From assembly GCA_930989535.1 (NCBI GenBank), contig CAKNLK010000005.1:62001-126000 (forward strand): a stretch of DNA of 64,000 bases, read 5' to 3'. A program made the position numbers and the translations under genes. The notes beneath the pieces were generated by a model. It made no database searches and was not told the origin of the DNA. It was given only the letters and a program-made list of their open reading frames with translations. Numbering within the stretch: the first letter of the stretch is position 1; every line of letters starts with the position of its first letter. This stretch comes from an uncultured Clostridia bacterium. Lineage in GTDB: Bacteria > Bacillota > Clostridia > Christensenellales > Borkfalkiaceae. Shown here in pieces: positions 1 through 64,000 of the stretch.

Positions 1-32
1 ACGATAAACACGAAAGTCATTCCGGAGAGATA

Positions 33-2054
33 TTAGTCAGCCTTCTTCCTGCGGAAAACCACGATAGCAATAGACGCAGCGCCCAACAAAGCGATCGCAA
101 CCGCACATACAGAAGCCGCACCGATCGACGAGCTGCACCCGCCATTCTCCGTAACCGTCACAGGGAGCTGCGCCTGATACGTTTGGCCATCCACCGTGAC
201 GCGTACGGTAACTTCCGTTTCTCCGACCGTATCCTTGTCATACCCAATAATTTCGGCTGTTGACAGATCGACAGACTGCGTTTTGCCGCTCGCCCAAACG
301 AGGTTCGCAGTCAAACCGCTCAAATTCAAAGTTTCCGTACCCTTAGCGACAGTCAGCGAGGAACCTTCGGCAAATTCTAATCCAATGATGCCGTCGGTGA
401 CCGTAACGGTAACCGTTTTCGTCTTTTCGCCCGCCTCGCCGTCTTTCAAGGTAACGGTAATAGTCGCCGTGCCCTCCTTTACGCCGGTAATGCGGCCGTT
501 GCTGTTGACGGTGACGATGCTGGTATCGCTGCTTTCATAGTAGAAGTTGCCCTCTGTTGCATCGCTCGGAACGCGCACTGCGTTCAGGCTGACCGTTTCA
601 CCAATCATAACAGACGCTTCCGAATCGACTTCCAAATCGGTATAAGGAATATACAGCATCCAAATGCTGCCGTCAAACACATACGTAACTTCCGTCGTCA
701 GGCGGCATTCGGGAACTACCATACCAGTACCGGGAACCATAACCGCATTGTCCGTCGCCGTTGAAGTCAATTCGCCGGTCCACATATAACCTTCCAACCC
801 GGCTTGCAGAGTGATGCGATCTCCTTCCTGCATATAGGGCGCCTTGTTCCAGTTGTCGATATTCTGATTGCCGTCGAGGAAATTCGGAATAATAGCAATA
901 TTGCCGCCGCCGAGGTTGTAGGTGCCGCAGGGAACTTCCGTGCCGTCCGCGCGGGTATAGGTATACTTCGTCGCGTTCGGAATCAAAGAGCTATCCGTAA
1001 GATTCGCAACGTTGACCGTGCTGTTCGGGAATTGTACGAAGGTCGCAAAATTGAACCATTCGACGACGCCGAGTTCTTTAATATCCATTTCATATACTTC
1101 ATAGACCTCGACGGAAACATCGAGCGTATACTCTTCTTCCTCAAAGGTTACGGTCGCAGTCGTGCTTTTTGTTCCCAACGTGGATGTGTCTACCGTCCCC
1201 AATTTGCAGTTATCCGCCGTCAAAGCAAAATTATTGCCCGTAACCTTCGTTCCTTCGTTGTCATAATAAGGGTGTGCTGTAAAATCGGAAGGAATTGCAA
1301 GCGTGCCGTTCTGTTCGACATAAATTTTGTATGAGGTGCCAAACTCGACGCCTTTCACCTCCAATGCGGGAAGGACGGTTACCTCAAACGTATCAGTCAG
1401 CGTCCCCGCCTTCGCGGTAATTGTAGCGGAACCTTCGGCGATGCCCGATACCACGCCCGTCGTCTTGTTGACCGTTGCAACTTCTTCATCGTCGGAATAA
1501 TACAGGACGGTGGTAGCCGTGCTGTTGACCGTAGCAGTGAGCTGCAGCGTGCCGTTAACGAAAACTTTGTTGTCCGCTTCACCGTTATTGATTGCAAGGC
1601 TCGTCGGATCGTGCGTCGCGGGATCGTACGCGACCAAAGGTTTGTTCGCTTCTGCATAGATGAACGAAACATCCTCCTTCAATTCCTGGTCGGCGAACAC
1701 AAAGCCCGCTTTCAGCGTAATGACCGTTCCGACACCCATAAAGGATGTGGAATTCAAACACATCAAATAGCTTTCATGCAGCAAAAAGCCATACGAATCA
1801 GTGATATCCTGCTTGGCAGAATCCTGAATCACAATGTTGGCAGGCTTATCAATATTCTCCGTTGTTTTGCCGGACTGAACATTAAAATTGATTAAAAAGC
1901 CATTCCAACCGCCGCTGAAATTGACATCAACAACACTCAATTCCTGCGCTTCTGCCGCAGCCGCATCATCCGCCGCGCTAACCGTAAATGCCATACCCGC
2001 AAGCGACAGTGCCGCGACGAGCGAAAGCAAAAGTGCTAAAAGTTTTTTCTTCAT
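33..2054 (-). CDS. Ig-like repeat surface protein with C-terminal Cys-Gly anchor motif
   Basis: Exported cell-surface protein of 673 aa, last gene of the glycan operon. The start is set at the MKKKLLALLL methionine because a GGAGGGA ribosome site lies 6 nt upstream; a longer reading frame adds 29 unlikely residues. A signal peptide (about 1-27, ending TVSA) is followed by a region of unknown fold and at least two BIG2-type bacterial Ig-like domains (about 160-235 and 480-560), recognisable by patterns such as ATVNKTTGVVSGIAEGSATI and a second ending GRITGVKEGTATITV; a further Ig-like module follows at about 560-635. The C-terminus is GGCSSSIG, one hydrophobic helix, then RRKKAD: an anchor layout without LPxTG. 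Inferred role: displaying or binding glycan at the envelope. No catalytic motif is seen. Confidence 0.85.
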   Translation of the reverse strand: MKKKLLALLLSLVAALSLAGMAFTVSAADDAAAAEAQELSVVDVNFSGGWNGFLINFNVQSGKTTENIDKPANIVIQDSAKQDITDSYGFLLHESYLMCLNSTSFMGVGTVITLKAGFVFADQELKEDVSFIYAEANKPLVAYDPATHDPTSLAINNGEADNKVFVNGTLQLTATVNSTATTVLYYSDDEEVATVNKTTGVVSGIAEGSATITAKAGTLTDTFEVTVLPALEVKGVEFGTSYKIYVEQNGTLAIPSDFTAHPYYDNEGTKVTGNNFALTADNCKLGTVDTSTLGTKSTTATVTFEEEEYTLDVSVEVYEVYEMDIKELGVVEWFNFATFVQFPNSTVNVANLTDSSLIPNATKYTYTRADGTEVPCGTYNLGGGNIAIIPNFLDGNQNIDNWNKAPYMQEGDRITLQAGLEGYMWTGELTSTATDNAVMVPGTGMVVPECRLTTEVTYVFDGSIWMLYIPYTDLEVDSEASVMIGETVSLNAVRVPSDATEGNFYYESSDTSIVTVNSNGRITGVKEGTATITVTLKDGEAGEKTKTVTVTVTDGIIGLEFAEGSSLTVAKGTETLNLSGLTANLVWASGKTQSVDLSTAEIIGYDKDTVGETEVTVRVTVDGQTYQAQLPVTVTENGGCSSSIGAASVCAVAIALLGAASIAIVVFRRKKAD

Positions 2055-2152
2055 TTCTTCCCTCCATGAAAAAAGTAATTCATTCATTTTCGAGCCGAGC
2101 TTTGCCCCGCCCGAATTGCCAAAACCAACATATCCGCTCAATAGTGCGGCAA

Positions 2153-3460
2153 TTATGCAACCTGCATCATCTGCGTCGATACGACGCGATCATACTGGTC
2201 GACAAACCATATATAAAACCAAGTAACAGCTCCTCCCGCTTCCTGTGCCATTTCATCGGTTATTTCATAGGCAACCGAACCGTTTTCGACAGTCAGCCGA
2301 ATGTGCCCCCACGATGGCACTTTATCCATATTTCCACCCGTAAAGGCAATGTAAGCTTTGACCTGAATGCCTTCAGGTACCGTTATCAGCACAGCTCCGG
2401 AAGTCCCCTGCGGCTGCGATTCTACGCGAACCAATCCGCTCCCGTCTTTCACGATACTGTCGGCAAACGCATACGGCTCAGGCCGCGCAAACGCGTGCGA
2501 ATGGCTGTGCGCCCAATTGCGCACGAAAGATACCGTCGCGTTTTTGCAACGTTCCACGGTATAAGAAATGCTGTCCGGCAGGGCGCTTACGTCGTCATTC
2601 ATCGCCAAAAACAAAATCGGCGTTTCCACGCGGCTAAGACCTTCGTCGTCGTCCCATACCCGTGCCGCGGGATGGCTGCGATAATAACTATTGAGGTTCC
2701 CCGCCTTACTGCTCGCAATATTTAAAGAACAGTAAATGGGAATGGAGAAAGCGAAACGGTCATCATATCCGCTGATAATGGAAGTAATTACACCTCCCCA
2801 ACTGACACCGCAGACACCGATTTTATAGATATCGACGCAGTTCAGCGAATGCAAAAGCGAATTGCCGAGAATCGCCGTTGAAACGGCATAATACATCCAT
2901 GTCTGTTCGATAGGCAGTTCCGCATCGCCATAATTCTGGTTGTGCGGCGCATTGTACTGCGAATCGACATATAAATCTGCCGGCGCGTTGTCCGACGTGC
3001 CTTCCGGCTTGGGAACATGCCCTTCCAAATCCATCGCCAAGGCAACATAGCCGCGGTTAACCCATTCTTTAACCCATTGCCAATAGGCGGTACCGCCGCC
3101 GCCGTGAATCAAAAGCACGGCCGGCTTGCGGTTCTGTTCCGACGCATCCTCGGGAATGCCGAGAAATGCAAACGCATAGCTTTCTTCCCCGATATAGTCG
3201 CTTCGGTAATAAATTGCCTGAATGGTACCGCGTATATCCGATTCGGTACGGTCGTTTGCGGAGTCTCCGTAATACTGGGGAGCCTGCCACAAGCTGTCCG
3301 GCAGAGCTACGCCGTCGTACACTGCATGATTCGTCATCTCTCGCTGCTCCTCCGGTTCCTTTGTATTGCCCTGCCCGCTGCAGCCTATCGGCGCCGTTGC
3401 GGCAAGCGTCAACAAAAGCACCGCAACAATACATTTTTTGAAGAATTTTTTAATAGCCAT
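2153..3460 (-). CDS. Lipoprotein alpha/beta hydrolase (acetyl-xylan-esterase/dienelactone-hydrolase-like)
   Basis: A 435 aa exported esterase-like lipoprotein. An N-terminal hydrophobic helix ends in a lipobox around ATAPIGC (Cys27). The alpha/beta hydrolase signatures are the oxyanion-region HGGGG (about 119-123), the nucleophile elbow GVSWGG (Ser220), a candidate acid in NDD (289-290) and a candidate histidine in WAHSHSH (317-322). The C-terminal 100 residues look like a small beta domain. The start overlaps the preceding gene's stop by 11 nt, so translation is probably coupled. In this operon it most likely removes acyl groups from a glycan outside the membrane. The family assignment is firm; the substrate is unknown. 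Confidence 0.85.
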   Translation of the reverse strand: MAIKKFFKKCIVAVLLLTLAATAPIGCSGQGNTKEPEEQREMTNHAVYDGVALPDSLWQAPQYYGDSANDRTESDIRGTIQAIYYRSDYIGEESYAFAFLGIPEDASEQNRKPAVLLIHGGGGTAYWQWVKEWVNRGYVALAMDLEGHVPKPEGTSDNAPADLYVDSQYNAPHNQNYGDAELPIEQTWMYYAVSTAILGNSLLHSLNCVDIYKIGVCGVSWGGVITSIISGYDDRFAFSIPIYCSLNIASSKAGNLNSYYRSHPAARVWDDDEGLSRVETPILFLAMNDDVSALPDSISYTVERCKNATVSFVRNWAHSHSHAFARPEPYAFADSIVKDGSGLVRVESQPQGTSGAVLITVPEGIQVKAYIAFTGGNMDKVPSWGHIRLTVENGSVAYEITDEMAQEAGGAVTWFYIWFVDQYDRVVSTQMMQVA

Positions 3461-5300
3461 AGCTGTAACTCAACCGTCCTATCGGTGCGCAATCACCGCT
3501 GATATAATAATCCATGATATCGCTTGGATTGGTCACATTATCCGTGACTTTCAGACGAATATGGCAGTTATCCGCATCCAATCCCAACAAAGACAAAGGA
3601 ATCTTATACACTATTACGTTGCCGTATAAACGGTACTCCGCCGAACCTGCGCTTGCCCAATTAAATCCGCCCTTCGATTTTTCGACAGACGTAGTACCGT
3701 CTTCTTTCGGGTTGCGGTTGATTATGAACTGATAATTTTCAAAGGACTCGTCGTCCGAATCCGTACCCACTAATACGGTCATCCAATTGGTATCCGTGCC
3801 GTTGTAAGCTGTGATGTCATCCTGTGTTTTGACGTAAATAAACAAATCCGACGAATTATGGACTACCTTTACATCGGTAATATCGTTACGGTTACTCGTA
3901 TCTGTATACATGCTCTTGCCGACCGCATCAGTAAAGTTGCGTTCCATCGCATCGCCCGCAAAATCGCGGTAATGCGCCTTTACGCTTTCCCACTGTGCGA
4001 GCGTAGTATCATCCAGATCAATCGTCATCTTTTGATACTTGTAGTGTTTGGCTTCTTCAAACTTATATTGGCGCAAATTGCGGATCATCTGCAGATAAAA
4101 ATTATCGCCGCAACTGCCTTTCATCATCTCGATATCGCGCGAGTATTCCTCGTTGTAGACATCGCAGAACACCGTTTCGTTGCCATTGAAAGTTTTTATT
4201 GCCATCCACTCGTTCCAGCCGCACAAAAGAACATTTTCAATCGTTTCCCCTTGCTCTTCGTATTCAAACACCGTCTGCCATTCGCTCTCGAAATTTTGGC
4301 CCGCCTGATAATTTTCGTAAATCTTGCCCGTCTTGTGGTCGTATCCGCGGCTGCTTGTAGGCCCCTGCGCGCTGAAATTGATTTGTACAGGATCATGCTG
4401 CGCGACCGACACGCTTATCGCCTTTAAGTTCGGATGAATGCTCTGAGGATATTTCCAACTCATCCAGGGGAGTGCGTTTTCATGCTCTATAATGCCTTGC
4501 GGCCACTGCGATTCGCGAACATCGAAACGGTCACGGAATTCTTCCGGGAAAACATCCGCATAATCGGGATTGTTCATTGTCTGGTCGCTTGCGCCGCGGT
4601 TATCTGAAGTAATCGCCACGATCATTGGCTTGCCGTTCGGGCTAAACCAAACATCGTCGTACTTTTCCGTCTGGTAAAAATCGTTGTAAATCTTGCGGAC
4701 GGTCGTACCCGTATTGGAATTGACGTAGAACATCGCTTTCGGAACATCAAATCCCTGATTCTGATACTTTTGCAGCGTATCCAAGACCAGAGTGACAACT
4801 TCCGGATAGGTAGCCGCGTTCGTCGTATCAAAACACAAATAATCAATCCCTGCGGCAGTCAGCAATTCGATATGGCGGGCGACAATCCATGGATCTTGCA
4901 TGTTATAATAGCCGTACAGAGGCTCTGAACAAAAGTGAAATTCATTCAAGCGGGACAGTTCACTGTCCTCGGTTGAGGCAAGCGCCGCACTGCCTTCTGC
5001 GGTGGACAGCAACACCTGATTATCGTAGATGTCCGTCTGCATATAAGTGTGCTGCCCTAACCAGAGAGAATACCATATGCCGACGTAACGAGCGCCTTCG
5101 CGCTCGCCGTCTGCCTCAGAAAAAGCTCTGCCGATCGCATCGGTTGATACTGTATTCAGCACTGTATATTGTTCGGGCGTCAGATCGCGATCATCCGTTA
5201 CGCGCTCAATCGTTCCTTCCCCCGTGCCGCCGGTTCCGCCACATCCTGCCAATCCCATGCACAAAGCCCCCGCGCACAAAAGCGCCAAAAATTTTTTCAT
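3450..5300 (-). CDS. GH99/WbsX-like glycosidase lipoprotein with C-terminal CBM-like domain (paralog 1)
   Basis: A 616 aa lipoprotein (lipobox LAGC, Cys20) with good ribosome site GAGGTG. Residues 70-470 look like the TIM-barrel fold of GH99/WbsX/GH71-like proteins: an early GIWYSLW strand, EPLYGYYNMQDP, PNGKPMIV, and the late strand motif GWNEWMA (NEW at 363-365). In GH99/WbsX proteins the matching motif is usually FNEWHE; the first Glu is kept here but the second acidic position is replaced. The last 140 residues (strand-rich, with FIYVKTQDD and YKIPLSLLG) resemble a CBM9/DOMON-type carbohydrate-binding domain. It is a clear paralog of the next gene upstream. Likely cleaves or binds an extracellular glycan; the exact activity is unknown. 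Confidence 0.75.
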   Translation of the reverse strand: MKKFLALLCAGALCMGLAGCGGTGGTGEGTIERVTDDRDLTPEQYTVLNTVSTDAIGRAFSEADGEREGARYVGIWYSLWLGQHTYMQTDIYDNQVLLSTAEGSAALASTEDSELSRLNEFHFCSEPLYGYYNMQDPWIVARHIELLTAAGIDYLCFDTTNAATYPEVVTLVLDTLQKYQNQGFDVPKAMFYVNSNTGTTVRKIYNDFYQTEKYDDVWFSPNGKPMIVAITSDNRGASDQTMNNPDYADVFPEEFRDRFDVRESQWPQGIIEHENALPWMSWKYPQSIHPNLKAISVSVAQHDPVQINFSAQGPTSSRGYDHKTGKIYENYQAGQNFESEWQTVFEYEEQGETIENVLLCGWNEWMAIKTFNGNETVFCDVYNEEYSRDIEMMKGSCGDNFYLQMIRNLRQYKFEEAKHYKYQKMTIDLDDTTLAQWESVKAHYRDFAGDAMERNFTDAVGKSMYTDTSNRNDITDVKVVHNSSDLFIYVKTQDDITAYNGTDTNWMTVLVGTDSDDESFENYQFIINRNPKEDGTTSVEKSKGGFNWASAGSAEYRLYGNVIVYKIPLSLLGLDADNCHIRLKVTDNVTNPSDIMDYYISGDCAPIGRLSYSYGY

Positions 5301-5310
5301 GGTTCACCTC

Positions 5311-7140
5311 TCAATATCCGTAAGCGTATGCAAAGCGGCCGATCGGCGCACTATCCCCGCTGACATAGTAATCCATAATATCGTCATAATGCGTCACATT
5401 GTCGCACGCCTTGATGCGAACATAACAATTTTCGGCGTTTAAGCCTAAAGCGGACAACGGGATACTGTATAGGATGACGTTTCCGGAAACAGCATATTCT
5501 GCCGTACCGGCACTTTCCCAATTATACTCGCCGACGCTTCGCTCGATCGTGGTCTTGCCGTTGCCGTCAGGCGCACGGTTGATAATATACTGGAATCCGC
5601 CGAAGCTGTTCTCGTTGCCATCCTCCGTCTTAATCAGCAGGTTCATCCAATTCTTGTCCGTTCCGTTGTAAGAAGTAATCGCTTCCGCCGTTTCCACCCG
5701 TACATACAAATTAGTGCTATCGTGCGTTACTTTTACGGAAGCAATATCGTTGCGGTTACTGGTATCGACATACGTTGTCGTGGAAAATGCGTCACGATAA
5801 TTGCGCTCCAAAGCGTCGCCAACGAAATCGCGGTATTCGCTCTTTACGTCCGCCCATGACTCTGCCGAGAAATCGTTCATCGTCATGGTATTTAAATCGT
5901 AAATATAATGCTTCGCCTGCGTATAGCGGAATTCTCGCGTATTGATCAGCGTCTGAATGACGTAGTTATCATCATAGCCGCCTTTCATCATCTCGATATC
6001 GCGCGAGTATTCTTCGGAAAAGGTATCGACGAAGAATGAATCGTTGCCGTCGTTGAGCTTTTGCGCCATCCATTCGTTGAAACCTGTTACCAAAACCTGA
6101 TTGACGTATTTTTTGGAAGAATCGGCATTGTTATTGAAAACAGATTCCCATTGTCCTTGGTAATTGGTGCCAAGCTCCGTGTTGGCGGAATAGTTGCGCA
6201 TTTTCGTATAATCATACCCTCGTCCGTAATTTGTCATCGGGCCGCTGCTCATCCGCGCACCGGGGTGCTGCGCGAGCGACACGCTCATCATTCCGTTGTA
6301 ATTTTTCTGCGGATACGTCCAATCCATCCAGGGGAAACCTATCTCCAAATTTTCGATAGTCGTCTTCCCGTCCGGCCACTGCGATTCGCGGAAATCAAAA
6401 TACTCGTCGCGCAGATACGCAAACAATTCGCGGTTCTGCGGCGATACGGTGTCCGCCCCGACGCCGATGATCATCGGCTTTCCGTTGGGTGCATACCATA
6501 AATCTTTGTATAATTCATTTTCATAGTATCTGCGGTACAGCGAACAAATTACGTTTGCCGAACCGGTATTGGTATAGAACGTTACTTTCGGAACATCAAA
6601 ACCCTGGTCGTAAAATTCTTGCAGAATCTCAAAAATAGCATCCGCTTCGGCATCATAAGCCGTTGCATTTGTATAATCGTAAACCAAAAAATCAATGCCC
6701 ATTGCCATCATCAGTTCAATGTGCCGCGTAATAACCCATGGATCCGCGGAACAATAGTAACCGTATAAAGGTTCTCCCCAATAATGGAACTTTTCGCTGT
6801 TGACATTCAGATAGTCGCTGGTTAAATAATCCGGGTTCTCTTCCAGTATCTTTGTCAAATCCAACACCTCGCCCGCCGTTTCATGACGGCCGTGCCAAGT
6901 ATGGTAGAAAATGCCAACGTCGTTGCCGTTATACAAATCGCCGGCGGGTGCTTCGCGCCCCGTTTTGTCCGTCGCGGTTATATTCGCCTGCGTATACTCG
7001 AAAGCAGTCAAATCTCGAGTATCCTCGACACGCACGATTTCCTCTTCCGGCGGATTATCGCCGCCGGAAGCACAAGCCGCTGTGCCAAACAGCAAAATGC
7101 CGGCCAACGCCGATGCGATTATTTTAAACGTTTTTTTCAT
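5311..7140 (-). CDS. GH99/WbsX-like glycosidase lipoprotein with C-terminal CBM-like domain (paralog 2)
   Basis: A 609 aa lipoprotein (lipobox ending AAC, Cys23), collinear with the downstream gene over its full length. Shared landmarks are GIFYHTW, EPLYGYYCSADP, YAPNGKPMI, SQWPDG, and GFNEWMAQ (NEW at 355-357). As in its partner, the second acid of the usual FNEWHE motif is missing. The C-terminal 140 residues are the same CBM9-like module, ending APIGRFAYAYGY. Only 10 nt separate the two genes, consistent with tandem duplication. It follows the ABC transporter genes in the operon, so it probably acts on the glycan whose fragments are imported. The ribosome site is AAGGGG. Confidence 0.75.
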   Translation of the reverse strand: MKKTFKIIASALAGILLFGTAACASGGDNPPEEEIVRVEDTRDLTAFEYTQANITATDKTGREAPAGDLYNGNDVGIFYHTWHGRHETAGEVLDLTKILEENPDYLTSDYLNVNSEKFHYWGEPLYGYYCSADPWVITRHIELMMAMGIDFLVYDYTNATAYDAEADAIFEILQEFYDQGFDVPKVTFYTNTGSANVICSLYRRYYENELYKDLWYAPNGKPMIIGVGADTVSPQNRELFAYLRDEYFDFRESQWPDGKTTIENLEIGFPWMDWTYPQKNYNGMMSVSLAQHPGARMSSGPMTNYGRGYDYTKMRNYSANTELGTNYQGQWESVFNNNADSSKKYVNQVLVTGFNEWMAQKLNDGNDSFFVDTFSEEYSRDIEMMKGGYDDNYVIQTLINTREFRYTQAKHYIYDLNTMTMNDFSAESWADVKSEYRDFVGDALERNYRDAFSTTTYVDTSNRNDIASVKVTHDSTNLYVRVETAEAITSYNGTDKNWMNLLIKTEDGNENSFGGFQYIINRAPDGNGKTTIERSVGEYNWESAGTAEYAVSGNVILYSIPLSALGLNAENCYVRIKACDNVTHYDDIMDYYVSGDSAPIGRFAYAYGY

Positions 7141-7173
7141 TGAAAACCCCTTGTTTGATTTTTTTGCATGGGC

Positions 7174-8076
7174 TCAGCCCTTTAAGCTGCCCATTGTGAC
7201 TCCTTCAATTAACTGTTTCTGAAATATACCGAACAGAATCGTCGGTATAACCGACATAAATACAGCGCCCGCCATCAAAATATTTGTTTTCGTTCCGCTC
7301 GAATTATCCGTAATGAAGTTGTAAAGGACAAGAGCCAAAGGACGCGGAGCATCTGCAGAGGTGCAATAAACCAAAGGGCCATAATAGTCACCCCAATACG
7401 CCAGAAACACCTGAACCATTACATAGATAAGGACGGGCTGACACAAAGGGACAACAATGCGGGCATAGCGCGTAAATGTATTTGCCCCATCAATTTTTGC
7501 CGCATTTTCCAATTCGTTCGGTATTCCGCGCATAAATTGCCGTATCAGAAAAATATAGACCGCACCGCCGCCGAACAGGTTCGGAACCGTAAAAGGGAGA
7601 ATCGTATTTAAAAAACCAATTTTGCTATAAATGATATACAGCGGAAGTTGCGTAACCGCTGACGGAAGCATCATCGTGCCAAGCATCGCTGCAAACATGA
7701 CGCTACGCCCCTTCCATTTTAATTTAGCAAACGAATACGCGATGAGCGTAGCCGACAGAGGAACGGCAATCAAGTTAAAAATGATGATCAGCATCGTCCA
7801 GAGGATACCTTCCCCGTAGCCACCTGTCTGAAACACGGTAACATAATTTATAAACTGCGGCACAGCAGGGAAAAAACCTGCGTACGGATTATCGACTTCG
7901 TCTGCCGTTTTCAAGCTTTTAACTATCATGTAGAAATACGGAAACAGCAGAACAACCGCGATAGCAGTCATAAAAATATACAAAATAATTTTGAGCGCCA
8001 AATTTTTTCGGCGAGCATGCCTGTTCAAGGCATCACGGGCGGACATAGCGCCGACAATTTCGGAATTCGTATCCAT
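7174..8076 (-). CDS. Carbohydrate ABC transporter permease (MalG/CUT1 type)
   Basis: A 300 aa inner-membrane permease with about six membrane helices and the EAA-loop motif NELENAAKIDGANTF near residue 195-210, which docks the transport ATPase. The start is placed at MDTNSE because GGGGAGGA precedes it and its ATG overlaps the upstream permease stop by one base (TGATG), typical of a coupled permease pair. A nine-residue longer version starting at 8103 is less likely. It works with the following permease and the solute-binding lipoprotein. No ATPase gene is in the operon, so a shared MsmX-type ATPase elsewhere is inferred. Confidence 0.93.
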   Translation of the reverse strand: MDTNSEIVGAMSARDALNRHARRKNLALKIILYIFMTAIAVVLLFPYFYMIVKSLKTADEVDNPYAGFFPAVPQFINYVTVFQTGGYGEGILWTMLIIIFNLIAVPLSATLIAYSFAKLKWKGRSVMFAAMLGTMMLPSAVTQLPLYIIYSKIGFLNTILPFTVPNLFGGGAVYIFLIRQFMRGIPNELENAAKIDGANTFTRYARIVVPLCQPVLIYVMVQVFLAYWGDYYGPLVYCTSADAPRPLALVLYNFITDNSSGTKTNILMAGAVFMSVIPTILFGIFQKQLIEGVTMGSLKG

Positions 8077-9074
8077 CAGTCGTCCTCCCCGTAAAATACC
8101 CATTTGCTGGTTTTGAACAATATTCCTGTCAAAGCGGCAATTATCGCCAACATGAACCAGGCCAACGCCGCGGCATATCCCTGCGCGCCGCTGATTTTAA
8201 AGGACGTATTATAAATTTTAACTCCCAGCATATATAGCGACTGCCCGTCGCTGCCACGCCCGGGGAGCGCACCGGAAGAATACATGAGTGTGCCTGTATA
8301 CTGAATGGAACCGATTACGGACATAATCAAATTATAAAATATCATCGGCGTACTCATCGGAATAGTTATTGTGTAAAATTTGCGGAAGCGAGACGCTCCC
8401 TCAATGTCCGCCGCTTCGTACAAACCTTTGTCGATATTCTTGAATGCGGAAAGCCACAGAATCATGCCGCTGCCCGAACTCCACAGGTTGATAAAAAACA
8501 GAGACGCAATCGCCGACGGGCCTTCGCTTTGAAACCAGCGCGATGCAGGCAATCCCATAGAAATCAGCATTTGGTTCAAAATTCCCATGCTTTCGCTGCT
8601 GGCAGTATATTTCATCATATCCGTCCAAAGAAGCGCCGCCGCCACTGCTGGAATCATACAAGGAAGATAATACAGAACACGGTACGAATTCACACCCTTG
8701 ATAATCGTATTATTGACAAGTATCGCCAACAGATAAGATACGACTAACCCCAAAGGCACGCTGACGATGACATAGTAGAAGGTATTTAAAAGAACAATTC
8801 CAATCTCCTCCCTATCGACCGTAAACATGCGAATGTAATTGTCAAAGCCGCGCCACTCCCAAATATTGATGCCGTTTGTTCTCCAAAAAGAAATGTACAG
8901 CGAATAACCGACCGGTATTAACGTAAACGCGAGCAACCCGATTACCAGCGGCAGATTAAACAGCCAGCCCGTATAATTGTTTTTGATAAATTTTTTAAGC
9001 GAACCTTTCTCCTTTTTGGGAAGTTGTTCCTGCGGCGCAGGAGCAACTTCCGCTGTCTGAATATTTATTTTCAT
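8076..9074 (-). CDS. Carbohydrate ABC transporter permease (MalF/UgpA type)
   Basis: A 332 aa permease with an N-terminal cytoplasmic tail, about six helices and the EAA-loop region GLYEAADIEGASRFRKFYTITIP, the hallmark of binding-protein-dependent sugar importers. The MKINIQ start is preferred: a GGCGGGGG site lies about 6 nt upstream and this start does not overlap the binding-protein gene. Earlier in-frame starts exist at 9080 and 9101. It is the first permease after the solute-binding protein, the usual CUT1 order (binding protein, MalF-like, MalG-like). Confidence 0.93.
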   Translation of the reverse strand: MKINIQTAEVAPAPQEQLPKKEKGSLKKFIKNNYTGWLFNLPLVIGLLAFTLIPVGYSLYISFWRTNGINIWEWRGFDNYIRMFTVDREEIGIVLLNTFYYVIVSVPLGLVVSYLLAILVNNTIIKGVNSYRVLYYLPCMIPAVAAALLWTDMMKYTASSESMGILNQMLISMGLPASRWFQSEGPSAIASLFFINLWSSGSGMILWLSAFKNIDKGLYEAADIEGASRFRKFYTITIPMSTPMIFYNLIMSVIGSIQYTGTLMYSSGALPGRGSDGQSLYMLGVKIYNTSFKISGAQGYAAALAWFMLAIIAALTGILFKTSKWVFYGEDD

Positions 9075-9090
9075 GCGCATCCCCCGCCAA

Positions 9091-10515
9091 TCAATATTCA
9101 ATCATGGCGTCTTCCATGTCTCGTACCGCCGTTGCGATAATCGAATCAATGTCTTTCGCTTTTTCCGCATTGCAAGCGTTGTTAAACATCTGCGTCAAAG
9201 CTTGCTGCAAACCGGCTTTCGCCGTCAATGTCGTCCTCGTAAAGAAGTCGGCAGAAACTTTATATTCTGAACCATAAGTATATGCGCTCAGGTTCAGCGT
9301 TTCGTAGCCCTTGCCCCAATTCGCCGTCGTGTAATCGGAAAGATCCTGCCGAATTGAAGCTAAATTCAAGCCATTCAAAGCCATTTCCTGTTGACCGGTA
9401 TAGCTGAGCAAATAAGTGAGGAACGCCCACGCCACCTCTTTGTTTTCCGATTGAGAACTAATTGCATAGCCGGCAATGCCCGCACCGATCTTCGGCGTAT
9501 TGTTTACAGTGATCAGAGGGAAGGAAACCAAGTCGCATTTGTCGCGCAAAGCCACACGGTCGGCATACAGCGAAACAGACGCAGACTGGAAAAGCATTGC
9601 GCTCTTGCCATTGTCATAAGACCCCGTCGTTGCGACGGTCGAATCGTTGATATACCGTTTTTCAACCATTTCGGCGACCATTTCCAAACATTGGCGCGTC
9701 GCTTCGCTGTCGATAGCGACATTGCCGTTTTCATCAATCACTTCTGCGCCGTAGGAAAGAAGCATGGGATAACAGACAGACAGCCAGCTGGTCAGATTCG
9801 CGTCAATGACATAGTTATTGCTCATTCCGTTGTTGTCCATCCAGGTTCTTACCTGTGCGCAAACATCCATAAAATCGTCCCACGTCCAGCCGTTTTTCAC
9901 CTTGGTCGTCTCCGGATTCAGATCCACGCCCGCATTGCTCAGAATTTCCGTATTTAAAAAGGTTATAACGGTATCGCAGCTGCGCGGAATGACATAGTTC
10001 TTTCCGTTAGCCGTACCCATATCGAAAAATTCAGTATAGAAATCTTCGCTGGAAAACTTGCTCGGTTGATTATTCTCGTCGCGATATGTATACACCGTTT
10101 CCGCCATTTCGTTCGCCTGAATATACGGCGTTAAATCTATAAAGGTTTCCGACTCGACCAAATCGTAAAAATCAGGCGAATTGCTCCACACAATATCCGG
10201 CAATGTTTCGGCAAGCTGCTGTTGCCCGACCGCGCTTACATAATTATCGACCGATACATAGGTCATGTCAATGGTTACGTTTGGAAATAAATCTTTAAAA
10301 TCCTCGATGAGACAATCAATCATTGTTCGCTCATTCGCGTTGCCGCCGGGAACCATAATCTCTAATGCTGCCGTCGTGTTCGGATCGAGATTTACGTTGA
10401 TGTCTTCCGGTTTAACAGTCGAGCCGCCGCCCGGCTTTTCGGTTCCCCGATTACAGCCGACAAACAACACCGCGGCCATAATCCCCGCCAGTAAAACAGT
10501 TAGAATCTTTCTCAT
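9091..10515 (-). CDS. Extracellular sugar-binding lipoprotein (SBP family 1)
   Basis: A 474 aa lipoprotein (lipobox FVGC, Cys20) with the layout of family 1 solute-binding proteins: an N-terminal lobe beginning ALEIMVPGGNANERTMIDCL, a mid region with NYVIPRSCDTVITFLNTEIL, and the hinge-side ENKEVAWAFLTYLLS typical of sugar binders. It delivers glycans or oligosaccharides to the two permeases immediately downstream. Specificity cannot be read from sequence. A GAGG ribosome site precedes the ATG. Confidence 0.92.
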   Translation of the reverse strand: MRKILTVLLAGIMAAVLFVGCNRGTEKPGGGSTVKPEDINVNLDPNTTAALEIMVPGGNANERTMIDCLIEDFKDLFPNVTIDMTYVSVDNYVSAVGQQQLAETLPDIVWSNSPDFYDLVESETFIDLTPYIQANEMAETVYTYRDENNQPSKFSSEDFYTEFFDMGTANGKNYVIPRSCDTVITFLNTEILSNAGVDLNPETTKVKNGWTWDDFMDVCAQVRTWMDNNGMSNNYVIDANLTSWLSVCYPMLLSYGAEVIDENGNVAIDSEATRQCLEMVAEMVEKRYINDSTVATTGSYDNGKSAMLFQSASVSLYADRVALRDKCDLVSFPLITVNNTPKIGAGIAGYAISSQSENKEVAWAFLTYLLSYTGQQEMALNGLNLASIRQDLSDYTTANWGKGYETLNLSAYTYGSEYKVSADFFTRTTLTAKAGLQQALTQMFNNACNAEKAKDIDSIIATAVRDMEDAMIEY

Positions 10516-10530
10516 AAATTTATACCTCGC

Positions 10531-11748
10531 TTAATATTTGATCAGAGCAGACAATATATTCATCGTGTACAATCTGCTGCTGTAATCATTCACATGGTTA
10601 ATCCCGTTTCCGGTCACATCCATATATTTCTTTTCCGTCAGCATCGTTTGGCTGAGCGTATACATATCCAATGTATAGACATTTTCATAGTTTTCGGCGA
10701 TAGTGTCTAACCGCGCCCAATATTTGCGAAATTGTTCGGGGTTATAATTCGCCGTATTTGGCGTAAAAGCTTTAATCAGCATAAATTCACATTCGGGCAA
10801 ACGAGCCTGCACATCGATGATCAGCTTTTCAATGTTGTCTTGATAAGTTCCGGGTGTAACGCTGCCGCCCGCATCATTGATGCCGAAATGGACAATAACA
10901 AGGTCGGGCGATTCCGCAACCACTTTGTTGACCTGTGCCGCAGCCGCACCCCATTCCGATTGTGTGCCTCCCAACGCGACATTTTTGACGGTTACGGAGC
11001 CTTCGTACTCTTTATCCAGCGCTTGCGTTGCTTGCGTAACCCAGTTATCCATATAAGGGGCATGGTCGAAATGCCCGCTGGAAGAACAGCCCTCTGCAAC
11101 GCTGTCACCGATGGCAACAATCTTCGCATCATCCCCGGCATTCAATTTTTCTTTCAGTTTCGGATACCCTGCCGTCTCATAAGAAGCAAAATCATCCAAT
11201 TTTAAATCCCGCACATCATATACATAACTGACTGAAATCTGATGCCCGTAAATAAGGGAACTTTCCGTATAAATCGAGGGCCCCATCAGCACCCAATCCG
11301 TTTCGACATTCGTGATGGTTGTAACTTCGCGATACGGCTCGGGAATATTCTTCCCCTGCAGATTTTCCGCCGTCAAGTACGGCATCGTGCCGCCCGCATT
11401 CATGGTAATTACGTTGCCTTCTATCGTATATTCGGAGGAAGAATACTCATTTTCCCACGTATAATCGCGAACAGACAGTATCTTTACCGGCTCATATTGC
11501 AACTTGCCGCTGATGACTCCGTTTTCTTCAATCAACATGACTGTTTCGTTATAAATTACATTTCCCGTGAAATACGGCGTCACCATTTGCTCAAAATCAA
11601 ATTGATATACGGCATCTTCCGGGTTGACATAGTTCGGAAATTTGGAATAATCTATCGTTTCCTCTGCAGGCTCCGTGTTCCCGGCACAACCGACAAGCGC
11701 CGCCATACAAAATACGAACCCGCACACTGTTGCTATGATTTTTTTCAT
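10531..11748 (-). CDS. SGNH/GDSL hydrolase lipoprotein
   Basis: A 405 aa lipoprotein (lipobox LVGC, Cys21), first gene of the glycan operon. The C-terminal half is an SGNH hydrolase: block I AIGDSVAEG, block III HFGINDAGG, and the catalytic His/Asp block NHVNDYSSRLY near the end; a block II glycine is present in NVALGGTQSEWG. The N-terminal 170 residues form a separate beta-rich module such as is seen in carbohydrate esterases. Likely an extracellular acetyl esterase acting on the same glycan as the downstream hydrolases. A strong GGAGGTAAC ribosome site precedes the ATG. Confidence 0.87.
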   Translation of the reverse strand: MKKIIATVCGFVFCMAALVGCAGNTEPAEETIDYSKFPNYVNPEDAVYQFDFEQMVTPYFTGNVIYNETVMLIEENGVISGKLQYEPVKILSVRDYTWENEYSSSEYTIEGNVITMNAGGTMPYLTAENLQGKNIPEPYREVTTITNVETDWVLMGPSIYTESSLIYGHQISVSYVYDVRDLKLDDFASYETAGYPKLKEKLNAGDDAKIVAIGDSVAEGCSSSGHFDHAPYMDNWVTQATQALDKEYEGSVTVKNVALGGTQSEWGAAAAQVNKVVAESPDLVIVHFGINDAGGSVTPGTYQDNIEKLIIDVQARLPECEFMLIKAFTPNTANYNPEQFRKYWARLDTIAENYENVYTLDMYTLSQTMLTEKKYMDVTGNGINHVNDYSSRLYTMNILSALIKY

Positions 11749-11772
11749 TGTTACCTCCGAATAAGGCTTCTA

Positions 11773-11836
11773 ATCGTATTTTTGGCGTTTTAAAACGCCA
11801 AAAATGGGGTACCCCATTTTTGGATTGAAATACGAT
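11773..11836. promoter_or_regulatory. Overlapping perfect palindromes in the operon leader
   Basis: Two perfect 26-bp palindromes overlap by 7 bp: 11779-11804 (half-site TTTTTGGCGTTTT) and 11798-11823 (half-site CCAAAAATGGGGT). Outside them ATCGTATTT (11773-11781) is matched by AAATACGAT (11828-11836). In the minus-strand leader of the glycan operon the two hairpins are mutually exclusive because they share the overlap. They lie between the inferred promoter and the ribosome site of the GDSL gene. Either an RNA switch or a protein operator is possible. Confidence 0.8.
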
Positions 11837-11868
11837 GAAACAAAAAATTCTCGTCCTTCTCTAATTTA

Positions 11869-11897
11869 ATTTTATATCAAGCCGAACGATAAATCAA
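11869..11897 (-). promoter_or_regulatory. Promoter of the glycan operon, with AraC-type half-site
   Basis: On the minus strand TTGATT (11892-11897) is followed after 17 bp by TAAAAT (11869-11874). The spacer contains TTATCGTTC (plus-strand GAACGATAA at 11884-11892), the same 9-mer as in the divergent araC-type promoter. Confidence 0.65.
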
Positions 11898-11946
11898 TAG
11901 ACAATTTTAAGATAATGCTACACTTTTTACAGAAATCAAAAAATAC

Positions 11947-11975
11947 TTGACATAAACTTAATTATCGTTCATAAT
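11947..11975 (+). promoter_or_regulatory. Promoter of the AraC-family regulator
   Basis: TTGACA (11947-11952), 17 bp, CATAAT (11970-11975). The spacer and the first base of the -10 contain TTATCGTTC (11962-11970), matched in inverted orientation in the divergent operon promoter about 70 bp away, suggesting that one regulator binds both. Confidence 0.75.
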
Positions 11976-12004
11976 AGTCCTATACCCCACAAACGAAGGT
12001 TATA

Positions 12005-12814
12005 ATGGAAAATTTCAATCCTTTTTTGCTGACAAATCTGCGAATTACCGAAGCAGGACTCACTGAAGTCGGGCCTTCTTGGAGTCATTTGGCGACTTAT
12101 TTCCCCTACTATCGCATGTACTATATTAAGAGCGGCGCGGCAAGAATGTTCATGCGCGATACGACTCTTGAACTGCAACCGGGGCAAATCTATTTCATCC
12201 CCGCGTTCTCAATCATAGGGGCTGAATGCAACGAAAAAATGCTGCATTACTGGCTGCATTTTCATTTGGATGTTACCACCAGCAGCTATTTAACCATATA
12301 TGAACCACATCTTTCAGTCGAAGCGCTGCCGGATGACGAAAAAATTTTCCAATTGATTCATGAAAATTTTAATTCTTTCACACAAGATACATCGCTGCAC
12401 CGCATGCTGGCATACACCAGTCTGTCGCAGTATTTATTTTCTCGGTTTCTGCCCGACAAAGATATTTCCCCTGACAAGGCTCGCTTTATTCCCGTTCTGC
12501 AATATATAGAGCAACACCTTAATACGAACATCAGCAATGCCGAGCTCAGCAAGATTATGTGCTTAAACGGAACTTATTTTTCCAATACTTTTGCAAAACA
12601 CTTCGGCATTTCCCCCAAGCAATACATTCTGCAAAAACGAATTGGCGCAGCGGCGGGAATGCTCATCGAAACGGACAAAACGGTCAAGGAAATAGCTTTC
12701 TACTACGGCTATGAAAACGAAATGTATTTTTATCGCATTTTTCAAAAAATTACCGGAATGACGCCGGAAAAATATCGGCGGCATTTCCGCAGGAACAACC
12801 ATACTTCTGATTGA
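12005..12814 (+). CDS. AraC-family transcriptional regulator
   Basis: A 269 aa DNA-binding protein. Residues 30-110 form the cupin-type sensor domain (YYIKSGAARMF, LELQPGQIYFIPA). Residues 170-265 carry the two helix-turn-helix motifs of AraC/XylS proteins (SNAELSKIMCLNGTYFSNTF and VKEIAFYYGYENEMYFYRIF, ending GMTPEKYRR). It is transcribed divergently from the glycan operon, and the two promoters share an inverted 9-bp motif, so it is inferred to sense a sugar and control that operon and itself. A weak GAAGG ribosome site lies upstream. Confidence 0.92.
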   Translation: MENFNPFLLTNLRITEAGLTEVGPSWSHLATYFPYYRMYYIKSGAARMFMRDTTLELQPGQIYFIPAFSIIGAECNEKMLHYWLHFHLDVTTSSYLTIYEPHLSVEALPDDEKIFQLIHENFNSFTQDTSLHRMLAYTSLSQYLFSRFLPDKDISPDKARFIPVLQYIEQHLNTNISNAELSKIMCLNGTYFSNTFAKHFGISPKQYILQKRIGAAAGMLIETDKTVKEIAFYYGYENEMYFYRIFQKITGMTPEKYRRHFRRNNHTSD

Positions 12815-12881
12815 AGGCTCTTGCATAATACTCTTTCTGCTGTACCGGTATCGCCAATGCTCCCCCCCCCCGGCACGGAAA

Positions 12882-12920
12882 AGCCGCGCCCGTTTGCTGC
12901 GGGCGCGGCTCCATTTTTTG
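12882..12920. terminator. Bidirectional terminator between the AraC gene and the YitT-like gene
   Basis: Perfect stem AGCCGCGCCCG / CGGGCGCGGCT (12882-12910) with a T-rich tract on the plus side and TTTT on the minus side. It separates two converging genes. Confidence 0.85.
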
Positions 12921-12931
12921 CAACCGTTTCT

Positions 12932-13765
12932 TTATTTTTCGGCATCCGCCGCGCTCTCCTCGAGCGGGGCGTAGCGCTCGGCGGCAGACTCCTCTTCGGC
13001 AATCTCCTCGGCGAGCTCGAACTCGTTCGGCATTTCCTCCCTGCCGTAGAGCAGGGTATGTACCGGCTTTTTCAAAAAGCGCATAATCGGCTTCATCACC
13101 ACGCCGACGAACACCGCGATGACGACCGTTCCGATGCCCACGCCGCGCAGCATGCCGCTCGTTCCGTCCAGCGACCAGAACACTTCGCTGTCCCAGAAAA
13201 AGGCGATGGACAGGAGGGAGGCAATGAGTATTACGGACACGTCGAAGATAATTTTGCAGGTGGACAGGTGCAGCTTGGTGCGCTTGGACAGCGCGAGCGT
13301 GACGCCCTCCCCCGGCATGCTCATGATGTTCGCCTCCAAATATAAAAATATACCGAACGCGATGACGATTGTGCTGACGACGATGAGCACGATTTTCAGC
13401 CAAATCGCCTGGTTTTCGGGCAGGAACAGGCCGTAGAGCGCGTCGGTGCCGTCTACCAGAAAGCCGAACAGGGTGGAGCTTGCCAGCTGCAAAACGCTGT
13501 ACCACTTGAACTGTTTCCACAAAATGAGCGCCTGGATGATGAGAAAGCAGGTAAATACGATGATAATCCACTGCCCCATGGTAATCTGCGTAAATCTTAA
13601 GCTCAATACGTTGGGTATCGAGTTGACGGGCGAGATGCCCCAATTCGTCGAGCGCGAAAACGACACGCCGCTCGCGATAAAAAACATGCCGATAACGTAC
13701 GCAGCAAAGCGGCGCACCATCTCCAGCACTTTCGCCTTTGTCGGTTTTTGTATTTGGATTTTCAT
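12932..13765 (-). CDS. YczE/YyaS/YitT-like integral membrane protein
   Basis: A 277 aa membrane protein with about six hydrophobic segments (GMFFIASGVSFSR, IIIVFTCFLIIQALIL, IVLIVVSTIVIAFGIFLYL and others) and a glutamate-rich cytoplasmic tail (EEIAEEESAAE). The fold pattern and motif SPVNSIPNVLS match the DUF6198/YczE-YitT group, whose function is unknown. The MKIQIQK start is favoured by GAGGGGAT upstream; a 13-residue longer version starting at 13804 is less likely. It stands alone between a terminator and an intergenic region with a divergent promoter. Confidence 0.78.
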   Translation of the reverse strand: MKIQIQKPTKAKVLEMVRRFAAYVIGMFFIASGVSFSRSTNWGISPVNSIPNVLSLRFTQITMGQWIIIVFTCFLIIQALILWKQFKWYSVLQLASSTLFGFLVDGTDALYGLFLPENQAIWLKIVLIVVSTIVIAFGIFLYLEANIMSMPGEGVTLALSKRTKLHLSTCKIIFDVSVILIASLLSIAFFWDSEVFWSLDGTSGMLRGVGIGTVVIAVFVGVVMKPIMRFLKKPVHTLLYGREEMPNEFELAEEIAEEESAAERYAPLEESAADAEK

Positions 13766-13865
13766 ATCCAATCCCCTCGCACGCATAAATGAATAAATAT
13801 GCAAAATTATTTATAAATATTATAACATCCGAACTCTGTATTTGTCAACCGCAAATGCGAAATAG

Positions 13866-13894
13866 TTGCAATTCGGCATAAAAAGGATTATACT
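13866..13894 (+). promoter_or_regulatory. Promoter of the DUF4250 gene
   Basis: TTGCAA (13866-13871), 17 bp, TATACT (13889-13894), followed by GGGGAGGTGA and the ATG at 13912. Confidence 0.75.
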
Positions 13895-13911
13895 AATGGG
13901 GAGGTGACGAT

Positions 13912-14088
13912 ATGAATTTACCGAGAGACCCCGCCATTTTATTGAGCTTTATCAACATGAAACTGCGCGACGTCTATCCCTCCCTTGCCGCCCTGTGCGA
14001 CGACCTGGGCGCGGACAAGGACGAAATTTGCAAAACGCTCGCCCAAATCGGGTACGAATATTCGGCGGATAAGAACGCGTTCGTTTAA
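13912..14088 (+). CDS. DUF4250 domain protein
   Basis: A 58 aa soluble protein beginning MNLPRDPAILLSFINMKLRD and ending YEYSADKNAFV. It matches the DUF4250 family as I know it: a single small helical domain of about 55-60 aa with a conserved N-terminal PxDPxxLLSxxNxKLRD and a final YEYxxxxNxF. Function is unknown. It has its own good promoter, a strong GGGGAGGTGA ribosome site, and a 19-bp terminator stem right behind it, so it is a complete single-gene unit. Confidence 0.88.
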   Translation: MNLPRDPAILLSFINMKLRDVYPSLAALCDDLGADKDEICKTLAQIGYEYSADKNAFV

Positions 14089-14133
14089 AACGCGTTGAAT
14101 CTGAAGTGGCGCAAGGTCGGTTGACCTTACCGC

Positions 14134-14174
14134 ATGCAAAAAAGGCTCTGCAAGTTGCAGAGCCTTTTTTGCAT
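14134..14174. terminator. Bidirectional terminator
   Basis: A 19-bp perfect stem with a 3-base loop (arms 14134-14152 and 14156-14174), with A and T tracts inside the arms so that each strand ends in a T run. It serves the DUF4250 gene and the converging CPBP protease gene. Confidence 0.9.
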
Positions 14175-14183
14175 GATGTCTGT

Positions 14184-15233
14184 TTATTGGGTATCCCCGT
14201 CAGCAGAAGCGCCGCCATCCGAACCGTCCCCTTCGGGCGCTGACGCGCCCGCGCGCTCTTCCGCATCGGGTGAGGCGATTCCCTCCGCGCCATCCGCGTT
14301 AATACCGCCTGCGGCTTCTCCCGCGGCTGCCTGCTCGCTGTCACCCGCTTCGCCGCTCGCTTGCACGCCCGCGCCCGTCTGCACGCCTGCTTCCGCTCCG
14401 TTCGCTTTCGGGGGCGGATACACCGCAAACGCCTCGGCGAAATCGGGCTTGCTCTTTGCGAGGGCAAAGAAGAAAAACACCCCCGCCGCGACGGCGACGA
14501 CTGCCGTCAAAACGATTTCTTCGGGGTTCCAGATGTTCCCAAAGGCTCCGCCGCTCCCCAATTCATAGACGATATTGCCGCAAAAATTGTAGACGGCGTG
14601 AATAAATGCGCAGACGAAAACTCCCCCGCCGCAGAACATAACCACGGCGAGCATGCAGCCGATGAGGAAAGAATACCCCACCTGCAAAAACACGCCGCCC
14701 GAAAACCCGCCGAGCAGGTTGACAAGGTGCAACAGCCCGAACGCCGCCGAGGATGCGAGCACGGCGACGAACCGCCCCTTTTTGCCCGTGCCCGTCTTCC
14801 CGAGCACGAAGGGGAAAATGACGCCGCGGAAAGCCATCTCCTCGAACAGCCCCACGCCGATACACTGCAGCGCAAACGCCGCGATGTGCCCGGCGCTCCC
14901 CGTAACGGAAGCGGTGCCCCGCGCGAGCGCGACGATGGGCAAATTGTTCACCGCCACCGCGAGCGCGGGCAGGGCGATGAACAGCGCCTTCCAACCGCCC
15001 TTGCGCGGGGAGAGAGTGCCGCGGATTCCCATATGGAAAGAAAGCAGCAGCATTACGCCGAAAAATACGATTCGCAGGATACCCAGTCCCAGAAAGCCTG
15101 CGAGCTGCTCGTCCTGCGTGAAAAAATTGCCCAGCCACTGGTACGGGAACAGAACCAGCCCCGCCGCGAGCAGATAGAGTATGAGCGCGCTTTCGATGGG
15201 CGTTTTGCGCATATAGAGCATCTTCGGCTGCAT
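14184..15233 (-). CDS. CPBP family intramembrane metalloprotease
   Basis: A 349 aa membrane protease of the CAAX/Abi (CPBP) family. Visible catalytic motifs: FEEMAFRG (the EExxxR motif), FGLLHLVNL (FxxxH) and CAFIHAVYN (HxxxN), within about eight hydrophobic helices. After the last helix there is an 85-residue low-complexity tail rich in Ala, Gly and Glu that is not part of the family core. The MQPKMLYMRK start is chosen because of GAGGAGGAT upstream. Substrate unknown; members process prenylated or peptide substrates or mediate bacteriocin self-immunity. Confidence 0.88.
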   Translation of the reverse strand: MQPKMLYMRKTPIESALILYLLAAGLVLFPYQWLGNFFTQDEQLAGFLGLGILRIVFFGVMLLLSFHMGIRGTLSPRKGGWKALFIALPALAVAVNNLPIVALARGTASVTGSAGHIAAFALQCIGVGLFEEMAFRGVIFPFVLGKTGTGKKGRFVAVLASSAAFGLLHLVNLLGGFSGGVFLQVGYSFLIGCMLAVVMFCGGGVFVCAFIHAVYNFCGNIVYELGSGGAFGNIWNPEEIVLTAVVAVAAGVFFFFALAKSKPDFAEAFAVYPPPKANGAEAGVQTGAGVQASGEAGDSEQAAAGEAAGGINADGAEGIASPDAEERAGASAPEGDGSDGGASADGDTQ

Positions 15234-15341
15234 CCGTATCCTCCTCACGGTCGAATTTACCCGCCCGGACGGGCGGAAGCGCCCGCCGCGCAAAAGCCGG
15301 GCAGGCGCGCGTTTTTATCCATCCCTCCCGGCGGAGGGAGA

Positions 15342-15365
15342 AAAAGCGCGCAAACGCGCGCTTTT
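15342..15365 (-). terminator. Terminator of the degV gene
   Basis: AAAAGCGCGC, a short loop, GCGCGCTTTT immediately behind the DegV stop. A second hairpin (CTCCC/GGGAG, about 15323-15340) lies just beyond. Confidence 0.75.
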
Positions 15366-15366
15366 A

Positions 15367-16182
15367 TCAATCGTTTGTAACGTATGCCGCGCCGAATGCG
15401 CCGACGCCCGTATGAATACTCAGAACCGGCCCCAGCACGCGCTGGTGGATATACACCTGCGGAAAGCGGTTCTTCAGCATGGCGGTGAAGTCCCCCACGT
15501 CCGTATCCTGCCCGCAGCGGCCGACGATGAGGCGGCGGACGTTATCGGGCACGAGACCGCACAGCATTTCCAGCTTCTCGCGGCTGCCGCGCGCGTTCGC
15601 CTTGAACAGGATTTTCCCCTTCAGCTCGAACACGGGGCGCAAATTCAGCGTCGCCTTTGCCTTGGCGTTGTTCAGCCTGCCGCCGTACAGCAGCCTGTCC
15701 AGCGATTCGACGGTGAACACGATGCCGATTTTCTTTTTCAGCCCCTCCAGATGCGCGACGATATCCTCGAAGGAAAGGCCGCACTTGGCCATATTGACCG
15801 CCTCATCCACCAAAAGATGCATGCCGGGGCCGATGGTCGCCGAATCGACGACGCGGATGTTGCCCCCCACCTGGTCTGCCGCGAAGCACGCCGACGAATA
15901 GGTGCCCGACAGCGCGGAGGAGAGGACGATGCAGATTACGTCGCACCCCTTATCGGTGAGCGACTGAAAGGTGCGGATAAAGTTGTTGAGCGCCGGCTGC
16001 GCCGTTTTGCAGGGGCTGAGCCGCGCCATGAGCGGCAAAAACTCGCCGTTTTTATCGGATGCGTATTCCTCGTAAAAGTAACCGCCCAGCTGGTAATTGA
16101 GCGGTACGACGCTCAGGATACCGCGGCTGGTGATTTCCGCGGTCGAATAGCCGACGGACGAATCGGTGACGATGGCGACCAT
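15367..16182 (-). CDS. DegV family fatty-acid-binding protein
   Basis: A 271 aa protein with the DegV signature MVAIVTDSSVGYS at the N-terminus, VVPLNYQLGG, the serine/threonine motif SALSGTYSSA and RLLYGGRLNNAKA. DegV/FakB proteins bind a fatty acid and present it to the kinase FakA for phosphorylation. It sits at the downstream end of the fatty acid synthesis supercluster, 44 bp after accA, fitting a role in lipid supply. The start is set by GGGAGGAAA; 78 upstream in-frame residues are judged non-coding. Confidence 0.9.
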   Translation of the reverse strand: MVAIVTDSSVGYSTAEITSRGILSVVPLNYQLGGYFYEEYASDKNGEFLPLMARLSPCKTAQPALNNFIRTFQSLTDKGCDVICIVLSSALSGTYSSACFAADQVGGNIRVVDSATIGPGMHLLVDEAVNMAKCGLSFEDIVAHLEGLKKKIGIVFTVESLDRLLYGGRLNNAKAKATLNLRPVFELKGKILFKANARGSREKLEMLCGLVPDNVRRLIVGRCGQDTDVGDFTAMLKNRFPQVYIHQRVLGPVLSIHTGVGAFGAAYVTND

Positions 16183-16226
16183 ATTTTTTCCTCCCTGAAT
16201 ATACTCTGCCCGCGGCGGAAAACCGC

Positions 16227-16991
16227 TTAAAATTTGCGGAAACGCTCGTACCGCTTTTCGATGAGCGTTTCGGCGGGAATTTGGCTCTTTTCGGCAAAGA
16301 AGGCGGCGATGTCCTCCTTGAGCTTGGCAAAAAACTCTTCGCCGAATCCGTTTTCGGGCAGTACGCGCTCCACCGCGCCCAGCTTTTGCAGATTGTCCGC
16401 CGTGAGCTTCAGGCACTCCGAAGCCTCGGCGACTTTAGCGCTGTCCTTCCACAGGATGGACGCGCAGCCCTCGGGCGAAATAACGGAATAGGTCGCATTC
16501 TCGTCAATCCACACCTCGTCCGCCGCGCACAGCCCGAGCGCGCCGCCGCTGCCGCCCTCGCCGATGATGACGGAAAGGGTGGGCGTCTTTAAACGAATCA
16601 TCTCCAAAATGGAGGAGGCAATCGCCTCGCTCTGCCCCCGCTCTTCGGCGCCGATGCCGCAATATGCGCCCGACGTATCCACAAAACAGAGCACGGGGCG
16701 GTGGAATTTTTCCGCCTGCTTCATGAGGCGCACCGCCTTGCGGTACCCCTCGGGGTGCGCGCAGCCGAAGTTGTGCTCGATGCGCCCGTTGGTATCCTCG
16801 CCCTTTTCGATGCCGATGACGGTGACCGGCCTGCCGCTTATGGTGCCGATGCCCGCGATAATCGCGCGGTCGTCCGCAAAGCGGCGGTCGCCGTGCAGTT
16901 CGATAAAGTTTTCCACGATTTCGGAAATATAGCGCACCGCGGTGGGCCTGCCCTTCTCGCGGCTCTTTAAAACGATGTCGTATGCGCTCAT
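16227..16991 (-). CDS. accA: Acetyl-CoA carboxylase carboxyltransferase subunit alpha
   Basis: A 254 aa cytoplasmic subunit that, with AccD, moves the carboxyl group from carboxybiotin to acetyl-CoA to give malonyl-CoA. Recognisable by HGDRRFADDRAIIAGIG, GCAHPEGYRKAVRLMKQAEKF, TSGAYCGIGAEERGQSEAIA and GEGGSGGALGL. It is shorter than the roughly 320 aa E. coli protein at the N-terminus, as in many Firmicutes. Its ATG follows the accD stop after one base and uses a GGGGAGG site, so the two subunits are translationally coupled. Confidence 0.95.
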   Translation of the reverse strand: MSAYDIVLKSREKGRPTAVRYISEIVENFIELHGDRRFADDRAIIAGIGTISGRPVTVIGIEKGEDTNGRIEHNFGCAHPEGYRKAVRLMKQAEKFHRPVLCFVDTSGAYCGIGAEERGQSEAIASSILEMIRLKTPTLSVIIGEGGSGGALGLCAADEVWIDENATYSVISPEGCASILWKDSAKVAEASECLKLTADNLQKLGAVERVLPENGFGEEFFAKLKEDIAAFFAEKSQIPAETLIEKRYERFRKF

Positions 16992-16992
16992 G

Positions 16993-17877
<885 letters not shown>

Positions 17878-18113
17878 TTTTATCTCTCCTTCGAATATCC
17901 CGCTCAAAAAGCCCTTGCCCCGCTCGGGCAGGCTTACGCGCACGTGCGGTGCGCGGCCGGCGCTCCTCGCGGCGCGCGGCATGGGATGGTTGCTCTTCTT
18001 TTTTCGTTCCTTTTCGGCGGCGCGCCCGCGCTTGACGCCGCGCGCCGATTTTTTGCCCCGTACGATGTTCTTATCCACGTTGTATTCGCGCGCCCGCTTG
18101 CGCGCCCCCTGTA

Positions 18114-19460
18114 TCAATGATAATTTTTCAAAAATTTATCCAAAAAGTTGGTACAATAGCTGCCGTCTTTAAATTCCGGCTGCGCCAAAATATCGCTCGA
18201 AAGTTCGGCGTTGGTGTGCACGCCCTCGATGACCAGCTCGCACAGCGCCGCCTGCATCTTGCGAATCGCCTCGGTGCGGTCGTGCGCGTACACGATGAGC
18301 TTGCCTATCATGCTGTCGTAATAGGGCGGAATTTGGTAATCCTGGTAGATGGCGGTGTCGAACCGCACCCACGGCCCGCCCGGAATGTGCAGGAGCGCGA
18401 TTTTTCCGCAGCTAGGGCGGAAATTGTTGCGCGCGTCCTCCGAATTGATGCGGCACTCGATGGCACAGCCGCGCAGGCGGATATCCTCCTGCCGCGAGGA
18501 AAATTCCATGCCCGCCGCGATGCGAATCTGCCATTTGACGACGTCGATGCCCGTCACATATTCGGTGACAGGGTGCTCGACCTGCAGGCGGGTGTTCATC
18601 TCCATGAAGTAAAAGTTATCCTGCCTGTCGAGCAAAAACTCGATGGTGCCGAGGTTGGTATAGTGCACCGTTTTGGCGGCGAGCACCGCCGCTTCCATCA
18701 TTTTTTGGCGCACGTCCGGCTTTAATGCGACGCACGGGCTCTCCTCGATGAGCTTTTGATTCTTGCGCTGCATGGAGCAGTCGCGCTCGCCCAGGCACAC
18801 GACGTTGCCCTGCTCGTCCGCGACAATCTGCATTTCGACGTGCTTGACGTCCATCAGGAACTTTTCGAGGTACACCTTGCCGTTGCCGAAGGCGCTCTTC
18901 GCCTCCGCCGAGGCGGTGAGGACGGCGTTTTCGAAGTCCTCCTCTTTATAGACGATGCGGATACCCCTGCCGCCGCCGCCCGCGCTCGCCTTGACGATGA
19001 CGGGATAGCCGATTTCGGCGGCGAACTTTTTCGCCGCGGCGACGTCGGTGATTTCGTCCAATCCGGGCACGACGGGGACGCCCGCCGCCTTCATGGTGCG
19101 GCGCGCCTCGTCCTTGTCGCCCATCTTGGCGATGACCGACCAGTGCGGGCCGATGAACTTGATGTTGCACTTTTCGCACAGCTCGGCAAAGCGGGGGTTT
19201 TCGGACAGGAGCCCGTACCCCGGGTGAATGGCCTGGCAGCCGGTGGCGATGGCCACGTCGATAATGGCGGTCATGTTGAGGTAGCTGTCCTTCAAGAGCG
19301 CGGGGCCGATGCAATAGCTCTCGTCCGCGAGGTTGACGTGCAGCGCCTCCGCGTCCGCCTCCGAATACACGGCGACGGTGTGGATGCCCATCTCGTTGCA
19401 GGCGCGGATAATTCGAACGGCGATTTCGCCGCGGTTGGCAATTAAAATTTTACTGAACAT
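18114..19460 (-). CDS. accC: Acetyl-CoA carboxylase, biotin carboxylase subunit
   Basis: A 448 aa ATP-dependent enzyme that carboxylates biotin on AccB. Typical landmarks: MFSKILIANRGEIAVRIIRA, the ATP-grasp glycine loop ASAGGGGRGIRIV, CSMQRKNQKLIEESPC, and MNTRLQVEHPVTEYVTGID. The start is fixed by this conserved N-terminus and a GAGGAG site 5 nt upstream. About 104 further in-frame codons upstream run through intergenic repeat A and are not real. The ribosome site directly abuts the terminal hairpin of that repeat. Confidence 0.96.
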   Translation of the reverse strand: MFSKILIANRGEIAVRIIRACNEMGIHTVAVYSEADAEALHVNLADESYCIGPALLKDSYLNMTAIIDVAIATGCQAIHPGYGLLSENPRFAELCEKCNIKFIGPHWSVIAKMGDKDEARRTMKAAGVPVVPGLDEITDVAAAKKFAAEIGYPVIVKASAGGGGRGIRIVYKEEDFENAVLTASAEAKSAFGNGKVYLEKFLMDVKHVEMQIVADEQGNVVCLGERDCSMQRKNQKLIEESPCVALKPDVRQKMMEAAVLAAKTVHYTNLGTIEFLLDRQDNFYFMEMNTRLQVEHPVTEYVTGIDVVKWQIRIAAGMEFSSRQEDIRLRGCAIECRINSEDARNNFRPSCGKIALLHIPGGPWVRFDTAIYQDYQIPPYYDSMIGKLIVYAHDRTEAIRKMQAALCELVIEGVHTNAELSSDILAQPEFKDGSYCTNFLDKFLKNYH

Positions 19461-19470
19461 AAAAACTCCT

Positions 19471-20145
19471 CGTAAAATTTGCTTTAAGCTGTTAAAGCAA
19501 ATTTCTACGATTTGAGGGCGACACCGCCCATCAAACGCTCCCGCGTTTTCTGCGGCGTTTTCTCCCTCTTTATCGTCGCAACAAGGCGACGGACGGCAGG
19601 CGGCGCGCTTTGTTTGCCGCCACGCCCTCGTACACTTGTTGCTCCTCTTCCCCAAAAATCTCACACCGCTTCGCGCGTTGCGATTTTCGGGGACCCCGTT
19701 ATTTTTTAGGGCACACTTATTATTTACGGGCGCAAATTCACCCTCTTCCCATAAGCCGTAAGTATGCGGCAACTTAGGGGCGCTTTTAGCGGCTACGCAC
19801 GAGGCCGGTTTCTCACAATGCCCTATCGGGCATTGCTCGCTTCCGCCTCGGCTCCGCCGCCTTATTCACGAAAATCTCGCTTCGCTGCGATTTTCCGTGA
19901 GCTATTTGGATATATTTTATAATAATCTCTCGCGCAAGCAAAACCACGCTTTTGCGTTAGCGCACCCCAATTTGCAAATACTTTTGCTTTTGCAGGAAAG
20001 GTAAAGACGCGCGATTTTGTTATATGTGTGCGCTTAATTATCGCGCGGCGAGGAAAACTCCGACGGTCAGCGGCAAAAGCCGCGTGCCGTGGGGTTGTCC
20101 TCCAATCTCGGAAATTTGTTTTGTCAGCTCAAAACAAATTTCGAG
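19471..20145. repeat. Hairpin-rich intergenic element, copy A
   Basis: Fills the whole accC-accB gap. The left end is a hairpin (19471-19509, loop AAGCTG) touching the accC ribosome site. Then a 187-bp module (about 19516-19702) with nested stems including CCCCAAAAATC/GATTTTCGGGG, a CCCGT/ACGGG hairpin whose loop has AGGGCACACTTATTAT, a CACGAAAATC/GATTTTCCGTG hairpin (about 19866-19904), the GCGCAAGCAAAACCACGC segment, the core hairpin (arms 20008-20015 and 20040-20047, loop TTTGTTATATGTGTGCGC), a GAGGAAAACTCC hairpin, and a final hairpin 20107-20145 with loop TCAGCT just behind the accB stop. No gene is seen inside. Confidence 0.85.
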
Positions 20146-20151
20146 AACCTC

Positions 20152-20613
20152 TTAAAATATCTTAAACAAAATCTGCCCGAACTCGACCAAAGAGCCGTTA
20201 TCCGCGCAAATTTCCACGATTTCGCCGTCCGTTTCCGCAACGACGTCGTTCATCAGCTTCATCGCCTCGATAATGCACAGCGTGTCCCCTTTTTTGACTT
20301 TGCTGCCCACCTTGACGAACGGCTCCGCATCGGGCGAGGGCGCGGCATAAAAGATGCCCACCATCGGCGATTTGATGTCGCGGTATTTGTTGTAATCCTT
20401 GATGTCCGCCGCGCCTTCCTCGCCGGAAACCGCCTTTTCTTCGGGTGCGGACTGCACGTATTGCAACGGAGCCGGCATGTACGCGGGCGCCGCGCTTCCG
20501 CTCTCCAGCTTCAAAGAAAAATTCTCCTCCGCCGAGTTTTCCGTGATTTCCATCTTCGCAAGCCCGCTCTCCTTGAACAGGTTGATGAGCTCGCGCAATT
20601 TTTTCTTATCCAT
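20152..20613 (-). CDS. accB: Acetyl-CoA carboxylase, biotin carboxyl carrier protein
   Basis: A 153 aa carrier protein. The C-terminal biotinyl domain has the biotinylation motif EAMKLMN (Lys at about 118) within the usual hammerhead (SPMVGIFYAAPSPDAEPFV ... VKKGDTLCIIEAMK ... VEFGQILFKIF). The N-terminal DKKKLRELINLFKESGLAKMEI helix is typical of bacterial BCCP, followed by an Ala/Pro linker. It lies between fabF and accC, as in many Firmicute fab operons. AGGAG ribosome site. Confidence 0.95.
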   Translation of the reverse strand: MDKKKLRELINLFKESGLAKMEITENSAEENFSLKLESGSAAPAYMPAPLQYVQSAPEEKAVSGEEGAADIKDYNKYRDIKSPMVGIFYAAPSPDAEPFVKVGSKVKKGDTLCIIEAMKLMNDVVAETDGEIVEICADNGSLVEFGQILFKIF

Positions 20614-20686
20614 ATTTATACACTCCTAACGCCTATAAAAAATGCGTTTATCGCAATTACAATGAAATAAACGCATAATTCAGTGT

Positions 20687-21919
20687 TCAAATTTTCCGAA
20701 AAGCGAGGCAGCCGTTATGCCCGCCGAACCCGAGAGAGGTGGAAAGCGCGAATTTCAGCTCCGCCTTGATTGCCTCGTTCGGGGTGATGTCGAGGTCGCA
20801 CTCCTCGTCTTTGACGCGGTAATTGATGGTGGGAGGCACGATTCCCTCGTCGAGCGCGAGGATGGAGGCAATCGCCTCGATGCCGCCCGCTGCGCCGAGC
20901 ATGTGCCCCGTCATCGACTTGGTGGAGGAAACGCGCAGCTCGTACGCGCCCTGCCCGAACGCGCGCTTCAACGCGAGCGTTTCCGTTTTATCGTTGAGCG
21001 GCGTGCCCGTGCCGTGCGTATTGACGTACACGTCTCTGCCCGCTGCGATGCCGCCCTCCTTCGCCGCGAGCTCGATTGCCTTTGCGGAAGCAATCGCCTC
21101 GGGGTTGGGCGCCGTCATATGATAGGCGTCGTTGGTGCAGCCGTAGCCGACCACTTCGGCGTAAATTTTCGCGCCGCGCGCCTTGGCGTGCTCGTATTCC
21201 TCGAGCATGACAACCGCGCCGCCCTCGCCCATGACAAAGCCCGCGCGCTCCTTGTCGAACGGAATGGATGCGCGGTTTTTATCCTCGCTCTGCGAGAGGG
21301 CCTGGCAGCTGATGAAGCCCGCGAAGCACAGCGGCGTAATTGCCGCCTCGCTGCCGCCGGCGAGCATGGCGTCCGCATAGCCGTGCTTGATGGCGCGGTA
21401 CGCCTCGCCGATACTGTTGGTGGAAGTGGCGCAGGCCGTGACGATGGCGACGTTCGGGCCCTGCGCGTTGTATTTGATGGCCACCGTGCCCGAAGCGATG
21501 TTGGAAATCATCATCGGGACGAAGAAGGGAGATACCCTGCCGGGGCCCTTTTCGACTAATTTGGAATGTTCGGTAACCAGCGTATGAATGCCGCCGATGC
21601 CCGAACCGATATACACGCCGAACCGCTCCGGCTCGACGCTTTCGGCGGTCATGCCGCTGTCCTCATACGCCTGCGTAGCCGCCGCGACGGCGTATTGGCA
21701 GTAGAGGTCGGTCTTGCGGACGTCCCCCTTCGGCATATAGAGGGTAGGGTCGAAATCGCGGACTTCGCCCGCGAATTTGCACTTATAGTCTGTGATATCG
21801 AACTTGGTGACGATGTCGATGCCGCAGACGCCCTTTTTCATATTTTCCCAGGTCGTTTTTACGTCGTTGCCGAGCGGCGAAACCGCGCCCAACCCTGTTA
21901 CGACGACTCGTTTTTCCAT
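20687..21919 (-). CDS. fabF: 3-oxoacyl-ACP synthase II (KAS II)
   Basis: A 410 aa condensing enzyme extending acyl-ACP with malonyl-ACP. The catalytic triad is visible: Cys in VTACATSTNSIGEAYR, His in NTHGTGTPLND, His in STKSMTGHMLGAAGGIEA. The N-terminus MEKRVVVTGLGAVSPLG matches FabF exactly, fixing the start; the ribosome site is AAGGAAGG. It is separated from fabG by repeat element B. Confidence 0.96.
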   Translation of the reverse strand: MEKRVVVTGLGAVSPLGNDVKTTWENMKKGVCGIDIVTKFDITDYKCKFAGEVRDFDPTLYMPKGDVRKTDLYCQYAVAAATQAYEDSGMTAESVEPERFGVYIGSGIGGIHTLVTEHSKLVEKGPGRVSPFFVPMMISNIASGTVAIKYNAQGPNVAIVTACATSTNSIGEAYRAIKHGYADAMLAGGSEAAITPLCFAGFISCQALSQSEDKNRASIPFDKERAGFVMGEGGAVVMLEEYEHAKARGAKIYAEVVGYGCTNDAYHMTAPNPEAIASAKAIELAAKEGGIAAGRDVYVNTHGTGTPLNDKTETLALKRAFGQGAYELRVSSTKSMTGHMLGAAGGIEAIASILALDEGIVPPTINYRVKDEECDLDITPNEAIKAELKFALSTSLGFGGHNGCLAFRKI

Positions 21920-21929
21920 AAAAAAACCT

Positions 21930-22363
21930 TCCTTCGCGCAAAATTTCTCAAAAGAGATGAGAGCTTTTGCTTGATTTCAGAGAAAACCCAACATTCGCCG
22001 CTTTTCCCGCGGCTCTGTGTTCGGTTTTTTCTCTTTGCGCGCTTTTTCAGGGCTCTCATACCCTTATGCGCGCAAATTCACTTTTTCCGCTTGTGCCTTT
22101 CCGCATATTGGGGGCGCTTTTTGAAAAACGTCGTTTTCAAACGCGCAAAATATTATTAAATAATTACTCGCGCAAGCAAAACCACGCTTTTGCGTTAGCG
22201 CACCCCTATTTGGCAATCCCTTGCCTTACAGAAAGGGTGAAGTTGCGGCATTCTAATAATATGTGTGCCCTTAAAGATGCCGCAACGAGGGGAAAACCGC
22301 TCGGGTTTCCCCTTAAACTCACGGCGTTTCGCAGGCAACAGCTTGCCGAGAAACGCGTGAACT
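21930..22363. repeat. Hairpin-rich intergenic element, copy B
   Basis: Occupies the fabF-fabG gap. Left part: a GAGAAAACC / GGTTTTTTCTC hairpin (about 21979-22033) and a GCGCGC-flanked loop containing AGGGCTCTCATACCCTTAT. Right part: GCGCAAGCAAAACCACGC, the core hairpin (arms TTGCGGCAT 22243-22251 and ATGCCGCAA 22277-22285 around TAATAATATGTGTGCCC), a GGGGAAAACC/GGTTTCCCC hairpin, and an end hairpin 22324-22356 with loop ACAGCT, 11 bp behind the fabG stop. No gene is supported inside it. Confidence 0.8.
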
Positions 22364-22366
22364 GTT

Positions 22367-23104
22367 TCACATATCCATTCCCCCGTCAACCCGTAAAACG
22401 ACGCCCGTGATGTAGCGCGCCGCGTCGGAGACGAGGAATTTGACCGCCTGCGCGATGTCTTCCGTTTCGCCCAACGCCCCGAGGGGAATGAGCTTGTACA
22501 TCGCTTGCTTCTGCTCCTCGGTGAGAGCGTCGGTCATCGCCGTTTTGATAAAACCGGGCGCGACGGCGTTCGCCGTGATGTTCCGCGAGCCGAGCTCCTT
22601 GGCGACCGATTTGGTCAGCCCGACAATGCCCGCCTTGGACGCGGCGTAGTTCGCCTGCCCCGCGTTGCCCATGAGCCCGACGACCGAGCTGATGGAGACG
22701 ATGCGGCCGTAGCGCTTGCGCATCATGTACGGCGTGACGTGCTTGACCATGTTGAAGCAGCCCTTGAGATTGATGCCGAGCACCCTGTCCCAATCCGCTT
22801 CTTCCATGCGCATAATGAGTTTATCCGCCGTGATGCCCGCGTTGTTGACGAGGATATCGATTTTGCCGAAATCCTTGACGATTTGGTCTACGACTGCCTT
22901 TGTAGCCGAAAAATCGGATACGTCGCAGCGATAATAGCGCGCGGTGACACCCGCCGCTGCGAGTGCGTCCATCGTTTCCTTGGCGGCGGATTCGTCGCTG
23001 TAATCGACGACGGCGATATCTGTATTGTCTTGGGCGAGGGTGAGCGCGATTTTCGCGCCGATTCCCCTGCCCGCGCCCGTGATGAGGGCGACTCTGTTTT
23101 CCAT
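22367..23104 (-). CDS. fabG: 3-oxoacyl-ACP reductase
   Basis: A 245 aa short-chain dehydrogenase reducing 3-ketoacyl-ACP with NADPH. Visible: the nucleotide-binding TGAGRGIG, NNAGIT, catalytic Ser in SISSVVG, YAASK (Tyr-x3-Lys), and the C-terminal GGMDM close typical of FabG. The start is set by MENRVALITG and the AGGAG site. The ribosome site is immediately preceded by the terminal hairpin of repeat C, and repeat B starts directly after the stop, so this gene is bracketed by two elements. Confidence 0.96.
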   Translation of the reverse strand: MENRVALITGAGRGIGAKIALTLAQDNTDIAVVDYSDESAAKETMDALAAAGVTARYYRCDVSDFSATKAVVDQIVKDFGKIDILVNNAGITADKLIMRMEEADWDRVLGINLKGCFNMVKHVTPYMMRKRYGRIVSISSVVGLMGNAGQANYAASKAGIVGLTKSVAKELGSRNITANAVAPGFIKTAMTDALTEEQKQAMYKLIPLGALGETEDIAQAVKFLVSDAARYITGVVLRVDGGMDM

Positions 23105-23117
23105 AGAAAGAACTCCT

Positions 23118-23664
23118 TTTCTCACGAAAACCTCGGCGAGCTGTCGCCTGCGGTTTTCCGTGATTTGTGGGCGACACCGCCGTTCCAACGCTTTCGCGTT
23201 TTCTGCGGCGTTTTCTCCCTCTTTGCGCTCGTCGCATCAAGGCGACGGACGGCAGGCGGCGCGCTTTTCTTGCCGCCTTACCTTCGTGTGCTTGTTGCTC
23301 CTCTTCCCCAAAAATCTCACACCGCTTCGCGCGTTGCGATTTTCGGGGACCCCGTTATTGAGGGCTCTCATACCTTTATGCGCGCAAATTCACTCTTTCC
23401 GCGTATGCCTTTCGGCATATTGGGGGCAAAAACGAAAATTGCGATTTCCGTTTTTGCAAGTTATTATTTTAATAATCTATCGCGCAAGCAGAATCACATT
23501 TCTGCGCCAGCGCAACTCAATTTGGCAATCCCTTGCCTTACGGAAGGGGTGAAGTTGCGGCATTTTATAATATGTGTGCCCTTAATATGCCGCAACAAGG
23601 GGAAAACCGCTCGGGTTTCCCCTCCAATCGCAGTAAATTGTTTCGTCAGCTCGAAACAATTTAC
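23118..23664. repeat. Hairpin-rich intergenic element, copy C
   Basis: Fills the fabG-fabD gap. Left end hairpin 23123-23162 (CACGAAAACC / GGTTTTCCGTG, inner loop GAGCTG) abuts the fabG ribosome site. The 190-bp module shared with copy A follows (about 23168-23358), then AGGGCTCTCATACC, GCGCAAGCAGAATCAC, the core hairpin (arms TTGCGGCAT 23555-23563 and ATGCCGCAA 23587-23595; loop with TTATAATATGTGTGCCC), GGGGAAAACC/GGTTTCCCC, and the end hairpin 23633-23664 (loop TCAGCT) just behind the fabD stop. Long open frames through it are by-products of GC-rich repeats. Confidence 0.85.
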
Positions 23665-23676
23665 GCGAGCAATCTT

Positions 23677-24513
23677 TCACCCTCTCTGCACCAGCCCCGT
23701 GAGCACTTTGCCCGGGCCGACTTCGACGAATTCTTCCACGCCGCGCGCCTTCATGTTCGCGACCGTTTCGGTGAACCGAACGGGCGAGCACATCTGCTTG
23801 GCGAGCGTGGCCGCGAAATCCCCCTCGTACGGCTGTGCCGTGAGGTTGGCATATACATCCATGCGCGGCGCGTTCATCGTGAGCGTGCGCAAAAACTTTT
23901 CAAACTCCTGCGATTCCGGCTGCAATTCGGGGCAGTGGAACATGCCCGAAACGCGCAGCTTCATCGCGCGGCCGCCCGCTTCCTTGACTTTGGCGGTGAA
24001 TTCCTCCTCCGCCTCCGCGCGGCATGCGACGACCGTCTGCAAAGCGCCGTTGTAGTTGGCGGGGTGTGTGTTCACGCCGTCGCACAGCGCTTCGACCTTG
24101 TCCGCCGTAAGCTTGACGGCGGCAATCATGCAGCCTTTGACACGCTCGGTGTACGCGTCCATCAGCTCCGCGCGCCTGACGATGGCGCGGAACGCGTCCT
24201 CTTCGGACAGAACGCCCGCAAAGCAGAGCGCGGGCACTTCGCCCACCGAAAAGCCGCACACGCAGTCGGGCGCGCCCAGTTCCTCCTCTTTCGCATACGC
24301 GTACGCGAGATCTGCGAGGAACATGGTCGGCTGGGTGAGGAGCGTTCTGTTCAGCTCCTCCTGCGTGCCGCTGAGCATTTTATCGACGACGCCGGGCTGA
24401 ATGCTCTCGGCGAGGTCGAAGAGTTTTTTGACTTTCGGGAGGTCTTTTACGTCCCCCGCCATGCCGGGAACCTGCGCTCCCTGCCCGGCGAAAAGGAAAG
24501 CTATACGTCCCAT
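23677..24513 (-). CDS. fabD: Malonyl-CoA:ACP transacylase
   Basis: A 278 aa enzyme loading malonate onto ACP. Landmarks: FLFAGQGAQVPGM, the nucleophile motif GFSVGE (the family usually has GHSLGE, so the residue before Ser is Phe instead of His), and SGMFHCPEL carrying the second catalytic His. Its ATG lies 13 nt inside the fabK 3' end with GGAGGGC upstream, so translation is coupled to fabK. The His-to-Phe change does not remove the catalytic Ser. Confidence 0.93.
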   Translation of the reverse strand: MGRIAFLFAGQGAQVPGMAGDVKDLPKVKKLFDLAESIQPGVVDKMLSGTQEELNRTLLTQPTMFLADLAYAYAKEEELGAPDCVCGFSVGEVPALCFAGVLSEEDAFRAIVRRAELMDAYTERVKGCMIAAVKLTADKVEALCDGVNTHPANYNGALQTVVACRAEAEEEFTAKVKEAGGRAMKLRVSGMFHCPELQPESQEFEKFLRTLTMNAPRMDVYANLTAQPYEGDFAATLAKQMCSPVRFTETVANMKARGVEEFVEVGPGKVLTGLVQRG

Positions 24514-25442
24514 TTGACGCCCTCCATCAGCTTTTCCGCCTGCGCCATGATTTCGTCAATCATTTCCTTGGCGGGCTGTTCCTTTTTGACCATGCCCGCA
24601 ATCTGCCCCGCGAGGAAGCAGCCCTCCTCGGCGTTGCCGTCTTTGGCGGCCTTGCGCAGAGAGCCGACGCCGAACTGTTCGAGCTGTTCGTCGGGGATGT
24701 TGGAATCCGCCTCCAGCTTCGCGTAGGCGTTCATGTACGTGTTTTTGATGGCGCGGACGGGGTGCCCCAGCCGCTTGCCCGTGACCATGGTGGAAATATC
24801 CTTGGCGGCGAGCACCTTCTTTTTATACTCCGCGCTGACCGTGCATTCGTCGGCGACCAGAAAGCGGGTGCCCATCTGCACGCCGCACGCGCCCAAAGCG
24901 AACGCCGCGACCATGCCCCTGCCGTCGCCGATGCCGCCCGCCGCCACGACGGGGATGCTCACCGCGTCGACGACCTGCGGCACGAGCGCCATCGTCGTCA
25001 GATCGCCGACGTGGCCGCCGCTCTCGCCGCCCTCGGCGATGACCGCGTCTACGCCCGCGCGCTCGACCATTTTCGCGAGCGCCGTGGATGCCACGACGGG
25101 CAGGATCTTGACGCCCGCCTCCTTCCACAGTTTGACGAAGCGGGAAGGGTTGCCCGCGCCCGTGGTGACGACGGGAACCTTTTCCTCGGCGACCATCTGC
25201 GCCACTTCCTCGACGTGCGGGCTCATCAGCATGATGTTCACGCCGAAGGGCTTATCCGTCGCCGCGCGGCACTTTCTGATTTCCTCGCGCACCCAATCGG
25301 CGTTGGCGTTCATCGCGGAGATGATGCCCAGCCCGCCCGCATTCGAGACCGCGCTCGCCAGCGATGCGTCGGCAATCCACGCCATGCCGCCCTGAATGAT
25401 GGGGTGGCGGATGCCCAGAAGTTTTGTTAATTTCGTCTGCAT
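24501..25442 (-). CDS. fabK: Enoyl-ACP reductase II (FMN-dependent)
   Basis: A 313 aa TIM-barrel flavoprotein that catalyses the last step of each elongation cycle. Landmarks: LLGIRHPIIQGGMAWIA, GLGIISAMNA, AEGGESGGHVG (FMN phosphate/active-site loop), AAGGIGDGRGM and QMGTRFLVADEC. FabK replaces FabI in many Firmicutes and is insensitive to triclosan. It follows acpP after 11 nt with no clear Shine-Dalgarno, suggesting coupling. Confidence 0.95.
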   Translation of the reverse strand: MQTKLTKLLGIRHPIIQGGMAWIADASLASAVSNAGGLGIISAMNANADWVREEIRKCRAATDKPFGVNIMLMSPHVEEVAQMVAEEKVPVVTTGAGNPSRFVKLWKEAGVKILPVVASTALAKMVERAGVDAVIAEGGESGGHVGDLTTMALVPQVVDAVSIPVVAAGGIGDGRGMVAAFALGACGVQMGTRFLVADECTVSAEYKKKVLAAKDISTMVTGKRLGHPVRAIKNTYMNAYAKLEADSNIPDEQLEQFGVGSLRKAAKDGNAEEGCFLAGQIAGMVKKEQPAKEMIDEIMAQAEKLMEGVKWDV

Positions 25443-25453
25443 CGTATCAAAAA

Positions 25454-25681
25454 TTACTTGTTGGCGACAGCCTCTTCGATTTTCGAAACGAGCTCGCCCA
25501 CGGTGGAGAGCTGCATGTTGTCGCCCAGAGAAATGTCGAACGCTTCCTCGATTTGCATGACGATGTCGACTTTGTCGAGGGAGTCGAACTCCAATTCGTC
25601 AAAGGTGGTTTCGGGGGAGATATTGAGGTCTTCGCCCTTGCACTCGCTCAAGATTTCCTGCAGCTTTTCCAAAATGTTCAT
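25454..25681 (-). CDS. acpP: Acyl carrier protein
   Basis: A 75 aa acidic four-helix carrier. The phosphopantetheine serine lies in ELEFDSLDKVDIVM (motif DSL). Length and charge are standard. It is placed between fabH and fabK, as in the Clostridia fab operon. Strong AAGGAG ribosome site. Confidence 0.97.
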   Translation of the reverse strand: MNILEKLQEILSECKGEDLNISPETTFDELEFDSLDKVDIVMQIEEAFDISLGDNMQLSTVGELVSKIEEAVANK

Positions 25682-25694
25682 GATTTTTTACTCC

Positions 25695-26657
25695 TTACTC
25701 TTTATTCCAATTTATAATGACTGCACCGCTCGTGAGACCGCCGCCGAAGGCGACGAAGAGCAGTTTGTCTCCCTTTTTGAATGTGCCCTTTTTCGCGTAC
25801 TCGTCCAAAAGAACCATGACGGACGTCGCGCTCATGTTCCCGCATTCGGAGATGTTGAGGAGCACTTTATCTTTGTCAATCTTGTATTTTTTCAGGCTCG
25901 CGGTGATGATGCGCACGTTCGCCTGGTGCGGGAGGTACCAATCGATGTCCGCCGGCGAAAGATTCGCGCGGGCGCACACTTCCTCGATGCGGTGCCCCAT
26001 CGCGTTGACCGCAAACTTGTACACTTCGCCCCCGTCCATATACATGGCGAGCTTTTCCTGCCCGATTTGATTGTACGGGCTGTTCATTCCCTCGATGTTG
26101 GGCATGCGGATGGATTTCGTGTCGGGGTCGGACGTCAGAACTCCCGCGAGCCTGCCCTCTCCCCTTTTGACGACCATCGCGCCCGAGCCGTCGCCGAACA
26201 GCACGCAGGTGGAGCGGTCTGTCCAGTCGACCAGCTTGCTCATCGCCTCCGCGGAAACGATGAGAACGGTGTTCGCCTTGCCCGTTCCGATGAAGGAATC
26301 GGCGATTTCCATGGCGTACAAAACGCCCACGCAGGCGGCGTTCAAATCGAAGGCGGGCGCGTGCGAGCCGATTGCCTCCGCCACGGTGCATGCGAGCGAG
26401 GGGGTATATGTATCCCCGCGCATGGTGGCGCACAGAATCAAATCGACGTCCTTGCCCTCCGTATGCGCGTCTTCGAGCGCGCGCTTGGCGGAGAGAATCG
26501 CCAAATCGTCCAGCCGCTCGTGCGTGAGCACGTGGCGGCGGTGAATACCCGTGCGCGTGTAAATCCATTCGTCCGACGTATCCAGAAACTGTGCCAAATC
26601 GTCGTTGGAAACAACTTTTTCGGGAAGGGCGCTGCCCGTCCCCGCGATATAAAACAT
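25695..26657 (-). CDS. fabH: 3-oxoacyl-ACP synthase III (KAS III)
   Basis: A 320 aa initiating condensing enzyme (acetyl-CoA plus malonyl-ACP). Catalytic residues: Cys in NAACVGVLYAM, His in WYLPHQANVRI, Asn in NISECGNMSA. The start is at MFYIAGTGSALPEKVV, which matches the family N-terminus, with GAGG upstream; 25 extra upstream residues are rejected. It is the first gene behind a strong promoter at 26740-26768. Confidence 0.96.
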   Translation of the reverse strand: MFYIAGTGSALPEKVVSNDDLAQFLDTSDEWIYTRTGIHRRHVLTHERLDDLAILSAKRALEDAHTEGKDVDLILCATMRGDTYTPSLACTVAEAIGSHAPAFDLNAACVGVLYAMEIADSFIGTGKANTVLIVSAEAMSKLVDWTDRSTCVLFGDGSGAMVVKRGEGRLAGVLTSDPDTKSIRMPNIEGMNSPYNQIGQEKLAMYMDGGEVYKFAVNAMGHRIEEVCARANLSPADIDWYLPHQANVRIITASLKKYKIDKDKVLLNISECGNMSATSVMVLLDEYAKKGTFKKGDKLLFVAFGGGLTSGAVIINWNKE

Positions 26658-26739
26658 ACTGCCGTATACCTCAAATCCTTGCCATGCCCGCCGCAAAAAA
26701 GCGCGCGCCGGGCGGGGCAGAAAATTCTGCACTCTCCGT

Positions 26740-26768
26740 CAATTATAGTAAATTTGCGTGCGCCCGTC
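26740..26768 (-). promoter_or_regulatory. Promoter of the fabH-accA supercluster
   Basis: On the minus strand TTGACG (26763-26768), 17 bp, TATAAT (26740-26745). No FapR- or FabT-like palindrome was seen around it. Confidence 0.85.
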
Positions 26769-26814
26769 AAGCATTTCGCCCGCAGGGGGCGAAAATGCGG
26801 CTTCCGCACATACC

Positions 26815-26846
26815 GAAAACGCGCCGCCGAAAGGCGCGGCGGCGTT
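26815..26846 (-). terminator. Terminator of the secB-fabZ unit
   Basis: A long GC stem (GCGCCGCC/GGCGCGGC type, loop GAAA) directly behind the fabZ stop, followed on the minus strand by TTTT. It separates secB-fabZ from the fabH promoter. Confidence 0.75.
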
Positions 26847-26848
26847 AT

Positions 26849-27268
26849 CTAACGGTTCTTCGGCACGAGGGCGAAGGAGAACTCGGCGCTGGTGCACAGC
26901 TTGCCGTTCGCCTCCAGTTTGCCCTTGGCAAAATAGAAGATTCCCTTGTGCGCGGTGAGCGAGACGGTCATGACCGCCGTGTCGCCGGGCAGGAGCGGGT
27001 TTTTGAATTTGACGTTGTTCAGGCCGGTATACATGGGAGTCGCGTCCTTCGCGTCGGAAATGAGCAGCACCGCCGCCTGCGCGATCATCTCGCACTGGAT
27101 GACGCCGGGCACGATGGGGTTGCCGGGGAAATGCCCCTGCAAAAAGAATTCGTCCCCTTTGACGGTGTATCTGCCGACGGACTCGCCCGCCTCGTTGAGT
27201 TCCGCCTCGTCCAACAGGAGCATCGGCTCGCGGTGCGGCAGGATATTTTTAATCTCTTCCCTGTTCAT
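26849..27268 (-). CDS. fabZ: 3-hydroxyacyl-ACP dehydratase
   Basis: A 139 aa hot-dog-fold dehydratase. The catalytic His is in LQGHFPGNPIVPGV and the catalytic Glu in IQCEMIAQAA; the start MNREEIKNILPHREPMLLLD is typical. Here fabZ is separated from the other fab genes by a terminator and a promoter and is instead paired with the SecB-like gene. Ribosome site AAGGAGG. Confidence 0.95.
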   Translation of the reverse strand: MNREEIKNILPHREPMLLLDEAELNEAGESVGRYTVKGDEFFLQGHFPGNPIVPGVIQCEMIAQAAVLLISDAKDATPMYTGLNNVKFKNPLLPGDTAVMTVSLTAHKGIFYFAKGKLEANGKLCTSAEFSFALVPKNR

Positions 27269-27277
27269 GCGGCCTCC

Positions 27278-27706
27278 TTACGACACCGTTTTATCCGCCT
27301 TTTCCCTGTCCTCGGGGAAGAGGGGGCCGTTCATGACGGGCAGTACGATGGGCGCCGCGAGCGCCGTGGTGGTAAGGTTGGTGATTGCCGCGCGCAGGTA
27401 CGGGTACAGCAGCGACGTGGCGCGCACGACCGCTTCTTTGCGGGTATCGTCGTCGGCGGCGTCCGTCTCGAAGATGCCCGTCATCGTCACGAGCAAATCG
27501 AAGGGCTTGGGCGCCTCGGGCGTGTTTTCGATTTTCACGGTGAGGGACACGAAAAAGAGCTTTTCGTTTTCCGCGGCGTGGCGGACGCGGCGGGAAAAGG
27601 TGGGCGCGAGGCTGACCTTGCCGCCGTTTTGCAGGCGCACGCCGTTGAGCTTAAAGCTCATCTCGTCCGCGCGAATCCCTTTGAGAATGAGGTTTACGTT
27701 TTCCAT
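27278..27706 (-). CDS. SecB-like protein-export chaperone
   Basis: A 142 aa protein with the SecB fold pattern: an N-terminal beta strand region, then VRATSLLYPYLRAAITNLTTTALAAPIVLPVMN, closely matching the SecB C-terminal signature in which a YLR...ITNLTTRA stretch leads to a PxxLPxxN motif. Classical SecB keeps preproteins unfolded for SecA in Proteobacteria; SecB-like proteins in Firmicutes are less studied. It is the first gene of a two-gene unit with fabZ, with its own strong promoter. The MENVNLI start is chosen for its AGGAG site. Function in this organism is inferred only. Confidence 0.8.
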   Translation of the reverse strand: MENVNLILKGIRADEMSFKLNGVRLQNGGKVSLAPTFSRRVRHAAENEKLFFVSLTVKIENTPEAPKPFDLLVTMTGIFETDAADDDTRKEAVVRATSLLYPYLRAAITNLTTTALAAPIVLPVMNGPLFPEDREKADKTVS

Positions 27707-27774
27707 ATGAATGTACTCCTGCGCCGTATTCCGCGCTGCGCCGCATCCGGCCGCGCGCGGTTGCGCTATATACA

Positions 27775-27803
27775 ATTATACCTTTTTGCGGAAAATTTGT
27801 CAA
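27775..27803 (-). promoter_or_regulatory. Promoter of the secB-fabZ unit
   Basis: On the minus strand TTGACA (27798-27803), 17 bp, TATAAT (27775-27780), a near-consensus sigma-A promoter. Confidence 0.88.
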
Positions 27804-27897
27804 TATCCGTTTATAAAAAAGAAAGGAAAAAGAGGGGCGATTTTGTAAAAACGCACCTCTTTCCGAAAAATGTTCTTCAATTGTACGGCGCAGGCAA

Positions 27898-28221
27898 TCA
27901 TCCCTTTCGCCCGAATATGCCCTGAAACAACCCGACGATCGCGCCGATCGTAACATAGAACCACCCGATCGCGAGGATAACGGGAGACAAAACGATACAG
28001 ATGACAGTGCCCCAACCGCCTCTGAAAATAGAACTGAAAACCCCTCTGATGCGGCATATCAGAATAAGCATAAAATACAAAATCAGGCACACGACGAGGA
28101 TCAAGACGATCTCTTCCGCCTGAAGATTCCCGCTCAGGATCGCTTGAACGCTGTATACGAGATAACACGGTACGGCGATGATCCATAAAACAAGTATAAT
28201 TGCCCCGAAAACCTTTTTCAT
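27898..28221 (-). CDS. Small membrane protein of unknown function
   Basis: A 107 aa protein with three to four hydrophobic helices (AIILVLWIIAVPCYLVY, IVLILVVCLILYFMLILI, VICIVLSPVILAIGWFYV) and a short basic C-terminus. I recognise no family. It starts behind GAGGAGAGA and lies 9 bp after a larger membrane protein gene, so the two are probably co-transcribed under the divergent XRE region. Confidence 0.75.
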   Translation of the reverse strand: MKKVFGAIILVLWIIAVPCYLVYSVQAILSGNLQAEEIVLILVVCLILYFMLILICRIRGVFSSIFRGGWGTVICIVLSPVILAIGWFYVTIGAIVGLFQGIFGRKG

Positions 28222-28230
28222 CTTCTCTCC

Positions 28231-29286
28231 TCACTCGATTTTCGCGTCCGCTTTGCCGATCACGAATTTGTGTTCGTCATCGTAGCCGCTGTATTTTTTG
28301 CGGAACTGTTCGAAGGCTTCTAAAGCGGCGCGCAGCAATTTATTGGCCGCGGACTGCATCAGGCTCTGCGCGTCGTCTTTGACCTCCGACGGGTATTCCG
28401 CCGCGGCCTCCTTCCTGCGCAGCACATAACGCATCCTCGCGTTTATGCGCACCGTGTTCGAAAACCCGGAGATTTCCGCACTCGTATAATCGATCCATAT
28501 TTGGCCGTACATTCCCTCTTGTTTCGGGCCTTGACAGCGATGCAAGGCAGATTCGATGGCGGAACGCAGCTTCCATTCGCTGCCCTTCGGGCGGGTGTCC
28601 TGCCCCTCTTCATACTGCGGCGCGGCGGAACTGCGGCTCTCCCGTTCGTCCTCGCCGTCCTGCGCGGGCGCTCCCAAAGGGACATCCGATGCGCGCAGCG
28701 AGCCCATAAAGGGCGAACCGTTGCGGATAAAACGCACGATCATAAAGACGGCGCCCGCCAACGCGATGATAAAACCGAACCAACCGGTAAAGAAAGAGCC
28801 CGCAGCTTCCCCGATATAACCGAAAACGACGTACAGGATATAGCTCGCGGCGAGGCTGATGACCGGCATGAATGCAAACCAAAAACCTCCCCATCGGTTA
28901 TCGCAGGCGACATAATACAGGTGAAAAGCGAGCACGCCGCACAAAAACCAGCACCCGCCGAATGCATACCCCAAAGGCGACATGCCTGTGGGGATATCCG
29001 CCCCCGCGGTATAAACTGCGGAAGGGATCAGGCCCGCCGTGAGAATGAGCGCACCGCCCGCGAGCAATAAAACGACACGCAGAAAGGCGGCAAACCGATT
29101 TTCGCTGTCCGCCAGCATACGGAACGCGGCGTACAGAAGTACCTGCGCCAAAACCGACCAAGATCCCAGCGCCGCCAAGCCGCCGAGATTTCCGTCCTGC
29201 GAGTTTACCAACAGCGCCGTAAAAACGACGGCAACGGCAAGCGCAAGCACGAAATTGATCGCAAAGCCAACCCACTTGTTACTCAT
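28231..29286 (-). CDS. Six-helix membrane protein with cytoplasmic C-terminal domain, unknown function
   Basis: A 351 aa protein: six predicted membrane helices in residues 1-200, then a charged linker (EDERESRSSAAPQYEEGQD) and a roughly 120-residue soluble domain ending VIGKADAKIE. The N-terminal half is rich in Ala/Leu/Val. The start at MSNKWVG is set by GGAGGAACGG. It lies divergently from a small XRE regulator with repeated GTCTAT motifs between them, so regulation by that protein is plausible. No family is recognised. Confidence 0.75.
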   Translation of the reverse strand: MSNKWVGFAINFVLALAVAVVFTALLVNSQDGNLGGLAALGSWSVLAQVLLYAAFRMLADSENRFAAFLRVVLLLAGGALILTAGLIPSAVYTAGADIPTGMSPLGYAFGGCWFLCGVLAFHLYYVACDNRWGGFWFAFMPVISLAASYILYVVFGYIGEAAGSFFTGWFGFIIALAGAVFMIVRFIRNGSPFMGSLRASDVPLGAPAQDGEDERESRSSAAPQYEEGQDTRPKGSEWKLRSAIESALHRCQGPKQEGMYGQIWIDYTSAEISGFSNTVRINARMRYVLRRKEAAAEYPSEVKDDAQSLMQSAANKLLRAALEAFEQFRKKYSGYDDEHKFVIGKADAKIE

Positions 29287-29366
29287 TTTCCGTTCCTCCT
29301 TTTTCCTTGCACGGCCGACAGAAAGCGGCCCGGCCGCCCCCCCGAACGACAAGTTTAGATATTTTA

Positions 29367-29420
29367 TGTCTATAATAAATTATAACAGATATATTCTGTC
29401 TATGTCAAATAAAATAGACG
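29367..29420. promoter_or_regulatory. Repeated GTCTAT motifs between divergent genes (candidate XRE operator)
   Basis: TGTCTAT occurs at 29367-29373 and 29397-29403 (30 bp apart, about three helical turns), and the inverted form ATAGACG at 29414-29420. Between the first two is the palindrome ACAGATATATTCTGT. This AT-rich gap holds the promoters of the XRE gene and the membrane-protein pair. Confidence 0.5.
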
Positions 29421-29442
29421 GTTTCTATCTATAATTCTAACT

Positions 29443-29652
29443 ATGCTGATATTGTTTTCGGAAAGAGCGAGGCAGCTTCGAAAAGAGGCGGGTCTCTCGC
29501 AGACACAGTTGGCGCAAAAATTGGGAATCACGCAGAGGAAACTTTCCTATCTCGAATCGGGGCAGTCGGAGCCGGACATGGAAACACTGTGCCGTATGGC
29601 GGATTTTTTTGACGTAACTACGGACTATCTGCTCGGCCGGACGGAATATTGA
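29443..29652 (+). CDS. XRE-family helix-turn-helix regulator (small)
   Basis: A 69 aa protein consisting almost only of a Cro/C1-type HTH (RQLRKEAGLSQTQLAQKLG, YLESGQSEPDMETLCRMADFF, TTDYLLGR). It has no sensor domain. No Shine-Dalgarno is visible, and a TATAAT box ends 7 nt before the ATG, so the message may be leaderless. It probably controls the divergent membrane-protein genes and itself. Confidence 0.88.
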   Translation: MLILFSERARQLRKEAGLSQTQLAQKLGITQRKLSYLESGQSEPDMETLCRMADFFDVTTDYLLGRTEY

Positions 29653-29667
29653 CCAAAAAAACTCCCG

Positions 29668-29751
29668 CGGTTGCCCGCGGGAGCGTATCCTTTTGCCGCA
29701 AAATCAGCGGTACCGATAAAAACATCGAGGAGCGGGGCGCCCCGCTCCTTC
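29668..29751. terminator. Two terminator hairpins between converging genes
   Basis: CTCCCGCGG/CCGCGGGAG (about 29670-29691) follows the XRE gene and is preceded by an A run. GGAGCGGGGC/GCCCCGCTCC (about 29732-29751) lies just behind the ABC permease stop on the minus strand. Confidence 0.65.
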
Positions 29752-29755
29752 TCTA

Positions 29756-30667
29756 TTATTTCCCGCCCCGGCGCTGGCGCAAATACGCCGCGCCGGCGAA
29801 ACAGGCGGAAAACAGCACCGTGCAGGCGGCGAGCACCGCGGCCATGGCGGGCATACCGATTTCCGCGCCGAAAAAGTCGAACGTGAGCGAGAACTCCGAA
29901 CGAAGAGACTCCGCGAAGGCGGGCGAAAGGGTATCGGCGATATTATCGAGCGCGCCGCCCATCATAAAATTGCGGAATAAGCCCGCCGTATAGCTGCCGG
30001 GGATAAACAGCGTAAAATACTGCACCTCTTTCGGGAAATAGCTGATGGGCATATACGCGCCGATGAGAAAGCCGACGACGGTGCCGAAGATGATGTTCAG
30101 CCCCGTAAAGGCTCCCTGCGAGCGGATAAAGCCGACGACGAATACGAGCAGCGCCGACGAGGACAGGACGGAAAGAATCAGCGTGCCGATGCAGCCGAAC
30201 ACGTCTGCAACCGTCAGAAACCACGCCCCCGCCGCGGCGAGCCATAGGAAGCAGACCGCGAGGACGATTGCCCCGATTGCCAGCCCCGCCGCCGCGACCG
30301 ACAAAAAGTATGCCGCAGGCGGTACCCATCCGGAGAGGGGCGCGATGCGCAGATCGGCAGAGATGCCGCGGGAGCGGTCTGTAACCATGATGCCGCAGGC
30401 GCACAGCGGCACGGTGATGCAGGCGCAGGAAACGCTGCCGGCGAGCATCCAGCTGTCGCAGAAGGCGCGCACGGCACTCTCTCCGCCCGAAACGCCCATC
30501 TCTTCGAGCGCGGCCAGAAGGCCGTCCGCCTGCACCCGGCCCAAAAACAGCGCATAGAGGGCGAGCACGATGAGCGGAGCCAGAAGGGAAAAGAAGACGT
30601 TCGCCTTATCCTTTAAAAATACTTTCAGGTTGCGGCGCGCAAGCGACAGCAGGGCATAGGCGTTCAT
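29756..30667 (-). CDS. ABC-2 type transporter permease
   Basis: A 303 aa membrane subunit of an exporter: a short N-terminal cytoplasmic part (LARRNLKVFLKDKANVFFSL), then six hydrophobic helices in the ABC-2 pattern, with the large extracytoplasmic loop after the first. Its ATG overlaps the stop of the ATPase gene by 4 nt (ATGA), so the two are translated together. Drug or lipid efflux is the usual assignment, but the substrate is unknown. Confidence 0.88.
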   Translation of the reverse strand: MNAYALLSLARRNLKVFLKDKANVFFSLLAPLIVLALYALFLGRVQADGLLAALEEMGVSGGESAVRAFCDSWMLAGSVSCACITVPLCACGIMVTDRSRGISADLRIAPLSGWVPPAAYFLSVAAAGLAIGAIVLAVCFLWLAAAGAWFLTVADVFGCIGTLILSVLSSSALLVFVVGFIRSQGAFTGLNIIFGTVVGFLIGAYMPISYFPKEVQYFTLFIPGSYTAGLFRNFMMGGALDNIADTLSPAFAESLRSEFSLTFDFFGAEIGMPAMAAVLAACTVLFSACFAGAAYLRQRRGGK

Positions 30668-31581
30668 ACAGCTCCCCCTTCGGACAGATTTTTACCCGTT
30701 ACGGCGAGGAAAACATCGTCCATATCCCCTTTCAAAAACTCAAAATCCGAACAGAGCGCGGGGTGCCTGCAGAGAAACCCGCGCGCCTCTTCCGCGCTTT
30801 TCATCGCCAGCCGTGCGCCCGTCGGTTCCCGTTCGTAGGAAACGCCCGCCGCTTCCAATCCCGCGGCCACGTCGCCGTACAGGTACAGATAGCTGCGCGA
30901 ATAGCGGTTTTTGAGGGAAACGGGCGTGCCCTCGGCCGCGATTTTGCCGCCGTCGAGGATAACCACGCGGTCGGAACCGTTTGCCTCCTCCATATAGTGG
31001 GTGGTAAGGAAGACGGTCATGCCCGTTTCGCCGCGCAGGCGCCGCACCGACTCCCACACGGTACGGCGCGTCTGCGGATCCAAGCCGGTGGTCGGCTCGT
31101 CGAGAAACAAAAGCCGCGGCTCGTTGACCAGCCCCCGCGCGATATCCGCCCGCCGCCGCTGCCCGCCAGAAAGTTTTCCGAACGGGCGCTCCAAAATATC
31201 GTTCAGCTCCAACAGCTCTGTAAGTTCGCCCAGGCGCTTTTTCCACGCGGCGCCCCGCATGCCGCAGCAGGCGGCGCGCACGCCCAGATTCTCGCGCACG
31301 GTGAGCAAATCGTCGAGCACGCTGTGCTGAAACACGACGCCGATGAGCGGCCGGATTTTTTCCGGCGCGGCGTCCAAATCGAAGCCGCCGATGCGCACTC
31401 TGCCGGCATCCTTTTTCAAGAGGGTGCAGAGAATGTTGATTGCGGTGCTTTTGCCCGCGCCGTTCACTCCCAAAAATGAAAACAGGCTGCCCCGTTCGAC
31501 CGTGAAACTTATCCCCTGTACCGCGCGGATTTGCCCGTACGATTTTTCGAGGTTTTCCACCTCAACGATGTTTTCCGGCAT
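30664..31581 (-). CDS. ABC transporter ATP-binding protein (DrrA/CcmA type)
   Basis: A 305 aa ATPase with Walker A GVNGAGKST, Q-loop GVVFQHSVLDD, signature LSGGQRRRADIA, Walker B LLFLDEPTTGLDP and switch His in TTHYMEE. The C-terminal extension of about 80 residues is typical of DrrA-like exporter ATPases. It pairs with the overlapping permease gene. Confidence 0.93.
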   Translation of the reverse strand: MPENIVEVENLEKSYGQIRAVQGISFTVERGSLFSFLGVNGAGKSTAINILCTLLKKDAGRVRIGGFDLDAAPEKIRPLIGVVFQHSVLDDLLTVRENLGVRAACCGMRGAAWKKRLGELTELLELNDILERPFGKLSGGQRRRADIARGLVNEPRLLFLDEPTTGLDPQTRRTVWESVRRLRGETGMTVFLTTHYMEEANGSDRVVILDGGKIAAEGTPVSLKNRYSRSYLYLYGDVAAGLEAAGVSYEREPTGARLAMKSAEEARGFLCRHPALCSDFEFLKGDMDDVFLAVTGKNLSEGGAV

Positions 31582-31606
31582 AGTCGCCCTCCGTCCGTTT
31601 ATACGA

Positions 31607-32146
31607 TTATTTTAACATACTTTTTCCGTCGATACAAGCGCAAACTGCGTCCAACGCGGCAAAATCGGTAAAATCGACCGCCTTGCCGTACGTTTCGACG
31701 ATTGCCTGCGCCTCGGCGCCGCGCCGTTCGGGCGGAGTTCGCTTTTCAAACGAATACATCAATTTCATCAAAAGGCGGTGCGGGGCGGAAAGTTTTGCGT
31801 AATCAATGCCGCCCCGCAGATGAAATATCTGCAATTTTCCGCGCAGCGGTTCGGGCACCGCCGCAAGGACGGCCCTGCGCAGATTCTGCGCGTTTTTTGC
31901 GTCGTCGGGATCGGAAAGTCCCACCGTCGCGACGAGAAACCGTGAAATGTTTTTTGCGATGAAATGTTTCGCGGTGCGCGCCAGCCCCCTGACGCCGCCC
32001 GCGTACACCCCGCCGAAATAGACGACCGTGTCTTCGCCCGCGTGGCGCGCCTCTTTATATGGAATCGCTTTATCGCCCGTTCGGCGGGCGAATTCCTCCG
32101 CGTAGCGCTTTGCCGCGCCGTACTTACTGCCGTAGATGATGAGCAT
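31607..32146 (-). CDS. Flavodoxin-domain protein (HemG/Flavodoxin_5-like)
   Basis: A 179 aa FMN-binding protein with the flavodoxin phosphate loop IIYGSKYGAAKRYAE at the N-terminus, the middle FGGVYAGGVRGLARTAKHFI and FLVATVGLSDPDD. The layout resembles protoporphyrinogen-dehydrogenase-type flavodoxins (Flavodoxin_5), but no heme genes are nearby, so a general electron-transfer role is as likely. GGGGAAA precedes the ATG. Confidence 0.82.
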   Translation of the reverse strand: MLIIYGSKYGAAKRYAEEFARRTGDKAIPYKEARHAGEDTVVYFGGVYAGGVRGLARTAKHFIAKNISRFLVATVGLSDPDDAKNAQNLRRAVLAAVPEPLRGKLQIFHLRGGIDYAKLSAPHRLLMKLMYSFEKRTPPERRGAEAQAIVETYGKAVDFTDFAALDAVCACIDGKSMLK

Positions 32147-32299
32147 TGCATTTCCCCTTCCGCCGCCCTGCGGCTTTTTTTATGATTATAGCACAGAGTT
32201 GTATAAAAAATGTCTTAACGGCGGTATTATTTTGGCGCGGTTCTAAATAAGTATACCCCCCCCCCTCGGCAGATTTGTCAAGCGATGGAGAGGCTTTTC

Positions 32300-32697
32300 C
32301 GCCGCCTTGTTCACGAAAATCTTACTGCGCTGCGATTTTCCGTGAGTCTGCGGTTTTATATTTTTAATAATCGGATGCGCGTTTGAGAACCGCGCTTCTC
32401 AAAAAGCGCACTCAATTTGCCGCATACTTGCGGCTTTCGGGAAGAGGGTGAATTTTTTGCCTTAAATAAACATCTGCAAAAGCAAAAACCACGCTTTTTG
32501 CTTTTGCACTCAATTTGCCGAAGGGCTTTTGCAGGAAAGGTGAAGCCGCGCGATTTTGTAATATGCGTGCCCCTAATTCATCGCGCGGCGAGGAAAACTC
32601 CGAACGCCAAAAGCGCACCCGCTTGGGTGCGCTTTTCGTTGGGGTTTTCCTCAAGCTCTCGACAATTTGTTTTGTCTGCTCAAAACAAATTGTGAGA
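32300..32697. repeat. Hairpin-rich intergenic element, copy D (nested double)
   Basis: Lies behind the ypeB-like gene. It holds a CACGAAAATC/GATTTTCCGTG hairpin (about 32311-32345), then a first partial unit (GCGCGTTTGAGAACCGCG ... GGGTGAATTTTTTGCC), then a second unit with the core hairpin (arms GCCGCGCGAT 32545-32554 and ATCGCGCGGC 32580-32589, loop TTTGTAATATGCGTGCCC), a long GAGGAAAACTCC hairpin carrying an inner AAAAGCGCACCC/GGGTGCGCTTTT stem, and the end hairpin 32661-32694 (loop TCTGCT), 7 bp behind the gene stop. Upstream of it, 32147-32299 holds a run of ten C (32256-32265) and no gene. Confidence 0.82.
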
Positions 32698-32701
32698 ACC
32701 T

Positions 32702-34381
32702 CTACATAATCGCCTTCCCTCTGTCCGTCCCTGTTACGACGAAAATTTCCGCGGTGTCGCCCGTCTTTGCGTCGATATACGCGTAGTACGTTCTTCCGCC
32801 GAACTCGCCCGCAATTTCATAGGTGAGAATCTCATTCCCGTCCACCTCGATGAGCGCCTTGCGCACGCCCTGCACCTCGTCCATGCGGGCCTCGGCGTTC
32901 GCCTTGACGCGGCTCGCAGACACGGTTGCCGAGCCGATATTCCGCTCGGTGTGGTTGGCGAGGTACGAATGTGCCTCCAACCCCGTGACGGCGCCCTTTT
33001 CCTCGCAGACCTTGACTTTGATCATGTCCGGATAGACGATTGTGCCGCTCTGCTCGTAGGCGAAGTTGATGGTGCACTCGGTGCCCGCCTCGCTCGACCA
33101 GACGGGTTTCAACCCATCGTAGCCGCACTTTTTGAGGAACTTTTCGGCGATGCGGATGCAGGCGTCTGCGTCGTAGTTATGGTTTCTGCACGCCTCGAAG
33201 CTGTCGAGCAGGGCGAGATGCCCGCCGCGCTCGGTGATTTGCGCGAAGTAATTTTTTCCCTTCCCGTCCTCGAACTCGAAGTTGTACATCGCAAAGCTCT
33301 TGCTCTCCGTTTTGCCGGCAAGGCGCATATTCGCGGGCTTATACCCCTCGAACAGCTCCTTGGCGCGCTCGGTGGCCTGCGCCTCGCTCAGCGCCTTTTC
33401 GGAAGCGAGCATCTTGCTCTCGCGCTTTTTCGCGCCCTGCGAGAAGGGGCCGTCCTCGATGCTCTTGGGCACTTCGACCGTCGGCTCGCGCAGCGTGCCG
33501 AAGTTTTTAAGGAAGTCGCCCTCCTCGGAGAACAGCTCTTCGATGCTGCCCAGCCGCGCGCTCTCGATGAGCTCGGGCATCGCCGCGCGGATTTTTTCCG
33601 TCGTCGAATACATATACTCGATGACTTCCTTTTCCTCCGCGGTCAGGCTGCCGCCGTGCGCCAACTTGTGCAAAAGAGACTTGGAATAATCGCCCGTGCG
33701 GTTGAAAAAGGCGGTGAGGTTCTCCGTTTCCTGCCCCTCGACGGGGAAAGCCTCGATGCACTTTTCCGCCAGCTCGCTCTGCACGAGCACGTCCGTCAGA
33801 AGTTTCTGCATCTCGTAATTGCCGTCGGCGATGCGCGCCTTGGCGAGGTTCGCGTCCAGATTTTCGACGAGTTCCGAAAACTCGTACACGGAGCTCTGGT
33901 ACCCGCCCGAAAGCTCGGTTCGGGTGTTCATGAGGTCGAAATACCCGACGGTGACGACGGCGCCGAGCGCCAGCACTGCGACGGACAGGGATACGACCGC
34001 CGCCAGCCAGCCGCCGAACCCGGGGGCGCGCTTATCGCCGCGCTGTTCCCGCTTTTCCGCCTTGCGCTCGGCGCGGGCGGCGCGGCGGTGCAGCCGCTCC
34101 TCTTCCTCCGCCGCTTCACGCGCGGCGCGCTCGCTCTTTTTTTCCAATTTCGCCTCGGCGCGCGCCTCCTTTTTGGCGCGCTTCATCTCCGCGGCAGCGA
34201 TGCGCTTTTCGGCGCGGGCCTCTTCGCGCGCGGCCTCCGCCGCCTGCTCCGCCTCCCGTATGCGCTCTTCGGAGACGAACGTTCCGCCGCCCGCGGCGTC
34301 CGCCTGCGATTCTCTACCCGATTTGCGGCGGGCAATCTCTTCTACCTTTTCCGCGCCGCTCGATAAATGTTTGTCTTTCAT
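32702..34381 (-). CDS. ypeB: Germination protein YpeB-like, with long N-terminal coiled coil
   Basis: A 559 aa protein encoded directly after sleB, as in Bacillus, where YpeB stabilises and localises SleB in the spore. Residues about 165-340 are the YpeB helical domain (NYEMQKLLTDVLVQSELAEKC), and residues 345-555 carry PepSY-type domains (ending YYAYIDAKTGDTAEIFVVTG). Unusually, residues 30-125 form a highly charged Ala/Glu/Lys/Arg coiled coil ahead of the membrane helix (about 128-150); Bacillus YpeB lacks such an extension as far as I know. The gap to sleB is 12 bp. Confidence 0.85.
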   Translation of the reverse strand: MKDKHLSSGAEKVEEIARRKSGRESQADAAGGGTFVSEERIREAEQAAEAAREEARAEKRIAAAEMKRAKKEARAEAKLEKKSERAAREAAEEEERLHRRAARAERKAEKREQRGDKRAPGFGGWLAAVVSLSVAVLALGAVVTVGYFDLMNTRTELSGGYQSSVYEFSELVENLDANLAKARIADGNYEMQKLLTDVLVQSELAEKCIEAFPVEGQETENLTAFFNRTGDYSKSLLHKLAHGGSLTAEEKEVIEYMYSTTEKIRAAMPELIESARLGSIEELFSEEGDFLKNFGTLREPTVEVPKSIEDGPFSQGAKKRESKMLASEKALSEAQATERAKELFEGYKPANMRLAGKTESKSFAMYNFEFEDGKGKNYFAQITERGGHLALLDSFEACRNHNYDADACIRIAEKFLKKCGYDGLKPVWSSEAGTECTINFAYEQSGTIVYPDMIKVKVCEEKGAVTGLEAHSYLANHTERNIGSATVSASRVKANAEARMDEVQGVRKALIEVDGNEILTYEIAGEFGGRTYYAYIDAKTGDTAEIFVVTGTDRGKAIM

Positions 34382-34393
34382 GCCTTTCCCTCC

Positions 34394-35128
34394 TTATATC
34401 GCGAACACATGCTTGCCGATGGTGACGACCGTCTCCCGCGAGAAAATCCACGAACTCGTCGCCTTGGCGGGGTTGTAGTAGTACAGGCAGCCGTTCGTCG
34501 GATCCCAGCCGTTCATCGCGTCCTTGGCGGCGTTGAGCGCCGTCTCGTCGGGCGTGAGATTGATTTGCCCGTCGCTGACCGCCGTGAAGGCGTTCTTCTG
34601 ATAGATGACGCCCGCGATGGTGTTGGGGAACTGCGCACTCTCTACGCGGTTTAAAACGACCGCCCCGACGGCGACCTGCCCCGTATAGCTTTCGCCGCGC
34701 GCCTCCGCATAGATGCACCGCGCGAGCAGGTAGGTATCCGAATTGGTGTACCCGCTCGAACCGCCGCTGTTCTGGCCGCCCGACTGGCCCGCCTGCTCCA
34801 TCATGCCGAGAGCCGCATACGTCTTCTTTCCGACGATGCCGTCGGCCGTAAGCCCGTTTTTGCGCTGGAAATATTCGACCGCTTTTTTGGTGGCGGGGCC
34901 GTAAATTCCGTCTACGCTGCCCGAATAATAGCCCCAGCGCTTGAGCTTCTGCTGTACCGTTCTGACGTCTTCGCCGCGGCTGCCCTGCCGGAGTGCCGCC
35001 GCCTCGACGTCCTGCCCGTAGGCGATTTCCGTCTGCGGGCGCGCCGCCTGTGCGGCAAAGAACACCGCCGCCGCCAAAACCGCCATCAATGCGAGCGTCA
35101 ACGCGCTCACACGCAAAATTTTGTTCAT
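34394..35128 (-). CDS. sleB: Spore cortex-lytic enzyme SleB
   Basis: A 244 aa exported hydrolase that degrades muramic-lactam cortex peptidoglycan on germination. An N-terminal membrane/signal segment (1-30), a PG_binding_1 domain (about 45-105: LRQGSRGEDVRTVQQKLKRWGYY ... GIVGKKTYAALG), a Gly/Ser linker, and a hydrolase_2 (lytic transglycosylase) domain from LLARCIYAEARGESYTGQVAVGAVVLNRV to the end. It is paired with the ypeB-like gene downstream. Strong evidence that the organism makes endospores. Confidence 0.94.
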   Translation of the reverse strand: MNKILRVSALTLALMAVLAAAVFFAAQAARPQTEIAYGQDVEAAALRQGSRGEDVRTVQQKLKRWGYYSGSVDGIYGPATKKAVEYFQRKNGLTADGIVGKKTYAALGMMEQAGQSGGQNSGGSSGYTNSDTYLLARCIYAEARGESYTGQVAVGAVVLNRVESAQFPNTIAGVIYQKNAFTAVSDGQINLTPDETALNAAKDAMNGWDPTNGCLYYYNPAKATSSWIFSRETVVTIGKHVFAI

Positions 35129-35191
35129 TTTTCCTCCTCACTTTAAAAACAATTTGTTTTCCGCGCCGAGGGAGGAAAAAACTCCGCCCTT

Positions 35192-35716
35192 TCAATCCGC
35201 GAAAAAGCTGCGAATGATTTCGGCGATGCGGGAACGGAACACGATATTTTCGCCCGTCGCCTCGCCCGAAAAACACATGGGCGGGTACAGCACGCACCAC
35301 CAGTTTGCGCCTTCCCCCGTGCCCAGCTCGACGATGAGCGCGTCGTACATGCCCGCTTCGAGCGTGACGTCTTCATAGACGCGGGTGGGGAACTCCTCCC
35401 GCCGCACCTCGGCGCGCGCCGTGTACGAAAAGCCGTTTTCCGCCAACACTTTGTCCGCCACTTCCTCGATTTGGGGGATGGCTTTCTCCAAAGCCGCCAT
35501 CGCCTCCTCCTTGCTCTCGCAGGAAGCCGCGACGGGCATGAGATAGTCGACAATGGCGTCCTTGACCTCGTACTTGACCGCCTGGTCTGCCTGCGAATCG
35601 GAGTTGGCGCGGACGTGCATGCGCAGGTATTCCGTTTCTGCGGCGCCGCCCGCCGTCACCGCTGCCGTCACGATTATTATGATTAGTAAACCGAAAACTA
35701 TGCAAAATTTTTTCAT
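35192..35716 (-). CDS. spoIIR: Stage II sporulation protein R
   Basis: A 174 aa secreted signalling protein: an N-terminal signal/anchor helix (1-25), then LRMHVRANSDSQADQAVKYEVKDAIVDYL, the SpoIIR hallmark, and YPPMCFSGEATGENIVFRSRIAEIIRSFF at the C-terminus. In sporulation it is made in the forespore and triggers processing of pro-sigma-E in the mother cell. It lies 63 bp upstream of sleB on the same strand, followed downstream by the germination pair. Confidence 0.93.
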   Translation of the reverse strand: MKKFCIVFGLLIIIIVTAAVTAGGAAETEYLRMHVRANSDSQADQAVKYEVKDAIVDYLMPVAASCESKEEAMAALEKAIPQIEEVADKVLAENGFSYTARAEVRREEFPTRVYEDVTLEAGMYDALIVELGTGEGANWWCVLYPPMCFSGEATGENIVFRSRIAEIIRSFFAD

Positions 35717-35799
35717 TCCGATTGACCGCCTTTTTTGTTTTGCCCTCTATTTATTGACCGCATTGAAAAAATTTATACACTAACCGTCTCCGCCGCCTT

Positions 35800-36202
35800 T
35801 GTTCACGAAAATCTCGCGCCGCGCCTTAATTCACGAAAACCTCGACGAGCAGTCGCCTGCGGTTTTTTGTGAGAATTTGGATTTATATTATTATAAATAT
35901 TTGCGCGTTTGAGAACCGCGTTTCTCAAAAAGCGCACTCAATTTGCCGCATACATACGGCTTTTGCAGGAAAAGTGAAGCCGCGGCACTTAAAACAATTA
36001 CTCGCGCAAGCAAAACCGCGCTTTTGCGCTGCGCAACCCTGTTTGCAAACACCTTTGCTTTTGGGAAGAGGGTGAATTTTTTGCCATTTATAATATGTGT
36101 GCCCTTAAAAGGGCAAAAAAGAGGGAGAAACCGCCGCCTTGTCGACAGGTTTCTCCCTTTCCTCACGGAAAAAAGTTTTATCAGCTTAAAACTTTTTTCG
36201 TG
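35800..36202. repeat. Hairpin-rich intergenic element, copy E (nested double)
   Basis: Lies between the DUF2156-GNAT gene and spoIIR. A hairpin at 35831-35872 (CACGAAAACC arm, inner loop GAGCAG) is followed by GCGCGTTTGAGAACCGCG, a first unit cut off at a degenerate core (GAAGCCGCGGCACTTAAAA), then a second unit with the core hairpin (arms TTTTTTGCC 36077-36085 and GGCAAAAAA 36112-36120, loop with TTATAATATGTGTGCCC), a GAGGGAGAAACC hairpin, and the end hairpin 36164-36202 (loop ATCAGCTT), 8 bp behind the stop of the next gene. No gene is seen inside. Confidence 0.82.
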
Positions 36203-36210
36203 AACTTATT

Positions 36211-37629
36211 TCACATCGCCGCCGTCTTATAAAAATAAAAGTACGTTTCGTCCTCGCCGCAGGGGCGCATGCCCGCCGATTTGAGCGTATAGGAACTGGC
36301 GGTATTCTCTTTATAGCACTTCGCCTCGATGCGCTCCAGCCCCAGCTTGCAGAAACCGTATTCCATCAGCCCGAGCAGCGACTCGCGCGCGAATCCCCTG
36401 CCCTGCCGCTCGGGCAGGATGCGCATGCCGATTTCCGCCTCCGCCGCGTAGCCGAAGTGATACAGCACCACCTCGCCCACGAGCGCGCCCTCGAAGTATA
36501 CGCCGAGCGGAAGCTCGTTCTTCTTTTTGAAATCGTTGCGGATATCCTCCAAAAACCACGAGTCGGGCGCGGTATCGGGCGCGTCGTCGTGCCAGTTATA
36601 CCCCCAATAGCGGTTGAGCTGGTCGTCGCGCGCGAGGCGGGCAAACTCGTGCACGTCCTCGCCCGCGACCTCCTTCAACACGAGCCGCTCCGTTTCCAAT
36701 TCGGGCAGCTTGGAGAGGGAATCGATGGGGCGCTTGACGGCTAAATTGTACTTATCGACCAGCCGCAAAGGCAGATATTGCAGCTTGGATTTGCGCAGGC
36801 CGAAATCGCCCGAATCGTCCTCGCGGTTGATGTATTGGATTCCGTTTCCGCAAAAGGTCTGCGCGAACAGCTGCGCGATGGTCGGGTACGCGCCCTGCAC
36901 GCCGCGCAGCGCCTTTTCGATGTGCACGACCATCATGTCGCCGCAGCGCTCGCCCACGGAAAATGCGACGATTTTGCCGCCCGCGCGCAGAAACCCCGCA
37001 TACATGCCGAGCTCGCCGATGTGCGGCAGAATTTCGAACACGCCCTTCATTTCCTCGTCGGCATAGGTATCCTCCTTGGCGTACTGCGACGCGGAATATT
37101 CCTGCAAAAACGCCTCTACCGCGGGCATATCCTGCGAATCGTAGGTGCAGAACTCAAAATCTGGATACGTCTTCTTAAATTTGTTGACATGGTTGCGCTG
37201 TCCGCTGTACCGGCCGCCCGCATACGTCTTAAAATCTTCCGCGTTGTACAGGTAATCGCGCCAGCGGCGGATGTTGGAGACGTGCACCTCCGCGCCGTAG
37301 CGCAGGACAAGCGAAGGCAGCTTTTCGCGCGGGACGTTTGTGAAGTGCAGGCGCACGTCGTTTTCGCGGCAGTACGCCTCGAGCTTTTCCACGCCGCGCT
37401 CCTCGGCGGCCTCGTCTCCGTCCTTAGAAAGCGGATAGTAAAAATAGCTGTTCCCGAAATAATGGTCGACGAGGAACAGGCACCCCTCCTCCTCGCAGTA
37501 CTGCGTAGAGAGATATCTGCCCCACATGAACAAAAGCCCCGCCGAATAGTTGCCGATTTGCCCCTGCTGCGCCTGAAAATAGGGCAGCAACCGGGGCAGG
37601 TTTTTCCGCTCTAACTTACGAAATTGCAT
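36211..37629 (-). CDS. DUF2156 (LPG-synthase-like) and GNAT acetyltransferase fusion
   Basis: A 472 aa two-domain cytoplasmic protein. Residues 1-300 match DUF2156/phosphatidylglycerol lysyltransferase C-terminal domain, a double-GNAT fold using aminoacyl donors (RKLERKNLPRLLPYFQAQQGQIGNYSAGLLFMWG, INREDDSGDFGLRKSKLQYLPLRLVDKYNL). Residues 310-472 are a RimJ/RimL-type GNAT (ELETERLVLKEV, AEIGMRILPERQGRGFARESLLGLMEYGF with the acetyl-CoA loop, ENTASSYTLKSAGM). The MQFRKLE start has a GGAGAG site at a long spacing. Target unknown; no membrane flippase domain as in MprF. Confidence 0.82.
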   Translation of the reverse strand: MQFRKLERKNLPRLLPYFQAQQGQIGNYSAGLLFMWGRYLSTQYCEEEGCLFLVDHYFGNSYFYYPLSKDGDEAAEERGVEKLEAYCRENDVRLHFTNVPREKLPSLVLRYGAEVHVSNIRRWRDYLYNAEDFKTYAGGRYSGQRNHVNKFKKTYPDFEFCTYDSQDMPAVEAFLQEYSASQYAKEDTYADEEMKGVFEILPHIGELGMYAGFLRAGGKIVAFSVGERCGDMMVVHIEKALRGVQGAYPTIAQLFAQTFCGNGIQYINREDDSGDFGLRKSKLQYLPLRLVDKYNLAVKRPIDSLSKLPELETERLVLKEVAGEDVHEFARLARDDQLNRYWGYNWHDDAPDTAPDSWFLEDIRNDFKKKNELPLGVYFEGALVGEVVLYHFGYAAEAEIGMRILPERQGRGFARESLLGLMEYGFCKLGLERIEAKCYKENTASSYTLKSAGMRPCGEDETYFYFYKTAAM

Positions 37630-37830
37630 AAATAATAAAAACTCTCTCCTTTTTCGCGGGAGATTATACCATAAACGGAAATATTTTACAAGAAAAAACG
37701 CGCGCACGGCGGCAAAAAAGCGCATGAGCCGCAGACGGCTCGGTTTCGCCTCACCGCAATTCGCTGTCCCGGCATAGTATTTGGCTTTTTCCCCGCCTAT
37801 ACGATTGCGCGCTGATTTGCACAAGGGAAA

Positions 37831-37858
37831 GCCGCGGCAGGGATACCCCTGCCGCGGC
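37831..37858 (-). terminator. Terminator of the oxidoreductase gene
   Basis: GCCGCGGCAGGG, loop, CCCTGCCGCGGC, 30 bp behind the stop on the minus strand, with a modest T tract. Confidence 0.7.
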
Positions 37859-37888
37859 CTCGTTTTGCCTTTTACGGTTATTTGCGCA

Positions 37889-38527
37889 TTATTTTCCGAT
37901 TACCGAGAAACGCTTTTGGATGTTGTTCGCATTCTCGATTTCGTCGACCATGGCGATGGCGTAGTCGGCATAGCTGATGCGGCTTTCGCCCTTATCGTTG
38001 ACGAAGTATTCCTCGCCGCCCAAGAGGTATTCGCCCGTTCTTTCGCCGTCTGCAACAAAGTCGCCAGCGGGGGAAAGATACGTCCACTGCACGTCGGAGC
38101 GTTTGCGAAGCTCGCTGAGCGCCTCGCCCATGTTCGTTGCCAGCGGCCTGAACATGTCGGGGAAGCTCTCCAAGTCCTTGACTTGTACTGTGTGTTCAGA
38201 GTTTACATACAAACTGCCCGCCCCGCCCACGACGAGCAGGCGCACCTGCGTGCCGCTTAGAATGTCGCACAGGTGCTTGAGGGAAGTCTTATGCAGGGGA
38301 AGCGTTTCGGGCGTCCACGCGCCGAACGCGTCGATGACGGCGTCGAACCCCGCCAAGTCCTCGCGTGTCAAATCAAACAAATCCTTGACGATTGTCTTTG
38401 CCTTGGGGTTTGCGACTTTATCATTGCCGCGCACGAAGCCCGTAACGTCGTACCCGCGCGAAACCGCCTCGTCCACCAACAGCCTGCCCTGCTTGCCTGC
38501 CGCACAGACAATAGCTAACTTTTTCAT
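37889..38527 (-). CDS. NAD(P)-binding oxidoreductase (atypical SDR)
   Basis: A 212 aa Rossmann-fold protein of the NAD(P)H-binding (NmrA/YwnB-like) group: the glycine motif AAGKQGRLLVDEAVSRGYDV, VIDAFGAW, VVGGAGSLYV, and YLSPAGDFVADGERTGEYLLGG. The short-chain-dehydrogenase catalytic YxxxK is absent, as is usual in this group. The start at MKKLAIVC is set by GGAGGTAA. Its promoter carries a palindrome nearly identical to the one in the Rrf2 gene promoter, so an Rrf2-type repressor probably controls it; redox or electrophile stress is a reasonable guess. Confidence 0.87.
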   Translation of the reverse strand: MKKLAIVCAAGKQGRLLVDEAVSRGYDVTGFVRGNDKVANPKAKTIVKDLFDLTREDLAGFDAVIDAFGAWTPETLPLHKTSLKHLCDILSGTQVRLLVVGGAGSLYVNSEHTVQVKDLESFPDMFRPLATNMGEALSELRKRSDVQWTYLSPAGDFVADGERTGEYLLGGEEYFVNDKGESRISYADYAIAMVDEIENANNIQKRFSVIGK

Positions 38528-38563
38528 AAACCATTTACCTCCAAATGCTTTCGATTTTTTGTT

Positions 38564-38580
38564 GTAATCTTTTTGATTAC
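38564..38580. promoter_or_regulatory. Second GTAATC/GATTAC palindrome in the oxidoreductase leader
   Basis: GTAATC (38564-38569) and GATTAC (38575-38580) form an inverted repeat preceded by TTG, resembling half of the main operator just upstream. It may be a second Rrf2 site or a leader hairpin. Confidence 0.4.
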
Positions 38581-38586
38581 GGCGAT

Positions 38587-38625
38587 AGTATAACACCCTC
38601 TTGTTGTAATGTCAAGCATTACAAC
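38587..38625 (-). promoter_or_regulatory. Oxidoreductase promoter with Rrf2-type operator
   Basis: Minus-strand TTGACA (38610-38615), 17 bp, TATACT (38587-38592). The -35 lies in the inverted repeat TTGTAATG-5-CATTACAA (38604-38624), which differs in two central bases from the palindrome at 42862-42882 in front of the Rrf2 gene. Confidence 0.85.
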
Positions 38626-38687
38626 TAAATTTTTTTAAGTTTTTTCCGGAAATTTTTTCGGACTGTTTTTCCCGCCGTGCGCAAAAA

Positions 38688-38727
38688 AAGGCCGGCCCTC
38701 CCCCGCGCTGAGGGAAGGGCCGGCCTT
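38688..38727 (-). terminator. Terminator behind the nuclease-like gene
   Basis: Stem AAGGCCGGCCCT / AGGGCCGGCCTT, followed on the minus strand by a run of seven T. It lies just behind the stop at 38735. Confidence 0.9.
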
Positions 38728-38734
38728 GTACGGT

Positions 38735-39229
38735 TCAGTTTTCTTTTTTGCTGAATTCTGTGATGGGATATGCTCTGCCGAATTGGCTCGGCGTCCATTT
38801 TTTGACGAACCCGTCGTCGTCCACGGAAAAGACATACAGGTTTAAAATCTGCGCGGCGGCCTTCGGAATACGGCGCAGCGCAATGGCGGCCATATCCTTG
38901 TGCAGGCCGAGGCCGTATTTATAGGAGGAGGGCGTAACAAACTCGTTGTTTCCCCTCGCGCCGGAAACACTCATCCGCGTTACCAGCTGCCCGAGCGCGT
39001 GCAGCCACGTCTCTCTGGCCGGACTTTTGTACTGCTTTTTACATTCCACCAAAAATCTTTCGCCGTTGCGCTTGCCGCCCACAAAATACAAATCGACGCC
39101 CTTTTGGTGCAAATCGGCCTGCCGCGTTTTATCGTCGTGCCAATTTCCGCCGTTGCTCTTGTCCGTCAAAAACGCCCTGACACGGCTCACTATGTATTTT
39201 TCGCTCAAAGTCTGCCCGTTGTTTTCCAT
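38735..39229 (-). CDS. Hypothetical protein with PD-(D/E)xK nuclease-like motif
   Basis: A 164 aa soluble protein. Residues 35-70 contain GVDLYFVGGKRNGERFLVECKKQ, that is an Asp, a beta hairpin and then E-x-K, the pattern of PD-(D/E)xK nucleases and restriction-like folds. An upstream EKYIVSRVRAFL helix with a Glu fits the same fold. No family name is recognised. It lies upstream of a terminator and downstream of the PHP-UvrD helicase gene on the same strand (48 bp gap), which would suit a DNA-processing role. Nuclease activity is inferred only. Confidence 0.6.
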   Translation of the reverse strand: MENNGQTLSEKYIVSRVRAFLTDKSNGGNWHDDKTRQADLHQKGVDLYFVGGKRNGERFLVECKKQYKSPARETWLHALGQLVTRMSVSGARGNNEFVTPSSYKYGLGLHKDMAAIALRRIPKAAAQILNLYVFSVDDDGFVKKWTPSQFGRAYPITEFSKKEN

Positions 39230-39277
39230 AAATGCCCCCGCTTAAAAATTTTCGTCTTTTCATTCGCCTCTGCCCGC

Positions 39278-42250
39278 TCAAAAGAGGGACAGCTGTTGGT
39301 ACAGCGGCTTTTGCACCGCCCTTTCGCGCCGGATTTCCCCTTCGATTTCGGAGAGGAAGGGAGACTCGTCGCCGCTCGCCGTGAGAATCAACTCCTCCTG
39401 CGCGCGCGTGATGCCCACATAAAAGAGCCTCCGCTCCTCCTGCTCGTCCGTTTCCGCAGACGAGAGGGGCAGCAGCTTGTCGTTGACGCCGCAGAGGAAG
39501 ACGACGGGGAACTCCAGCCCCTTTGCGCCGTGCAGGGTGGCCAGGCGCACCGCCCCGTCCGCGGCGCTGCCGTCGGGGAGAAGAACGTCGCCCTCGCCGC
39601 CCATGCGCATCGCCTCCAAAAACGCGGGCATATCGGCGTACCGCGCCGCGTCGAGCAGCGCCCGGAATGCCGCCGTATCGATGTGCAAGTAGGTCTGCCA
39701 TTCGGAAAGAATTTTGCGCGGGCGTGCGCGCAGCATCGGGCGGAACTTTTCTTCCGCCTGCGCAAAGGCGGCGCCGCCCAAAAATTCCTCCGCCTGCGCG
39801 CGTTCCGCCCCGCCGCACAGCGCGGAGAAAAAGGCGAGCGTGCCGCTCACTTCCGGCGCCTCCAAGAACGCGCCGTCGCTCGCGGACAGGCAGGGTATGC
39901 CCTCCTTGCGCAGGCACTGCTCCACCGTGCGGAGCGCCCTGTGCGTGCGCGCGAGAACGGCGATTTCGCCGAAGGTGCGCACCTTTTCTTCGCGCCCCTT
40001 GCCGAGCATATCCAGCCCGCCGACCATGCGCGCGATTTCTTTGGCGACGAATATCCCCTCCGACAGCGCGGAGGCGCACTCGACGAGCCGCACCGGCGCG
40101 CCGCCTCCCTTAACGGGCGCCAGCGCGCGCGTCCCTCCGTTCGGCGCAATCGCCCGCAGGGCGCAGCTCAAAATCTGCGGCGTGGAGCGATAGCTCTCCG
40201 TCAGCCGCACGATTTGCGCGCCGGGATAGTCCTCCTGCAACTTTGCAAAGCAGTCCGCCGCGGCGCCGCGGAAGGAATAAATCGACTGGTCGGCATCGCC
40301 GATGACGAACAGGTTTCCGTTTTCGCCCGTCCACTGCCGGATAAGTTCGTACTGCGTTTTATTGACGTCCTGAAATTCGTCCACGTGCAGCCAGCCGAAC
40401 GTCCTGCCGCCGCGCTCGAGCGCCATCGCGAGCAAATCGTCGTAATCGGCCGCGCCCGCCCCGCGCAGGCGGCGGCAGTAGGCGCCGATGCTCTCGGTAC
40501 ATTCCCCCTTGCCGTTCTTATACGCGGACACGTCGCTCAAAAAGCGGCGCGGGGAACAGCGCAGGCCGTATTCCGATACTGTCTGCGCCGCAAGTTTTAA
40601 CTGCAGCGAGCGCTCCGCGAGCGCAACCCCGCCCAGGAGGGAGTAACAGATGGAATGAAAGGTGCCGATTGTTATTTTGTCCGCGCGCTTTACGCGCGCA
40701 CGCAGCCGCGCGCGCATCTCCTCGGCGGCGCGGACGGTAAACGTGACCGCGCAGATATCCTCGCACCGCACGCCCCCTTCCGCGAGCCGCGCGATGCGCT
40801 CGGTGAGCGTAAACGTCTTGCCCGTGCCCGGCCCCGCGATAACCGCCGTCACGCGGGCGCGGCTGTTGGCGGCGGCCTCCTGCGCGGCGTTGACGCCCCT
40901 CGCGGGCGCACATGCCTCCGCCGCGGATTCCGCCTGTTCCGCCGCGGGCGGAGCTGTTTGGGCGGGCGCGCTGACGGCGATTTCATCCAAAAAGGAGAGC
41001 TGACCGCTCGGGTGTTTCAGTTCGTCGGGCGTGAACAGCGCGAGTTTGCCGTATTCCCCGTCGAACCCCGCGGCTTTGATTACCTGCCCCGCACGCAGGC
41101 GGCGAACTCCCTCGGCGAGCCTGCCGCCGCCCGCCAGCTTTACGTCGCTGAGCGGCGCTTCGCGCAAAATATACGCTTCCGTCCCCAATTTCCGGAGCAA
41201 ATCGATGTACGCCTGCTCTGCCCGGCCGCCCGACGCGGAAATGCCCAGCGACGCCGCAATCACTTCCGGCAGGGGCATGAGATGCTCGAACGGTTTCGCG
41301 TTTTCGGGCACGTAGCTCTCGGGGCGCGCGGCGAGCTGCTCCAGGCGGTGCAGGACGCCTATGGTGATTTTTTTCCCGCAGACGGGGCAGCGGCCGCCGT
41401 ACTGCTCCGTCTGCCGCGGGGTGAGGCAGAGATGGCAGTTGCGGTGCCCGTCCAGATGGTATTTCCCCTCCTCTGGATAAAACTCCAGCGTGCCCGCAAA
41501 GCCCTGCCCCGTTTCCAGCGCGCGCTTCAGCGCGGGATAGGACAGCGGCGCGTCGATGAGGTTGCTCTCCCTGCCGAGCTTGGCGGGCGAGTGCGCGTCG
41601 GAATTGGACACCATCGTATACCCGTCGAGCATGGGCACGCGGCGGTTCATCAAAGGGTCGGAGGACAGCCCCGTCTCCAGGGCGCGAATGTGCGGGGAAA
41701 GGTCGCCGAAACACTCTTCCAGCGATTCAAAGCCCGAAAACGCGCCGAACAGGGAGAAGTGGGGCGTCCAGATATGCGCGGGAATAAACACCGCGTCGGG
41801 GCAGACGTCGAGGGTTATCGCCAGCAGATCCTTGGAGGAAAGCCCCAAAATCGGCCGCCCGTCCGAGCGGATATTTCCAATCGTTTCCAGCTTGAACGAC
41901 AGCCGCTCGGCGGCGTCGAGCGAGGGGAGCAGAATTACGTTGTGCACCTTGCGGACTTTGCCGTCCTGCTTGTAGATGCAGCTGATTTCTCCCGAAACGA
42001 CAAAGCGCGGCGATACCGGAAATTCGCATACGTCGCGCAGGCGAGCCTCCTCTTTAATGCGGTACATCCCCTCTTCGGCCGGCTCGAGCGCCGCCGACAG
42101 CTCCTCCCGCCACGCGGGGTGCGTGAAGTCGCCCGTGCCGACCAGCGAAATGCCCTTGCGCCTCGCCCACAAATCGAGGTTCGGGATGTCCGCGTTCCGC
42201 CCCGTCGCCCTCGAGTATTTGGAATGAATATGTAAATCGGCTAAATACAT
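39278..42250 (-). CDS. EndoQ-like PHP domain fused to UvrD/PcrA helicase
   Basis: A 990 aa fusion. Residues 1-400 are a PHP-type endonuclease Q-like domain: YLADLHIHSKYSRAT, GTGDFTHP, PAHIWTPHFSLFG, SNSDAHSPAKLGRE, and a four-Cys zinc module CHLCLTPR...GGRCPVCG (about 272-291). Residues 460-990 are a superfamily 1 helicase: Walker A AGPGTGKTFTL (about 473-480), AVTFTVRAAEEM, GTFHSICYSLL, HVDEFQDVNKTQ, GDADQSIYSFRGA, LTESYRST, ATLHGAKGLEFPVVF, RLFYVGITRAQEEL. EndoQ nicks 5' of deaminated bases; coupling to a helicase suggests a single-chain repair machine. The GGAGG site is only one base from the ATG, unusually close. Confidence 0.88.
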   Translation of the reverse strand: MYLADLHIHSKYSRATGRNADIPNLDLWARRKGISLVGTGDFTHPAWREELSAALEPAEEGMYRIKEEARLRDVCEFPVSPRFVVSGEISCIYKQDGKVRKVHNVILLPSLDAAERLSFKLETIGNIRSDGRPILGLSSKDLLAITLDVCPDAVFIPAHIWTPHFSLFGAFSGFESLEECFGDLSPHIRALETGLSSDPLMNRRVPMLDGYTMVSNSDAHSPAKLGRESNLIDAPLSYPALKRALETGQGFAGTLEFYPEEGKYHLDGHRNCHLCLTPRQTEQYGGRCPVCGKKITIGVLHRLEQLAARPESYVPENAKPFEHLMPLPEVIAASLGISASGGRAEQAYIDLLRKLGTEAYILREAPLSDVKLAGGGRLAEGVRRLRAGQVIKAAGFDGEYGKLALFTPDELKHPSGQLSFLDEIAVSAPAQTAPPAAEQAESAAEACAPARGVNAAQEAAANSRARVTAVIAGPGTGKTFTLTERIARLAEGGVRCEDICAVTFTVRAAEEMRARLRARVKRADKITIGTFHSICYSLLGGVALAERSLQLKLAAQTVSEYGLRCSPRRFLSDVSAYKNGKGECTESIGAYCRRLRGAGAADYDDLLAMALERGGRTFGWLHVDEFQDVNKTQYELIRQWTGENGNLFVIGDADQSIYSFRGAAADCFAKLQEDYPGAQIVRLTESYRSTPQILSCALRAIAPNGGTRALAPVKGGGAPVRLVECASALSEGIFVAKEIARMVGGLDMLGKGREEKVRTFGEIAVLARTHRALRTVEQCLRKEGIPCLSASDGAFLEAPEVSGTLAFFSALCGGAERAQAEEFLGGAAFAQAEEKFRPMLRARPRKILSEWQTYLHIDTAAFRALLDAARYADMPAFLEAMRMGGEGDVLLPDGSAADGAVRLATLHGAKGLEFPVVFLCGVNDKLLPLSSAETDEQEERRLFYVGITRAQEELILTASGDESPFLSEIEGEIRRERAVQKPLYQQLSLF

Positions 42251-42336
42251 GCCTCCATTATACCGCCGGACGGGCGTTTTGTAAATAAAAATTGCAAAAT
42301 TCGCCAATTCTCCCCGCAAAGCCCGCAAAAGCAAAA

Positions 42337-42361
42337 GCCCGCCCTCCGGCGGAGGGCGGGC
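42337..42361 (-). terminator. Terminator of the Rrf2 gene
   Basis: GCCCGCCCTCC / GGAGGGCGGGC, followed on the minus strand by TTTTGCTTTTGC, 21 bp behind the Rrf2 stop. Confidence 0.85.
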
Positions 42362-42382
42362 GCGCGCAAGGCGTTTGCAGTT

Positions 42383-42811
42383 TTATCCGATTTTTGCGTC
42401 GAGCTGCTTCGTCAGGTCGGCGAGGGTGACTTTTTTCAGCTCGTTTTCCATCGCCGCCTGCGCGTCGGCGAGGTGCGAATCGAGCACGCCGTGAATGTTG
42501 CGCCCCACCGGACATTCGGGGTTCGGGTTCTCGTGGAAATGGAATAAATCCCCTTCCACGCTGTCCACCGCGCGATACACATCGTATAAAGTGATATCCT
42601 TTAAATCCTTGATGATGCTCGCACCGCCGCTGCCCGCCTTGACCTCGACCATGCCCGCCGCCTTTAAGCTCAACAGCGTGCGGCGGATTACGACGGGATT
42701 GACGCGCACGCTCGATGCGATGAATTCCGACGTAACTTTGTTTTTATCCCCGAAAAAACAGATGGTCAAGAGGGTATGCACCGCGACCGTGAAGCGGGAG
42801 GTGATTTTCAT
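42383..42811 (-). CDS. Rrf2-family transcriptional regulator
   Basis: A 142 aa winged-helix protein starting MKITSRFTVAVHTLLTICFF, with the recognition region SSVRVNPVVIRRTLLSLKAAGMVEVKAGSGGASI typical of Rrf2. Only one cysteine lies in the usual sensor segment (PECPVGRNIHGVL), so an iron-sulfur cluster like that of IscR (three Cys) is unlikely; it fits the YwnA/CymR-like members. Its own promoter contains a palindrome shared with the oxidoreductase gene 4 kb away, implying autoregulation and a small regulon. Confidence 0.92.
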   Translation of the reverse strand: MKITSRFTVAVHTLLTICFFGDKNKVTSEFIASSVRVNPVVIRRTLLSLKAAGMVEVKAGSGGASIIKDLKDITLYDVYRAVDSVEGDLFHFHENPNPECPVGRNIHGVLDSHLADAQAAMENELKKVTLADLTKQLDAKIG

Positions 42812-42844
42812 GATTTTTCGTCCTTTTGCAATATTCTATACCGT

Positions 42845-42882
42845 ATTATAGCGCATTATTATTGTAATGTCAATAATTACAA
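42845..42882 (-). promoter_or_regulatory. Promoter of the Rrf2 gene with operator palindrome
   Basis: Minus-strand TTGACA (42868-42873), 17 bp, TATAAT (42845-42850). The operator TTGTAAT-7-ATTACAA (42862-42882) covers the -35 exactly as in the oxidoreductase promoter at 38604-38624. Confidence 0.87.
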
Positions 42883-42924
42883 CAACTGAAATTGTTTTTT
42901 GCGCAGGCAGTTTTGCCGAATGGG

Positions 42925-42953
42925 TTTACATTTGCCGCGCGGCAGAGTATAAT
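42925..42953 (+). promoter_or_regulatory. Promoter of the NrdG-type activase gene
   Basis: TTTACA (42925-42930), 17 bp, TATAAT (42948-42953), about 58 bp before the chosen ATG. Confidence 0.8.
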
Positions 42954-43010
42954 AGAGGCACGGCAATGAAGGCGCGGCGGTACGGCGCGCCGGCGAAAAA
43001 GGAGAGGCTT

Positions 43011-43700
43011 ATGCGCATTTCCGGACTGCAAAAGACGACGCTGCTCGATTTCCCCGGGCGGGTGGCGTGCACGATTTTTTTAAACGGGTGCAATTTCCGC
43101 TGCCCGTTCTGCCAAAATTCGGAAATTTTGGACGGGCGCGGCGGCGAGGATATCTCCGAGGAGGAGCTGCTTGCCTTTCTGCGCAGGCGCAGGGGCATTT
43201 TAGACGGCGTTTGCGTTTCGGGCGGGGAACCGCTCGTGCACGCGGAAACGCTCGACTTGCTCAGTAAAATCAAGGCGCTCGGCTGCGACGTAAAGCTGGA
43301 CACGAACGGCGCATTCCCCGAGCGGCTGAAGGAGGCCGCCCATGCGGGGCTCGTCGATTTTGTGGCGATGGACATCAAAAATTCGCCCAAAAACTACGCG
43401 AAAACGGCGGGGGTTGCCGTCGATATGGCGAAAATCGAGGAGAGCGCGAAATTTTTGATGGAGAGCGGCATCGAGTACGAATTCCGCACGACGGTCGTCA
43501 AAGAACTGCACGCGGCGGAGGATTTTATCCGCATCGGGCAGTGGCTGCGCGGGGCGAAGCGGTACTTTTTGCAGGCCTTCCGCGACGGCGATACGGTATT
43601 GAAAAGCGGGCTTACCCCCTGCACGGACGCGGAGATGCAGACGTTTAAGCAACTGTTGAAGCCGTACATCCCGAACGTTTTAATCCGCGGAGAGGAGTGA
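43011..43700 (+). CDS. Radical SAM activase (anaerobic ribonucleotide reductase activating protein type)
   Basis: A 229 aa iron-sulfur enzyme. The cluster motif CNFRCPFCQN (CxxxCxxC) sits at about 27-34 after MRISGLQKTTLLDFPGRVACTIFLNG, which matches the NrdG-like TIGR02495 group. SAM-binding motifs SGGEPL and KLDTNG follow. Such proteins generate a glycyl radical on a partner enzyme; no partner (nrdD or pfl) is in the window, so the target is uncertain. The start is set by AAGGAGAGG and the family N-terminus. Confidence 0.87.
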   Translation: MRISGLQKTTLLDFPGRVACTIFLNGCNFRCPFCQNSEILDGRGGEDISEEELLAFLRRRRGILDGVCVSGGEPLVHAETLDLLSKIKALGCDVKLDTNGAFPERLKEAAHAGLVDFVAMDIKNSPKNYAKTAGVAVDMAKIEESAKFLMESGIEYEFRTTVVKELHAAEDFIRIGQWLRGAKRYFLQAFRDGDTVLKSGLTPCTDAEMQTFKQLLKPYIPNVLIRGEE

Positions 43701-43859
43701 GCCCCGCCTTTATCCGTTTCACCTCGGTTTTAGGGCTGAATAAGTGGCGCGACTGTTCCGCCTTGTTTTACCCACGCCGACTGCGCGACGGTTTAAATGC
43801 TGAATATGGGGCTATCGCCCCATACCCCTCGAAGCCGACAGAACGATAAATAAAAACCA

Positions 43860-44134
43860 ACCAACAACGGCTTTCACTTTTAATCATTTACTCGCGCAAG
43901 CAAAACGATACTTTTAATCATCAACTGCGCGTCCGAAAACCATGCTTTTCGGAAAGCGCACTCCATTTGCCGTATGCTTACGGTTTTTTGGAAAGAGTGA
44001 ATTTGCGGCATTTTATAATATGCGTGCCCGTAAAAATGCCGCAAAGAGAGAAAATCCCGCCGTTCGGCTTGCGCCGACGGCGGGTTGTCTTTTTATTCGC
44101 AGAAAATCGCAGGCGTCAGCTCGCCGAGATTTTC
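43860..44134. repeat. Hairpin-rich intergenic element, copy F (nested)
   Basis: Between the activase gene and the APH-like gene. It contains CTCGCGCAAGCAAAACG, an interrupted unit (ACTGCGCGTCCGAAAACC ... GGAAAGCGCACTCC), the core hairpin (arms TTTGCGGCAT 44002-44011 and ATGCCGCAAA 44036-44045, loop with TTATAATATGCGTGCCC), a GAGAGAAAATCCCGCC hairpin, and an end hairpin 44102-44134 (loop GTCAGCTC), 10 bp behind the APH-like stop. The stretch 43701-43859 has only a short GGGGC/GCCCC hairpin (about 43806-43825) and no gene. Confidence 0.78.
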
Positions 44135-44144
44135 GCGAGCCTTT

Positions 44145-44891
44145 TTACTCATAATCGACAACATTTACCCACTTTTCGAGGAACGCCTGCTCCTCGGGTA
44201 CGGCCTTCGTGGTCTGGCTGGCGGCGACGATGGGCAGAGCCTTCTGCACCAACTGCTTGGCGATGCCCGTCTTTTCGCAGAACAGCTTTAAGTACTTTTC
44301 GGCGAGTTCGTCCTTCTTTTCCAGCTTGAACAGGAGGTAGGTACGCGCGGCGTCGCAACGGGCGTTGCCCTGCGTGGCGTGCGCCCAGTCGATGATGAAT
44401 TTGCGCCCGTCCGGCCCGACGATGATGTTGCCGGGGTTGAAATCGCCGTGGCAGAGCTTATCGTGTTCGGGCAGGGAATCGAGCAGGATGTGCAAATCGT
44501 AGCGCGTCGTTTTATCGAACTTGGTCGCGGAGATTTTGCGGTGCATCTTGTCCTTGAGCTTGGTCAAAAGCGGCACCTTCTGCGCGAGCACTTCCACCTG
44601 CAAATCGACAAATTCATTGAGGTATTGCTCTTCGTTGCCGGGGTTCTCGTCCATGAGCTGCTGGAGCGTTTTTCCCTCCACGTAGTCGAGAATGATTGCC
44701 CATTCGCCGTTGACCTTGGTGACCTCGTGCACGGCGGGCACGTTGAGGGAAGTGCCCTCCTCCACGCGCGCCGTGTTGAGCGCCTCGTTTAAAACGTCCG
44801 ACTTCGGATAGTTGTTTTTGAACAGCTTGACGAGCGTTTTTCCCTCGCGGTAGATAATTTTTTTATCCGTCTGCTGAATGATTTCCGCCAT
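44145..44891 (-). CDS. Aminoglycoside-phosphotransferase-like kinase (APH family)
   Basis: A 248 aa protein kinase-like-fold enzyme. The catalytic loop is LCHGDFNPGNIIVG and the metal-binding motif is FIIDWAHAT; the N-terminal lobe has VKLFKNNYPKSDVLNEALNTARV and the hinge WAIILDYVEGKTLQQLM. Such proteins phosphorylate small molecules; antibiotic resistance cannot be inferred. It follows adhE on the same strand after 15 bp, so the three genes rex, adhE and this one may be one transcript. Confidence 0.88.
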   Translation of the reverse strand: MAEIIQQTDKKIIYREGKTLVKLFKNNYPKSDVLNEALNTARVEEGTSLNVPAVHEVTKVNGEWAIILDYVEGKTLQQLMDENPGNEEQYLNEFVDLQVEVLAQKVPLLTKLKDKMHRKISATKFDKTTRYDLHILLDSLPEHDKLCHGDFNPGNIIVGPDGRKFIIDWAHATQGNARCDAARTYLLFKLEKKDELAEKYLKLFCEKTGIAKQLVQKALPIVAASQTTKAVPEEQAFLEKWVNVVDYE

Positions 44892-44906
44892 GATTTTTCT
44901 CCCTCC

Positions 44907-47507
44907 TTATTTACCGTAATAGCATTTGAGATACATATCTTTGATTTCGGAAATGAGCGGGTAGCGGGGGTTCGCGCCCGTGCACTGGTCGTCGAACGCC
45001 TGTTCGCTCATCTCGTCGAGGCGGGCGAGGAAGTTCTGCTCGTCTACGCCGTAATCTTTAATCGTCTTTTTGATGCCGACGCGCTCTTTCAGCTCCTCAA
45101 TCGCCTTGATGAGGTTTTTGACCTTTGCGTCGTCGTCCTTGCCGCTAAGGCCGAGGAACTCGGCAATCTCCGCGTAGCGGCGCTTGGTGTGCGGGTAGGC
45201 ATACTGCGGGAAGGTGCCCATCTTGGTGGGGACTTCGGCGCTGTTGAAGCGGATTACTTCGTTAATCATCAACGCGTTCGCCACGCCGTGCGGCAGGTGA
45301 TGGAACGCGCCCAGCTTGTGCGCCATCGAATGGCACACGCCGAGGAATGCGTTCGCGAACGCAATGCCCGCCATCGTGGAGGCGTCTGCCATCTTTTCGC
45401 GGGCGACGGGGTCGTTCGCGCCGTTCTCATACGCGCGGGGGAGATATTCGAAGATGGTTTTGAGTGCGACGAGCGCCTGGCCGTCGGTGTACGGCGTCGC
45501 CATGACAGACGCGTACGCCTCGAGCGCATGCGTCAGCGCGTCGATACCGGAAGCGGAGGTGAGCCCCTTGGGCATGTTCATCATGAAGTCCGCGTCGATG
45601 ATCGCCATCTTCGGGAGCAGTTCGTAGTCTGCCAGAGGATACTTGATGCCCGTCGTTTCGTCGGTGATGACGGCGAACGGCGTAACCTCGGAGCCGGTAC
45701 CCGCGGAGGTCGGAACGGCGATAAAGTACGCCTTTTCGCCCATCTTCGGGAATGTGTACACCCTCTTGCGGATATCCATGAAGCGCATCGCCATATCCAT
45801 GAAATCCACTTCGGGATGTTCGTACAGCACCCACATGATTTTGCCGGCGTCCATCGCGGAGCCGCCGCCGAGCGCGATAATCACGTCCGGCTGGAACTCG
45901 GTCATCAGCTTCGCGCCCTCCTTCGCGCAGGCGAGGTTGGGGTCGGGAGCGACGTCGTAGAAGCAGGTGTAGCGGATGCCCATCTCGTCCAATTTATCGG
46001 TGATGGGTTTGATATAGTTGTTCTCGTACAGGAATTTATCGGTGACGATGAACGCCTTTTTCTTGCCCATGACGTTTTTGAGCTCGTCGAGCGCGACGGG
46101 CAGGCAGCCCTTCTTGTGGTATACTTTTTCAGGAAGTCTGAGCCAAAGCATATTTTCTCTCCTCTCCGCTAAGGTTTTGATGTTCAGAAGGTGTTTTACG
46201 CCGACGTTTTCCGAAACCGAGTTGCCGCCCCACGAGCCGCAGCCGAGGGTGAGCGAAGGGGTGATTTTGAAGTTGTAGATGTCGCCGATGGCGCCCTGCG
46301 AGGAGGGCATATTGATAATCATGCGGCAGGTCTTCATCGCCTCCTGCCACTTGGCAATCTTATCCTTGCCGGCGATGGGGTTGATGTGCAGGGAAGCGGT
46401 GTGGCCGTAGCCGCCGTCCGCAATCAGGCGCTCCGCCTTGGCGACCGCGTTGTCGAAGTCCTTCGCGCGGTACAATGCGAGCACGGGCGAGAGCTTTTCG
46501 TGCGCGAACGCCTCTTCCAAATCGACGCTCTCCACCTCGCCGATGAGAATTTTCGCCGTGTCGGGCACGGTGAAGCCGCAGATTTCGGCGATTTTCGGCG
46601 CGCGCTGGCCGACAATCTTCGCATTCAGCGCGCCGTTGATAATCATGGTGCCGCGGACTTTATCCTTCTCCTCGTCGTTGAGGATGTAGCAGCCGCGCTT
46701 GACGAACTCCGCCTTGACCGCATCGTACACCGCGTCCTCCGCGATGACCGACTGCTCGGACGCGCAGATGAGGCCGTTATCGAAAGTTTTGGAGTGAATG
46801 ATGGAGTTGACGGCGACGGTGATATCCGCCGTTTCGTCGATGATGGCGGGGGTGTTGCCCGCGCCGACGCCGAGCGCCGGCTTGCCCGAGCTGTACGCGC
46901 TGCGCACCATGCCGGGGCCGCCCGTGGCGAGGATGATGTCCGCCGTCTTCATGAGCGTGTTCGTCATTTCGAGGGAGGGAACGTCAATCCAGCCGATGAT
47001 GCCCTCGGGCGCGCCCGCCTTGACGGCCGCTTCCAGAACGACTTTCGCCGCGGCGATGGTGCAGCCCTTGGCGCGGGGGTGGGGCGAAATAATGATACCG
47101 TTGCGCGTTTTCAGGCAGATGAGCGTCTTAAAGATTGCCGTCGAAGTCGGGTTGGTCGTCGGGATAACGGCCGCAACGACGCCGATGGGCTCGGCAATCT
47201 TCTTTACGCCGTACGCCGTATCCTCTTCGATTACGCCGACCGTCCGCGTGTTTTTGTAGGTGTTGTAGATATACTCGGCGGCATAGTGGTTTTTGATAAC
47301 TTTATCCTCCACGATGCCCATGCCCGTCTCCGCAACCGCCATTTTGGCGAGGGGGATACGCTGGTTGTTCGCCGCGAGAGCCGCTGCCGCAAAAATCTTG
47401 TCCACCTGCTCCTGCGAATAGGTTGCAAAGATTTCCTGTGCCTTTTTGACCTGTTCAATCTTCTGCAACAGGGCTTCGACTGTGTCGACAATCTTTTCGT
47501 TCTCCAT
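44907..47507 (-). CDS. adhE: Bifunctional acetaldehyde-CoA/alcohol dehydrogenase
   Basis: An 866 aa fermentation enzyme reducing acetyl-CoA to ethanol with two NADH. The N-terminal aldehyde dehydrogenase domain (1-440) has the catalytic Cys in NGLICASEQSVIAED. The linker leads to the iron-dependent alcohol dehydrogenase domain (about 450-866) with GGGSAMDAGKIMWVLYEHP, ALTHALEAYAS and the metal-binding HSMAHKLGAFHHLPHG. Full length, GGAGAGG ribosome site. It lies 15 bp downstream of rex, whose product is a known NADH-responsive repressor of adhE in many Firmicutes. Confidence 0.97.
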   Translation of the reverse strand: MENEKIVDTVEALLQKIEQVKKAQEIFATYSQEQVDKIFAAAALAANNQRIPLAKMAVAETGMGIVEDKVIKNHYAAEYIYNTYKNTRTVGVIEEDTAYGVKKIAEPIGVVAAVIPTTNPTSTAIFKTLICLKTRNGIIISPHPRAKGCTIAAAKVVLEAAVKAGAPEGIIGWIDVPSLEMTNTLMKTADIILATGGPGMVRSAYSSGKPALGVGAGNTPAIIDETADITVAVNSIIHSKTFDNGLICASEQSVIAEDAVYDAVKAEFVKRGCYILNDEEKDKVRGTMIINGALNAKIVGQRAPKIAEICGFTVPDTAKILIGEVESVDLEEAFAHEKLSPVLALYRAKDFDNAVAKAERLIADGGYGHTASLHINPIAGKDKIAKWQEAMKTCRMIINMPSSQGAIGDIYNFKITPSLTLGCGSWGGNSVSENVGVKHLLNIKTLAERRENMLWLRLPEKVYHKKGCLPVALDELKNVMGKKKAFIVTDKFLYENNYIKPITDKLDEMGIRYTCFYDVAPDPNLACAKEGAKLMTEFQPDVIIALGGGSAMDAGKIMWVLYEHPEVDFMDMAMRFMDIRKRVYTFPKMGEKAYFIAVPTSAGTGSEVTPFAVITDETTGIKYPLADYELLPKMAIIDADFMMNMPKGLTSASGIDALTHALEAYASVMATPYTDGQALVALKTIFEYLPRAYENGANDPVAREKMADASTMAGIAFANAFLGVCHSMAHKLGAFHHLPHGVANALMINEVIRFNSAEVPTKMGTFPQYAYPHTKRRYAEIAEFLGLSGKDDDAKVKNLIKAIEELKERVGIKKTIKDYGVDEQNFLARLDEMSEQAFDDQCTGANPRYPLISEIKDMYLKCYYGK

Positions 47508-47522
47508 TTGACCTCTCCTTTT

Positions 47523-48179
47523 TTATTTTTCGCTTATCAAAATTTCCGCGAGGCGTTTGGACAGAATCGCGAGCGACGCCGCCATATCCTCGTTTTTAAC
47601 AGCTATATTTTCCGGCACGTTCAGGTGCACGGGCGCGAAGTTCCAAATCGCGCGCACGCCTCCCTCGATGAGCTCGTCCGCGACCTGCTGCGCCGCGCCC
47701 CTGGGCACCGCGATGATGCCGATGAGCACGTTCAGCCGCCGCACGAGGTGGCGTATCTGCTCCGCGTCGAAAATGCGGATGCCGTTTACCGTTTTGTCGA
47801 TGCGCTCGGGGTCGGAATCGAACACCGCGACGATGTTCAAACCGTAATTTTTGAACCCGTCGTAGCCCGCGAGCGCGCTGCCCAAGCCCCCCGCGCCGAC
47901 CAAAACCGCGTCCGTCACGTTGTCGTACCCCAAAATGCGGTTGATGTCGCCGATGAGGTCGGCAATTTCGAAGCCGAGCTTGGGTTTGCCCGCGACGGTG
48001 CTGATGACCGACAAATCTTTGCGCACCTGCACGGCATTGAGGTGCAGCTCCTCCGCAATCGCCGTGGAGGAAACCGTCTTTTCCCCGGCGGCCTCCTTCT
48101 CCTTCAGATACCTGTGGTAGGCAGGCAGCCTGCCGATTGTAGCCTTCGATACGTTCTGTATCTCCTTGTTGTTCCCCAT
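47523..48179 (-). CDS. rex: Redox-sensing transcriptional repressor Rex
   Basis: A 218 aa repressor: N-terminal winged helix (SKATIGRLPAYHRYLKEK ... VSSTAIAEELHLNAVQVRKDLS) and a Rossmann domain (AVLVGAGGLGSALAGYDGF, VAVFDSDPERI) binding NADH/NAD+. The start at MGNNKEIQNVSK is chosen from family alignment by eye; its ribosome site GGGGGCAG is poor. No clear Rex operator (TTGTTA-N6-TAACAA type) was found in front of rex or adhE. Likely co-transcribed with adhE from the promoter at 48235. Confidence 0.94.
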   Translation of the reverse strand: MGNNKEIQNVSKATIGRLPAYHRYLKEKEAAGEKTVSSTAIAEELHLNAVQVRKDLSVISTVAGKPKLGFEIADLIGDINRILGYDNVTDAVLVGAGGLGSALAGYDGFKNYGLNIVAVFDSDPERIDKTVNGIRIFDAEQIRHLVRRLNVLIGIIAVPRGAAQQVADELIEGGVRAIWNFAPVHLNVPENIAVKNEDMAASLAILSKRLAEILISEK

Positions 48180-48234
48180 TCTGCCCCCGTCCGCCGCATG
48201 CGCGGCGTGCAATCGATATTTTTTTATCGATAAA

Positions 48235-48264
48235 ATAATATCAAATAAAAGGGTGTTTTGTCAA
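48235..48264 (-). promoter_or_regulatory. Promoter of rex-adhE
   Basis: Minus-strand TTGACA (48259-48264), 18 bp, TATTAT (48235-48240). A short inverted repeat ATCGAT...ATCGAT lies just downstream (about 48212-48231). Confidence 0.75.
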
Positions 48265-48424
48265 ACGTATGGAGACGGAAAAATGCGCCGCCGAAAAAAT
48301 TAAAATTGGTAACGAAGATTGTAACTTTTTTTCAGTATGGCCCTTTTACGGCCTAATCATAGCAGATAATCGGCGCAATTTCAATACTTTTTAAAAATTT
48401 TTCTGTATTCTTAATAAAGAAAAT

Positions 48425-48442
48425 CCCCGCGTTAACGCGGGG
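48425..48442 (-). terminator. Terminator behind the XRE-pentapeptide gene
   Basis: CCCCGCG TTAA CGCGGGG, followed on the minus strand by ATTTTCTTTATT, 13 bp after the stop. Confidence 0.75.
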
Positions 48443-48454
48443 ACAAATTTTGAT

Positions 48455-49336
48455 TTAATAGATGCGATAGCTTGCGAACAGCTCGGCGAAAGGGCGCAAA
48501 AAGGGAGGCACAATATCGTTTATTGCGCGGGCGAGGGCGGCTTCCCCTTCGACAAACGCGCCGCCTTCGAAATAGCCGACCTGCGAAAACGGAGGCGTTT
48601 GGGATACAGCCATATAAAAGTTATAGAGCGCGCCGCCCGAGGATACCGTCCTGCCGATTGGCACGGCGGCAAACGCATAGTCGCCGACGGCCACGAACTG
48701 CGCCACGGCGAGCGCTCCAGCCGAAAAGAACCCGACCGCCACCGCGCCGTAGGCGATAAAGCCGAGCGCAACCGCACCGAGGGCAAGGAACAGCCCCGCC
48801 GCAATCGCACCGAGCGACAGAACGCCCAGAGAGAGGGCGCCCAAAGAAATCAGCCCGAGCGACAGGCACCCGAAGGACAACACGCCCATGGACAGAAACC
48901 CCACCGACACGACGCCGCGCGACTTAAACCCCACAGCCAGAATACCTTTGGCGGTCTTCCCCCACCCGAGGTTAATATGCACAAGAGGGATACCGCACAG
49001 CGTGCGGGCGCTCTTATATTCGTATTCGTAGAACCGCCCGAAGCGGATGAAGGGCGGATATGCGGCCGCCGCAGCGCCGCCCTGCCCCGCCTCGCCGCCC
49101 CTTACCGAAGCCGCAGCGGGTTTGTCCTGCGCGGAATCGTCCTCCTGCTTCAGCAGATAGTCGATGCTGCACTCCAAAAGGCGGGAAAGGCGAACGAGTT
49201 TTTCCGTTTCGGGGAAAGCCGCGTCCGATTCCCACTTAGAGACTGCCTGACGGGATACGCCGAGCGCGTCGGCGAGACCGCCCTGCGTCATACCGCGCTC
49301 ACGGCGGAGCTTTGCTATTTTTTGCCCCGTTGTCAT
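48455..49336 (-). CDS. XRE-family regulator with hydrophobic pentapeptide-repeat tail
   Basis: A 293 aa protein. Residues 4-60 are a Cro/C1 HTH (KIAKLRRERGMTQGGLADALGVSRQAVSKWESD). After an Ala/Gly linker, residues about 120-215 show a strict five-residue repeat with Gly every fifth position (GVVSV GFLSM GVLSF GCLSL and so on, about 8 clean units then looser ones), suggestive of a right-handed quadrilateral beta helix like pentapeptide-repeat proteins. The C-terminal 60 residues are unrelated. GGAGGAAAC sets the start. Role: DNA-binding regulator with an unknown structural or sensory tail. Confidence 0.82.
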   Translation of the reverse strand: MTTGQKIAKLRRERGMTQGGLADALGVSRQAVSKWESDAAFPETEKLVRLSRLLECSIDYLLKQEDDSAQDKPAAASVRGGEAGQGGAAAAAYPPFIRFGRFYEYEYKSARTLCGIPLVHINLGWGKTAKGILAVGFKSRGVVSVGFLSMGVLSFGCLSLGLISLGALSLGVLSLGAIAAGLFLALGAVALGFIAYGAVAVGFFSAGALAVAQFVAVGDYAFAAVPIGRTVSSGGALYNFYMAVSQTPPFSQVGYFEGGAFVEGEAALARAINDIVPPFLRPFAELFASYRIY

Positions 49337-49519
49337 AGTTTCCTCCGTATGCCGCACCGAAGGAGCGGCGCCGTATATTTTGAGCGCCTTGCTTTGCGCC
49401 CTTCAATGAATGATTATAGCAAAAAAATGAAAAAACGCCAACAACCTTCGTTTTCCTTTTGTCAATTTGCGGTTGCTTTTCATCTTTTTTATCATTTCGA
49501 TGGTGCGCGTGATAAATAT

Positions 49520-49887
49520 CCGATAATTTACTGCGCGTTTGAGAACCGCGCTTCTCAAAAAGCGCACCCAATTTGCCGCATACCTGCGGCTTTTGCGGGA
49601 AAGGTGAACGCGGCGCGATTTTATAATATGTGTGCCCCTATAGTATGGGGCCCCCGAAAATCGCAACGCGCGAAGCGGTGTGAGATTTTTGGGGAAAAGG
49701 AGCAACAAGTGTACGAGAGCTTGGCGGCAAGCTACGCGCACCGTCTGCCCTCCGTCGCCTTGTTGCGACGAGCGCCGCGGAGGAAAACTCCGAACGTAAA
49801 AAGGCGTACCGACTGCGGTACGCCTTTTTCGTTGGGGTTGTCCTCAAACTCTCGACAATTTGTTTTGTCAGCTCAAAACAAATTGTG
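49520..49887. repeat. Hairpin-rich intergenic element, copy G (with inverted module inserted in the core)
   Basis: Lies behind the gene ending at 49912. Parts in order: GCGCGTTTGAGAACCGCG, CTTCTCAAAAAGCGC, the left core arm CGCGGCGC (49609-49616) and conserved loop start TTTTATAATATGTGTGCCCC. Then, instead of closing, an inverted copy of the module seen in A and C (49647-49772, CCCCGAAAATCGC ... AACAAGTGTACGAG), and only then the right arm GCGCCGCG (49772-49779), the GAGGAAAACTCC hairpin with inner AAAAAGGCGTACC stem, and the end hairpin 49854-49887 (loop TCAGCT). The stretch 49337-49519 shows nothing else. Confidence 0.82.
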
Positions 49888-49911
49888 AGAACCTATTTTG
49901 CGAGAACTCTT

Positions 49912-50796
49912 TTATTTCGTTAAATCTTCAATAATCGAGCGAATCAGCTCTTCCTCTTCCGCATAGATGCGCGCCTGCTCGCCCGCGGCCGTGGTTCCGG
50001 CGCGGCGGTTGCGCGTGAGCGCCGAGCGCGCGGGGATAAACCGGCGCAGGCGCACCGCCAAATGCGCCGCCGCCGCAACGGCCAGCGCAAAACATACGAT
50101 GCACGGCACCAGATAGCGCACGTCCGGCACGGTGTTCACGAACGGAGCCAAAGCGCAGCCCGCAACGAGGAACGCCGCAAAGATGACTGCCGCGATAATG
50201 AGAGCTTTGCGCGCGCCCACATATGCCCGCTCAATGCCCTCGCGCGACTCTTCGCGCTCCTTTACGTCCTCCGCGGTGTACTTTTCCCGCTCCTGCGCGC
50301 ACTCGTCCGCCCGCACGGAAAGCGACGGCACGTATTTTTCCGCAAGTTTCGCCCGCTCCGCCTTCGGCATGCGCTTGAACGCCCGCTCGTACGCGTTTTC
50401 GCAGTCGTAGATGCCCGTAAAATCGGTGAAATCTTTCGTCTGCACCCGCACGACGCCGAACCACGGCCGCCAGTTTGCGCCGTACAGCGCGGCACTGTCG
50501 AGGAATTTTTCGCCCGCGCCGTCGTAATCGCCGGCGGCAAAGAGCGCTTCGCCCGCCTCGTATACCTTTTCCGATTCCGCTTTGCGGCGGCGCAGTTCCT
50601 CCTCCCAAGCCTCGCTGCCCTGCACGAGCCGGTCGTCGCCGTCGTCCTTTTCCTCTTCAAATTCCTTGAAGTCGGGCACGTCGAGGACGATGCCGTCCCC
50701 TTCCTCCTCCGGAAGGGCTTCGGCGACGTCTCCCTCGCTCCGCTTGCGGAGCTTGATTTTTCCGTCGTCGTCCAATTCGAGATTTCTTTCTTCCAT
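49912..50796 (-). CDS. Hypothetical protein, acidic N-terminal domain and two C-terminal membrane helices
   Basis: A 294 aa protein. Residues 1-70 are very acidic (EEEGDGIVLDVPDFKEFEEEKDDGDD). Residues 75-190 have a TPR-like helical look (YEAGEALFAAGDYDGAGEKFLDSAALYGANWRPWFG). Two membrane helices (about 200-222 ALIIAAVIFAAFLVAGCALA and 232-252) precede a basic tail. The start at MEERNLEL is set by GGAGGATAG. No family is recognised; it lies directly downstream of ispE. Confidence 0.75.
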   Translation of the reverse strand: MEERNLELDDDGKIKLRKRSEGDVAEALPEEEGDGIVLDVPDFKEFEEEKDDGDDRLVQGSEAWEEELRRRKAESEKVYEAGEALFAAGDYDGAGEKFLDSAALYGANWRPWFGVVRVQTKDFTDFTGIYDCENAYERAFKRMPKAERAKLAEKYVPSLSVRADECAQEREKYTAEDVKEREESREGIERAYVGARKALIIAAVIFAAFLVAGCALAPFVNTVPDVRYLVPCIVCFALAVAAAAHLAVRLRRFIPARSALTRNRRAGTTAAGEQARIYAEEEELIRSIIEDLTK

Positions 50797-50822
50797 TCTA
50801 TCCTCCGTTCGCCGATGCGGCG

Positions 50823-51734
50823 CTATTGTTCCGCGTTTTGCTCCAAACGGTACGGGTTTTGCAGCAGCCGGCTTGCCCTGTTCGGCTCGACCGTTTTCAC
50901 GACGCGCGTTTTGATTTTCCCCCTGTAACGGCTCTTTGCCCAGCGGCACAGCTCCTCGCCCTCAAACAGTGCAAACACCGCACTGCCCGAGCCCGTAACG
51001 GCGCAGGCGGACGGCGAAAGGGAAGCTGCCGCTTCCAATGCGGCGGCACATTCGGCGTTGAGCGAAAGCGCGGGAGCCTGCAGTGCATTGTATACGTTCT
51101 TTGCGACGCCCGCAAAGTCACCCGCCGCCAGCGCGGAGCACAGCCGCGCCGTATCCGCGCGGAGCGAATCGGGCGATTCGTCGTACTTTTTGTAGCACGC
51201 GGGCGTGGAAACGGGCGTATCGGGCAAAAACAGCAGCATATGATACCGCCGCGGAGATGTGAGCGGCTCGACGCGCTCGCCCCGCCCCGACATGCGGGCG
51301 AAGCCGCCGCGGAGCATGTACCCCGTATCGCTGCCCAAACCGTCTGCAAGCGCCTTCAGCGCCGCAAAATCCTCGACCTTGTATAATTTCGCGAGCGCGT
51401 TCAAAACGCCCGCTGCGTCGGCGGAAGAGCCGCCCAAACCCGCGCCGACGGGGATATCCTTGTAAATTTCGATATCCGCGCCGCGGGTGCCGAACGCCGA
51501 AACGAACGCCTCGCCCGCCCTGACCGCGTTGTTTTGTTCGGGAGGGATGCGCTCGCTGCCCTTGCCGTGCATGTACACGTTGACGAGCCCGTCCCGCCGC
51601 GGCTTTGCGCATACGGTGTCGTAAATATCGACGGAACACACGGCGCTGTCGAGGAGGTGATACCCGCCCGAAACGCCGCATATGTTCAGCGAAAGATTGA
51701 TTTTGGCATAGCTCTTCACCTTTGCCGAAAACAT
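50823..51734 (-). CDS. ispE: 4-diphosphocytidyl-2-C-methyl-D-erythritol kinase
   Basis: A 303 aa GHMP kinase of the non-mevalonate isoprenoid pathway. Motif 1: SYAKINLSLNICG; motif 2 (phosphate loop): PVGAGLGGSSADAAGVLNAL; motif 3: SACAVTGSGSAVFALFEG. Length is standard. Neighbourhood with veg and a SipL-like gene matches the veg-ispE region of other spore formers, supporting the call. Confidence 0.95.
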   Translation of the reverse strand: MFSAKVKSYAKINLSLNICGVSGGYHLLDSAVCSVDIYDTVCAKPRRDGLVNVYMHGKGSERIPPEQNNAVRAGEAFVSAFGTRGADIEIYKDIPVGAGLGGSSADAAGVLNALAKLYKVEDFAALKALADGLGSDTGYMLRGGFARMSGRGERVEPLTSPRRYHMLLFLPDTPVSTPACYKKYDESPDSLRADTARLCSALAAGDFAGVAKNVYNALQAPALSLNAECAAALEAAASLSPSACAVTGSGSAVFALFEGEELCRWAKSRYRGKIKTRVVKTVEPNRASRLLQNPYRLEQNAEQ

Positions 51735-51907
51735 GCGCGCCTCCGCACCCTATTTTTTTTATTATACCACAATGCGGGCGGCGATGTAAACATTAAAAAC
51801 AATTTTTAGTAAAATTCCACACAATTTTAACAAAAATCCGGCGCGGTTTGCAACCAAACGCACGCAAAACAACAAAAATTTTCCGATTTTTTCCAAGAAA
51901 GCGGAAA

Positions 51908-51934
51908 AGCCCCTCCCCCGCGGACGGGGAAAGG
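51908..51934 (-). terminator. Terminator behind the SipL-like gene
   Basis: A GC-rich stem (GGCCCTTTCCCCGTCCGCGG / GGGGAGGGGC type) followed on the minus strand by TTTTCC, 26 bp after the stop. The rest of 51735-51959 shows no gene. Confidence 0.6.
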
Positions 51935-51959
51935 GCCGAATTTTGCTTTTTTACAGCGC

Positions 51960-53471
51960 CTACTGCGCAATCTGTTTGGGGCGGTATACCACGATGCGCT
52001 CGCCGCCCGTGAGCGGGAAGGTGAGGTTCGGGTTGGCGCTCTGCACCTCTTCGGGCGTTTTGCCCAGCTTTTTGGCGGTCGCCCACAGCGTGTCGCCCGC
52101 CGCGGGCACGTGCACGGAGATGGCGCTCGTCTTTTCCGCTTCCGCCTCGCCCGGCTCGATGCGGGAGACGTACTCCCCCTTTTCGGCGGCGAACAGCACC
52201 ACGAACAGCTTGAGCGCGCCCTCCGCTTCCAGCTCGCCCTCCGTTTTCTGGCGCACCGAAACGCCGCACACGGTGGCGGTAATCGCCGCGCGCATGCCCG
52301 CTTTGGCGCGGTCGGAACGGACGGGGAAGGCGAACGGCAGGCTGACGCGCACGCATGCGGCATTGCCCTCGCCGTCCTTCATGAACACGGAGGCGTTGAG
52401 CACCCCTTCCGCATTGATTTCGCCGTCGGATACTTCCGCGAACACCTGCGCGCCGCACAGCGCGGACGCCTGCAGGGCGCACGCGAAATCCACCGAGCCG
52501 TCCACCGCGGCGGTGCCGCTCACCCGCTCGGACGCGGTAAAGGCGCACACAGGCTCTTCGCAGGCGATTTCATTCCGCGCGATTTCGCTGCCGCAGCCGA
52601 GGCAGAAGGCGTCCTGCGGGAGAACGACCTCGTCGCTGCGGTATACCCTGCCGCGGATATCGACGGTCACCTGCGCCGCGATGCGGCAGCGGTTTTTATC
52701 CTCGTCGCACGCGGCGGAAAGGCTGACGGACGAGACGCTCGCGCGGGCGTCGCACGCGGAGCCGGTAACCGCTTCGTCGCAGGGAATTTCGGCGCGGAAG
52801 GGTATCAGCCGCTCGTAGGCGACGAGGTCGCTTTCCCCCTCGCGCTTGGCGAGAACGCAGAGGTTGATTTCGCCCGAAACGTCGAGGCAGCCCGCCGCCG
52901 CAACGACGCGCGTGAGCCCCACCTGCTCGCTGTGCAGCAGGACGTCGCCCACGTAGTCGGTATCGAACTCCTCCTCGATTTCGGCTGCGCCGCCGCACAG
53001 ATACGCACGGCCGACGCGCACGGGCTTATAGTCGCACACGACTCCTTCGCCGCCCGCCAGATATTCCAGCTGCGAGGGGACGAACAGCTCGATTTGCGCC
53101 GTTACGATGGCGGATAGGATGATTCCCCTGCCGTCCGGCCGGATATCCACCTTTTCCACATACAGGGATACGTCCGCCGTCTGGGCGGGCGCCGCCGTTT
53201 CACATTCCGCGCGGTGGGAAAACTCCGCGCCGCGCTCGGCGCTGACGATTTCCCCGCCGGGAGCGCGCGCGACGACGGAAAAGTACAGCTTGCCGCTGTA
53301 GCGCACTTCGCCCGAAAGCACCTCCGCGCCGCTTAAAACCACGGACGGGCTGACGGCGAGAACTTTGTTTTCCGACCAATCGGAGAGGCGGCACTCGACG
53401 ATGGACTGCGAGCGAAGGAGCGCGCCCCGCGCGGTATATTCGTAATTTTCGTATTTCGGCGAAACATTCAT
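51960..53471 (-). CDS. sipL: SPOCS (DUF3794) and LysM protein, SipL-like spore coat morphogenesis protein
   Basis: A 503 aa protein with repeated SPOCS/DUF3794 domains (about 20-160, 165-285 and 300-430; each has a VEK/ILSAIVTAQIEL or RVYRSDEVVLP type strand) and a C-terminal LysM domain (ISVHVPAAGDTLWATAKKLGKTPEEVQSANPNL). This matches SipL, which binds SpoIVA in the mother cell to attach the coat in clostridia; length and order agree. It is adjacent to veg and ispE, as I recall for Clostridioides difficile. The MNVSPKYENYE start has GGAGGTAG. Confidence 0.83.
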   Translation of the reverse strand: MNVSPKYENYEYTARGALLRSQSIVECRLSDWSENKVLAVSPSVVLSGAEVLSGEVRYSGKLYFSVVARAPGGEIVSAERGAEFSHRAECETAAPAQTADVSLYVEKVDIRPDGRGIILSAIVTAQIELFVPSQLEYLAGGEGVVCDYKPVRVGRAYLCGGAAEIEEEFDTDYVGDVLLHSEQVGLTRVVAAAGCLDVSGEINLCVLAKREGESDLVAYERLIPFRAEIPCDEAVTGSACDARASVSSVSLSAACDEDKNRCRIAAQVTVDIRGRVYRSDEVVLPQDAFCLGCGSEIARNEIACEEPVCAFTASERVSGTAAVDGSVDFACALQASALCGAQVFAEVSDGEINAEGVLNASVFMKDGEGNAACVRVSLPFAFPVRSDRAKAGMRAAITATVCGVSVRQKTEGELEAEGALKLFVVLFAAEKGEYVSRIEPGEAEAEKTSAISVHVPAAGDTLWATAKKLGKTPEEVQSANPNLTFPLTGGERIVVYRPKQIAQ

Positions 53472-53546
53472 AACTCTACCTCCGGTGATGTCACTTCCAT
53501 TGTATGAGCGCGGCGGCAAAGATATTCCCGCAAACGGGGCGCGAAT

Positions 53547-53575
53547 TTGGCAATTTTTTGCCGAATCGGTATAAT
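53547..53575 (+). promoter_or_regulatory. Promoter of veg
   Basis: TTGGCA (53547-53552), 17 bp, TATAAT (53570-53575), upstream of the ATG at 53655 with AAAGGAGAC in between. Confidence 0.85.
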
Positions 53576-53654
53576 TTGCCCCCTACTCGGCAAAAATACG
53601 AGTACGCGGCACGCCGCGCGCCCGCCAAACAAAGCGGACGGAAAGGAGACAGCC

Positions 53655-53912
53655 ATGATTAAAGCGCCGAAAAATATTTCCCTCATCAAGGAGGAAATCA
53701 AAAACTTTTACAACAAAGAGGTGCGCGTGCACGTGAACCTCGGGCGGAACAAGACCGCCGATTTTACGGGGAGGCTGACGGGCATTTACCCCGCGCTCTT
53801 TACCGTTCTGCCCGACGATAAAAACTACCGCGGCAAGACCTCCTATTCCTACACCGAGGTGCTGTGCGGCAACGTTAAAATCAGCGGCAAGGCCTCGCAG
53901 AGCGCCCTGTAA
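53655..53912 (+). CDS. veg: Veg family protein
   Basis: An 85 aa small protein: MIKAPKNISLIKEEIKNFYN, then a beta-barrel-like stretch RVHVNLGRNKTADFTGRLTG and LCGNVKISGK. It matches the Veg family of Firmicutes, which is conserved next to ispE and linked to biofilm-matrix control in Bacillus. The start at 53655 is set by AAAGGAGA; 36 upstream in-frame residues overlap the promoter and are rejected. Confidence 0.93.
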   Translation: MIKAPKNISLIKEEIKNFYNKEVRVHVNLGRNKTADFTGRLTGIYPALFTVLPDDKNYRGKTSYSYTEVLCGNVKISGKASQSAL

Positions 53913-54073
53913 ACGACGCAGGCGCCCCTGCCGTGCCCGCACGGGCGGGCAAATTTACCGGCGCAGACGGCAAAACCGCGCGGCCGACTTTGCCCCTGCC
54001 CGTTCGCGGGAGGCATACGAAAAAAGCCGCCCCCTTCGGCCGCCCCGCCGCCGCGCGGGCGGCATAGAAAAAC

Positions 54074-54104
54074 AGCGCCGCGCCGGATACCCGGCGCGGC
54101 GCTC
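54074..54104. terminator. Terminator between veg and the zinc-ribbon gene
   Basis: Strong GC stem AGCGCCGCGCCGG / CCGGCGCGGCGCT with a 5-base loop. The stretch 53913-54073 contains further GC-rich hairpins but no gene. Confidence 0.65.
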
Positions 54105-54129
54105 TGCGCGTCTGTTTTATACGGACAGA

Positions 54130-54630
54130 CTAAAAATCGTCGTCTTCGTCCTCTTCTTCGTCGTCCTCGTCATCGTCGTCGAAATCGTCCAAATCGCCGG
54201 CGGTATAGTCGAAATCCTCCTCGGGGGAAGTTTCCGTTTCGCCGTCCTCGACGTAATCGTCGGCAAACTCCTCGTCGTCGAAGTCGTCGGCGAAATCCTC
54301 GCCGATGTCGATGCCGTCGCTCTCCAGCGTAAGGTCGTCGGTATCCTCGTCGAGATAGTTGCGCCATTCTTCGTCCTTTTCGGGGTCGATGTCCTCCTCT
54401 TCCTCGTACTCGGAGCTCTTTTTGCACTCGTCGCACATCTTTTCGCCCGGGCGCATAAAGTTTTCGCCGCAGACGGGGCACAGCTCCGTCTTTTCCGACT
54501 CTTCGTCGTCGTCCAGATCGGCGAACTTCAGTTTCGCACCCTGCATTTCGGCGAGGCACACGTCGCAGTAATCCTTATCCTCTTCGATGTAATTGAGTTC
54601 GCAACGCGGACATTTTTTGTATTTCGGCAT
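54130..54630 (-). CDS. Zinc-ribbon protein with long acidic tail
   Basis: A 166 aa protein. Two CxxC pairs near the N-terminus (CPRCELNYIEEDKDYCDVCL) form one zinc ribbon; a second set is CPVCGENFMRPGEKMCDEC (about 51-69). From residue 75 the chain is mostly Asp and Glu, ending in an almost pure acidic run. The acidic tail may mimic nucleic acid or bind cations; function is unknown. A homopolymer-like GAC/GAT/GAA repeat makes the 3' end prone to sequencing slippage. Confidence 0.78.
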   Translation of the reverse strand: MPKYKKCPRCELNYIEEDKDYCDVCLAEMQGAKLKFADLDDDEESEKTELCPVCGENFMRPGEKMCDECKKSSEYEEEEDIDPEKDEEWRNYLDEDTDDLTLESDGIDIGEDFADDFDDEEFADDYVEDGETETSPEEDFDYTAGDLDDFDDDDEDDEEEDEDDDF

Positions 54631-54860
54631 ATTTCCACCTCTGTCTTGCTCGCTCGCGCGGCCCCCTGCACTATGATTCTATTCTTGCCCGAAGTACTAT
54701 GTGCAGTCTTTTAAAAATTAGTCTTAAAAAATCGCTTTTTCTTCCTCGGCGACTCCGCCTTTTTTCTGTGAGATATTATACTGATTCGGACGGCGTTTGT
54801 AAAGAGTTTTTTTCCACAATTTTTCGTTTTTTTGGAATTTTCCTTCCGGCAGCGAAAAAA

Positions 54861-54883
54861 GAGGGCGGATTTGCTCCGCCCTC
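54861..54883 (-). terminator. Terminator behind the large lipoprotein gene
   Basis: GAGGGCGGA / TCCGCCCTC with TTTTTT on the minus strand, 14 bp after the stop. The rest of 54631-54896 has no gene. Confidence 0.88.
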
Positions 54884-54896
54884 TCGCCGTTTTGCC

Positions 54897-57047
54897 TTAT
54901 TTTTTCTTTCTGCGCAGGAAGATGACCGCGACAACCGCGCCCGCGATTACGATAACGCCGACGGGTACGAAAATCGCCGCCCACTGCCACGTCCAGGCAT
55001 CGCCCGTTTCCTCCTCCGCCTCGCTCAGAACGAGGTTGGAGATGAGGTTATCCTGAATGGTTTCCGCGTCGTCCTCGCTCACCTGGCCGAGACGCTTATA
55101 GAAATCGTCGCGCGTGAGCGCCTTGCCGTCTTCGCCCTTCAAATCGCTGAAGTCGAAGCCGTGCGAGTTGTACTCGGTGCTGGCCGTATCGGCGCAGTTG
55201 ATGAACGCCTTGAGCACCTCGATATCCTCCGCCTGGTACTGCGAGAAGTGCTCGCCGTCTTCGTCCATGATGACGCTCTCGTCGCTCACGTCGCCGCCGT
55301 AATAATAGTAGCGCGCGAGGTTCGCCGCGTCGCCGAAGTCGGTATCCATCTCGGTGAACATGTCGTTGACCGCTTGATACTGCTCGTTGAGCGTTTCCAA
55401 AGCGTCGTTCGTGGCGGGATTGTCCATCACGTACACGTAATTTTCGCTGTAATCTTCGGCGCTGGCGAAGAACAAGTGCCCGCCGAGCACTTCCGGACTG
55501 TACCAGCTGTTGTTATAATCGATCGCAAGGTACTGCGTCGGGCGGAAATTCGCGTTGTCGTTGTACTCGTCGCTCGCCGGATTGTAGCTGTCCTTTGTTC
55601 CGTTGTATTGAATGCGGTACAGGCTGTTGCCGTTCGTGCCCGTCATCGAGTAATACAGGAAAGCGGGAGCATCTCCGTCGACGGGATCGGCGGACACAAT
55701 CGTCGCACCCGACTGCGCGTAAGCGAGTATGGTTTCATCCGCGACGTAGCCTGCGGAAGCGGAATCTCCGACCTGTACGCGCCAGATGTTGCCGTTGCTA
55801 TCGACATAGATGTAATATTGATTGCCCGCGGCATCCTTATAGAAGAAAGTCGAGGCGGCGATGTTTGTCGTCGAGCGCGCAATCGGGGAAAGCTCGCCGG
55901 AATCCTGCCCGTCGAAGACGGGGTTTGCGGCGATGGAATCCCAATTATCTGCGGCGATATCGCCGGAATCTTCCAGCGCGTACGCATGCGTTTCGTCGCC
56001 GTCGGCAATCGAGAGAATCACCTGGCCGTTTGCATAGCGCAGAATGGAATAGGTGAAGCCGTTCATCGACTTGAGCGCGTCGACCGACGTAAAGTCTTTG
56101 TTGAAAGGCGTTACAAACGCCGGCTGCACGCCGCGCGATTTACCGATGCCGTCGAGCACGAGCGTGCCGAGGTTGATGTATTCCATCGTGCGGTCTTCGT
56201 CGTTTGCGTCGGCGTCTTCGTCGGTATACGCCTCGATGTATTCTTCGGTTTCTTCAATATCCGCGAAAGGCCCGGTCATTGCGGACGCGGTGACGCGGAA
56301 AAGCTGGTTGTACGACGTTTCGGTCGTGCCCGAACCGGAAGAAGCGCTGTATGTGTCGGGCCGGGTTACGGGCATCGTGTAATAGACGACGGGGTTTTCG
56401 GGGTCGGAATCGTCAAATTCCGCCGCCGAATAGCCCTTGGCAAGCACCGTATTCACGCCCGACTGCGTATTATAAGAGTGAATCTCGCTGTTGGTAGAAT
56501 CGAGATAGAGCAGATATACGACGCCGTTCTCCTCCACAAAGCGGTATTCGGTGGAGCTGGAGGAAACGCGGACATAATAATCAGTCATCGCGGAGCCGTC
56601 GAGGCGGGCGCGGCGGAAGTTGAGATAGCCGCTTTCCACTTCGCCGTCGAGGTTGCGCGTCGTGTTCGGGGTAGCATAATATACATAATCGCCGTAGATG
56701 TAGACGCCCGCCGTATAGTCGCTCGCCACGAACAGTTCGGGCACGACGATTTCCGCCGAATCGTAATTCCCTTCATCGAGCGCCGTGCTTGTGATGCGCA
56801 TGAGCGAACCCTTGACAACCTCGCCGTACGTATTGTCGGCAGAGCTGGTCTGCACGCCGTTGATGAAGTAAATCCAATCGCCCTTCTGCACGACAAAACC
56901 GCCATTGGAAACCGCATCGCCGGCATGCGTGCTCGCGTCGTACTCTACCTGCGCGCCTGTCCAACCGCCGCTGCAACCCGCAAGCAGAGCGAGCGAGAGT
57001 GCGAGCGCGAGGACGAGCAGCAGTACTTTTTTGCCCTTTTTCAGCAT
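54897..57047 (-). CDS. Large lipoprotein with beta-propeller-like region and C-terminal membrane helix
   Basis: A 716 aa exported protein. The N-terminal signal ends in the lipobox LLAGC. The middle 550 residues contain repeated short blocks such as GDWIYFINGV, GDYVYYATPN, NGVVYLLYLD, VFYKD-AAGNQYYIYVD and GGHLFFAS, the look of DUF5050/propeller-type blades. Residues 600-680 are acidic and helical. A single membrane helix (WAAIFVPVGVIVIAGAVVAVIFL) and RRKKK end the protein, so it may be held by both a lipid and a helix. Start by AAAGGAG. Function unknown, probably envelope sensing or binding. Confidence 0.78.
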   Translation of the reverse strand: MLKKGKKVLLLVLALALSLALLAGCSGGWTGAQVEYDASTHAGDAVSNGGFVVQKGDWIYFINGVQTSSADNTYGEVVKGSLMRITSTALDEGNYDSAEIVVPELFVASDYTAGVYIYGDYVYYATPNTTRNLDGEVESGYLNFRRARLDGSAMTDYYVRVSSSSTEYRFVEENGVVYLLYLDSTNSEIHSYNTQSGVNTVLAKGYSAAEFDDSDPENPVVYYTMPVTRPDTYSASSGSGTTETSYNQLFRVTASAMTGPFADIEETEEYIEAYTDEDADANDEDRTMEYINLGTLVLDGIGKSRGVQPAFVTPFNKDFTSVDALKSMNGFTYSILRYANGQVILSIADGDETHAYALEDSGDIAADNWDSIAANPVFDGQDSGELSPIARSTTNIAASTFFYKDAAGNQYYIYVDSNGNIWRVQVGDSASAGYVADETILAYAQSGATIVSADPVDGDAPAFLYYSMTGTNGNSLYRIQYNGTKDSYNPASDEYNDNANFRPTQYLAIDYNNSWYSPEVLGGHLFFASAEDYSENYVYVMDNPATNDALETLNEQYQAVNDMFTEMDTDFGDAANLARYYYYGGDVSDESVIMDEDGEHFSQYQAEDIEVLKAFINCADTASTEYNSHGFDFSDLKGEDGKALTRDDFYKRLGQVSEDDAETIQDNLISNLVLSEAEEETGDAWTWQWAAIFVPVGVIVIAGAVVAVIFLRRKKK

Positions 57048-57227
57048 AGAATTATAGACTCCTTTCGGTCTGTATTTGGAAATAAACTGCATTGCGGCGC
57101 AAGGCTTGCCCGCGCCTTTCCCCTGTTTCGACCAGTATACTTTTCTATTATATACCAAAACCGCCGTTTAAGCAATTAAAAAATATTAAAAATCGATGAA
57201 ATTTTTCATTCGGGGAGTTAATTTTTC

Positions 57228-57461
57228 ATGGAAAAATTCGGTATTTTCAACTTTTTATCCGCATTGTCTTCCCTCGCGGGCGAACAGGCGGCCGCCGAGC
57301 CGGAAAAGCGGGTGGGCGGGCGCGAAGAAAAACCCGATCCGCAGCCGGCGCAAAGCGCCGCTGCCGCGGGCGTTTTTACCACCGAAGAGCGGAAGGCGCG
57401 CGCCGCCGAAATGCTCGAACGGCACGAAAAAATCGCCCGGCGCATCGGCCGCAAACAATAG
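57228..57461 (+). CDS. Small hypothetical protein
   Basis: A 77 aa candidate: hydrophobic start (MEKFGIFNFLSALSSLAGEQ), a Pro/Ala-rich middle and a charged C-terminal helix (TTEERKARAAEMLERHEKIARRIG). GGGGAG lies 10 nt before the ATG, and codon third positions are GC-rich as in neighbours. No family is recognised. It converges on the rpsI terminator. Confidence 0.55.
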   Translation: MEKFGIFNFLSALSSLAGEQAAAEPEKRVGGREEKPDPQPAQSAAAAGVFTTEERKARAAEMLERHEKIARRIGRKQ

Positions 57462-57517
57462 CCGCCCCGGCGCCGCAGCTCCCGGCAGGAAGGACAAGCC
57501 CCCGCCGGAGAGCGAAA

Positions 57518-57557
57518 AACCGCCGAGCGGCGCGCTTGCACGCGGTGGTCGGCGGTT
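57518..57557 (-). terminator. Terminator of rplM-rpsI
   Basis: Arms AACCGCCGA (57518-57526) and TCGGCGGTT (57549-57557) with an inner GCGC stem, followed on the minus strand by TTTTT. Confidence 0.8.
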
Positions 57558-57591
57558 GTTTCCTTCGGCCGCCAAAAGAGCGGGCGAAAAA

Positions 57592-58005
57592 TTATCTCTT
57601 CGAGAATTGAGGCGCGCGGCGGGCCTTCTTCAAGCCGTATTTCTTTCTTTCCTTGCTCCTCGGGTCGCGCGTGAGGAAGCCCTCCTTTTTGAGCGCGGGG
57701 CGCAGGTCGGGCTGCGCCTGGATGAGCGCGCGGGCGATGCCGTGGCGGATAGCGCCCGCCTGGCCGGTATAGCCGCCGCCGCATACATTGACCATGATGT
57801 CGTACGCGGTTTCCGTCTGCGTGAGAACGATGGGCTGCTTCACGATGTACTGAAGGGTGCCCTGCGGGAAATAATCTTCGAGCGCGCGGTCGTTGATGAC
57901 GATGGCGCCGGTGCCGCCGGGAATGAGGCGGACGCGGGCGATTGCCTTTTTACGCCTGCCCGTGCCCCAGAACTGCAACTTTTTTTTCAGATTTGCCTTT
58001 GCCAT
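57592..58005 (-). CDS. rpsI: 30S ribosomal protein S9
   Basis: A 137 aa ribosomal protein: [55 protein letters not shown] and the invariant basic C-terminus [16 protein letters not shown], which reaches the P-site tRNA. It follows rplM after 12 bp in the universal rplM-rpsI order. Confidence 0.98.
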
Positions 58006-58017
58006 GTTCGTACCTCA

Positions 58018-58449
58018 CTAAAATAATTTAAGCACTTCGGGCTTTTGCGCCTCGTGATTGTGCGCCTCGCCCTTGTAAACGCGCAGTTTTTTAATCATCT
58101 TGCGGCCAAGCGAATTTTTGGGGAGCATGCCGCGAACCGCCTCGTAGACGGCCACGTCGCTCTTTTCCGCGATGAGCTTGCGGTAGGAAACTTCCTTCAA
58201 ACCGCCGATATAGCTTGTGTGATACCTGTAAAACTTGTCGTCCAGCTTTTTGCCCGTCAAAAGGACTTTATCGCTGTTGATGACGATGACGAAATCGCCC
58301 GTATCGACGTTGGGAGTGAACGTGGGCTTGTTTTTGCCGCGCAATACGGCCGCGACCTTGGAAGCCAGCCTCCCCAAAGGCACGCCGGCGGCGTCTACAA
58401 CATACCACTTTCTCTCTACCGTTTGGGCGTTGGCCATGTAGGTCTTCAT
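58018..58449 (-). CDS. rplM: 50S ribosomal protein L13
   Basis: A 143 aa ribosomal protein: [55 protein letters not shown], then [15 protein letters not shown] and [20 protein letters not shown]. First gene of the operon; preceded by a structured leader and a near-consensus promoter. Confidence 0.98.
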
Positions 58450-58464
58450 GATGTTGTTCTCCTT

Positions 58465-58520
58465 TTTTTGTTTTTATAAAGAGGAAAAAGCGTGCCATAG
58501 ACGCTTTCCGTTGTTTACTC
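58465..58520 (-). ncRNA. Ribosomal L13 leader RNA
   Basis: The minus-strand leader just ahead of rplM contains AACGGAAAGCGTCTATGGCA, then CGCTTTTTCCTCTTTATAAA: a hairpin GGAAAGCG / CGCTTTTTCC. This resembles the Firmicute L13 leader, an autoregulatory element bound by L13. Assignment is from memory of the motif. Confidence 0.7.
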
Positions 58521-58525
58521 AATAA

Positions 58526-58554
58526 ATTTTATCTTATATCCGAAAAGCTGTCAA
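58526..58554 (-). promoter_or_regulatory. Promoter of rplM-rpsI
   Basis: Minus-strand TTGACA (58549-58554), 17 bp, TAAAAT (58526-58531), just upstream of the leader hairpin. Confidence 0.88.
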
Positions 58555-58637
58555 GCGGTTTTGCTTTCGGTTTTGCCACTTTTTTTAAAAAACTTTTCCC
58601 TTTTTCGCGCGGAAGCGGAAATATTTTCCAATCCCCC

Positions 58638-58843
58638 TTGACAAGCGCGGCTTTCGGGTATATAACATTATTATAAATAGGCTTGCCGCCGCCCGCCCGA
58701 AACCGCGCTTTTCGCTAAATTGGGCCCTTTTGCGGCGCAAACCCGCGAATTGCCCGCCGCAAAAAGCTGTTATACAAAAATTTTTATGCACGAAACATTT
58801 TCACGGCAAACGGCGCCCCGAACTTCGGGGCGCCGTTTGCCGT
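58638..58843 (+). ncRNA. Candidate small RNA with its own promoter and hairpin end
   Basis: TTGACA (58638-58643), 17 bp, TATAAC (58661-58666) is a strong promoter pointing away from rplM. The about 175 nt after it hold TTTTGCGGCG / CGCCGCAAAA and end in a long perfect stem, ACGGCAAACGGCGCCCCGA with its complement (about 58803-58843). No coding frame with a ribosome site lies in it. The end hairpin lacks a clear T run, so the terminator call is weak. Confidence 0.45.
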
Positions 58844-58914
58844 ATTCGGATATATTTTCCTTACCCGTATGTAAAAAAGCATGCCCTTTCCGCGTTTCCC
58901 CGCGGAAAAGAGAC

Positions 58915-59589
58915 ACCAAGGCGGCGCCCGCAAACCGGGCGCCGCCCCACTCTTTTGACCTTGGTTTTTACGTTCTTGCCATCGGTTATTCCAAAAAGTT
59001 TTCCGGCAGAACCGCGTTTTACTCTTTTTAACCCTTTTGTGACCTGAAATGTCGGTTAAATTTTCGGCTCCTTGGAAAAAATTTCTTTTTCTTTACCGCC
59101 TCGCCATTTTCTCCCCTTCATCAACCCGGAAGCTTTACGGCCGCGAACTGTATTTTTGCGCGTTATTTCGTTTTCGTAAAATAATTTGCGCAAATTGTGT
59201 GCCGAGTCAGCTCAAAACGCTCGCGCGTTTTCGGAGTTATCCTGTAAAAACCATCATCCGGAAGATTCGACGGCCCTCGGTTCCGCTTCGATTCCTCGGT
59301 TCGCTTCGGCGTTACAGCTGGTTTCCGCTTCCGCGAAAAAAGTCCTCTCCGCTTTGCCTCCTCCGTACACTCGCGCCGCATGCTCAAAACTTTGCGCTTT
59401 GCCCGACCGAAAAAGTTTTTCCCTTACGATTCGTTTTGCCGTTTCGTTGTACACCCGACGTTCAAAACTCTGCGCAGATTCAATCGCTCGGTATTTCCTT
59501 TTTCCGCCCGGCGCTGCCCTCCCTTCCGAACAAACTTTGTTCGCGCACAGGTTCGGCCAACTCCTTCCGTTTGGAATCTTCCCTGTTGT
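58915..59589 (-). ncRNA. Candidate long non-coding transcript (about 670 nt) with degenerate internal repeats
   Basis: A minus-strand unit begins at the promoter 59596-59623 and ends at the strong hairpin GGCGGCGCCCG / CGGGCGCCGCC (58919-58946). The sense strand is purine-rich. The first 70 nt fold into nested hairpins (GCACA ... TGTGC around CAAC ... GTTG and TTCC ... GGAA) and then CGAAC/GTTCG. Two diverged copies of a unit of about 100-120 nt (GCAGAGTTTTGAACG ... GGTGTAC ... GGCAAAACG; GCAAAGTTTTGAGC ... AGTGTAC ... GGCAAAGCG) lie at about 59490-59290; a third GTTTTGAGC is near 59210. Frames of 66 and 74 codons exist (59254-59454, 59163-59387) but lack ribosome sites. Confidence 0.5.
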
Positions 59590-59595
59590 GCCTAT

Positions 59596-59623
59596 ATTAT
59601 AGCACCTTTTTTCGATTTGTCAA
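59596..59623 (-). promoter_or_regulatory. Promoter of the long candidate RNA
   Basis: Minus-strand TTGACA (59618-59623), 16 bp, TATAAT (59596-59601). It lies 45 bp behind the stop of the HEPN-CBS gene on the same strand, so the RNA has its own start. Confidence 0.85.
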
Positions 59624-59667
59624 TACCTTTTTTGAAAATTTTTAAAATTTTTTGTGACTTAATTTCA

Positions 59668-60402
59668 TTAAAAGGATTTTGCGCAGTACGTTTCCAAAAA
59701 GCGGTTGATGAAAGGAAAATCGGACGGGGTGATGAGGAGCAGAGCCTTTTCGCCCAAAACGCCGTTTTCGGTGACGATGACGGCATAGATGCCCTTGTGC
59801 GTTTCGAACGCCTCGAACACGTCGAACACCGTCGCTTCGCGGCTCACGACCAGGTATTTTTGCAGCATCTTGTCGTCGAGGACGTCGCCGCACAGCGTCG
59901 TTTTTAAGTAGTCCGTTACGTTTTCGCCCGCGGCGGCGCGCGCGGCTATCTGCTCGTACAGGCAGTAGCAATTGATGACGCCCGCCATTTTGCCGTGGTC
60001 GTAGACGAGCAGCGTCTTCTGCTTTTCCCGCGCGAACGTCTCCGCTGCCGCCAGCAGCGGTTTATCCGCGAACACGGACGCGAGCTTTTTGACTTTGAGC
60101 GCGTCGGTGATGCGGGGCGGATCGCAGATTTGCTTTTCGATGGATTCGATGGAATCCACCACCTCGTCGCACGGGTTGGCGATGAACAGCTCGCCGCCCG
60201 CCGTACTGTGCACGATTGCGTTGCGCAGCTTGCCGTAGTCGACCAGCTCGTTCTCGTAGCGGCGCACCGTGATGTTTAAATCGGTGCAGCGCTTGACGAG
60301 GTCGGTAAAATTCTGCGTCGGGCGGGCGCTGTACAAAATTTTCAGCCGGCTCTCGATATTGTTGTAGCTCTTTAAGAACCTGGCCGCGTTTCCGTTCTCC
60401 AT
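59668..60402 (-). CDS. HEPN-like domain fused to CBS-pair domain
   Basis: A 244 aa soluble protein. Residues 1-90 are helical and contain YGKLRNAIVHS, that is R60-x4-H65, the catalytic RxxxxH motif of HEPN-fold RNases and of DUF4145-like proteins. Residues about 95-244 show two CBS-like units (LASVFADKPLLAAAETFAREKQKTLLVYDHGKMAGVINCYCLYEQI and YLVVSREATVFDVFEAFETHKGIYAVIVTENGVLGEKALLLIT); CBS pairs bind adenine nucleotides. A nucleotide-regulated RNA-binding or RNA-cleaving protein is a plausible inference. It lies directly upstream of the candidate long RNA. Confidence 0.75.
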   Translation of the reverse strand: MENGNAARFLKSYNNIESRLKILYSARPTQNFTDLVKRCTDLNITVRRYENELVDYGKLRNAIVHSTAGGELFIANPCDEVVDSIESIEKQICDPPRITDALKVKKLASVFADKPLLAAAETFAREKQKTLLVYDHGKMAGVINCYCLYEQIAARAAAGENVTDYLKTTLCGDVLDDKMLQKYLVVSREATVFDVFEAFETHKGIYAVIVTENGVLGEKALLLITPSDFPFINRFLETYCAKSF

Positions 60403-60520
60403 CGGACTTTTCCCTCCTTATTTTCGGACAAAATTCCCCTTTACACCCGCATTATACCACACGAATAGGCGGCGCGCAATACCCGAGGCACAAAATATTG
60501 TAAATTTTTTTGCGGCCGCG

Positions 60521-60549
60521 TTGCAAACCGCCGCCGATTATGGTATAAT
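60521..60549 (+). promoter_or_regulatory. Promoter of the HNH gene (leaderless start)
   Basis: TTGCAA (60521-60526), 17 bp, TATAAT (60544-60549). The -10 ends 6 nt before the ATG at 60556 and there is no Shine-Dalgarno, so the message probably begins at or next to the start codon. Confidence 0.82.
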
Positions 60550-60555
60550 ATACGC

Positions 60556-61056
60556 ATGCAAAAACGGAAATATAAGCTGAATTTTCAGCTCGTACCGGAC
60601 GGGTGCTGGTACTCGAATCTGCGCAGCGCCCTGCCCAAAGAGGCGTGGGACAAACTGCGCCGCGCCGCCTATGCGCGGGCGGGCGGACGATGCTCGATTT
60701 GCGGCGCGGGCGGGCGGCTGGAAGCGCACGAGGTGTGGAGTTACGACGACGAAAAGCATATCCAGAAATTGGAGGACGTAATCGCCGTGTGCCGCGCCTG
60801 CCACGAGGTAATCCACATCGGCCGCACCGCGCTCATGGGGCGGGAAAGGGAGGCGCAGGAGCACTTTTGCAGGGTGAACGGCGCCACGCAGAGCGAATAC
60901 CACGCCGCCCTCGGCGAGGCCAACCGCGTCCACGCCGAGCGCAGCCGCCACGAATGGCTCGCCGATTTAAAAAAACTTCACGAAATTCTCGGCGAGCTGT
61001 CGCCTGCGAATTTCCGTGAATGCAGGGAGAAACCGCCGCACGGCGCAAACTCCTGA
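60556..61056 (+). CDS. HNH-type zinc protein (candidate endonuclease)
   Basis: A 166 aa protein. The HNH core spans residues 46-90: CSICGAGGRLEAHEVWSYDD, then VIAVCRACHEVIHIG, giving two CxxC zinc pairs, the first His at 58 and a late His at 83/87. Such proteins cut DNA or act as nucleases in mobile or stress contexts; none is nearby. The last 20-25 residues (HEILGELSPANFRECREK) are encoded by a hairpin of the intergenic repeat family, so the original C-terminus was probably shorter or has been replaced. The mRNA looks leaderless. Confidence 0.82.
   Translation: MQKRKYKLNFQLVPDGCWYSNLRSALPKEAWDKLRRAAYARAGGRCSICGAGGRLEAHEVWSYDDEKHIQKLEDVIAVCRACHEVIHIGRTALMGREREAQEHFCRVNGATQSEYHAALGEANRVHAERSRHEWLADLKKLHEILGELSPANFRECREKPPHGANS
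60978..61020 (+). repeat. End-hairpin fragment of the intergenic repeat family inside a coding region
   Basis: TTCACGAAATTCTCGGCGAG and its complement form a hairpin with inner loop GAGCTG, nearly the same as 23123-23162 and 35831-35872. It overlaps the 3' end of the HNH gene, in the orientation of that gene. Confidence 0.8.
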
Positions 61057-61099
61057 CGGCGGCAGAAAAACGGACATCTCCGGGAGGATATACTATACT

Positions 61100-61444
61100 A
61101 TGAAAAAAGTGAAGATAACCGTTCTGCGCAAGACGTTGCAGGAAGATTTGGCGAAAGAATACGGCACCGAGGGGCTGACGGCCTGCCCCATGCTGCGCGA
61201 AGGGCAGGTGTTCTACGCCGACTACGCCAAGCCCGAAGGGCTGTGCGACGAAGCGTGGAAAGCCATCTACCAGTACGTGTTCGCCCTCGCGCACGGGAGC
61301 GGAAAGGAGCTGTTTTACTACGGCGATTGGATACGTACCCCGGGCGTAGCCATCTGTTCGTGCAACGACGGGCTGCGCCCCGTCATATTCAAGCTGGAAG
61401 CGACGGACATCGACTCGGAAATCGACTACACGCCCGTGCAATAG
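61100..61444 (+). CDS. TIGR04076 family protein
   Basis: A 114 aa small protein: MKKVKITVLRKTLQEDLAKEYG, CPMLREGQVFYADYAKPEGLCDEAWKAIYQYVFALAHG, and a C-terminal GVAICSCNDGLRPVIFKLEA. This matches the TIGR04076 family of anaerobes (conserved Cys residues, function unknown). The GGGAGG site is 12 nt from the ATG, somewhat far. It is followed after 23 bp by a cation efflux gene. Confidence 0.85.
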   Translation: MKKVKITVLRKTLQEDLAKEYGTEGLTACPMLREGQVFYADYAKPEGLCDEAWKAIYQYVFALAHGSGKELFYYGDWIRTPGVAICSCNDGLRPVIFKLEATDIDSEIDYTPVQ

Positions 61445-61467
61445 CGCGCGGGCACAAAAATACGCAT

Positions 61468-62628
61468 ATGGTTACAAATTTTTTAATCAAAGAGGGCGAA
61501 AAACCCACCTCGCCCGCCGCCCGCGAGCGCGTGGGAAAATTTTCGGGCGCGCTGGGCATCGCGCTCAACACCCTGCTCGCCGCGGGGAAAATTGCCGTGG
61601 GCGCGCTGTTCGGCATGATTTCCGTGCTCGCCGACGGCATGAACAACCTGACCGACTGCGGGAGCAACGTCGTTTCCGTCATCGGCTTTAAGATGAGCGG
61701 CAAGCCCGCCGACAAGGAACACCCCTTCGGCCACCAGCGCGCCGAAACGATTTCCGCGCTCGTCATCGCGCTCATCGTGCTCGTGGTCGCCGTCGAACTG
61801 GCGGCGCAGTCGGTCGAAAAAATCATTTCGCCGACGGAGAGCGAATTTTCCTATTGGTTGGTGGCGGTGCTCGCCGTTTCGGTGGCGGTAAAGCTGTTCA
61901 TGTTTTTCCTGAACCGCAGCCTCGCCAAAGCAGTCGATTCGGAAGCGCTCAAGGCGACCGCCGCCGACAGCATTTCGGACGCGATCGCCACCGCCGCGGT
62001 GCTCCTTTCCCTGCTCATTTCGCAGTGGACGGAGTTTAACCTGGACGGGTATATGGGCGCGGCGGTGGCGGTGTTCATCGCCTTTACGGGCGGCAGCATT
62101 TTAAAGGAGACGGTATCGCGCCTCCTGGGCAAGGCGCCCGACGCGGACGTCGTGAAGAAAATCGGGCAAAAAATCCTCTCCTTCGAGGGGGTGCGCGGGC
62201 TGCACGACCTCACCGTGCACAGCTACGGGCAGAACAAGCTGTACGCGACGGCGCACGTGGAGGTGGATTCGCGCATGCCCATCATGGACGCGCACGATTT
62301 GGCGGACGCCATCGAAAAGGATTTTGCCGCCGACACCGACATCGCGCTGACCGTGCACATCGACCCGCTCGTGTTTGACGACCCGAAGGTGAACCGCTAC
62401 CGCGAGGAGGCGGAACGGATTGTCGGGAACATCGACGGGCGATTCAGGATGCACGATTTCCGCGTGGTGGGCGGCACCACGCACTCCAACCTGGTGTTCG
62501 ACGTGGCCGTCCCCTTCGACTGCGCCCTGAGCGAGGCGGAAATCCTCGCGCGCATCAAAGACGGCGTATCCCTTTTGGGAGAAAACCTCGACGCCGTCGT
62601 GACCGTCGAGCGGCAGAATCTGGAATGA
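61468..62628 (+). CDS. Cation diffusion facilitator transporter
   Basis: A 386 aa metal/proton antiporter with six membrane helices (residues 25-215) and a C-terminal cytoplasmic ZT-dimer region extended by a second domain. Metal-site motifs: DGMNNLTD (helix 2, Asp-x-x-x-x-x-x-Asp) and ADSISDAIA (helix 5). The loop motif KEHPFGHQRAE is characteristic of the CDF family. The ribosome site is weak; it may be translated with the TIGR04076 gene. Likely exports Zn, Fe or Mn; the ion is not determinable here. Confidence 0.92.
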   Translation: MVTNFLIKEGEKPTSPAARERVGKFSGALGIALNTLLAAGKIAVGALFGMISVLADGMNNLTDCGSNVVSVIGFKMSGKPADKEHPFGHQRAETISALVIALIVLVVAVELAAQSVEKIISPTESEFSYWLVAVLAVSVAVKLFMFFLNRSLAKAVDSEALKATAADSISDAIATAAVLLSLLISQWTEFNLDGYMGAAVAVFIAFTGGSILKETVSRLLGKAPDADVVKKIGQKILSFEGVRGLHDLTVHSYGQNKLYATAHVEVDSRMPIMDAHDLADAIEKDFAADTDIALTVHIDPLVFDDPKVNRYREEAERIVGNIDGRFRMHDFRVVGGTTHSNLVFDVAVPFDCALSEAEILARIKDGVSLLGENLDAVVTVERQNLE

Positions 62629-62736
62629 GCGGCACAATTCTTTTTCGCCGCAACCGGCGCGGCACTCCCCGTTTTCAGGCAAGCGCCGCGGCATTTTGAA
62701 AGGGCGAAGACAAGCGGCGGATTCGTACAAAACTTT

Positions 62737-62778
62737 GCGGGGCGCGGAAGCAAAATTGCTTCCGCGCCCCGCTTTTTT
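62737..62778 (+). terminator. Terminator of the efflux gene
   Basis: Perfect 17-bp stem (62737-62753 / 62756-62772), followed by TTTTTT on the plus strand. Confidence 0.93.
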
Positions 62779-62823
62779 CCTTCCGCGCGCAGATTTTTTG
62801 CATCCGCACAGGCGCCCGCGCCC

Positions 62824-63615
62824 CTATCGCGGCGGATTCTTCGCGAAGCGGTTCTTCCCCGCCGCGCCCGTGCGCGAAAGGAGCACCTTCAGCCGCTCTT
62901 CCGCGTTCCGTGCGGCGGAAAGCTCGCCGTCCAACACCTCGAAGGGGATTTTGTCCTTCCCCTCCGCATAGATATACTTCTGCGCCGCCGCCTCGCCCAG
63001 GGCAGAATCCTCCTGCCCCGCGCGCAGGCCGTGCGTACCCGCCTTGTCGAAAAATACGCCGCTCTTAATCATCCGCGCGGGATTGCCCGCCCAAACGGTG
63101 TTCGAGGGGATTTCCTTGCCCGCAACCACGGAATCCGAGCCGATAACGCAGCCCGAATACAGCTTTGCGCCCTTTAAGAGAACGACGCGCGCCGCCAGCC
63201 AGACGTGGTCGCCGATGAACACGCTCTTGCCGCGGTTGATGCGGCGCCCGGTCTCCGCGGAAAACAGCATGTGCGAATCGGTCGTGCGGACGGTGCACTG
63301 GCTGCCCAGCAGCGCGTCGTCGCCGATAACGATGTGCTTTGCCTCGCCGGCGTTCAATTCCAACCGGTTGGTCGTCCACGCGTTTTTTCCGATATAGACG
63401 GCCGAATCGCTGTACAGAACGGCGCAAAGGCGCAGCGGCGCACTGCTTTTCCGCACCGCGATGACGGAGTTATCCCCCTTCAACACGATGGAGGAATGTT
63501 CCAGCGCAACCCCCTCTTCGAAATACGCGATGTTGTTGCTGCCCGAAAACTGTATCTCCGAATCGATTAGCTTCGGGCTGCCGATAATTTCATTGTTTTG
63601 TCCGTCCGCTCCCAT
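62824..63615 (-). CDS. Left-handed beta-helix (hexapeptide) acyltransferase
   Basis: A 263 aa enzyme of the LpxA-like acyltransferase group. Hexapeptide repeats run from about 60 to 185 (for example IVIGDDALLGSQCTVRT, VFIGDHVWLAARVVLLKGA, SGCVIGSDSVVAGKEIPSNTVWAGNPARMI), the last being the typical C-terminal coil of O-acetyltransferases. The catalytic His is likely in DSHMLF. It directly follows a probable glycosyltransferase gene (11 bp gap, GGAGAG site), so it probably acetylates a surface glycan. Confidence 0.88.
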   Translation of the reverse strand: MGADGQNNEIIGSPKLIDSEIQFSGSNNIAYFEEGVALEHSSIVLKGDNSVIAVRKSSAPLRLCAVLYSDSAVYIGKNAWTTNRLELNAGEAKHIVIGDDALLGSQCTVRTTDSHMLFSAETGRRINRGKSVFIGDHVWLAARVVLLKGAKLYSGCVIGSDSVVAGKEIPSNTVWAGNPARMIKSGVFFDKAGTHGLRAGQEDSALGEAAAQKYIYAEGKDKIPFEVLDGELSAARNAEERLKVLLSRTGAAGKNRFAKNPPR

Positions 63616-63626
63616 TTTGCTCTCCG

Positions 63627-64000
63627 TTATTGTCCGCCCGCCTGCCTGCCGCAGAAAAAACGCCGCACCGTCGCTTTAAAACCGTTCCGCCTCCAATAAC
63701 GGTAGGCGTTCCGCACCTTGCGCGGCAGCCACGGGAGCGACTCCGCCGGCACGCGGCGCTCCTCCCGCTGTTCCCGCTCCGCCTCCGCGCGGGCGGCTTT
63801 GTCCTCGCTGAAAGGGTCGAACCGGTTGCGGAACAGCTCGAAATCGTATCGATAATAGTTCTTTATCCCCGCCCGAATCGCCGCAATCTTCTGCTCCTTG
63901 TATATGTCGTCGGAGTCGCGCAGTTTGGCGCAGTCCCCTTCGTACAGGGCGAGCTTTTGGCGGAACGCCTCCTCGCCCGCATATTCGCGCGTATAGATGA
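63627..64000 (-). CDS. C-terminal part of a probable glycosyltransferase (cut by window edge)
   Basis: The last 124 codons of a minus-strand gene whose start lies beyond the window. The visible end, LPRKVRNAYRYWRRNGFKATVRRFF, resembles the C-terminal segment of rhamnan/teichoic-type glycosyltransferases; the upstream part is charged and helical. It is immediately upstream of the acyltransferase gene, which suits a surface polysaccharide cluster. The family call rests only on this tail. Confidence 0.6.
   Translation of the reverse strand, partial: IYTREYAGEEAFRQKLALYEGDCAKLRDSDDIYKEQKIAAIRAGIKNYYRYDFELFRNRFDPFSEDKAARAEAEREQREERRVPAESLPWLPRKVRNAYRYWRRNGFKATVRRFFCGRQAGGQ

Follow-up and report, generated by a model that had tools for sequence, protein, structure and literature searches.

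Stop-codon-anchored mosaic palindromic elements in uncultured gut Clostridia: a probable new repeat family resembling REP/BIME

Proteobacteria are the best-known hosts of REP-like repeats, and both the way in which these repeats spread and their siting at stop codons are unsettled. The double-hairpin or repetitive hairpin-forming elements of mitochondria are dispersed too and are thought to be selfish; their hosts are organelles and they are not known to have a multi-block core. Among the features by which REPs are recognised, the sections of PMC8266576 on this subject name the bulge and the GTAG tag. REPs within 15 nt of a stop codon numbered 260 of 496 in earlier work and 446 of 4,072 in an own count (PMC8266576 / PMC12306157, as far as these passages report), and E. 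coli REPs no more than 15 nt from the stop can stall ribosomes (PMC12306157, in a passage citing earlier work). In the portion of PMC3733652 concerned, CGTC REPs, which include some RPE and dRS3 repeats, are described without a transposase, and the pneumococcal BOX elements are described, in the relevant part of PMC3049150, as currently little mobile.

In the present study, we analysed a 64-kb stretch of DNA from an uncultured Clostridia bacterium (the window), in which a sequence-only reading had reported seven large hairpin-rich copies, A to G, sharing one order of blocks. This order was seen by direct-repeat search and by reading of the sequence, and all seven copies were matched by two covariance models, R1 for the core (built on 37 aligned units) and R2 for the end hairpin (33 aligned hairpins). 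The core scores were 98.0 bits for A, 125.0 for B, 122.7 for C, 96.5 for D, 106.0 for E, 90.3 for F and 60.7 for G, and the end hairpins of A to G scored 58.9-68.1 bits; both models had been trained on copies A to F, among others, and copy G, with 68.1 bits for its end hairpin, was in neither training set. Of 47 core matches, 41 were kept, five being omitted for an inserted block and one for the absence of the P5 loop motif; alignment A1 consists of 22 of these 41, alignment A2 of 37 of the 38 rows listed (L035 omitted), and alignment A3 of 33 of the 35 P5s listed (L029 and L042 omitted).

The unit runs from its AT-rich side outward through an AT-rich start, a hairpin H1 (for example with the loop CCACGC), a linker containing the small hairpin H2 and the box GGAARRGGTGAA, the core hairpin P3 with the loop TATAATATGYGTGCCC, a hairpin P4, and the end hairpin P5, so that a conserved multi-hairpin core of ~120 nt lies between paired ends. 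P5 is 45 nt long and has a foot TCNC/GNGA, a bulged purine near the foot, 17 pairs and a 6-nt loop, which among 33 hairpins was TCAGCT in 19, ACAGCT in 12 and TCTGCT in two; in the same 33 the foot base and the bulge were fully linked (A with G in 16, G with A in eight, T with G in nine). The GAGGAAAACC hairpin of the sequence-only reading is P4, which is present as five types and not as one. With P4 and box types defined post hoc from the data themselves, the box 5' of P3 and the P4 3' of it were concordant in 36/37 units, and the P3 between these linked blocks carried outer and inner halves in several combinations. In a full-size element, ~390-680 bp in length, two units are joined head to head and each outer end is formed by a P5, as in window copies A and C, L016 156-591, L023 1616-2043 and L037 1452-1908; the remaining copies consist of a single unit, to which in some of them a short end hairpin is added at the far side. 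The shared order first proposed for the seven copies was right; A, B and C are, more exactly, head-to-head pairs of units. Copies D and E have the core assigned to them and also a second, weaker one in tandem; G and the left half of A do have the core hairpin, and in them a ~135-nt hairpin block sits in the core loop. The elements also reach beyond the range first given, to an extra end hairpin near the right end of the window (Table 1). A kissing contact between the loops of H1 and P3 was considered and rejected, with a complementarity of 4.41 against 4.43 for shuffled partners in 39 units.

Table 1. Elements of the family in the window. Right-hand ends lie 3-7 nt from a stop codon in copies A-F and 20 nt from it in copy G.
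Feature	Position	Strand	Model or remark
Copy A, whole	19469..20147	+	R1, R2; 679 bp; 4 nt from stop at 20152
Copy A outer P5	19469-19513	-	R2
Copy A reversed core with hairpin block	19650-19780	-	R1
Copy A short end hairpin	19865-19903	-	R1/R2 searches
Copy A core	19964-20102	+	R1
Copy A P5	20103-20147	+	R2
Copy B, whole	21978..22361	+	R1, R2; 5 nt from stop at 22367
Copy B left end			Diverged hairpin, by eye; without R2 match
Copy B reversed core	21978-22114	-	R1
Copy B core	22202-22314	+	R1
Copy B P5	22316-22361	+	R2
Copy C, head-to-head dimer	23121..23669	+	R1, R2; 7 nt from stop at 23677
Copy C left P5	23121-23166	-	R2
Copy C reversed core	23317-23426	-	R1, 24.8 bits
Copy C core	23514-23624	+	R1
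Copy C right P5	23625-23669	+	R2
Copy D, whole	32310..32698	+	3 nt from YpeB-domain gene stop at 32702
Copy D short end hairpin	32310-32348	-	R1/R2 searches
Copy D truncated core	32409-32504	+	R1
Copy D core	32507-32652	+	R1
Copy D P5	32654-32698	+	R2
Copy E, whole	35830..36204	+	6 nt from stop at 36211
Copy E left P5	35830-35875	-	R2, 38.3 bits
Copy E truncated core	35935-36029	+	R1
Copy E core	36035-36159	+	R1
Copy E right P5	36160-36204	+	R2
Copy F, whole	43880..44139	+	H1 blocks from 43880; 5 nt from stop at 44145
Copy F core	43959-44077	+	R1
Copy F P5	44094-44139	+	R2
Copy G, whole	49523..49891	+	20 nt from called stop at 49912
Copy G core	49565-49690	+	R1; P3 loop holds ~135-nt hairpin block (by eye)
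Copy G P5	49847-49891	+	R2
Coreless end hairpin P5	60977..61022	-	R2 61.7 bits; in 3' part of ORF 60556-61056 (+)

Like REPs and BIMEs, as far as they are described in the sections of PMC8266576 and PMC12306157 concerned, the elements are imperfect bulged hairpins of high copy number, mostly intergenic, arranged in inverted pairs and mosaics, with a share lying near stop codons; a P5 and an inverted P5 flank the cores, which recalls the mosaics of REP and inverted REP in a BIME, although this hairpin is not a tagged REP. Unlike them, the family has no GTAG tag and no Y1/RAYT gene that tracks it, its P5 is longer (45 nt), and it has a ~120-nt core. Near the ends of 58 strong P5s the strings GTAG, CTAC, CGTC and GACG occurred only six times in total, and the RAYT/Y1 association of the GTAG class was not found. 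Because the tags are missing and the hairpin is longer, we have not filed the family as REP; REP/BIME is the nearest known kind, and the family may still work like a REP. With the CGTC REPs, as presented in part of PMC3733652, it shares palindromic dimers, the absence of a dedicated transposase and copies inside ORFs, whereas CGTC itself is absent and their stems of 8-9 bp and loops of 4-5 nt differ from the 17 pairs and 6-nt loop of P5. The nearest modular parallel, by description, is the BOX element, which according to the passages concerned in PMC3049150 is also a modular composite of ordered blocks with a strong predicted fold, but is built as boxA-B-C and not as head-to-head units at stops. 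The resemblance in type to REP/BIME and BOX, the stop-codon anchoring, the head-to-head dimer, the Watson-Crick-only covariation and the whole-hairpin swaps all go beyond the sequence-only reading.

P5 is anchored to stop codons. Genes were called with a custom codon-usage ORF caller, and 107 P5s were entered (the one at 60977 in the window being omitted) and counted only between two called genes, which gave 80 intergenic gaps with a strong P5. The stop-facing P5s (n=66) had a median distance of 5 nt, and 60 of them were within 15 nt, overlaps included. Among single-ended stop-facing copies 48/54 were within 15 nt, against 8.7 expected and a maximum of 19 in 20,000 simulations, the null being random placement in free space with 230 nt assumed per element and selection left out of the model. 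Of the gaps between tandem genes, 46 had P5 facing the stop, 12 had it facing the start and 12 had P5s facing both (binomial p 8e-6); start-facing P5s (n=26) were a median of 16.5 nt away, with 19 within 40 nt. Two sets of loci agreed with each other, with outer ends no more than 15 nt from a stop in 34/50 cases in the first set, chosen by similarity to copy C, and in 27/45 in the second, chosen by R2 matches (38 of 40 loci used, L145 and L146 omitted). In loci of relatives, where 25 of 30 matches were used and five at 36.5 bits or less were omitted, 12 of 15 usable P5s were within 40 nt of a stop and 10 within 15 nt; these positions are not an independent repeat because most of the sites are orthologous to those of the own genome. 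The anchoring may in part be a trace of tolerated positions.

In the mRNA, P5 would stand as a hairpin ~5 nt past the stop and may affect the ends of translation, as reported for E. coli REPs that lie close to stops, and we regard an effect on the upstream gene as a real, if tentative, possibility. It is also conceivable that the elements are functional 3'-UTR RNA structures for termination, mRNA protection or ribosome release, which are inherited vertically, selected as RNA and immobile. The distance of P5 from stops speaks for such structures, as does its predicted fold in the gene sense, which in copies A to G ranges from -16.3 to -23.1 kcal/mol, with none of 200 shuffles as good in six of them and 7/200 in copy F. 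That positions stay filled in relatives while stems change, as if structure alone counted, is in keeping with it as well. Against it, P5 is followed by no clear U-tract (by eye), and the pairing record of the stems points elsewhere.

In this record both sides had changed at 9/10 pairs of P3 and at 14/17 pairs of P5. Chance pairing was excluded by shuffles of core and P5: double-change cells numbered 138 in the core (shuffle mean 38.5) and 160 in P5 (shuffle mean 52.5), 0/500 shuffles were as high in either case, and slid pairings scored far lower than the true P3 and P5 pairings. In L078, two tandem units agree at 312 of the 322 positions compared, and yet their P5s differ by compensated pairs. 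The pair cells of P5 were 546 Watson-Crick, one G.T, no A.C and 14 other, and those of P3 were 351 Watson-Crick, no G.T, four A.C and 15 other, which makes 897 Watson-Crick, one G.T, four A.C and 29 other cells for both together; the pattern is less strict in P4, where one pair has 10 G.U cells. When a one-strand RNA fold is under selection, G.U intermediates are expected. A plus-strand RNA fold, first suspected from a CACTC/GGGTG pairing, is disfavoured because P3 and P5 nearly lack G.U, and the same count speaks against the 3'-UTR RNA structures, which we consider unlikely. The Watson-Crick-only changes would follow if both arms change together in an exchange of DNA hairpins; alternatively, they could come from selection on both RNA strands.

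The family is abundant in its host and narrow in range. The own genome (G000) has at least 88 R1 cores and at least 103 R2 end hairpins, all but one of the latter at 53.6 bits or more. Searches with the covariance models, the check proposed with the first description, found tens to ~100 copies per genome in the same block order, and the expected restriction to a clade was borne out: cores were present in 36/40 genomes of the genus, own genome included, and with stricter filters in five of a 151-genome sample of the order, one being the own genome. Two of the others belong to another genus of the same family (3 and 4 R1 matches) and two to a different family, in which the 3 and 12 matches scored 32-40 bits. 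Since R2 had no match in 60 other genomes of the order, including the R1-positive G053 and G044, the end hairpin is not conserved together with the core. By eye, the copies of the other family retain H1, the GGGTGAA box and P3, and in most of them a P4 beginning GAGGGGAAAACC, but their nesting is deeper and their end hairpins are different. When the named genome collection was scanned for an exact pattern, six stretches were obtained, all from uncultured Clostridia and five of them from one chicken-gut assembly. Copy B had no blastn match in the phage and plasmid collections, and one exact pattern gave 0 matches in viral contigs. In agreement with the claim that no known family has this layout, Rfam had no match at gathering thresholds over the whole window; at E<=1 the stretch 19400-23700 gave a single weak, unrelated match within fabF, and L082-L085 gave four weak matches, none at threshold. 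Our search of the literature, limited to open-access papers, found no description of such a family.

Sites of the family are occupied in some relatives and empty in others. Twenty FabG loci were returned, and for the 12 that belong to the genus we compared the fabD-fabG-fabF spacers; R1 or R2 matches were present in seven loci (own included) and absent from five, the empty spacers being sometimes very short. G017 and G020 have empty fab spacers and cores elsewhere in the genome, and L057 and L058 have one copy each at equal scores, as expected under inheritance. These five empty loci, with the 4/40 genus genomes lacking R1 matches, are further points against immobile 3'-UTR structures. The chicken-gut assembly is a close relative, with long gene stretches ~82-95% matching the own genome, and in it sites A, B, C, E and F are occupied by elements as well, often with different contents. 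At site A it has two P5s in 141 bp, outer ends included and with no core by R1, compared with 679 bp in the own genome; by eye, the type of left-end hairpin seen at B in one genome is that of C in the other, and vice versa. The stop adjoined by copy D has no R1 or R2 match at the relative's site (L079), and a cobalamin riboswitch near this site indicates that the neighbourhood has changed there too. Within the window and 34 loci, 16 pairs of segments, 60-132 bp long, reach 93-98% identity in copies that are unlike elsewhere, and many of the exchanged segments end apparently close to module borders (by eye); in the same material near-identical dispersed segments were few and no fresh transposition was caught.

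No target-site duplication was seen, and this bears on whether the elements are ordinary MITEs, deletion derivatives of a DDE insertion sequence with terminal inverted repeats. The full elements do look like MITEs in being inverted dimers of ~390-680 bp with like ends. The ends of MITEs are normally conserved in sequence. In this family the ends are inverted in structure, and their sequences vary widely with pairing retained, which makes MITEs highly improbable.

The replacement of whole hairpins was assessed in 11 pairs of P5s at orthologous sites. Eight or nine of the pairs come from the chicken-gut assembly and the rest from two further relatives, and each has an R2 match on both sides; B left, C left and L139 right, with a diverged hairpin on one side, were omitted. 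Four pairs were near-identical (44-45 of 45-46 positions), and one matched at 41/45 positions, its four differing bases being two compensated pairs. The other six had different stems, matching at 22-32 of 45-46 positions, beside adjacent flanks that match at 97-114 of 120 nt; thus the place was kept and the hairpin replaced whole, which again argues against 3'-UTR RNA structures. On the outer side a donor copy, which adjoins a different gene, would share little homology, and ordinary gene conversion would have to stop within the last few bases of P5. Of the observations made, this replacement in our view hints most strongly at a structure-guided process. One P5, in L036, has matched arms and carries in its loop a ~68-nt hairpin that splits it; uninterrupted P5s with the same arms are found in the right end of copy E and at L034 2148-2192. 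By eye, there are five inserts of this type in the genome, all with the 3' half of a P5 on the right; both halves match only in L036, and one insert has no left half. Loops are therefore points of breakage or insertion, although fresh insertion is no more common than exchange between copies.

A helper was also sought. If the family belonged to the REP superfamily and were moved by RAYT or another Y1 (HUH) transposase, it would be expected to have the bulged hairpin, the inverted pairs, the position after stops and the mosaics described above, and G000 does have Y1 genes. Against this stand the six tag strings near 58 P5 ends, the two Y1 proteins read, which by eye resemble IS200 TnpA, and L045, which had no R2 match better than E 0.53. 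Y1 transposases were found in 23/40 genus genomes, own included, among them all four without cores, and not in G003, G006, G007, G018, G031 and G039, which have 65-85 cores; the single absences are weak because these six genomes are 66-91% complete, and incompleteness weakens the other helper absences likewise. Y1 presence does not track core number, so Y1/IS200/RAYT was rejected as a general helper, and mobilisation of this kind is very unlikely. Remnants of guide-RNA-like or bridge-RNA-like parts of IS605/IS110-type systems would agree with a structured unit that terminates at its outer boundary and are hardly credible here: TnpB PF07282 was over cut-off in 1/40 genus genomes (any match at E<=0.001 in 15/40), for which TnpB was also rejected as helper, Rfam gave no threshold match, G.U is almost absent, and the loops are conserved and not variable guides. 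A search of the own genome (~92% complete) for a reverse transcriptase gave none. Loss of SbcCD as a cause of hairpin tolerance was unsupported, SbcD being over cut-off in 31/40 genomes, among them G000, G003, G007, G031 and G039, and not in the high-copy G006 and G018. The statement that no transposase lies nearby holds for the ten window proteins scanned, none with a transposase domain, and is confined to them; ten further proteins scanned for an autonomous copy also had none. A PhoH protein gave an IstB-like match (E 1e-4) below the cut-off of that domain.

Overall, we believe that these elements are probably a new non-coding, non-autonomous, mosaic palindromic family that works like REP/BIME, and that exchange takes place at the DNA level is likewise the reading we favour. 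The hairpins would be cut, copied or exchanged as DNA hairpins, through a helper or through host recombination. Rather doubtful, in our opinion, is selfish DNA that spreads by the hairpin unit without a REP-type transposase, to which belong the stop-side end hairpins replaced whole with an exact outer edge, the hairpins seated in the loops of others, the growing nested palindromes and the arms that change as one event. What stands out, in the family that we regard as REP/BIME-like, is the strict stop anchoring, the Watson-Crick-only covariation, the in-place replacement of hairpins and the absence of a known helper. A whole-hairpin swap with an exact outer edge and little donor homology is hard to achieve by homologous recombination and points to a structure-guided process. 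In this family of uncultured gut Clostridia, the positional habit of REPs is present without the tag or a tracking Y1, and the habit is thereby separated from the known mobilising enzyme.

Some copies of the element carry hairpins within hairpins. A block of two hairpins, about 135 nt long, was found in the loop of the core hairpin P3, both in the window, where the two orientations occur, and in the loci L034, L036 and L038. A second insert, a hairpin of about 68 nt, occurs five times in the own genome, and its right neighbour is in every case the 3' half of the 45-nt end hairpin P5; one of the five still has a P5 whose left and right halves match. The whole unit was also found as a 405-bp tandem repeat in the locus L078, with 312 of the 322 compared positions identical, and half-P5 remnants come after it.

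One solitary P5 lies within the 3' coding portion of an open reading frame, so the C-terminus of the product would be partly encoded by the hairpin. Judged by eye, this product looks like an HNH endonuclease; a Pfam search of the frame at 0.001 returned zero matches. IS200-like TnpA genes are present in two loci of the own genome, L045 (G000 C19) and L046 (G000 C15), and in L045 no convincing P5 match was obtained (best E 0.53). In a relative's locus (L079), a cobalamin riboswitch lies close to the stop codon that copy D adjoins in the own genome.

Coordinates of the features described
Feature	Sequence	Positions	Strand	Remark
Solitary P5	window	60977-61022	-	in 3' coding portion of ORF 60556-61056 (+)
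Two-hairpin block	window	19573-19703, 23229-23359, about 49650-49780	both	in P3 loop
Hairpin of about 68 nt	L036; L147-L151	2121-2238 (L036)
Tandem unit	L078	4858-5585
Cobalamin riboswitch	L079	3658-3849	+	100.7 bits
P4 inner hairpin with A- and T-runs	window	32590-32650 (copy D), 49800-49835 (copy G)		by eye
40-nt direct repeat	window	38586-38625, 42844-42883		78% identity

The 40-nt direct repeat is separate and terminates in a TTGTAATGTCAA..TTACAAC-type inverted motif; it is perhaps an operator. Additional short palindromes with GTCCAC..GTGGAC arms are dispersed among the other family's nested hairpins in genome G169 (L092 and L093).

In the alignment A2, the type of P4 matches that of the box in 36 of the 37 core units, despite the intervening P3, which the box precedes. 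The inner hairpin of P4 lies between an A-run and a T-run in copies D and G, and by its appearance it is like a bidirectional intrinsic terminator. Terminators may have been captured by P4.
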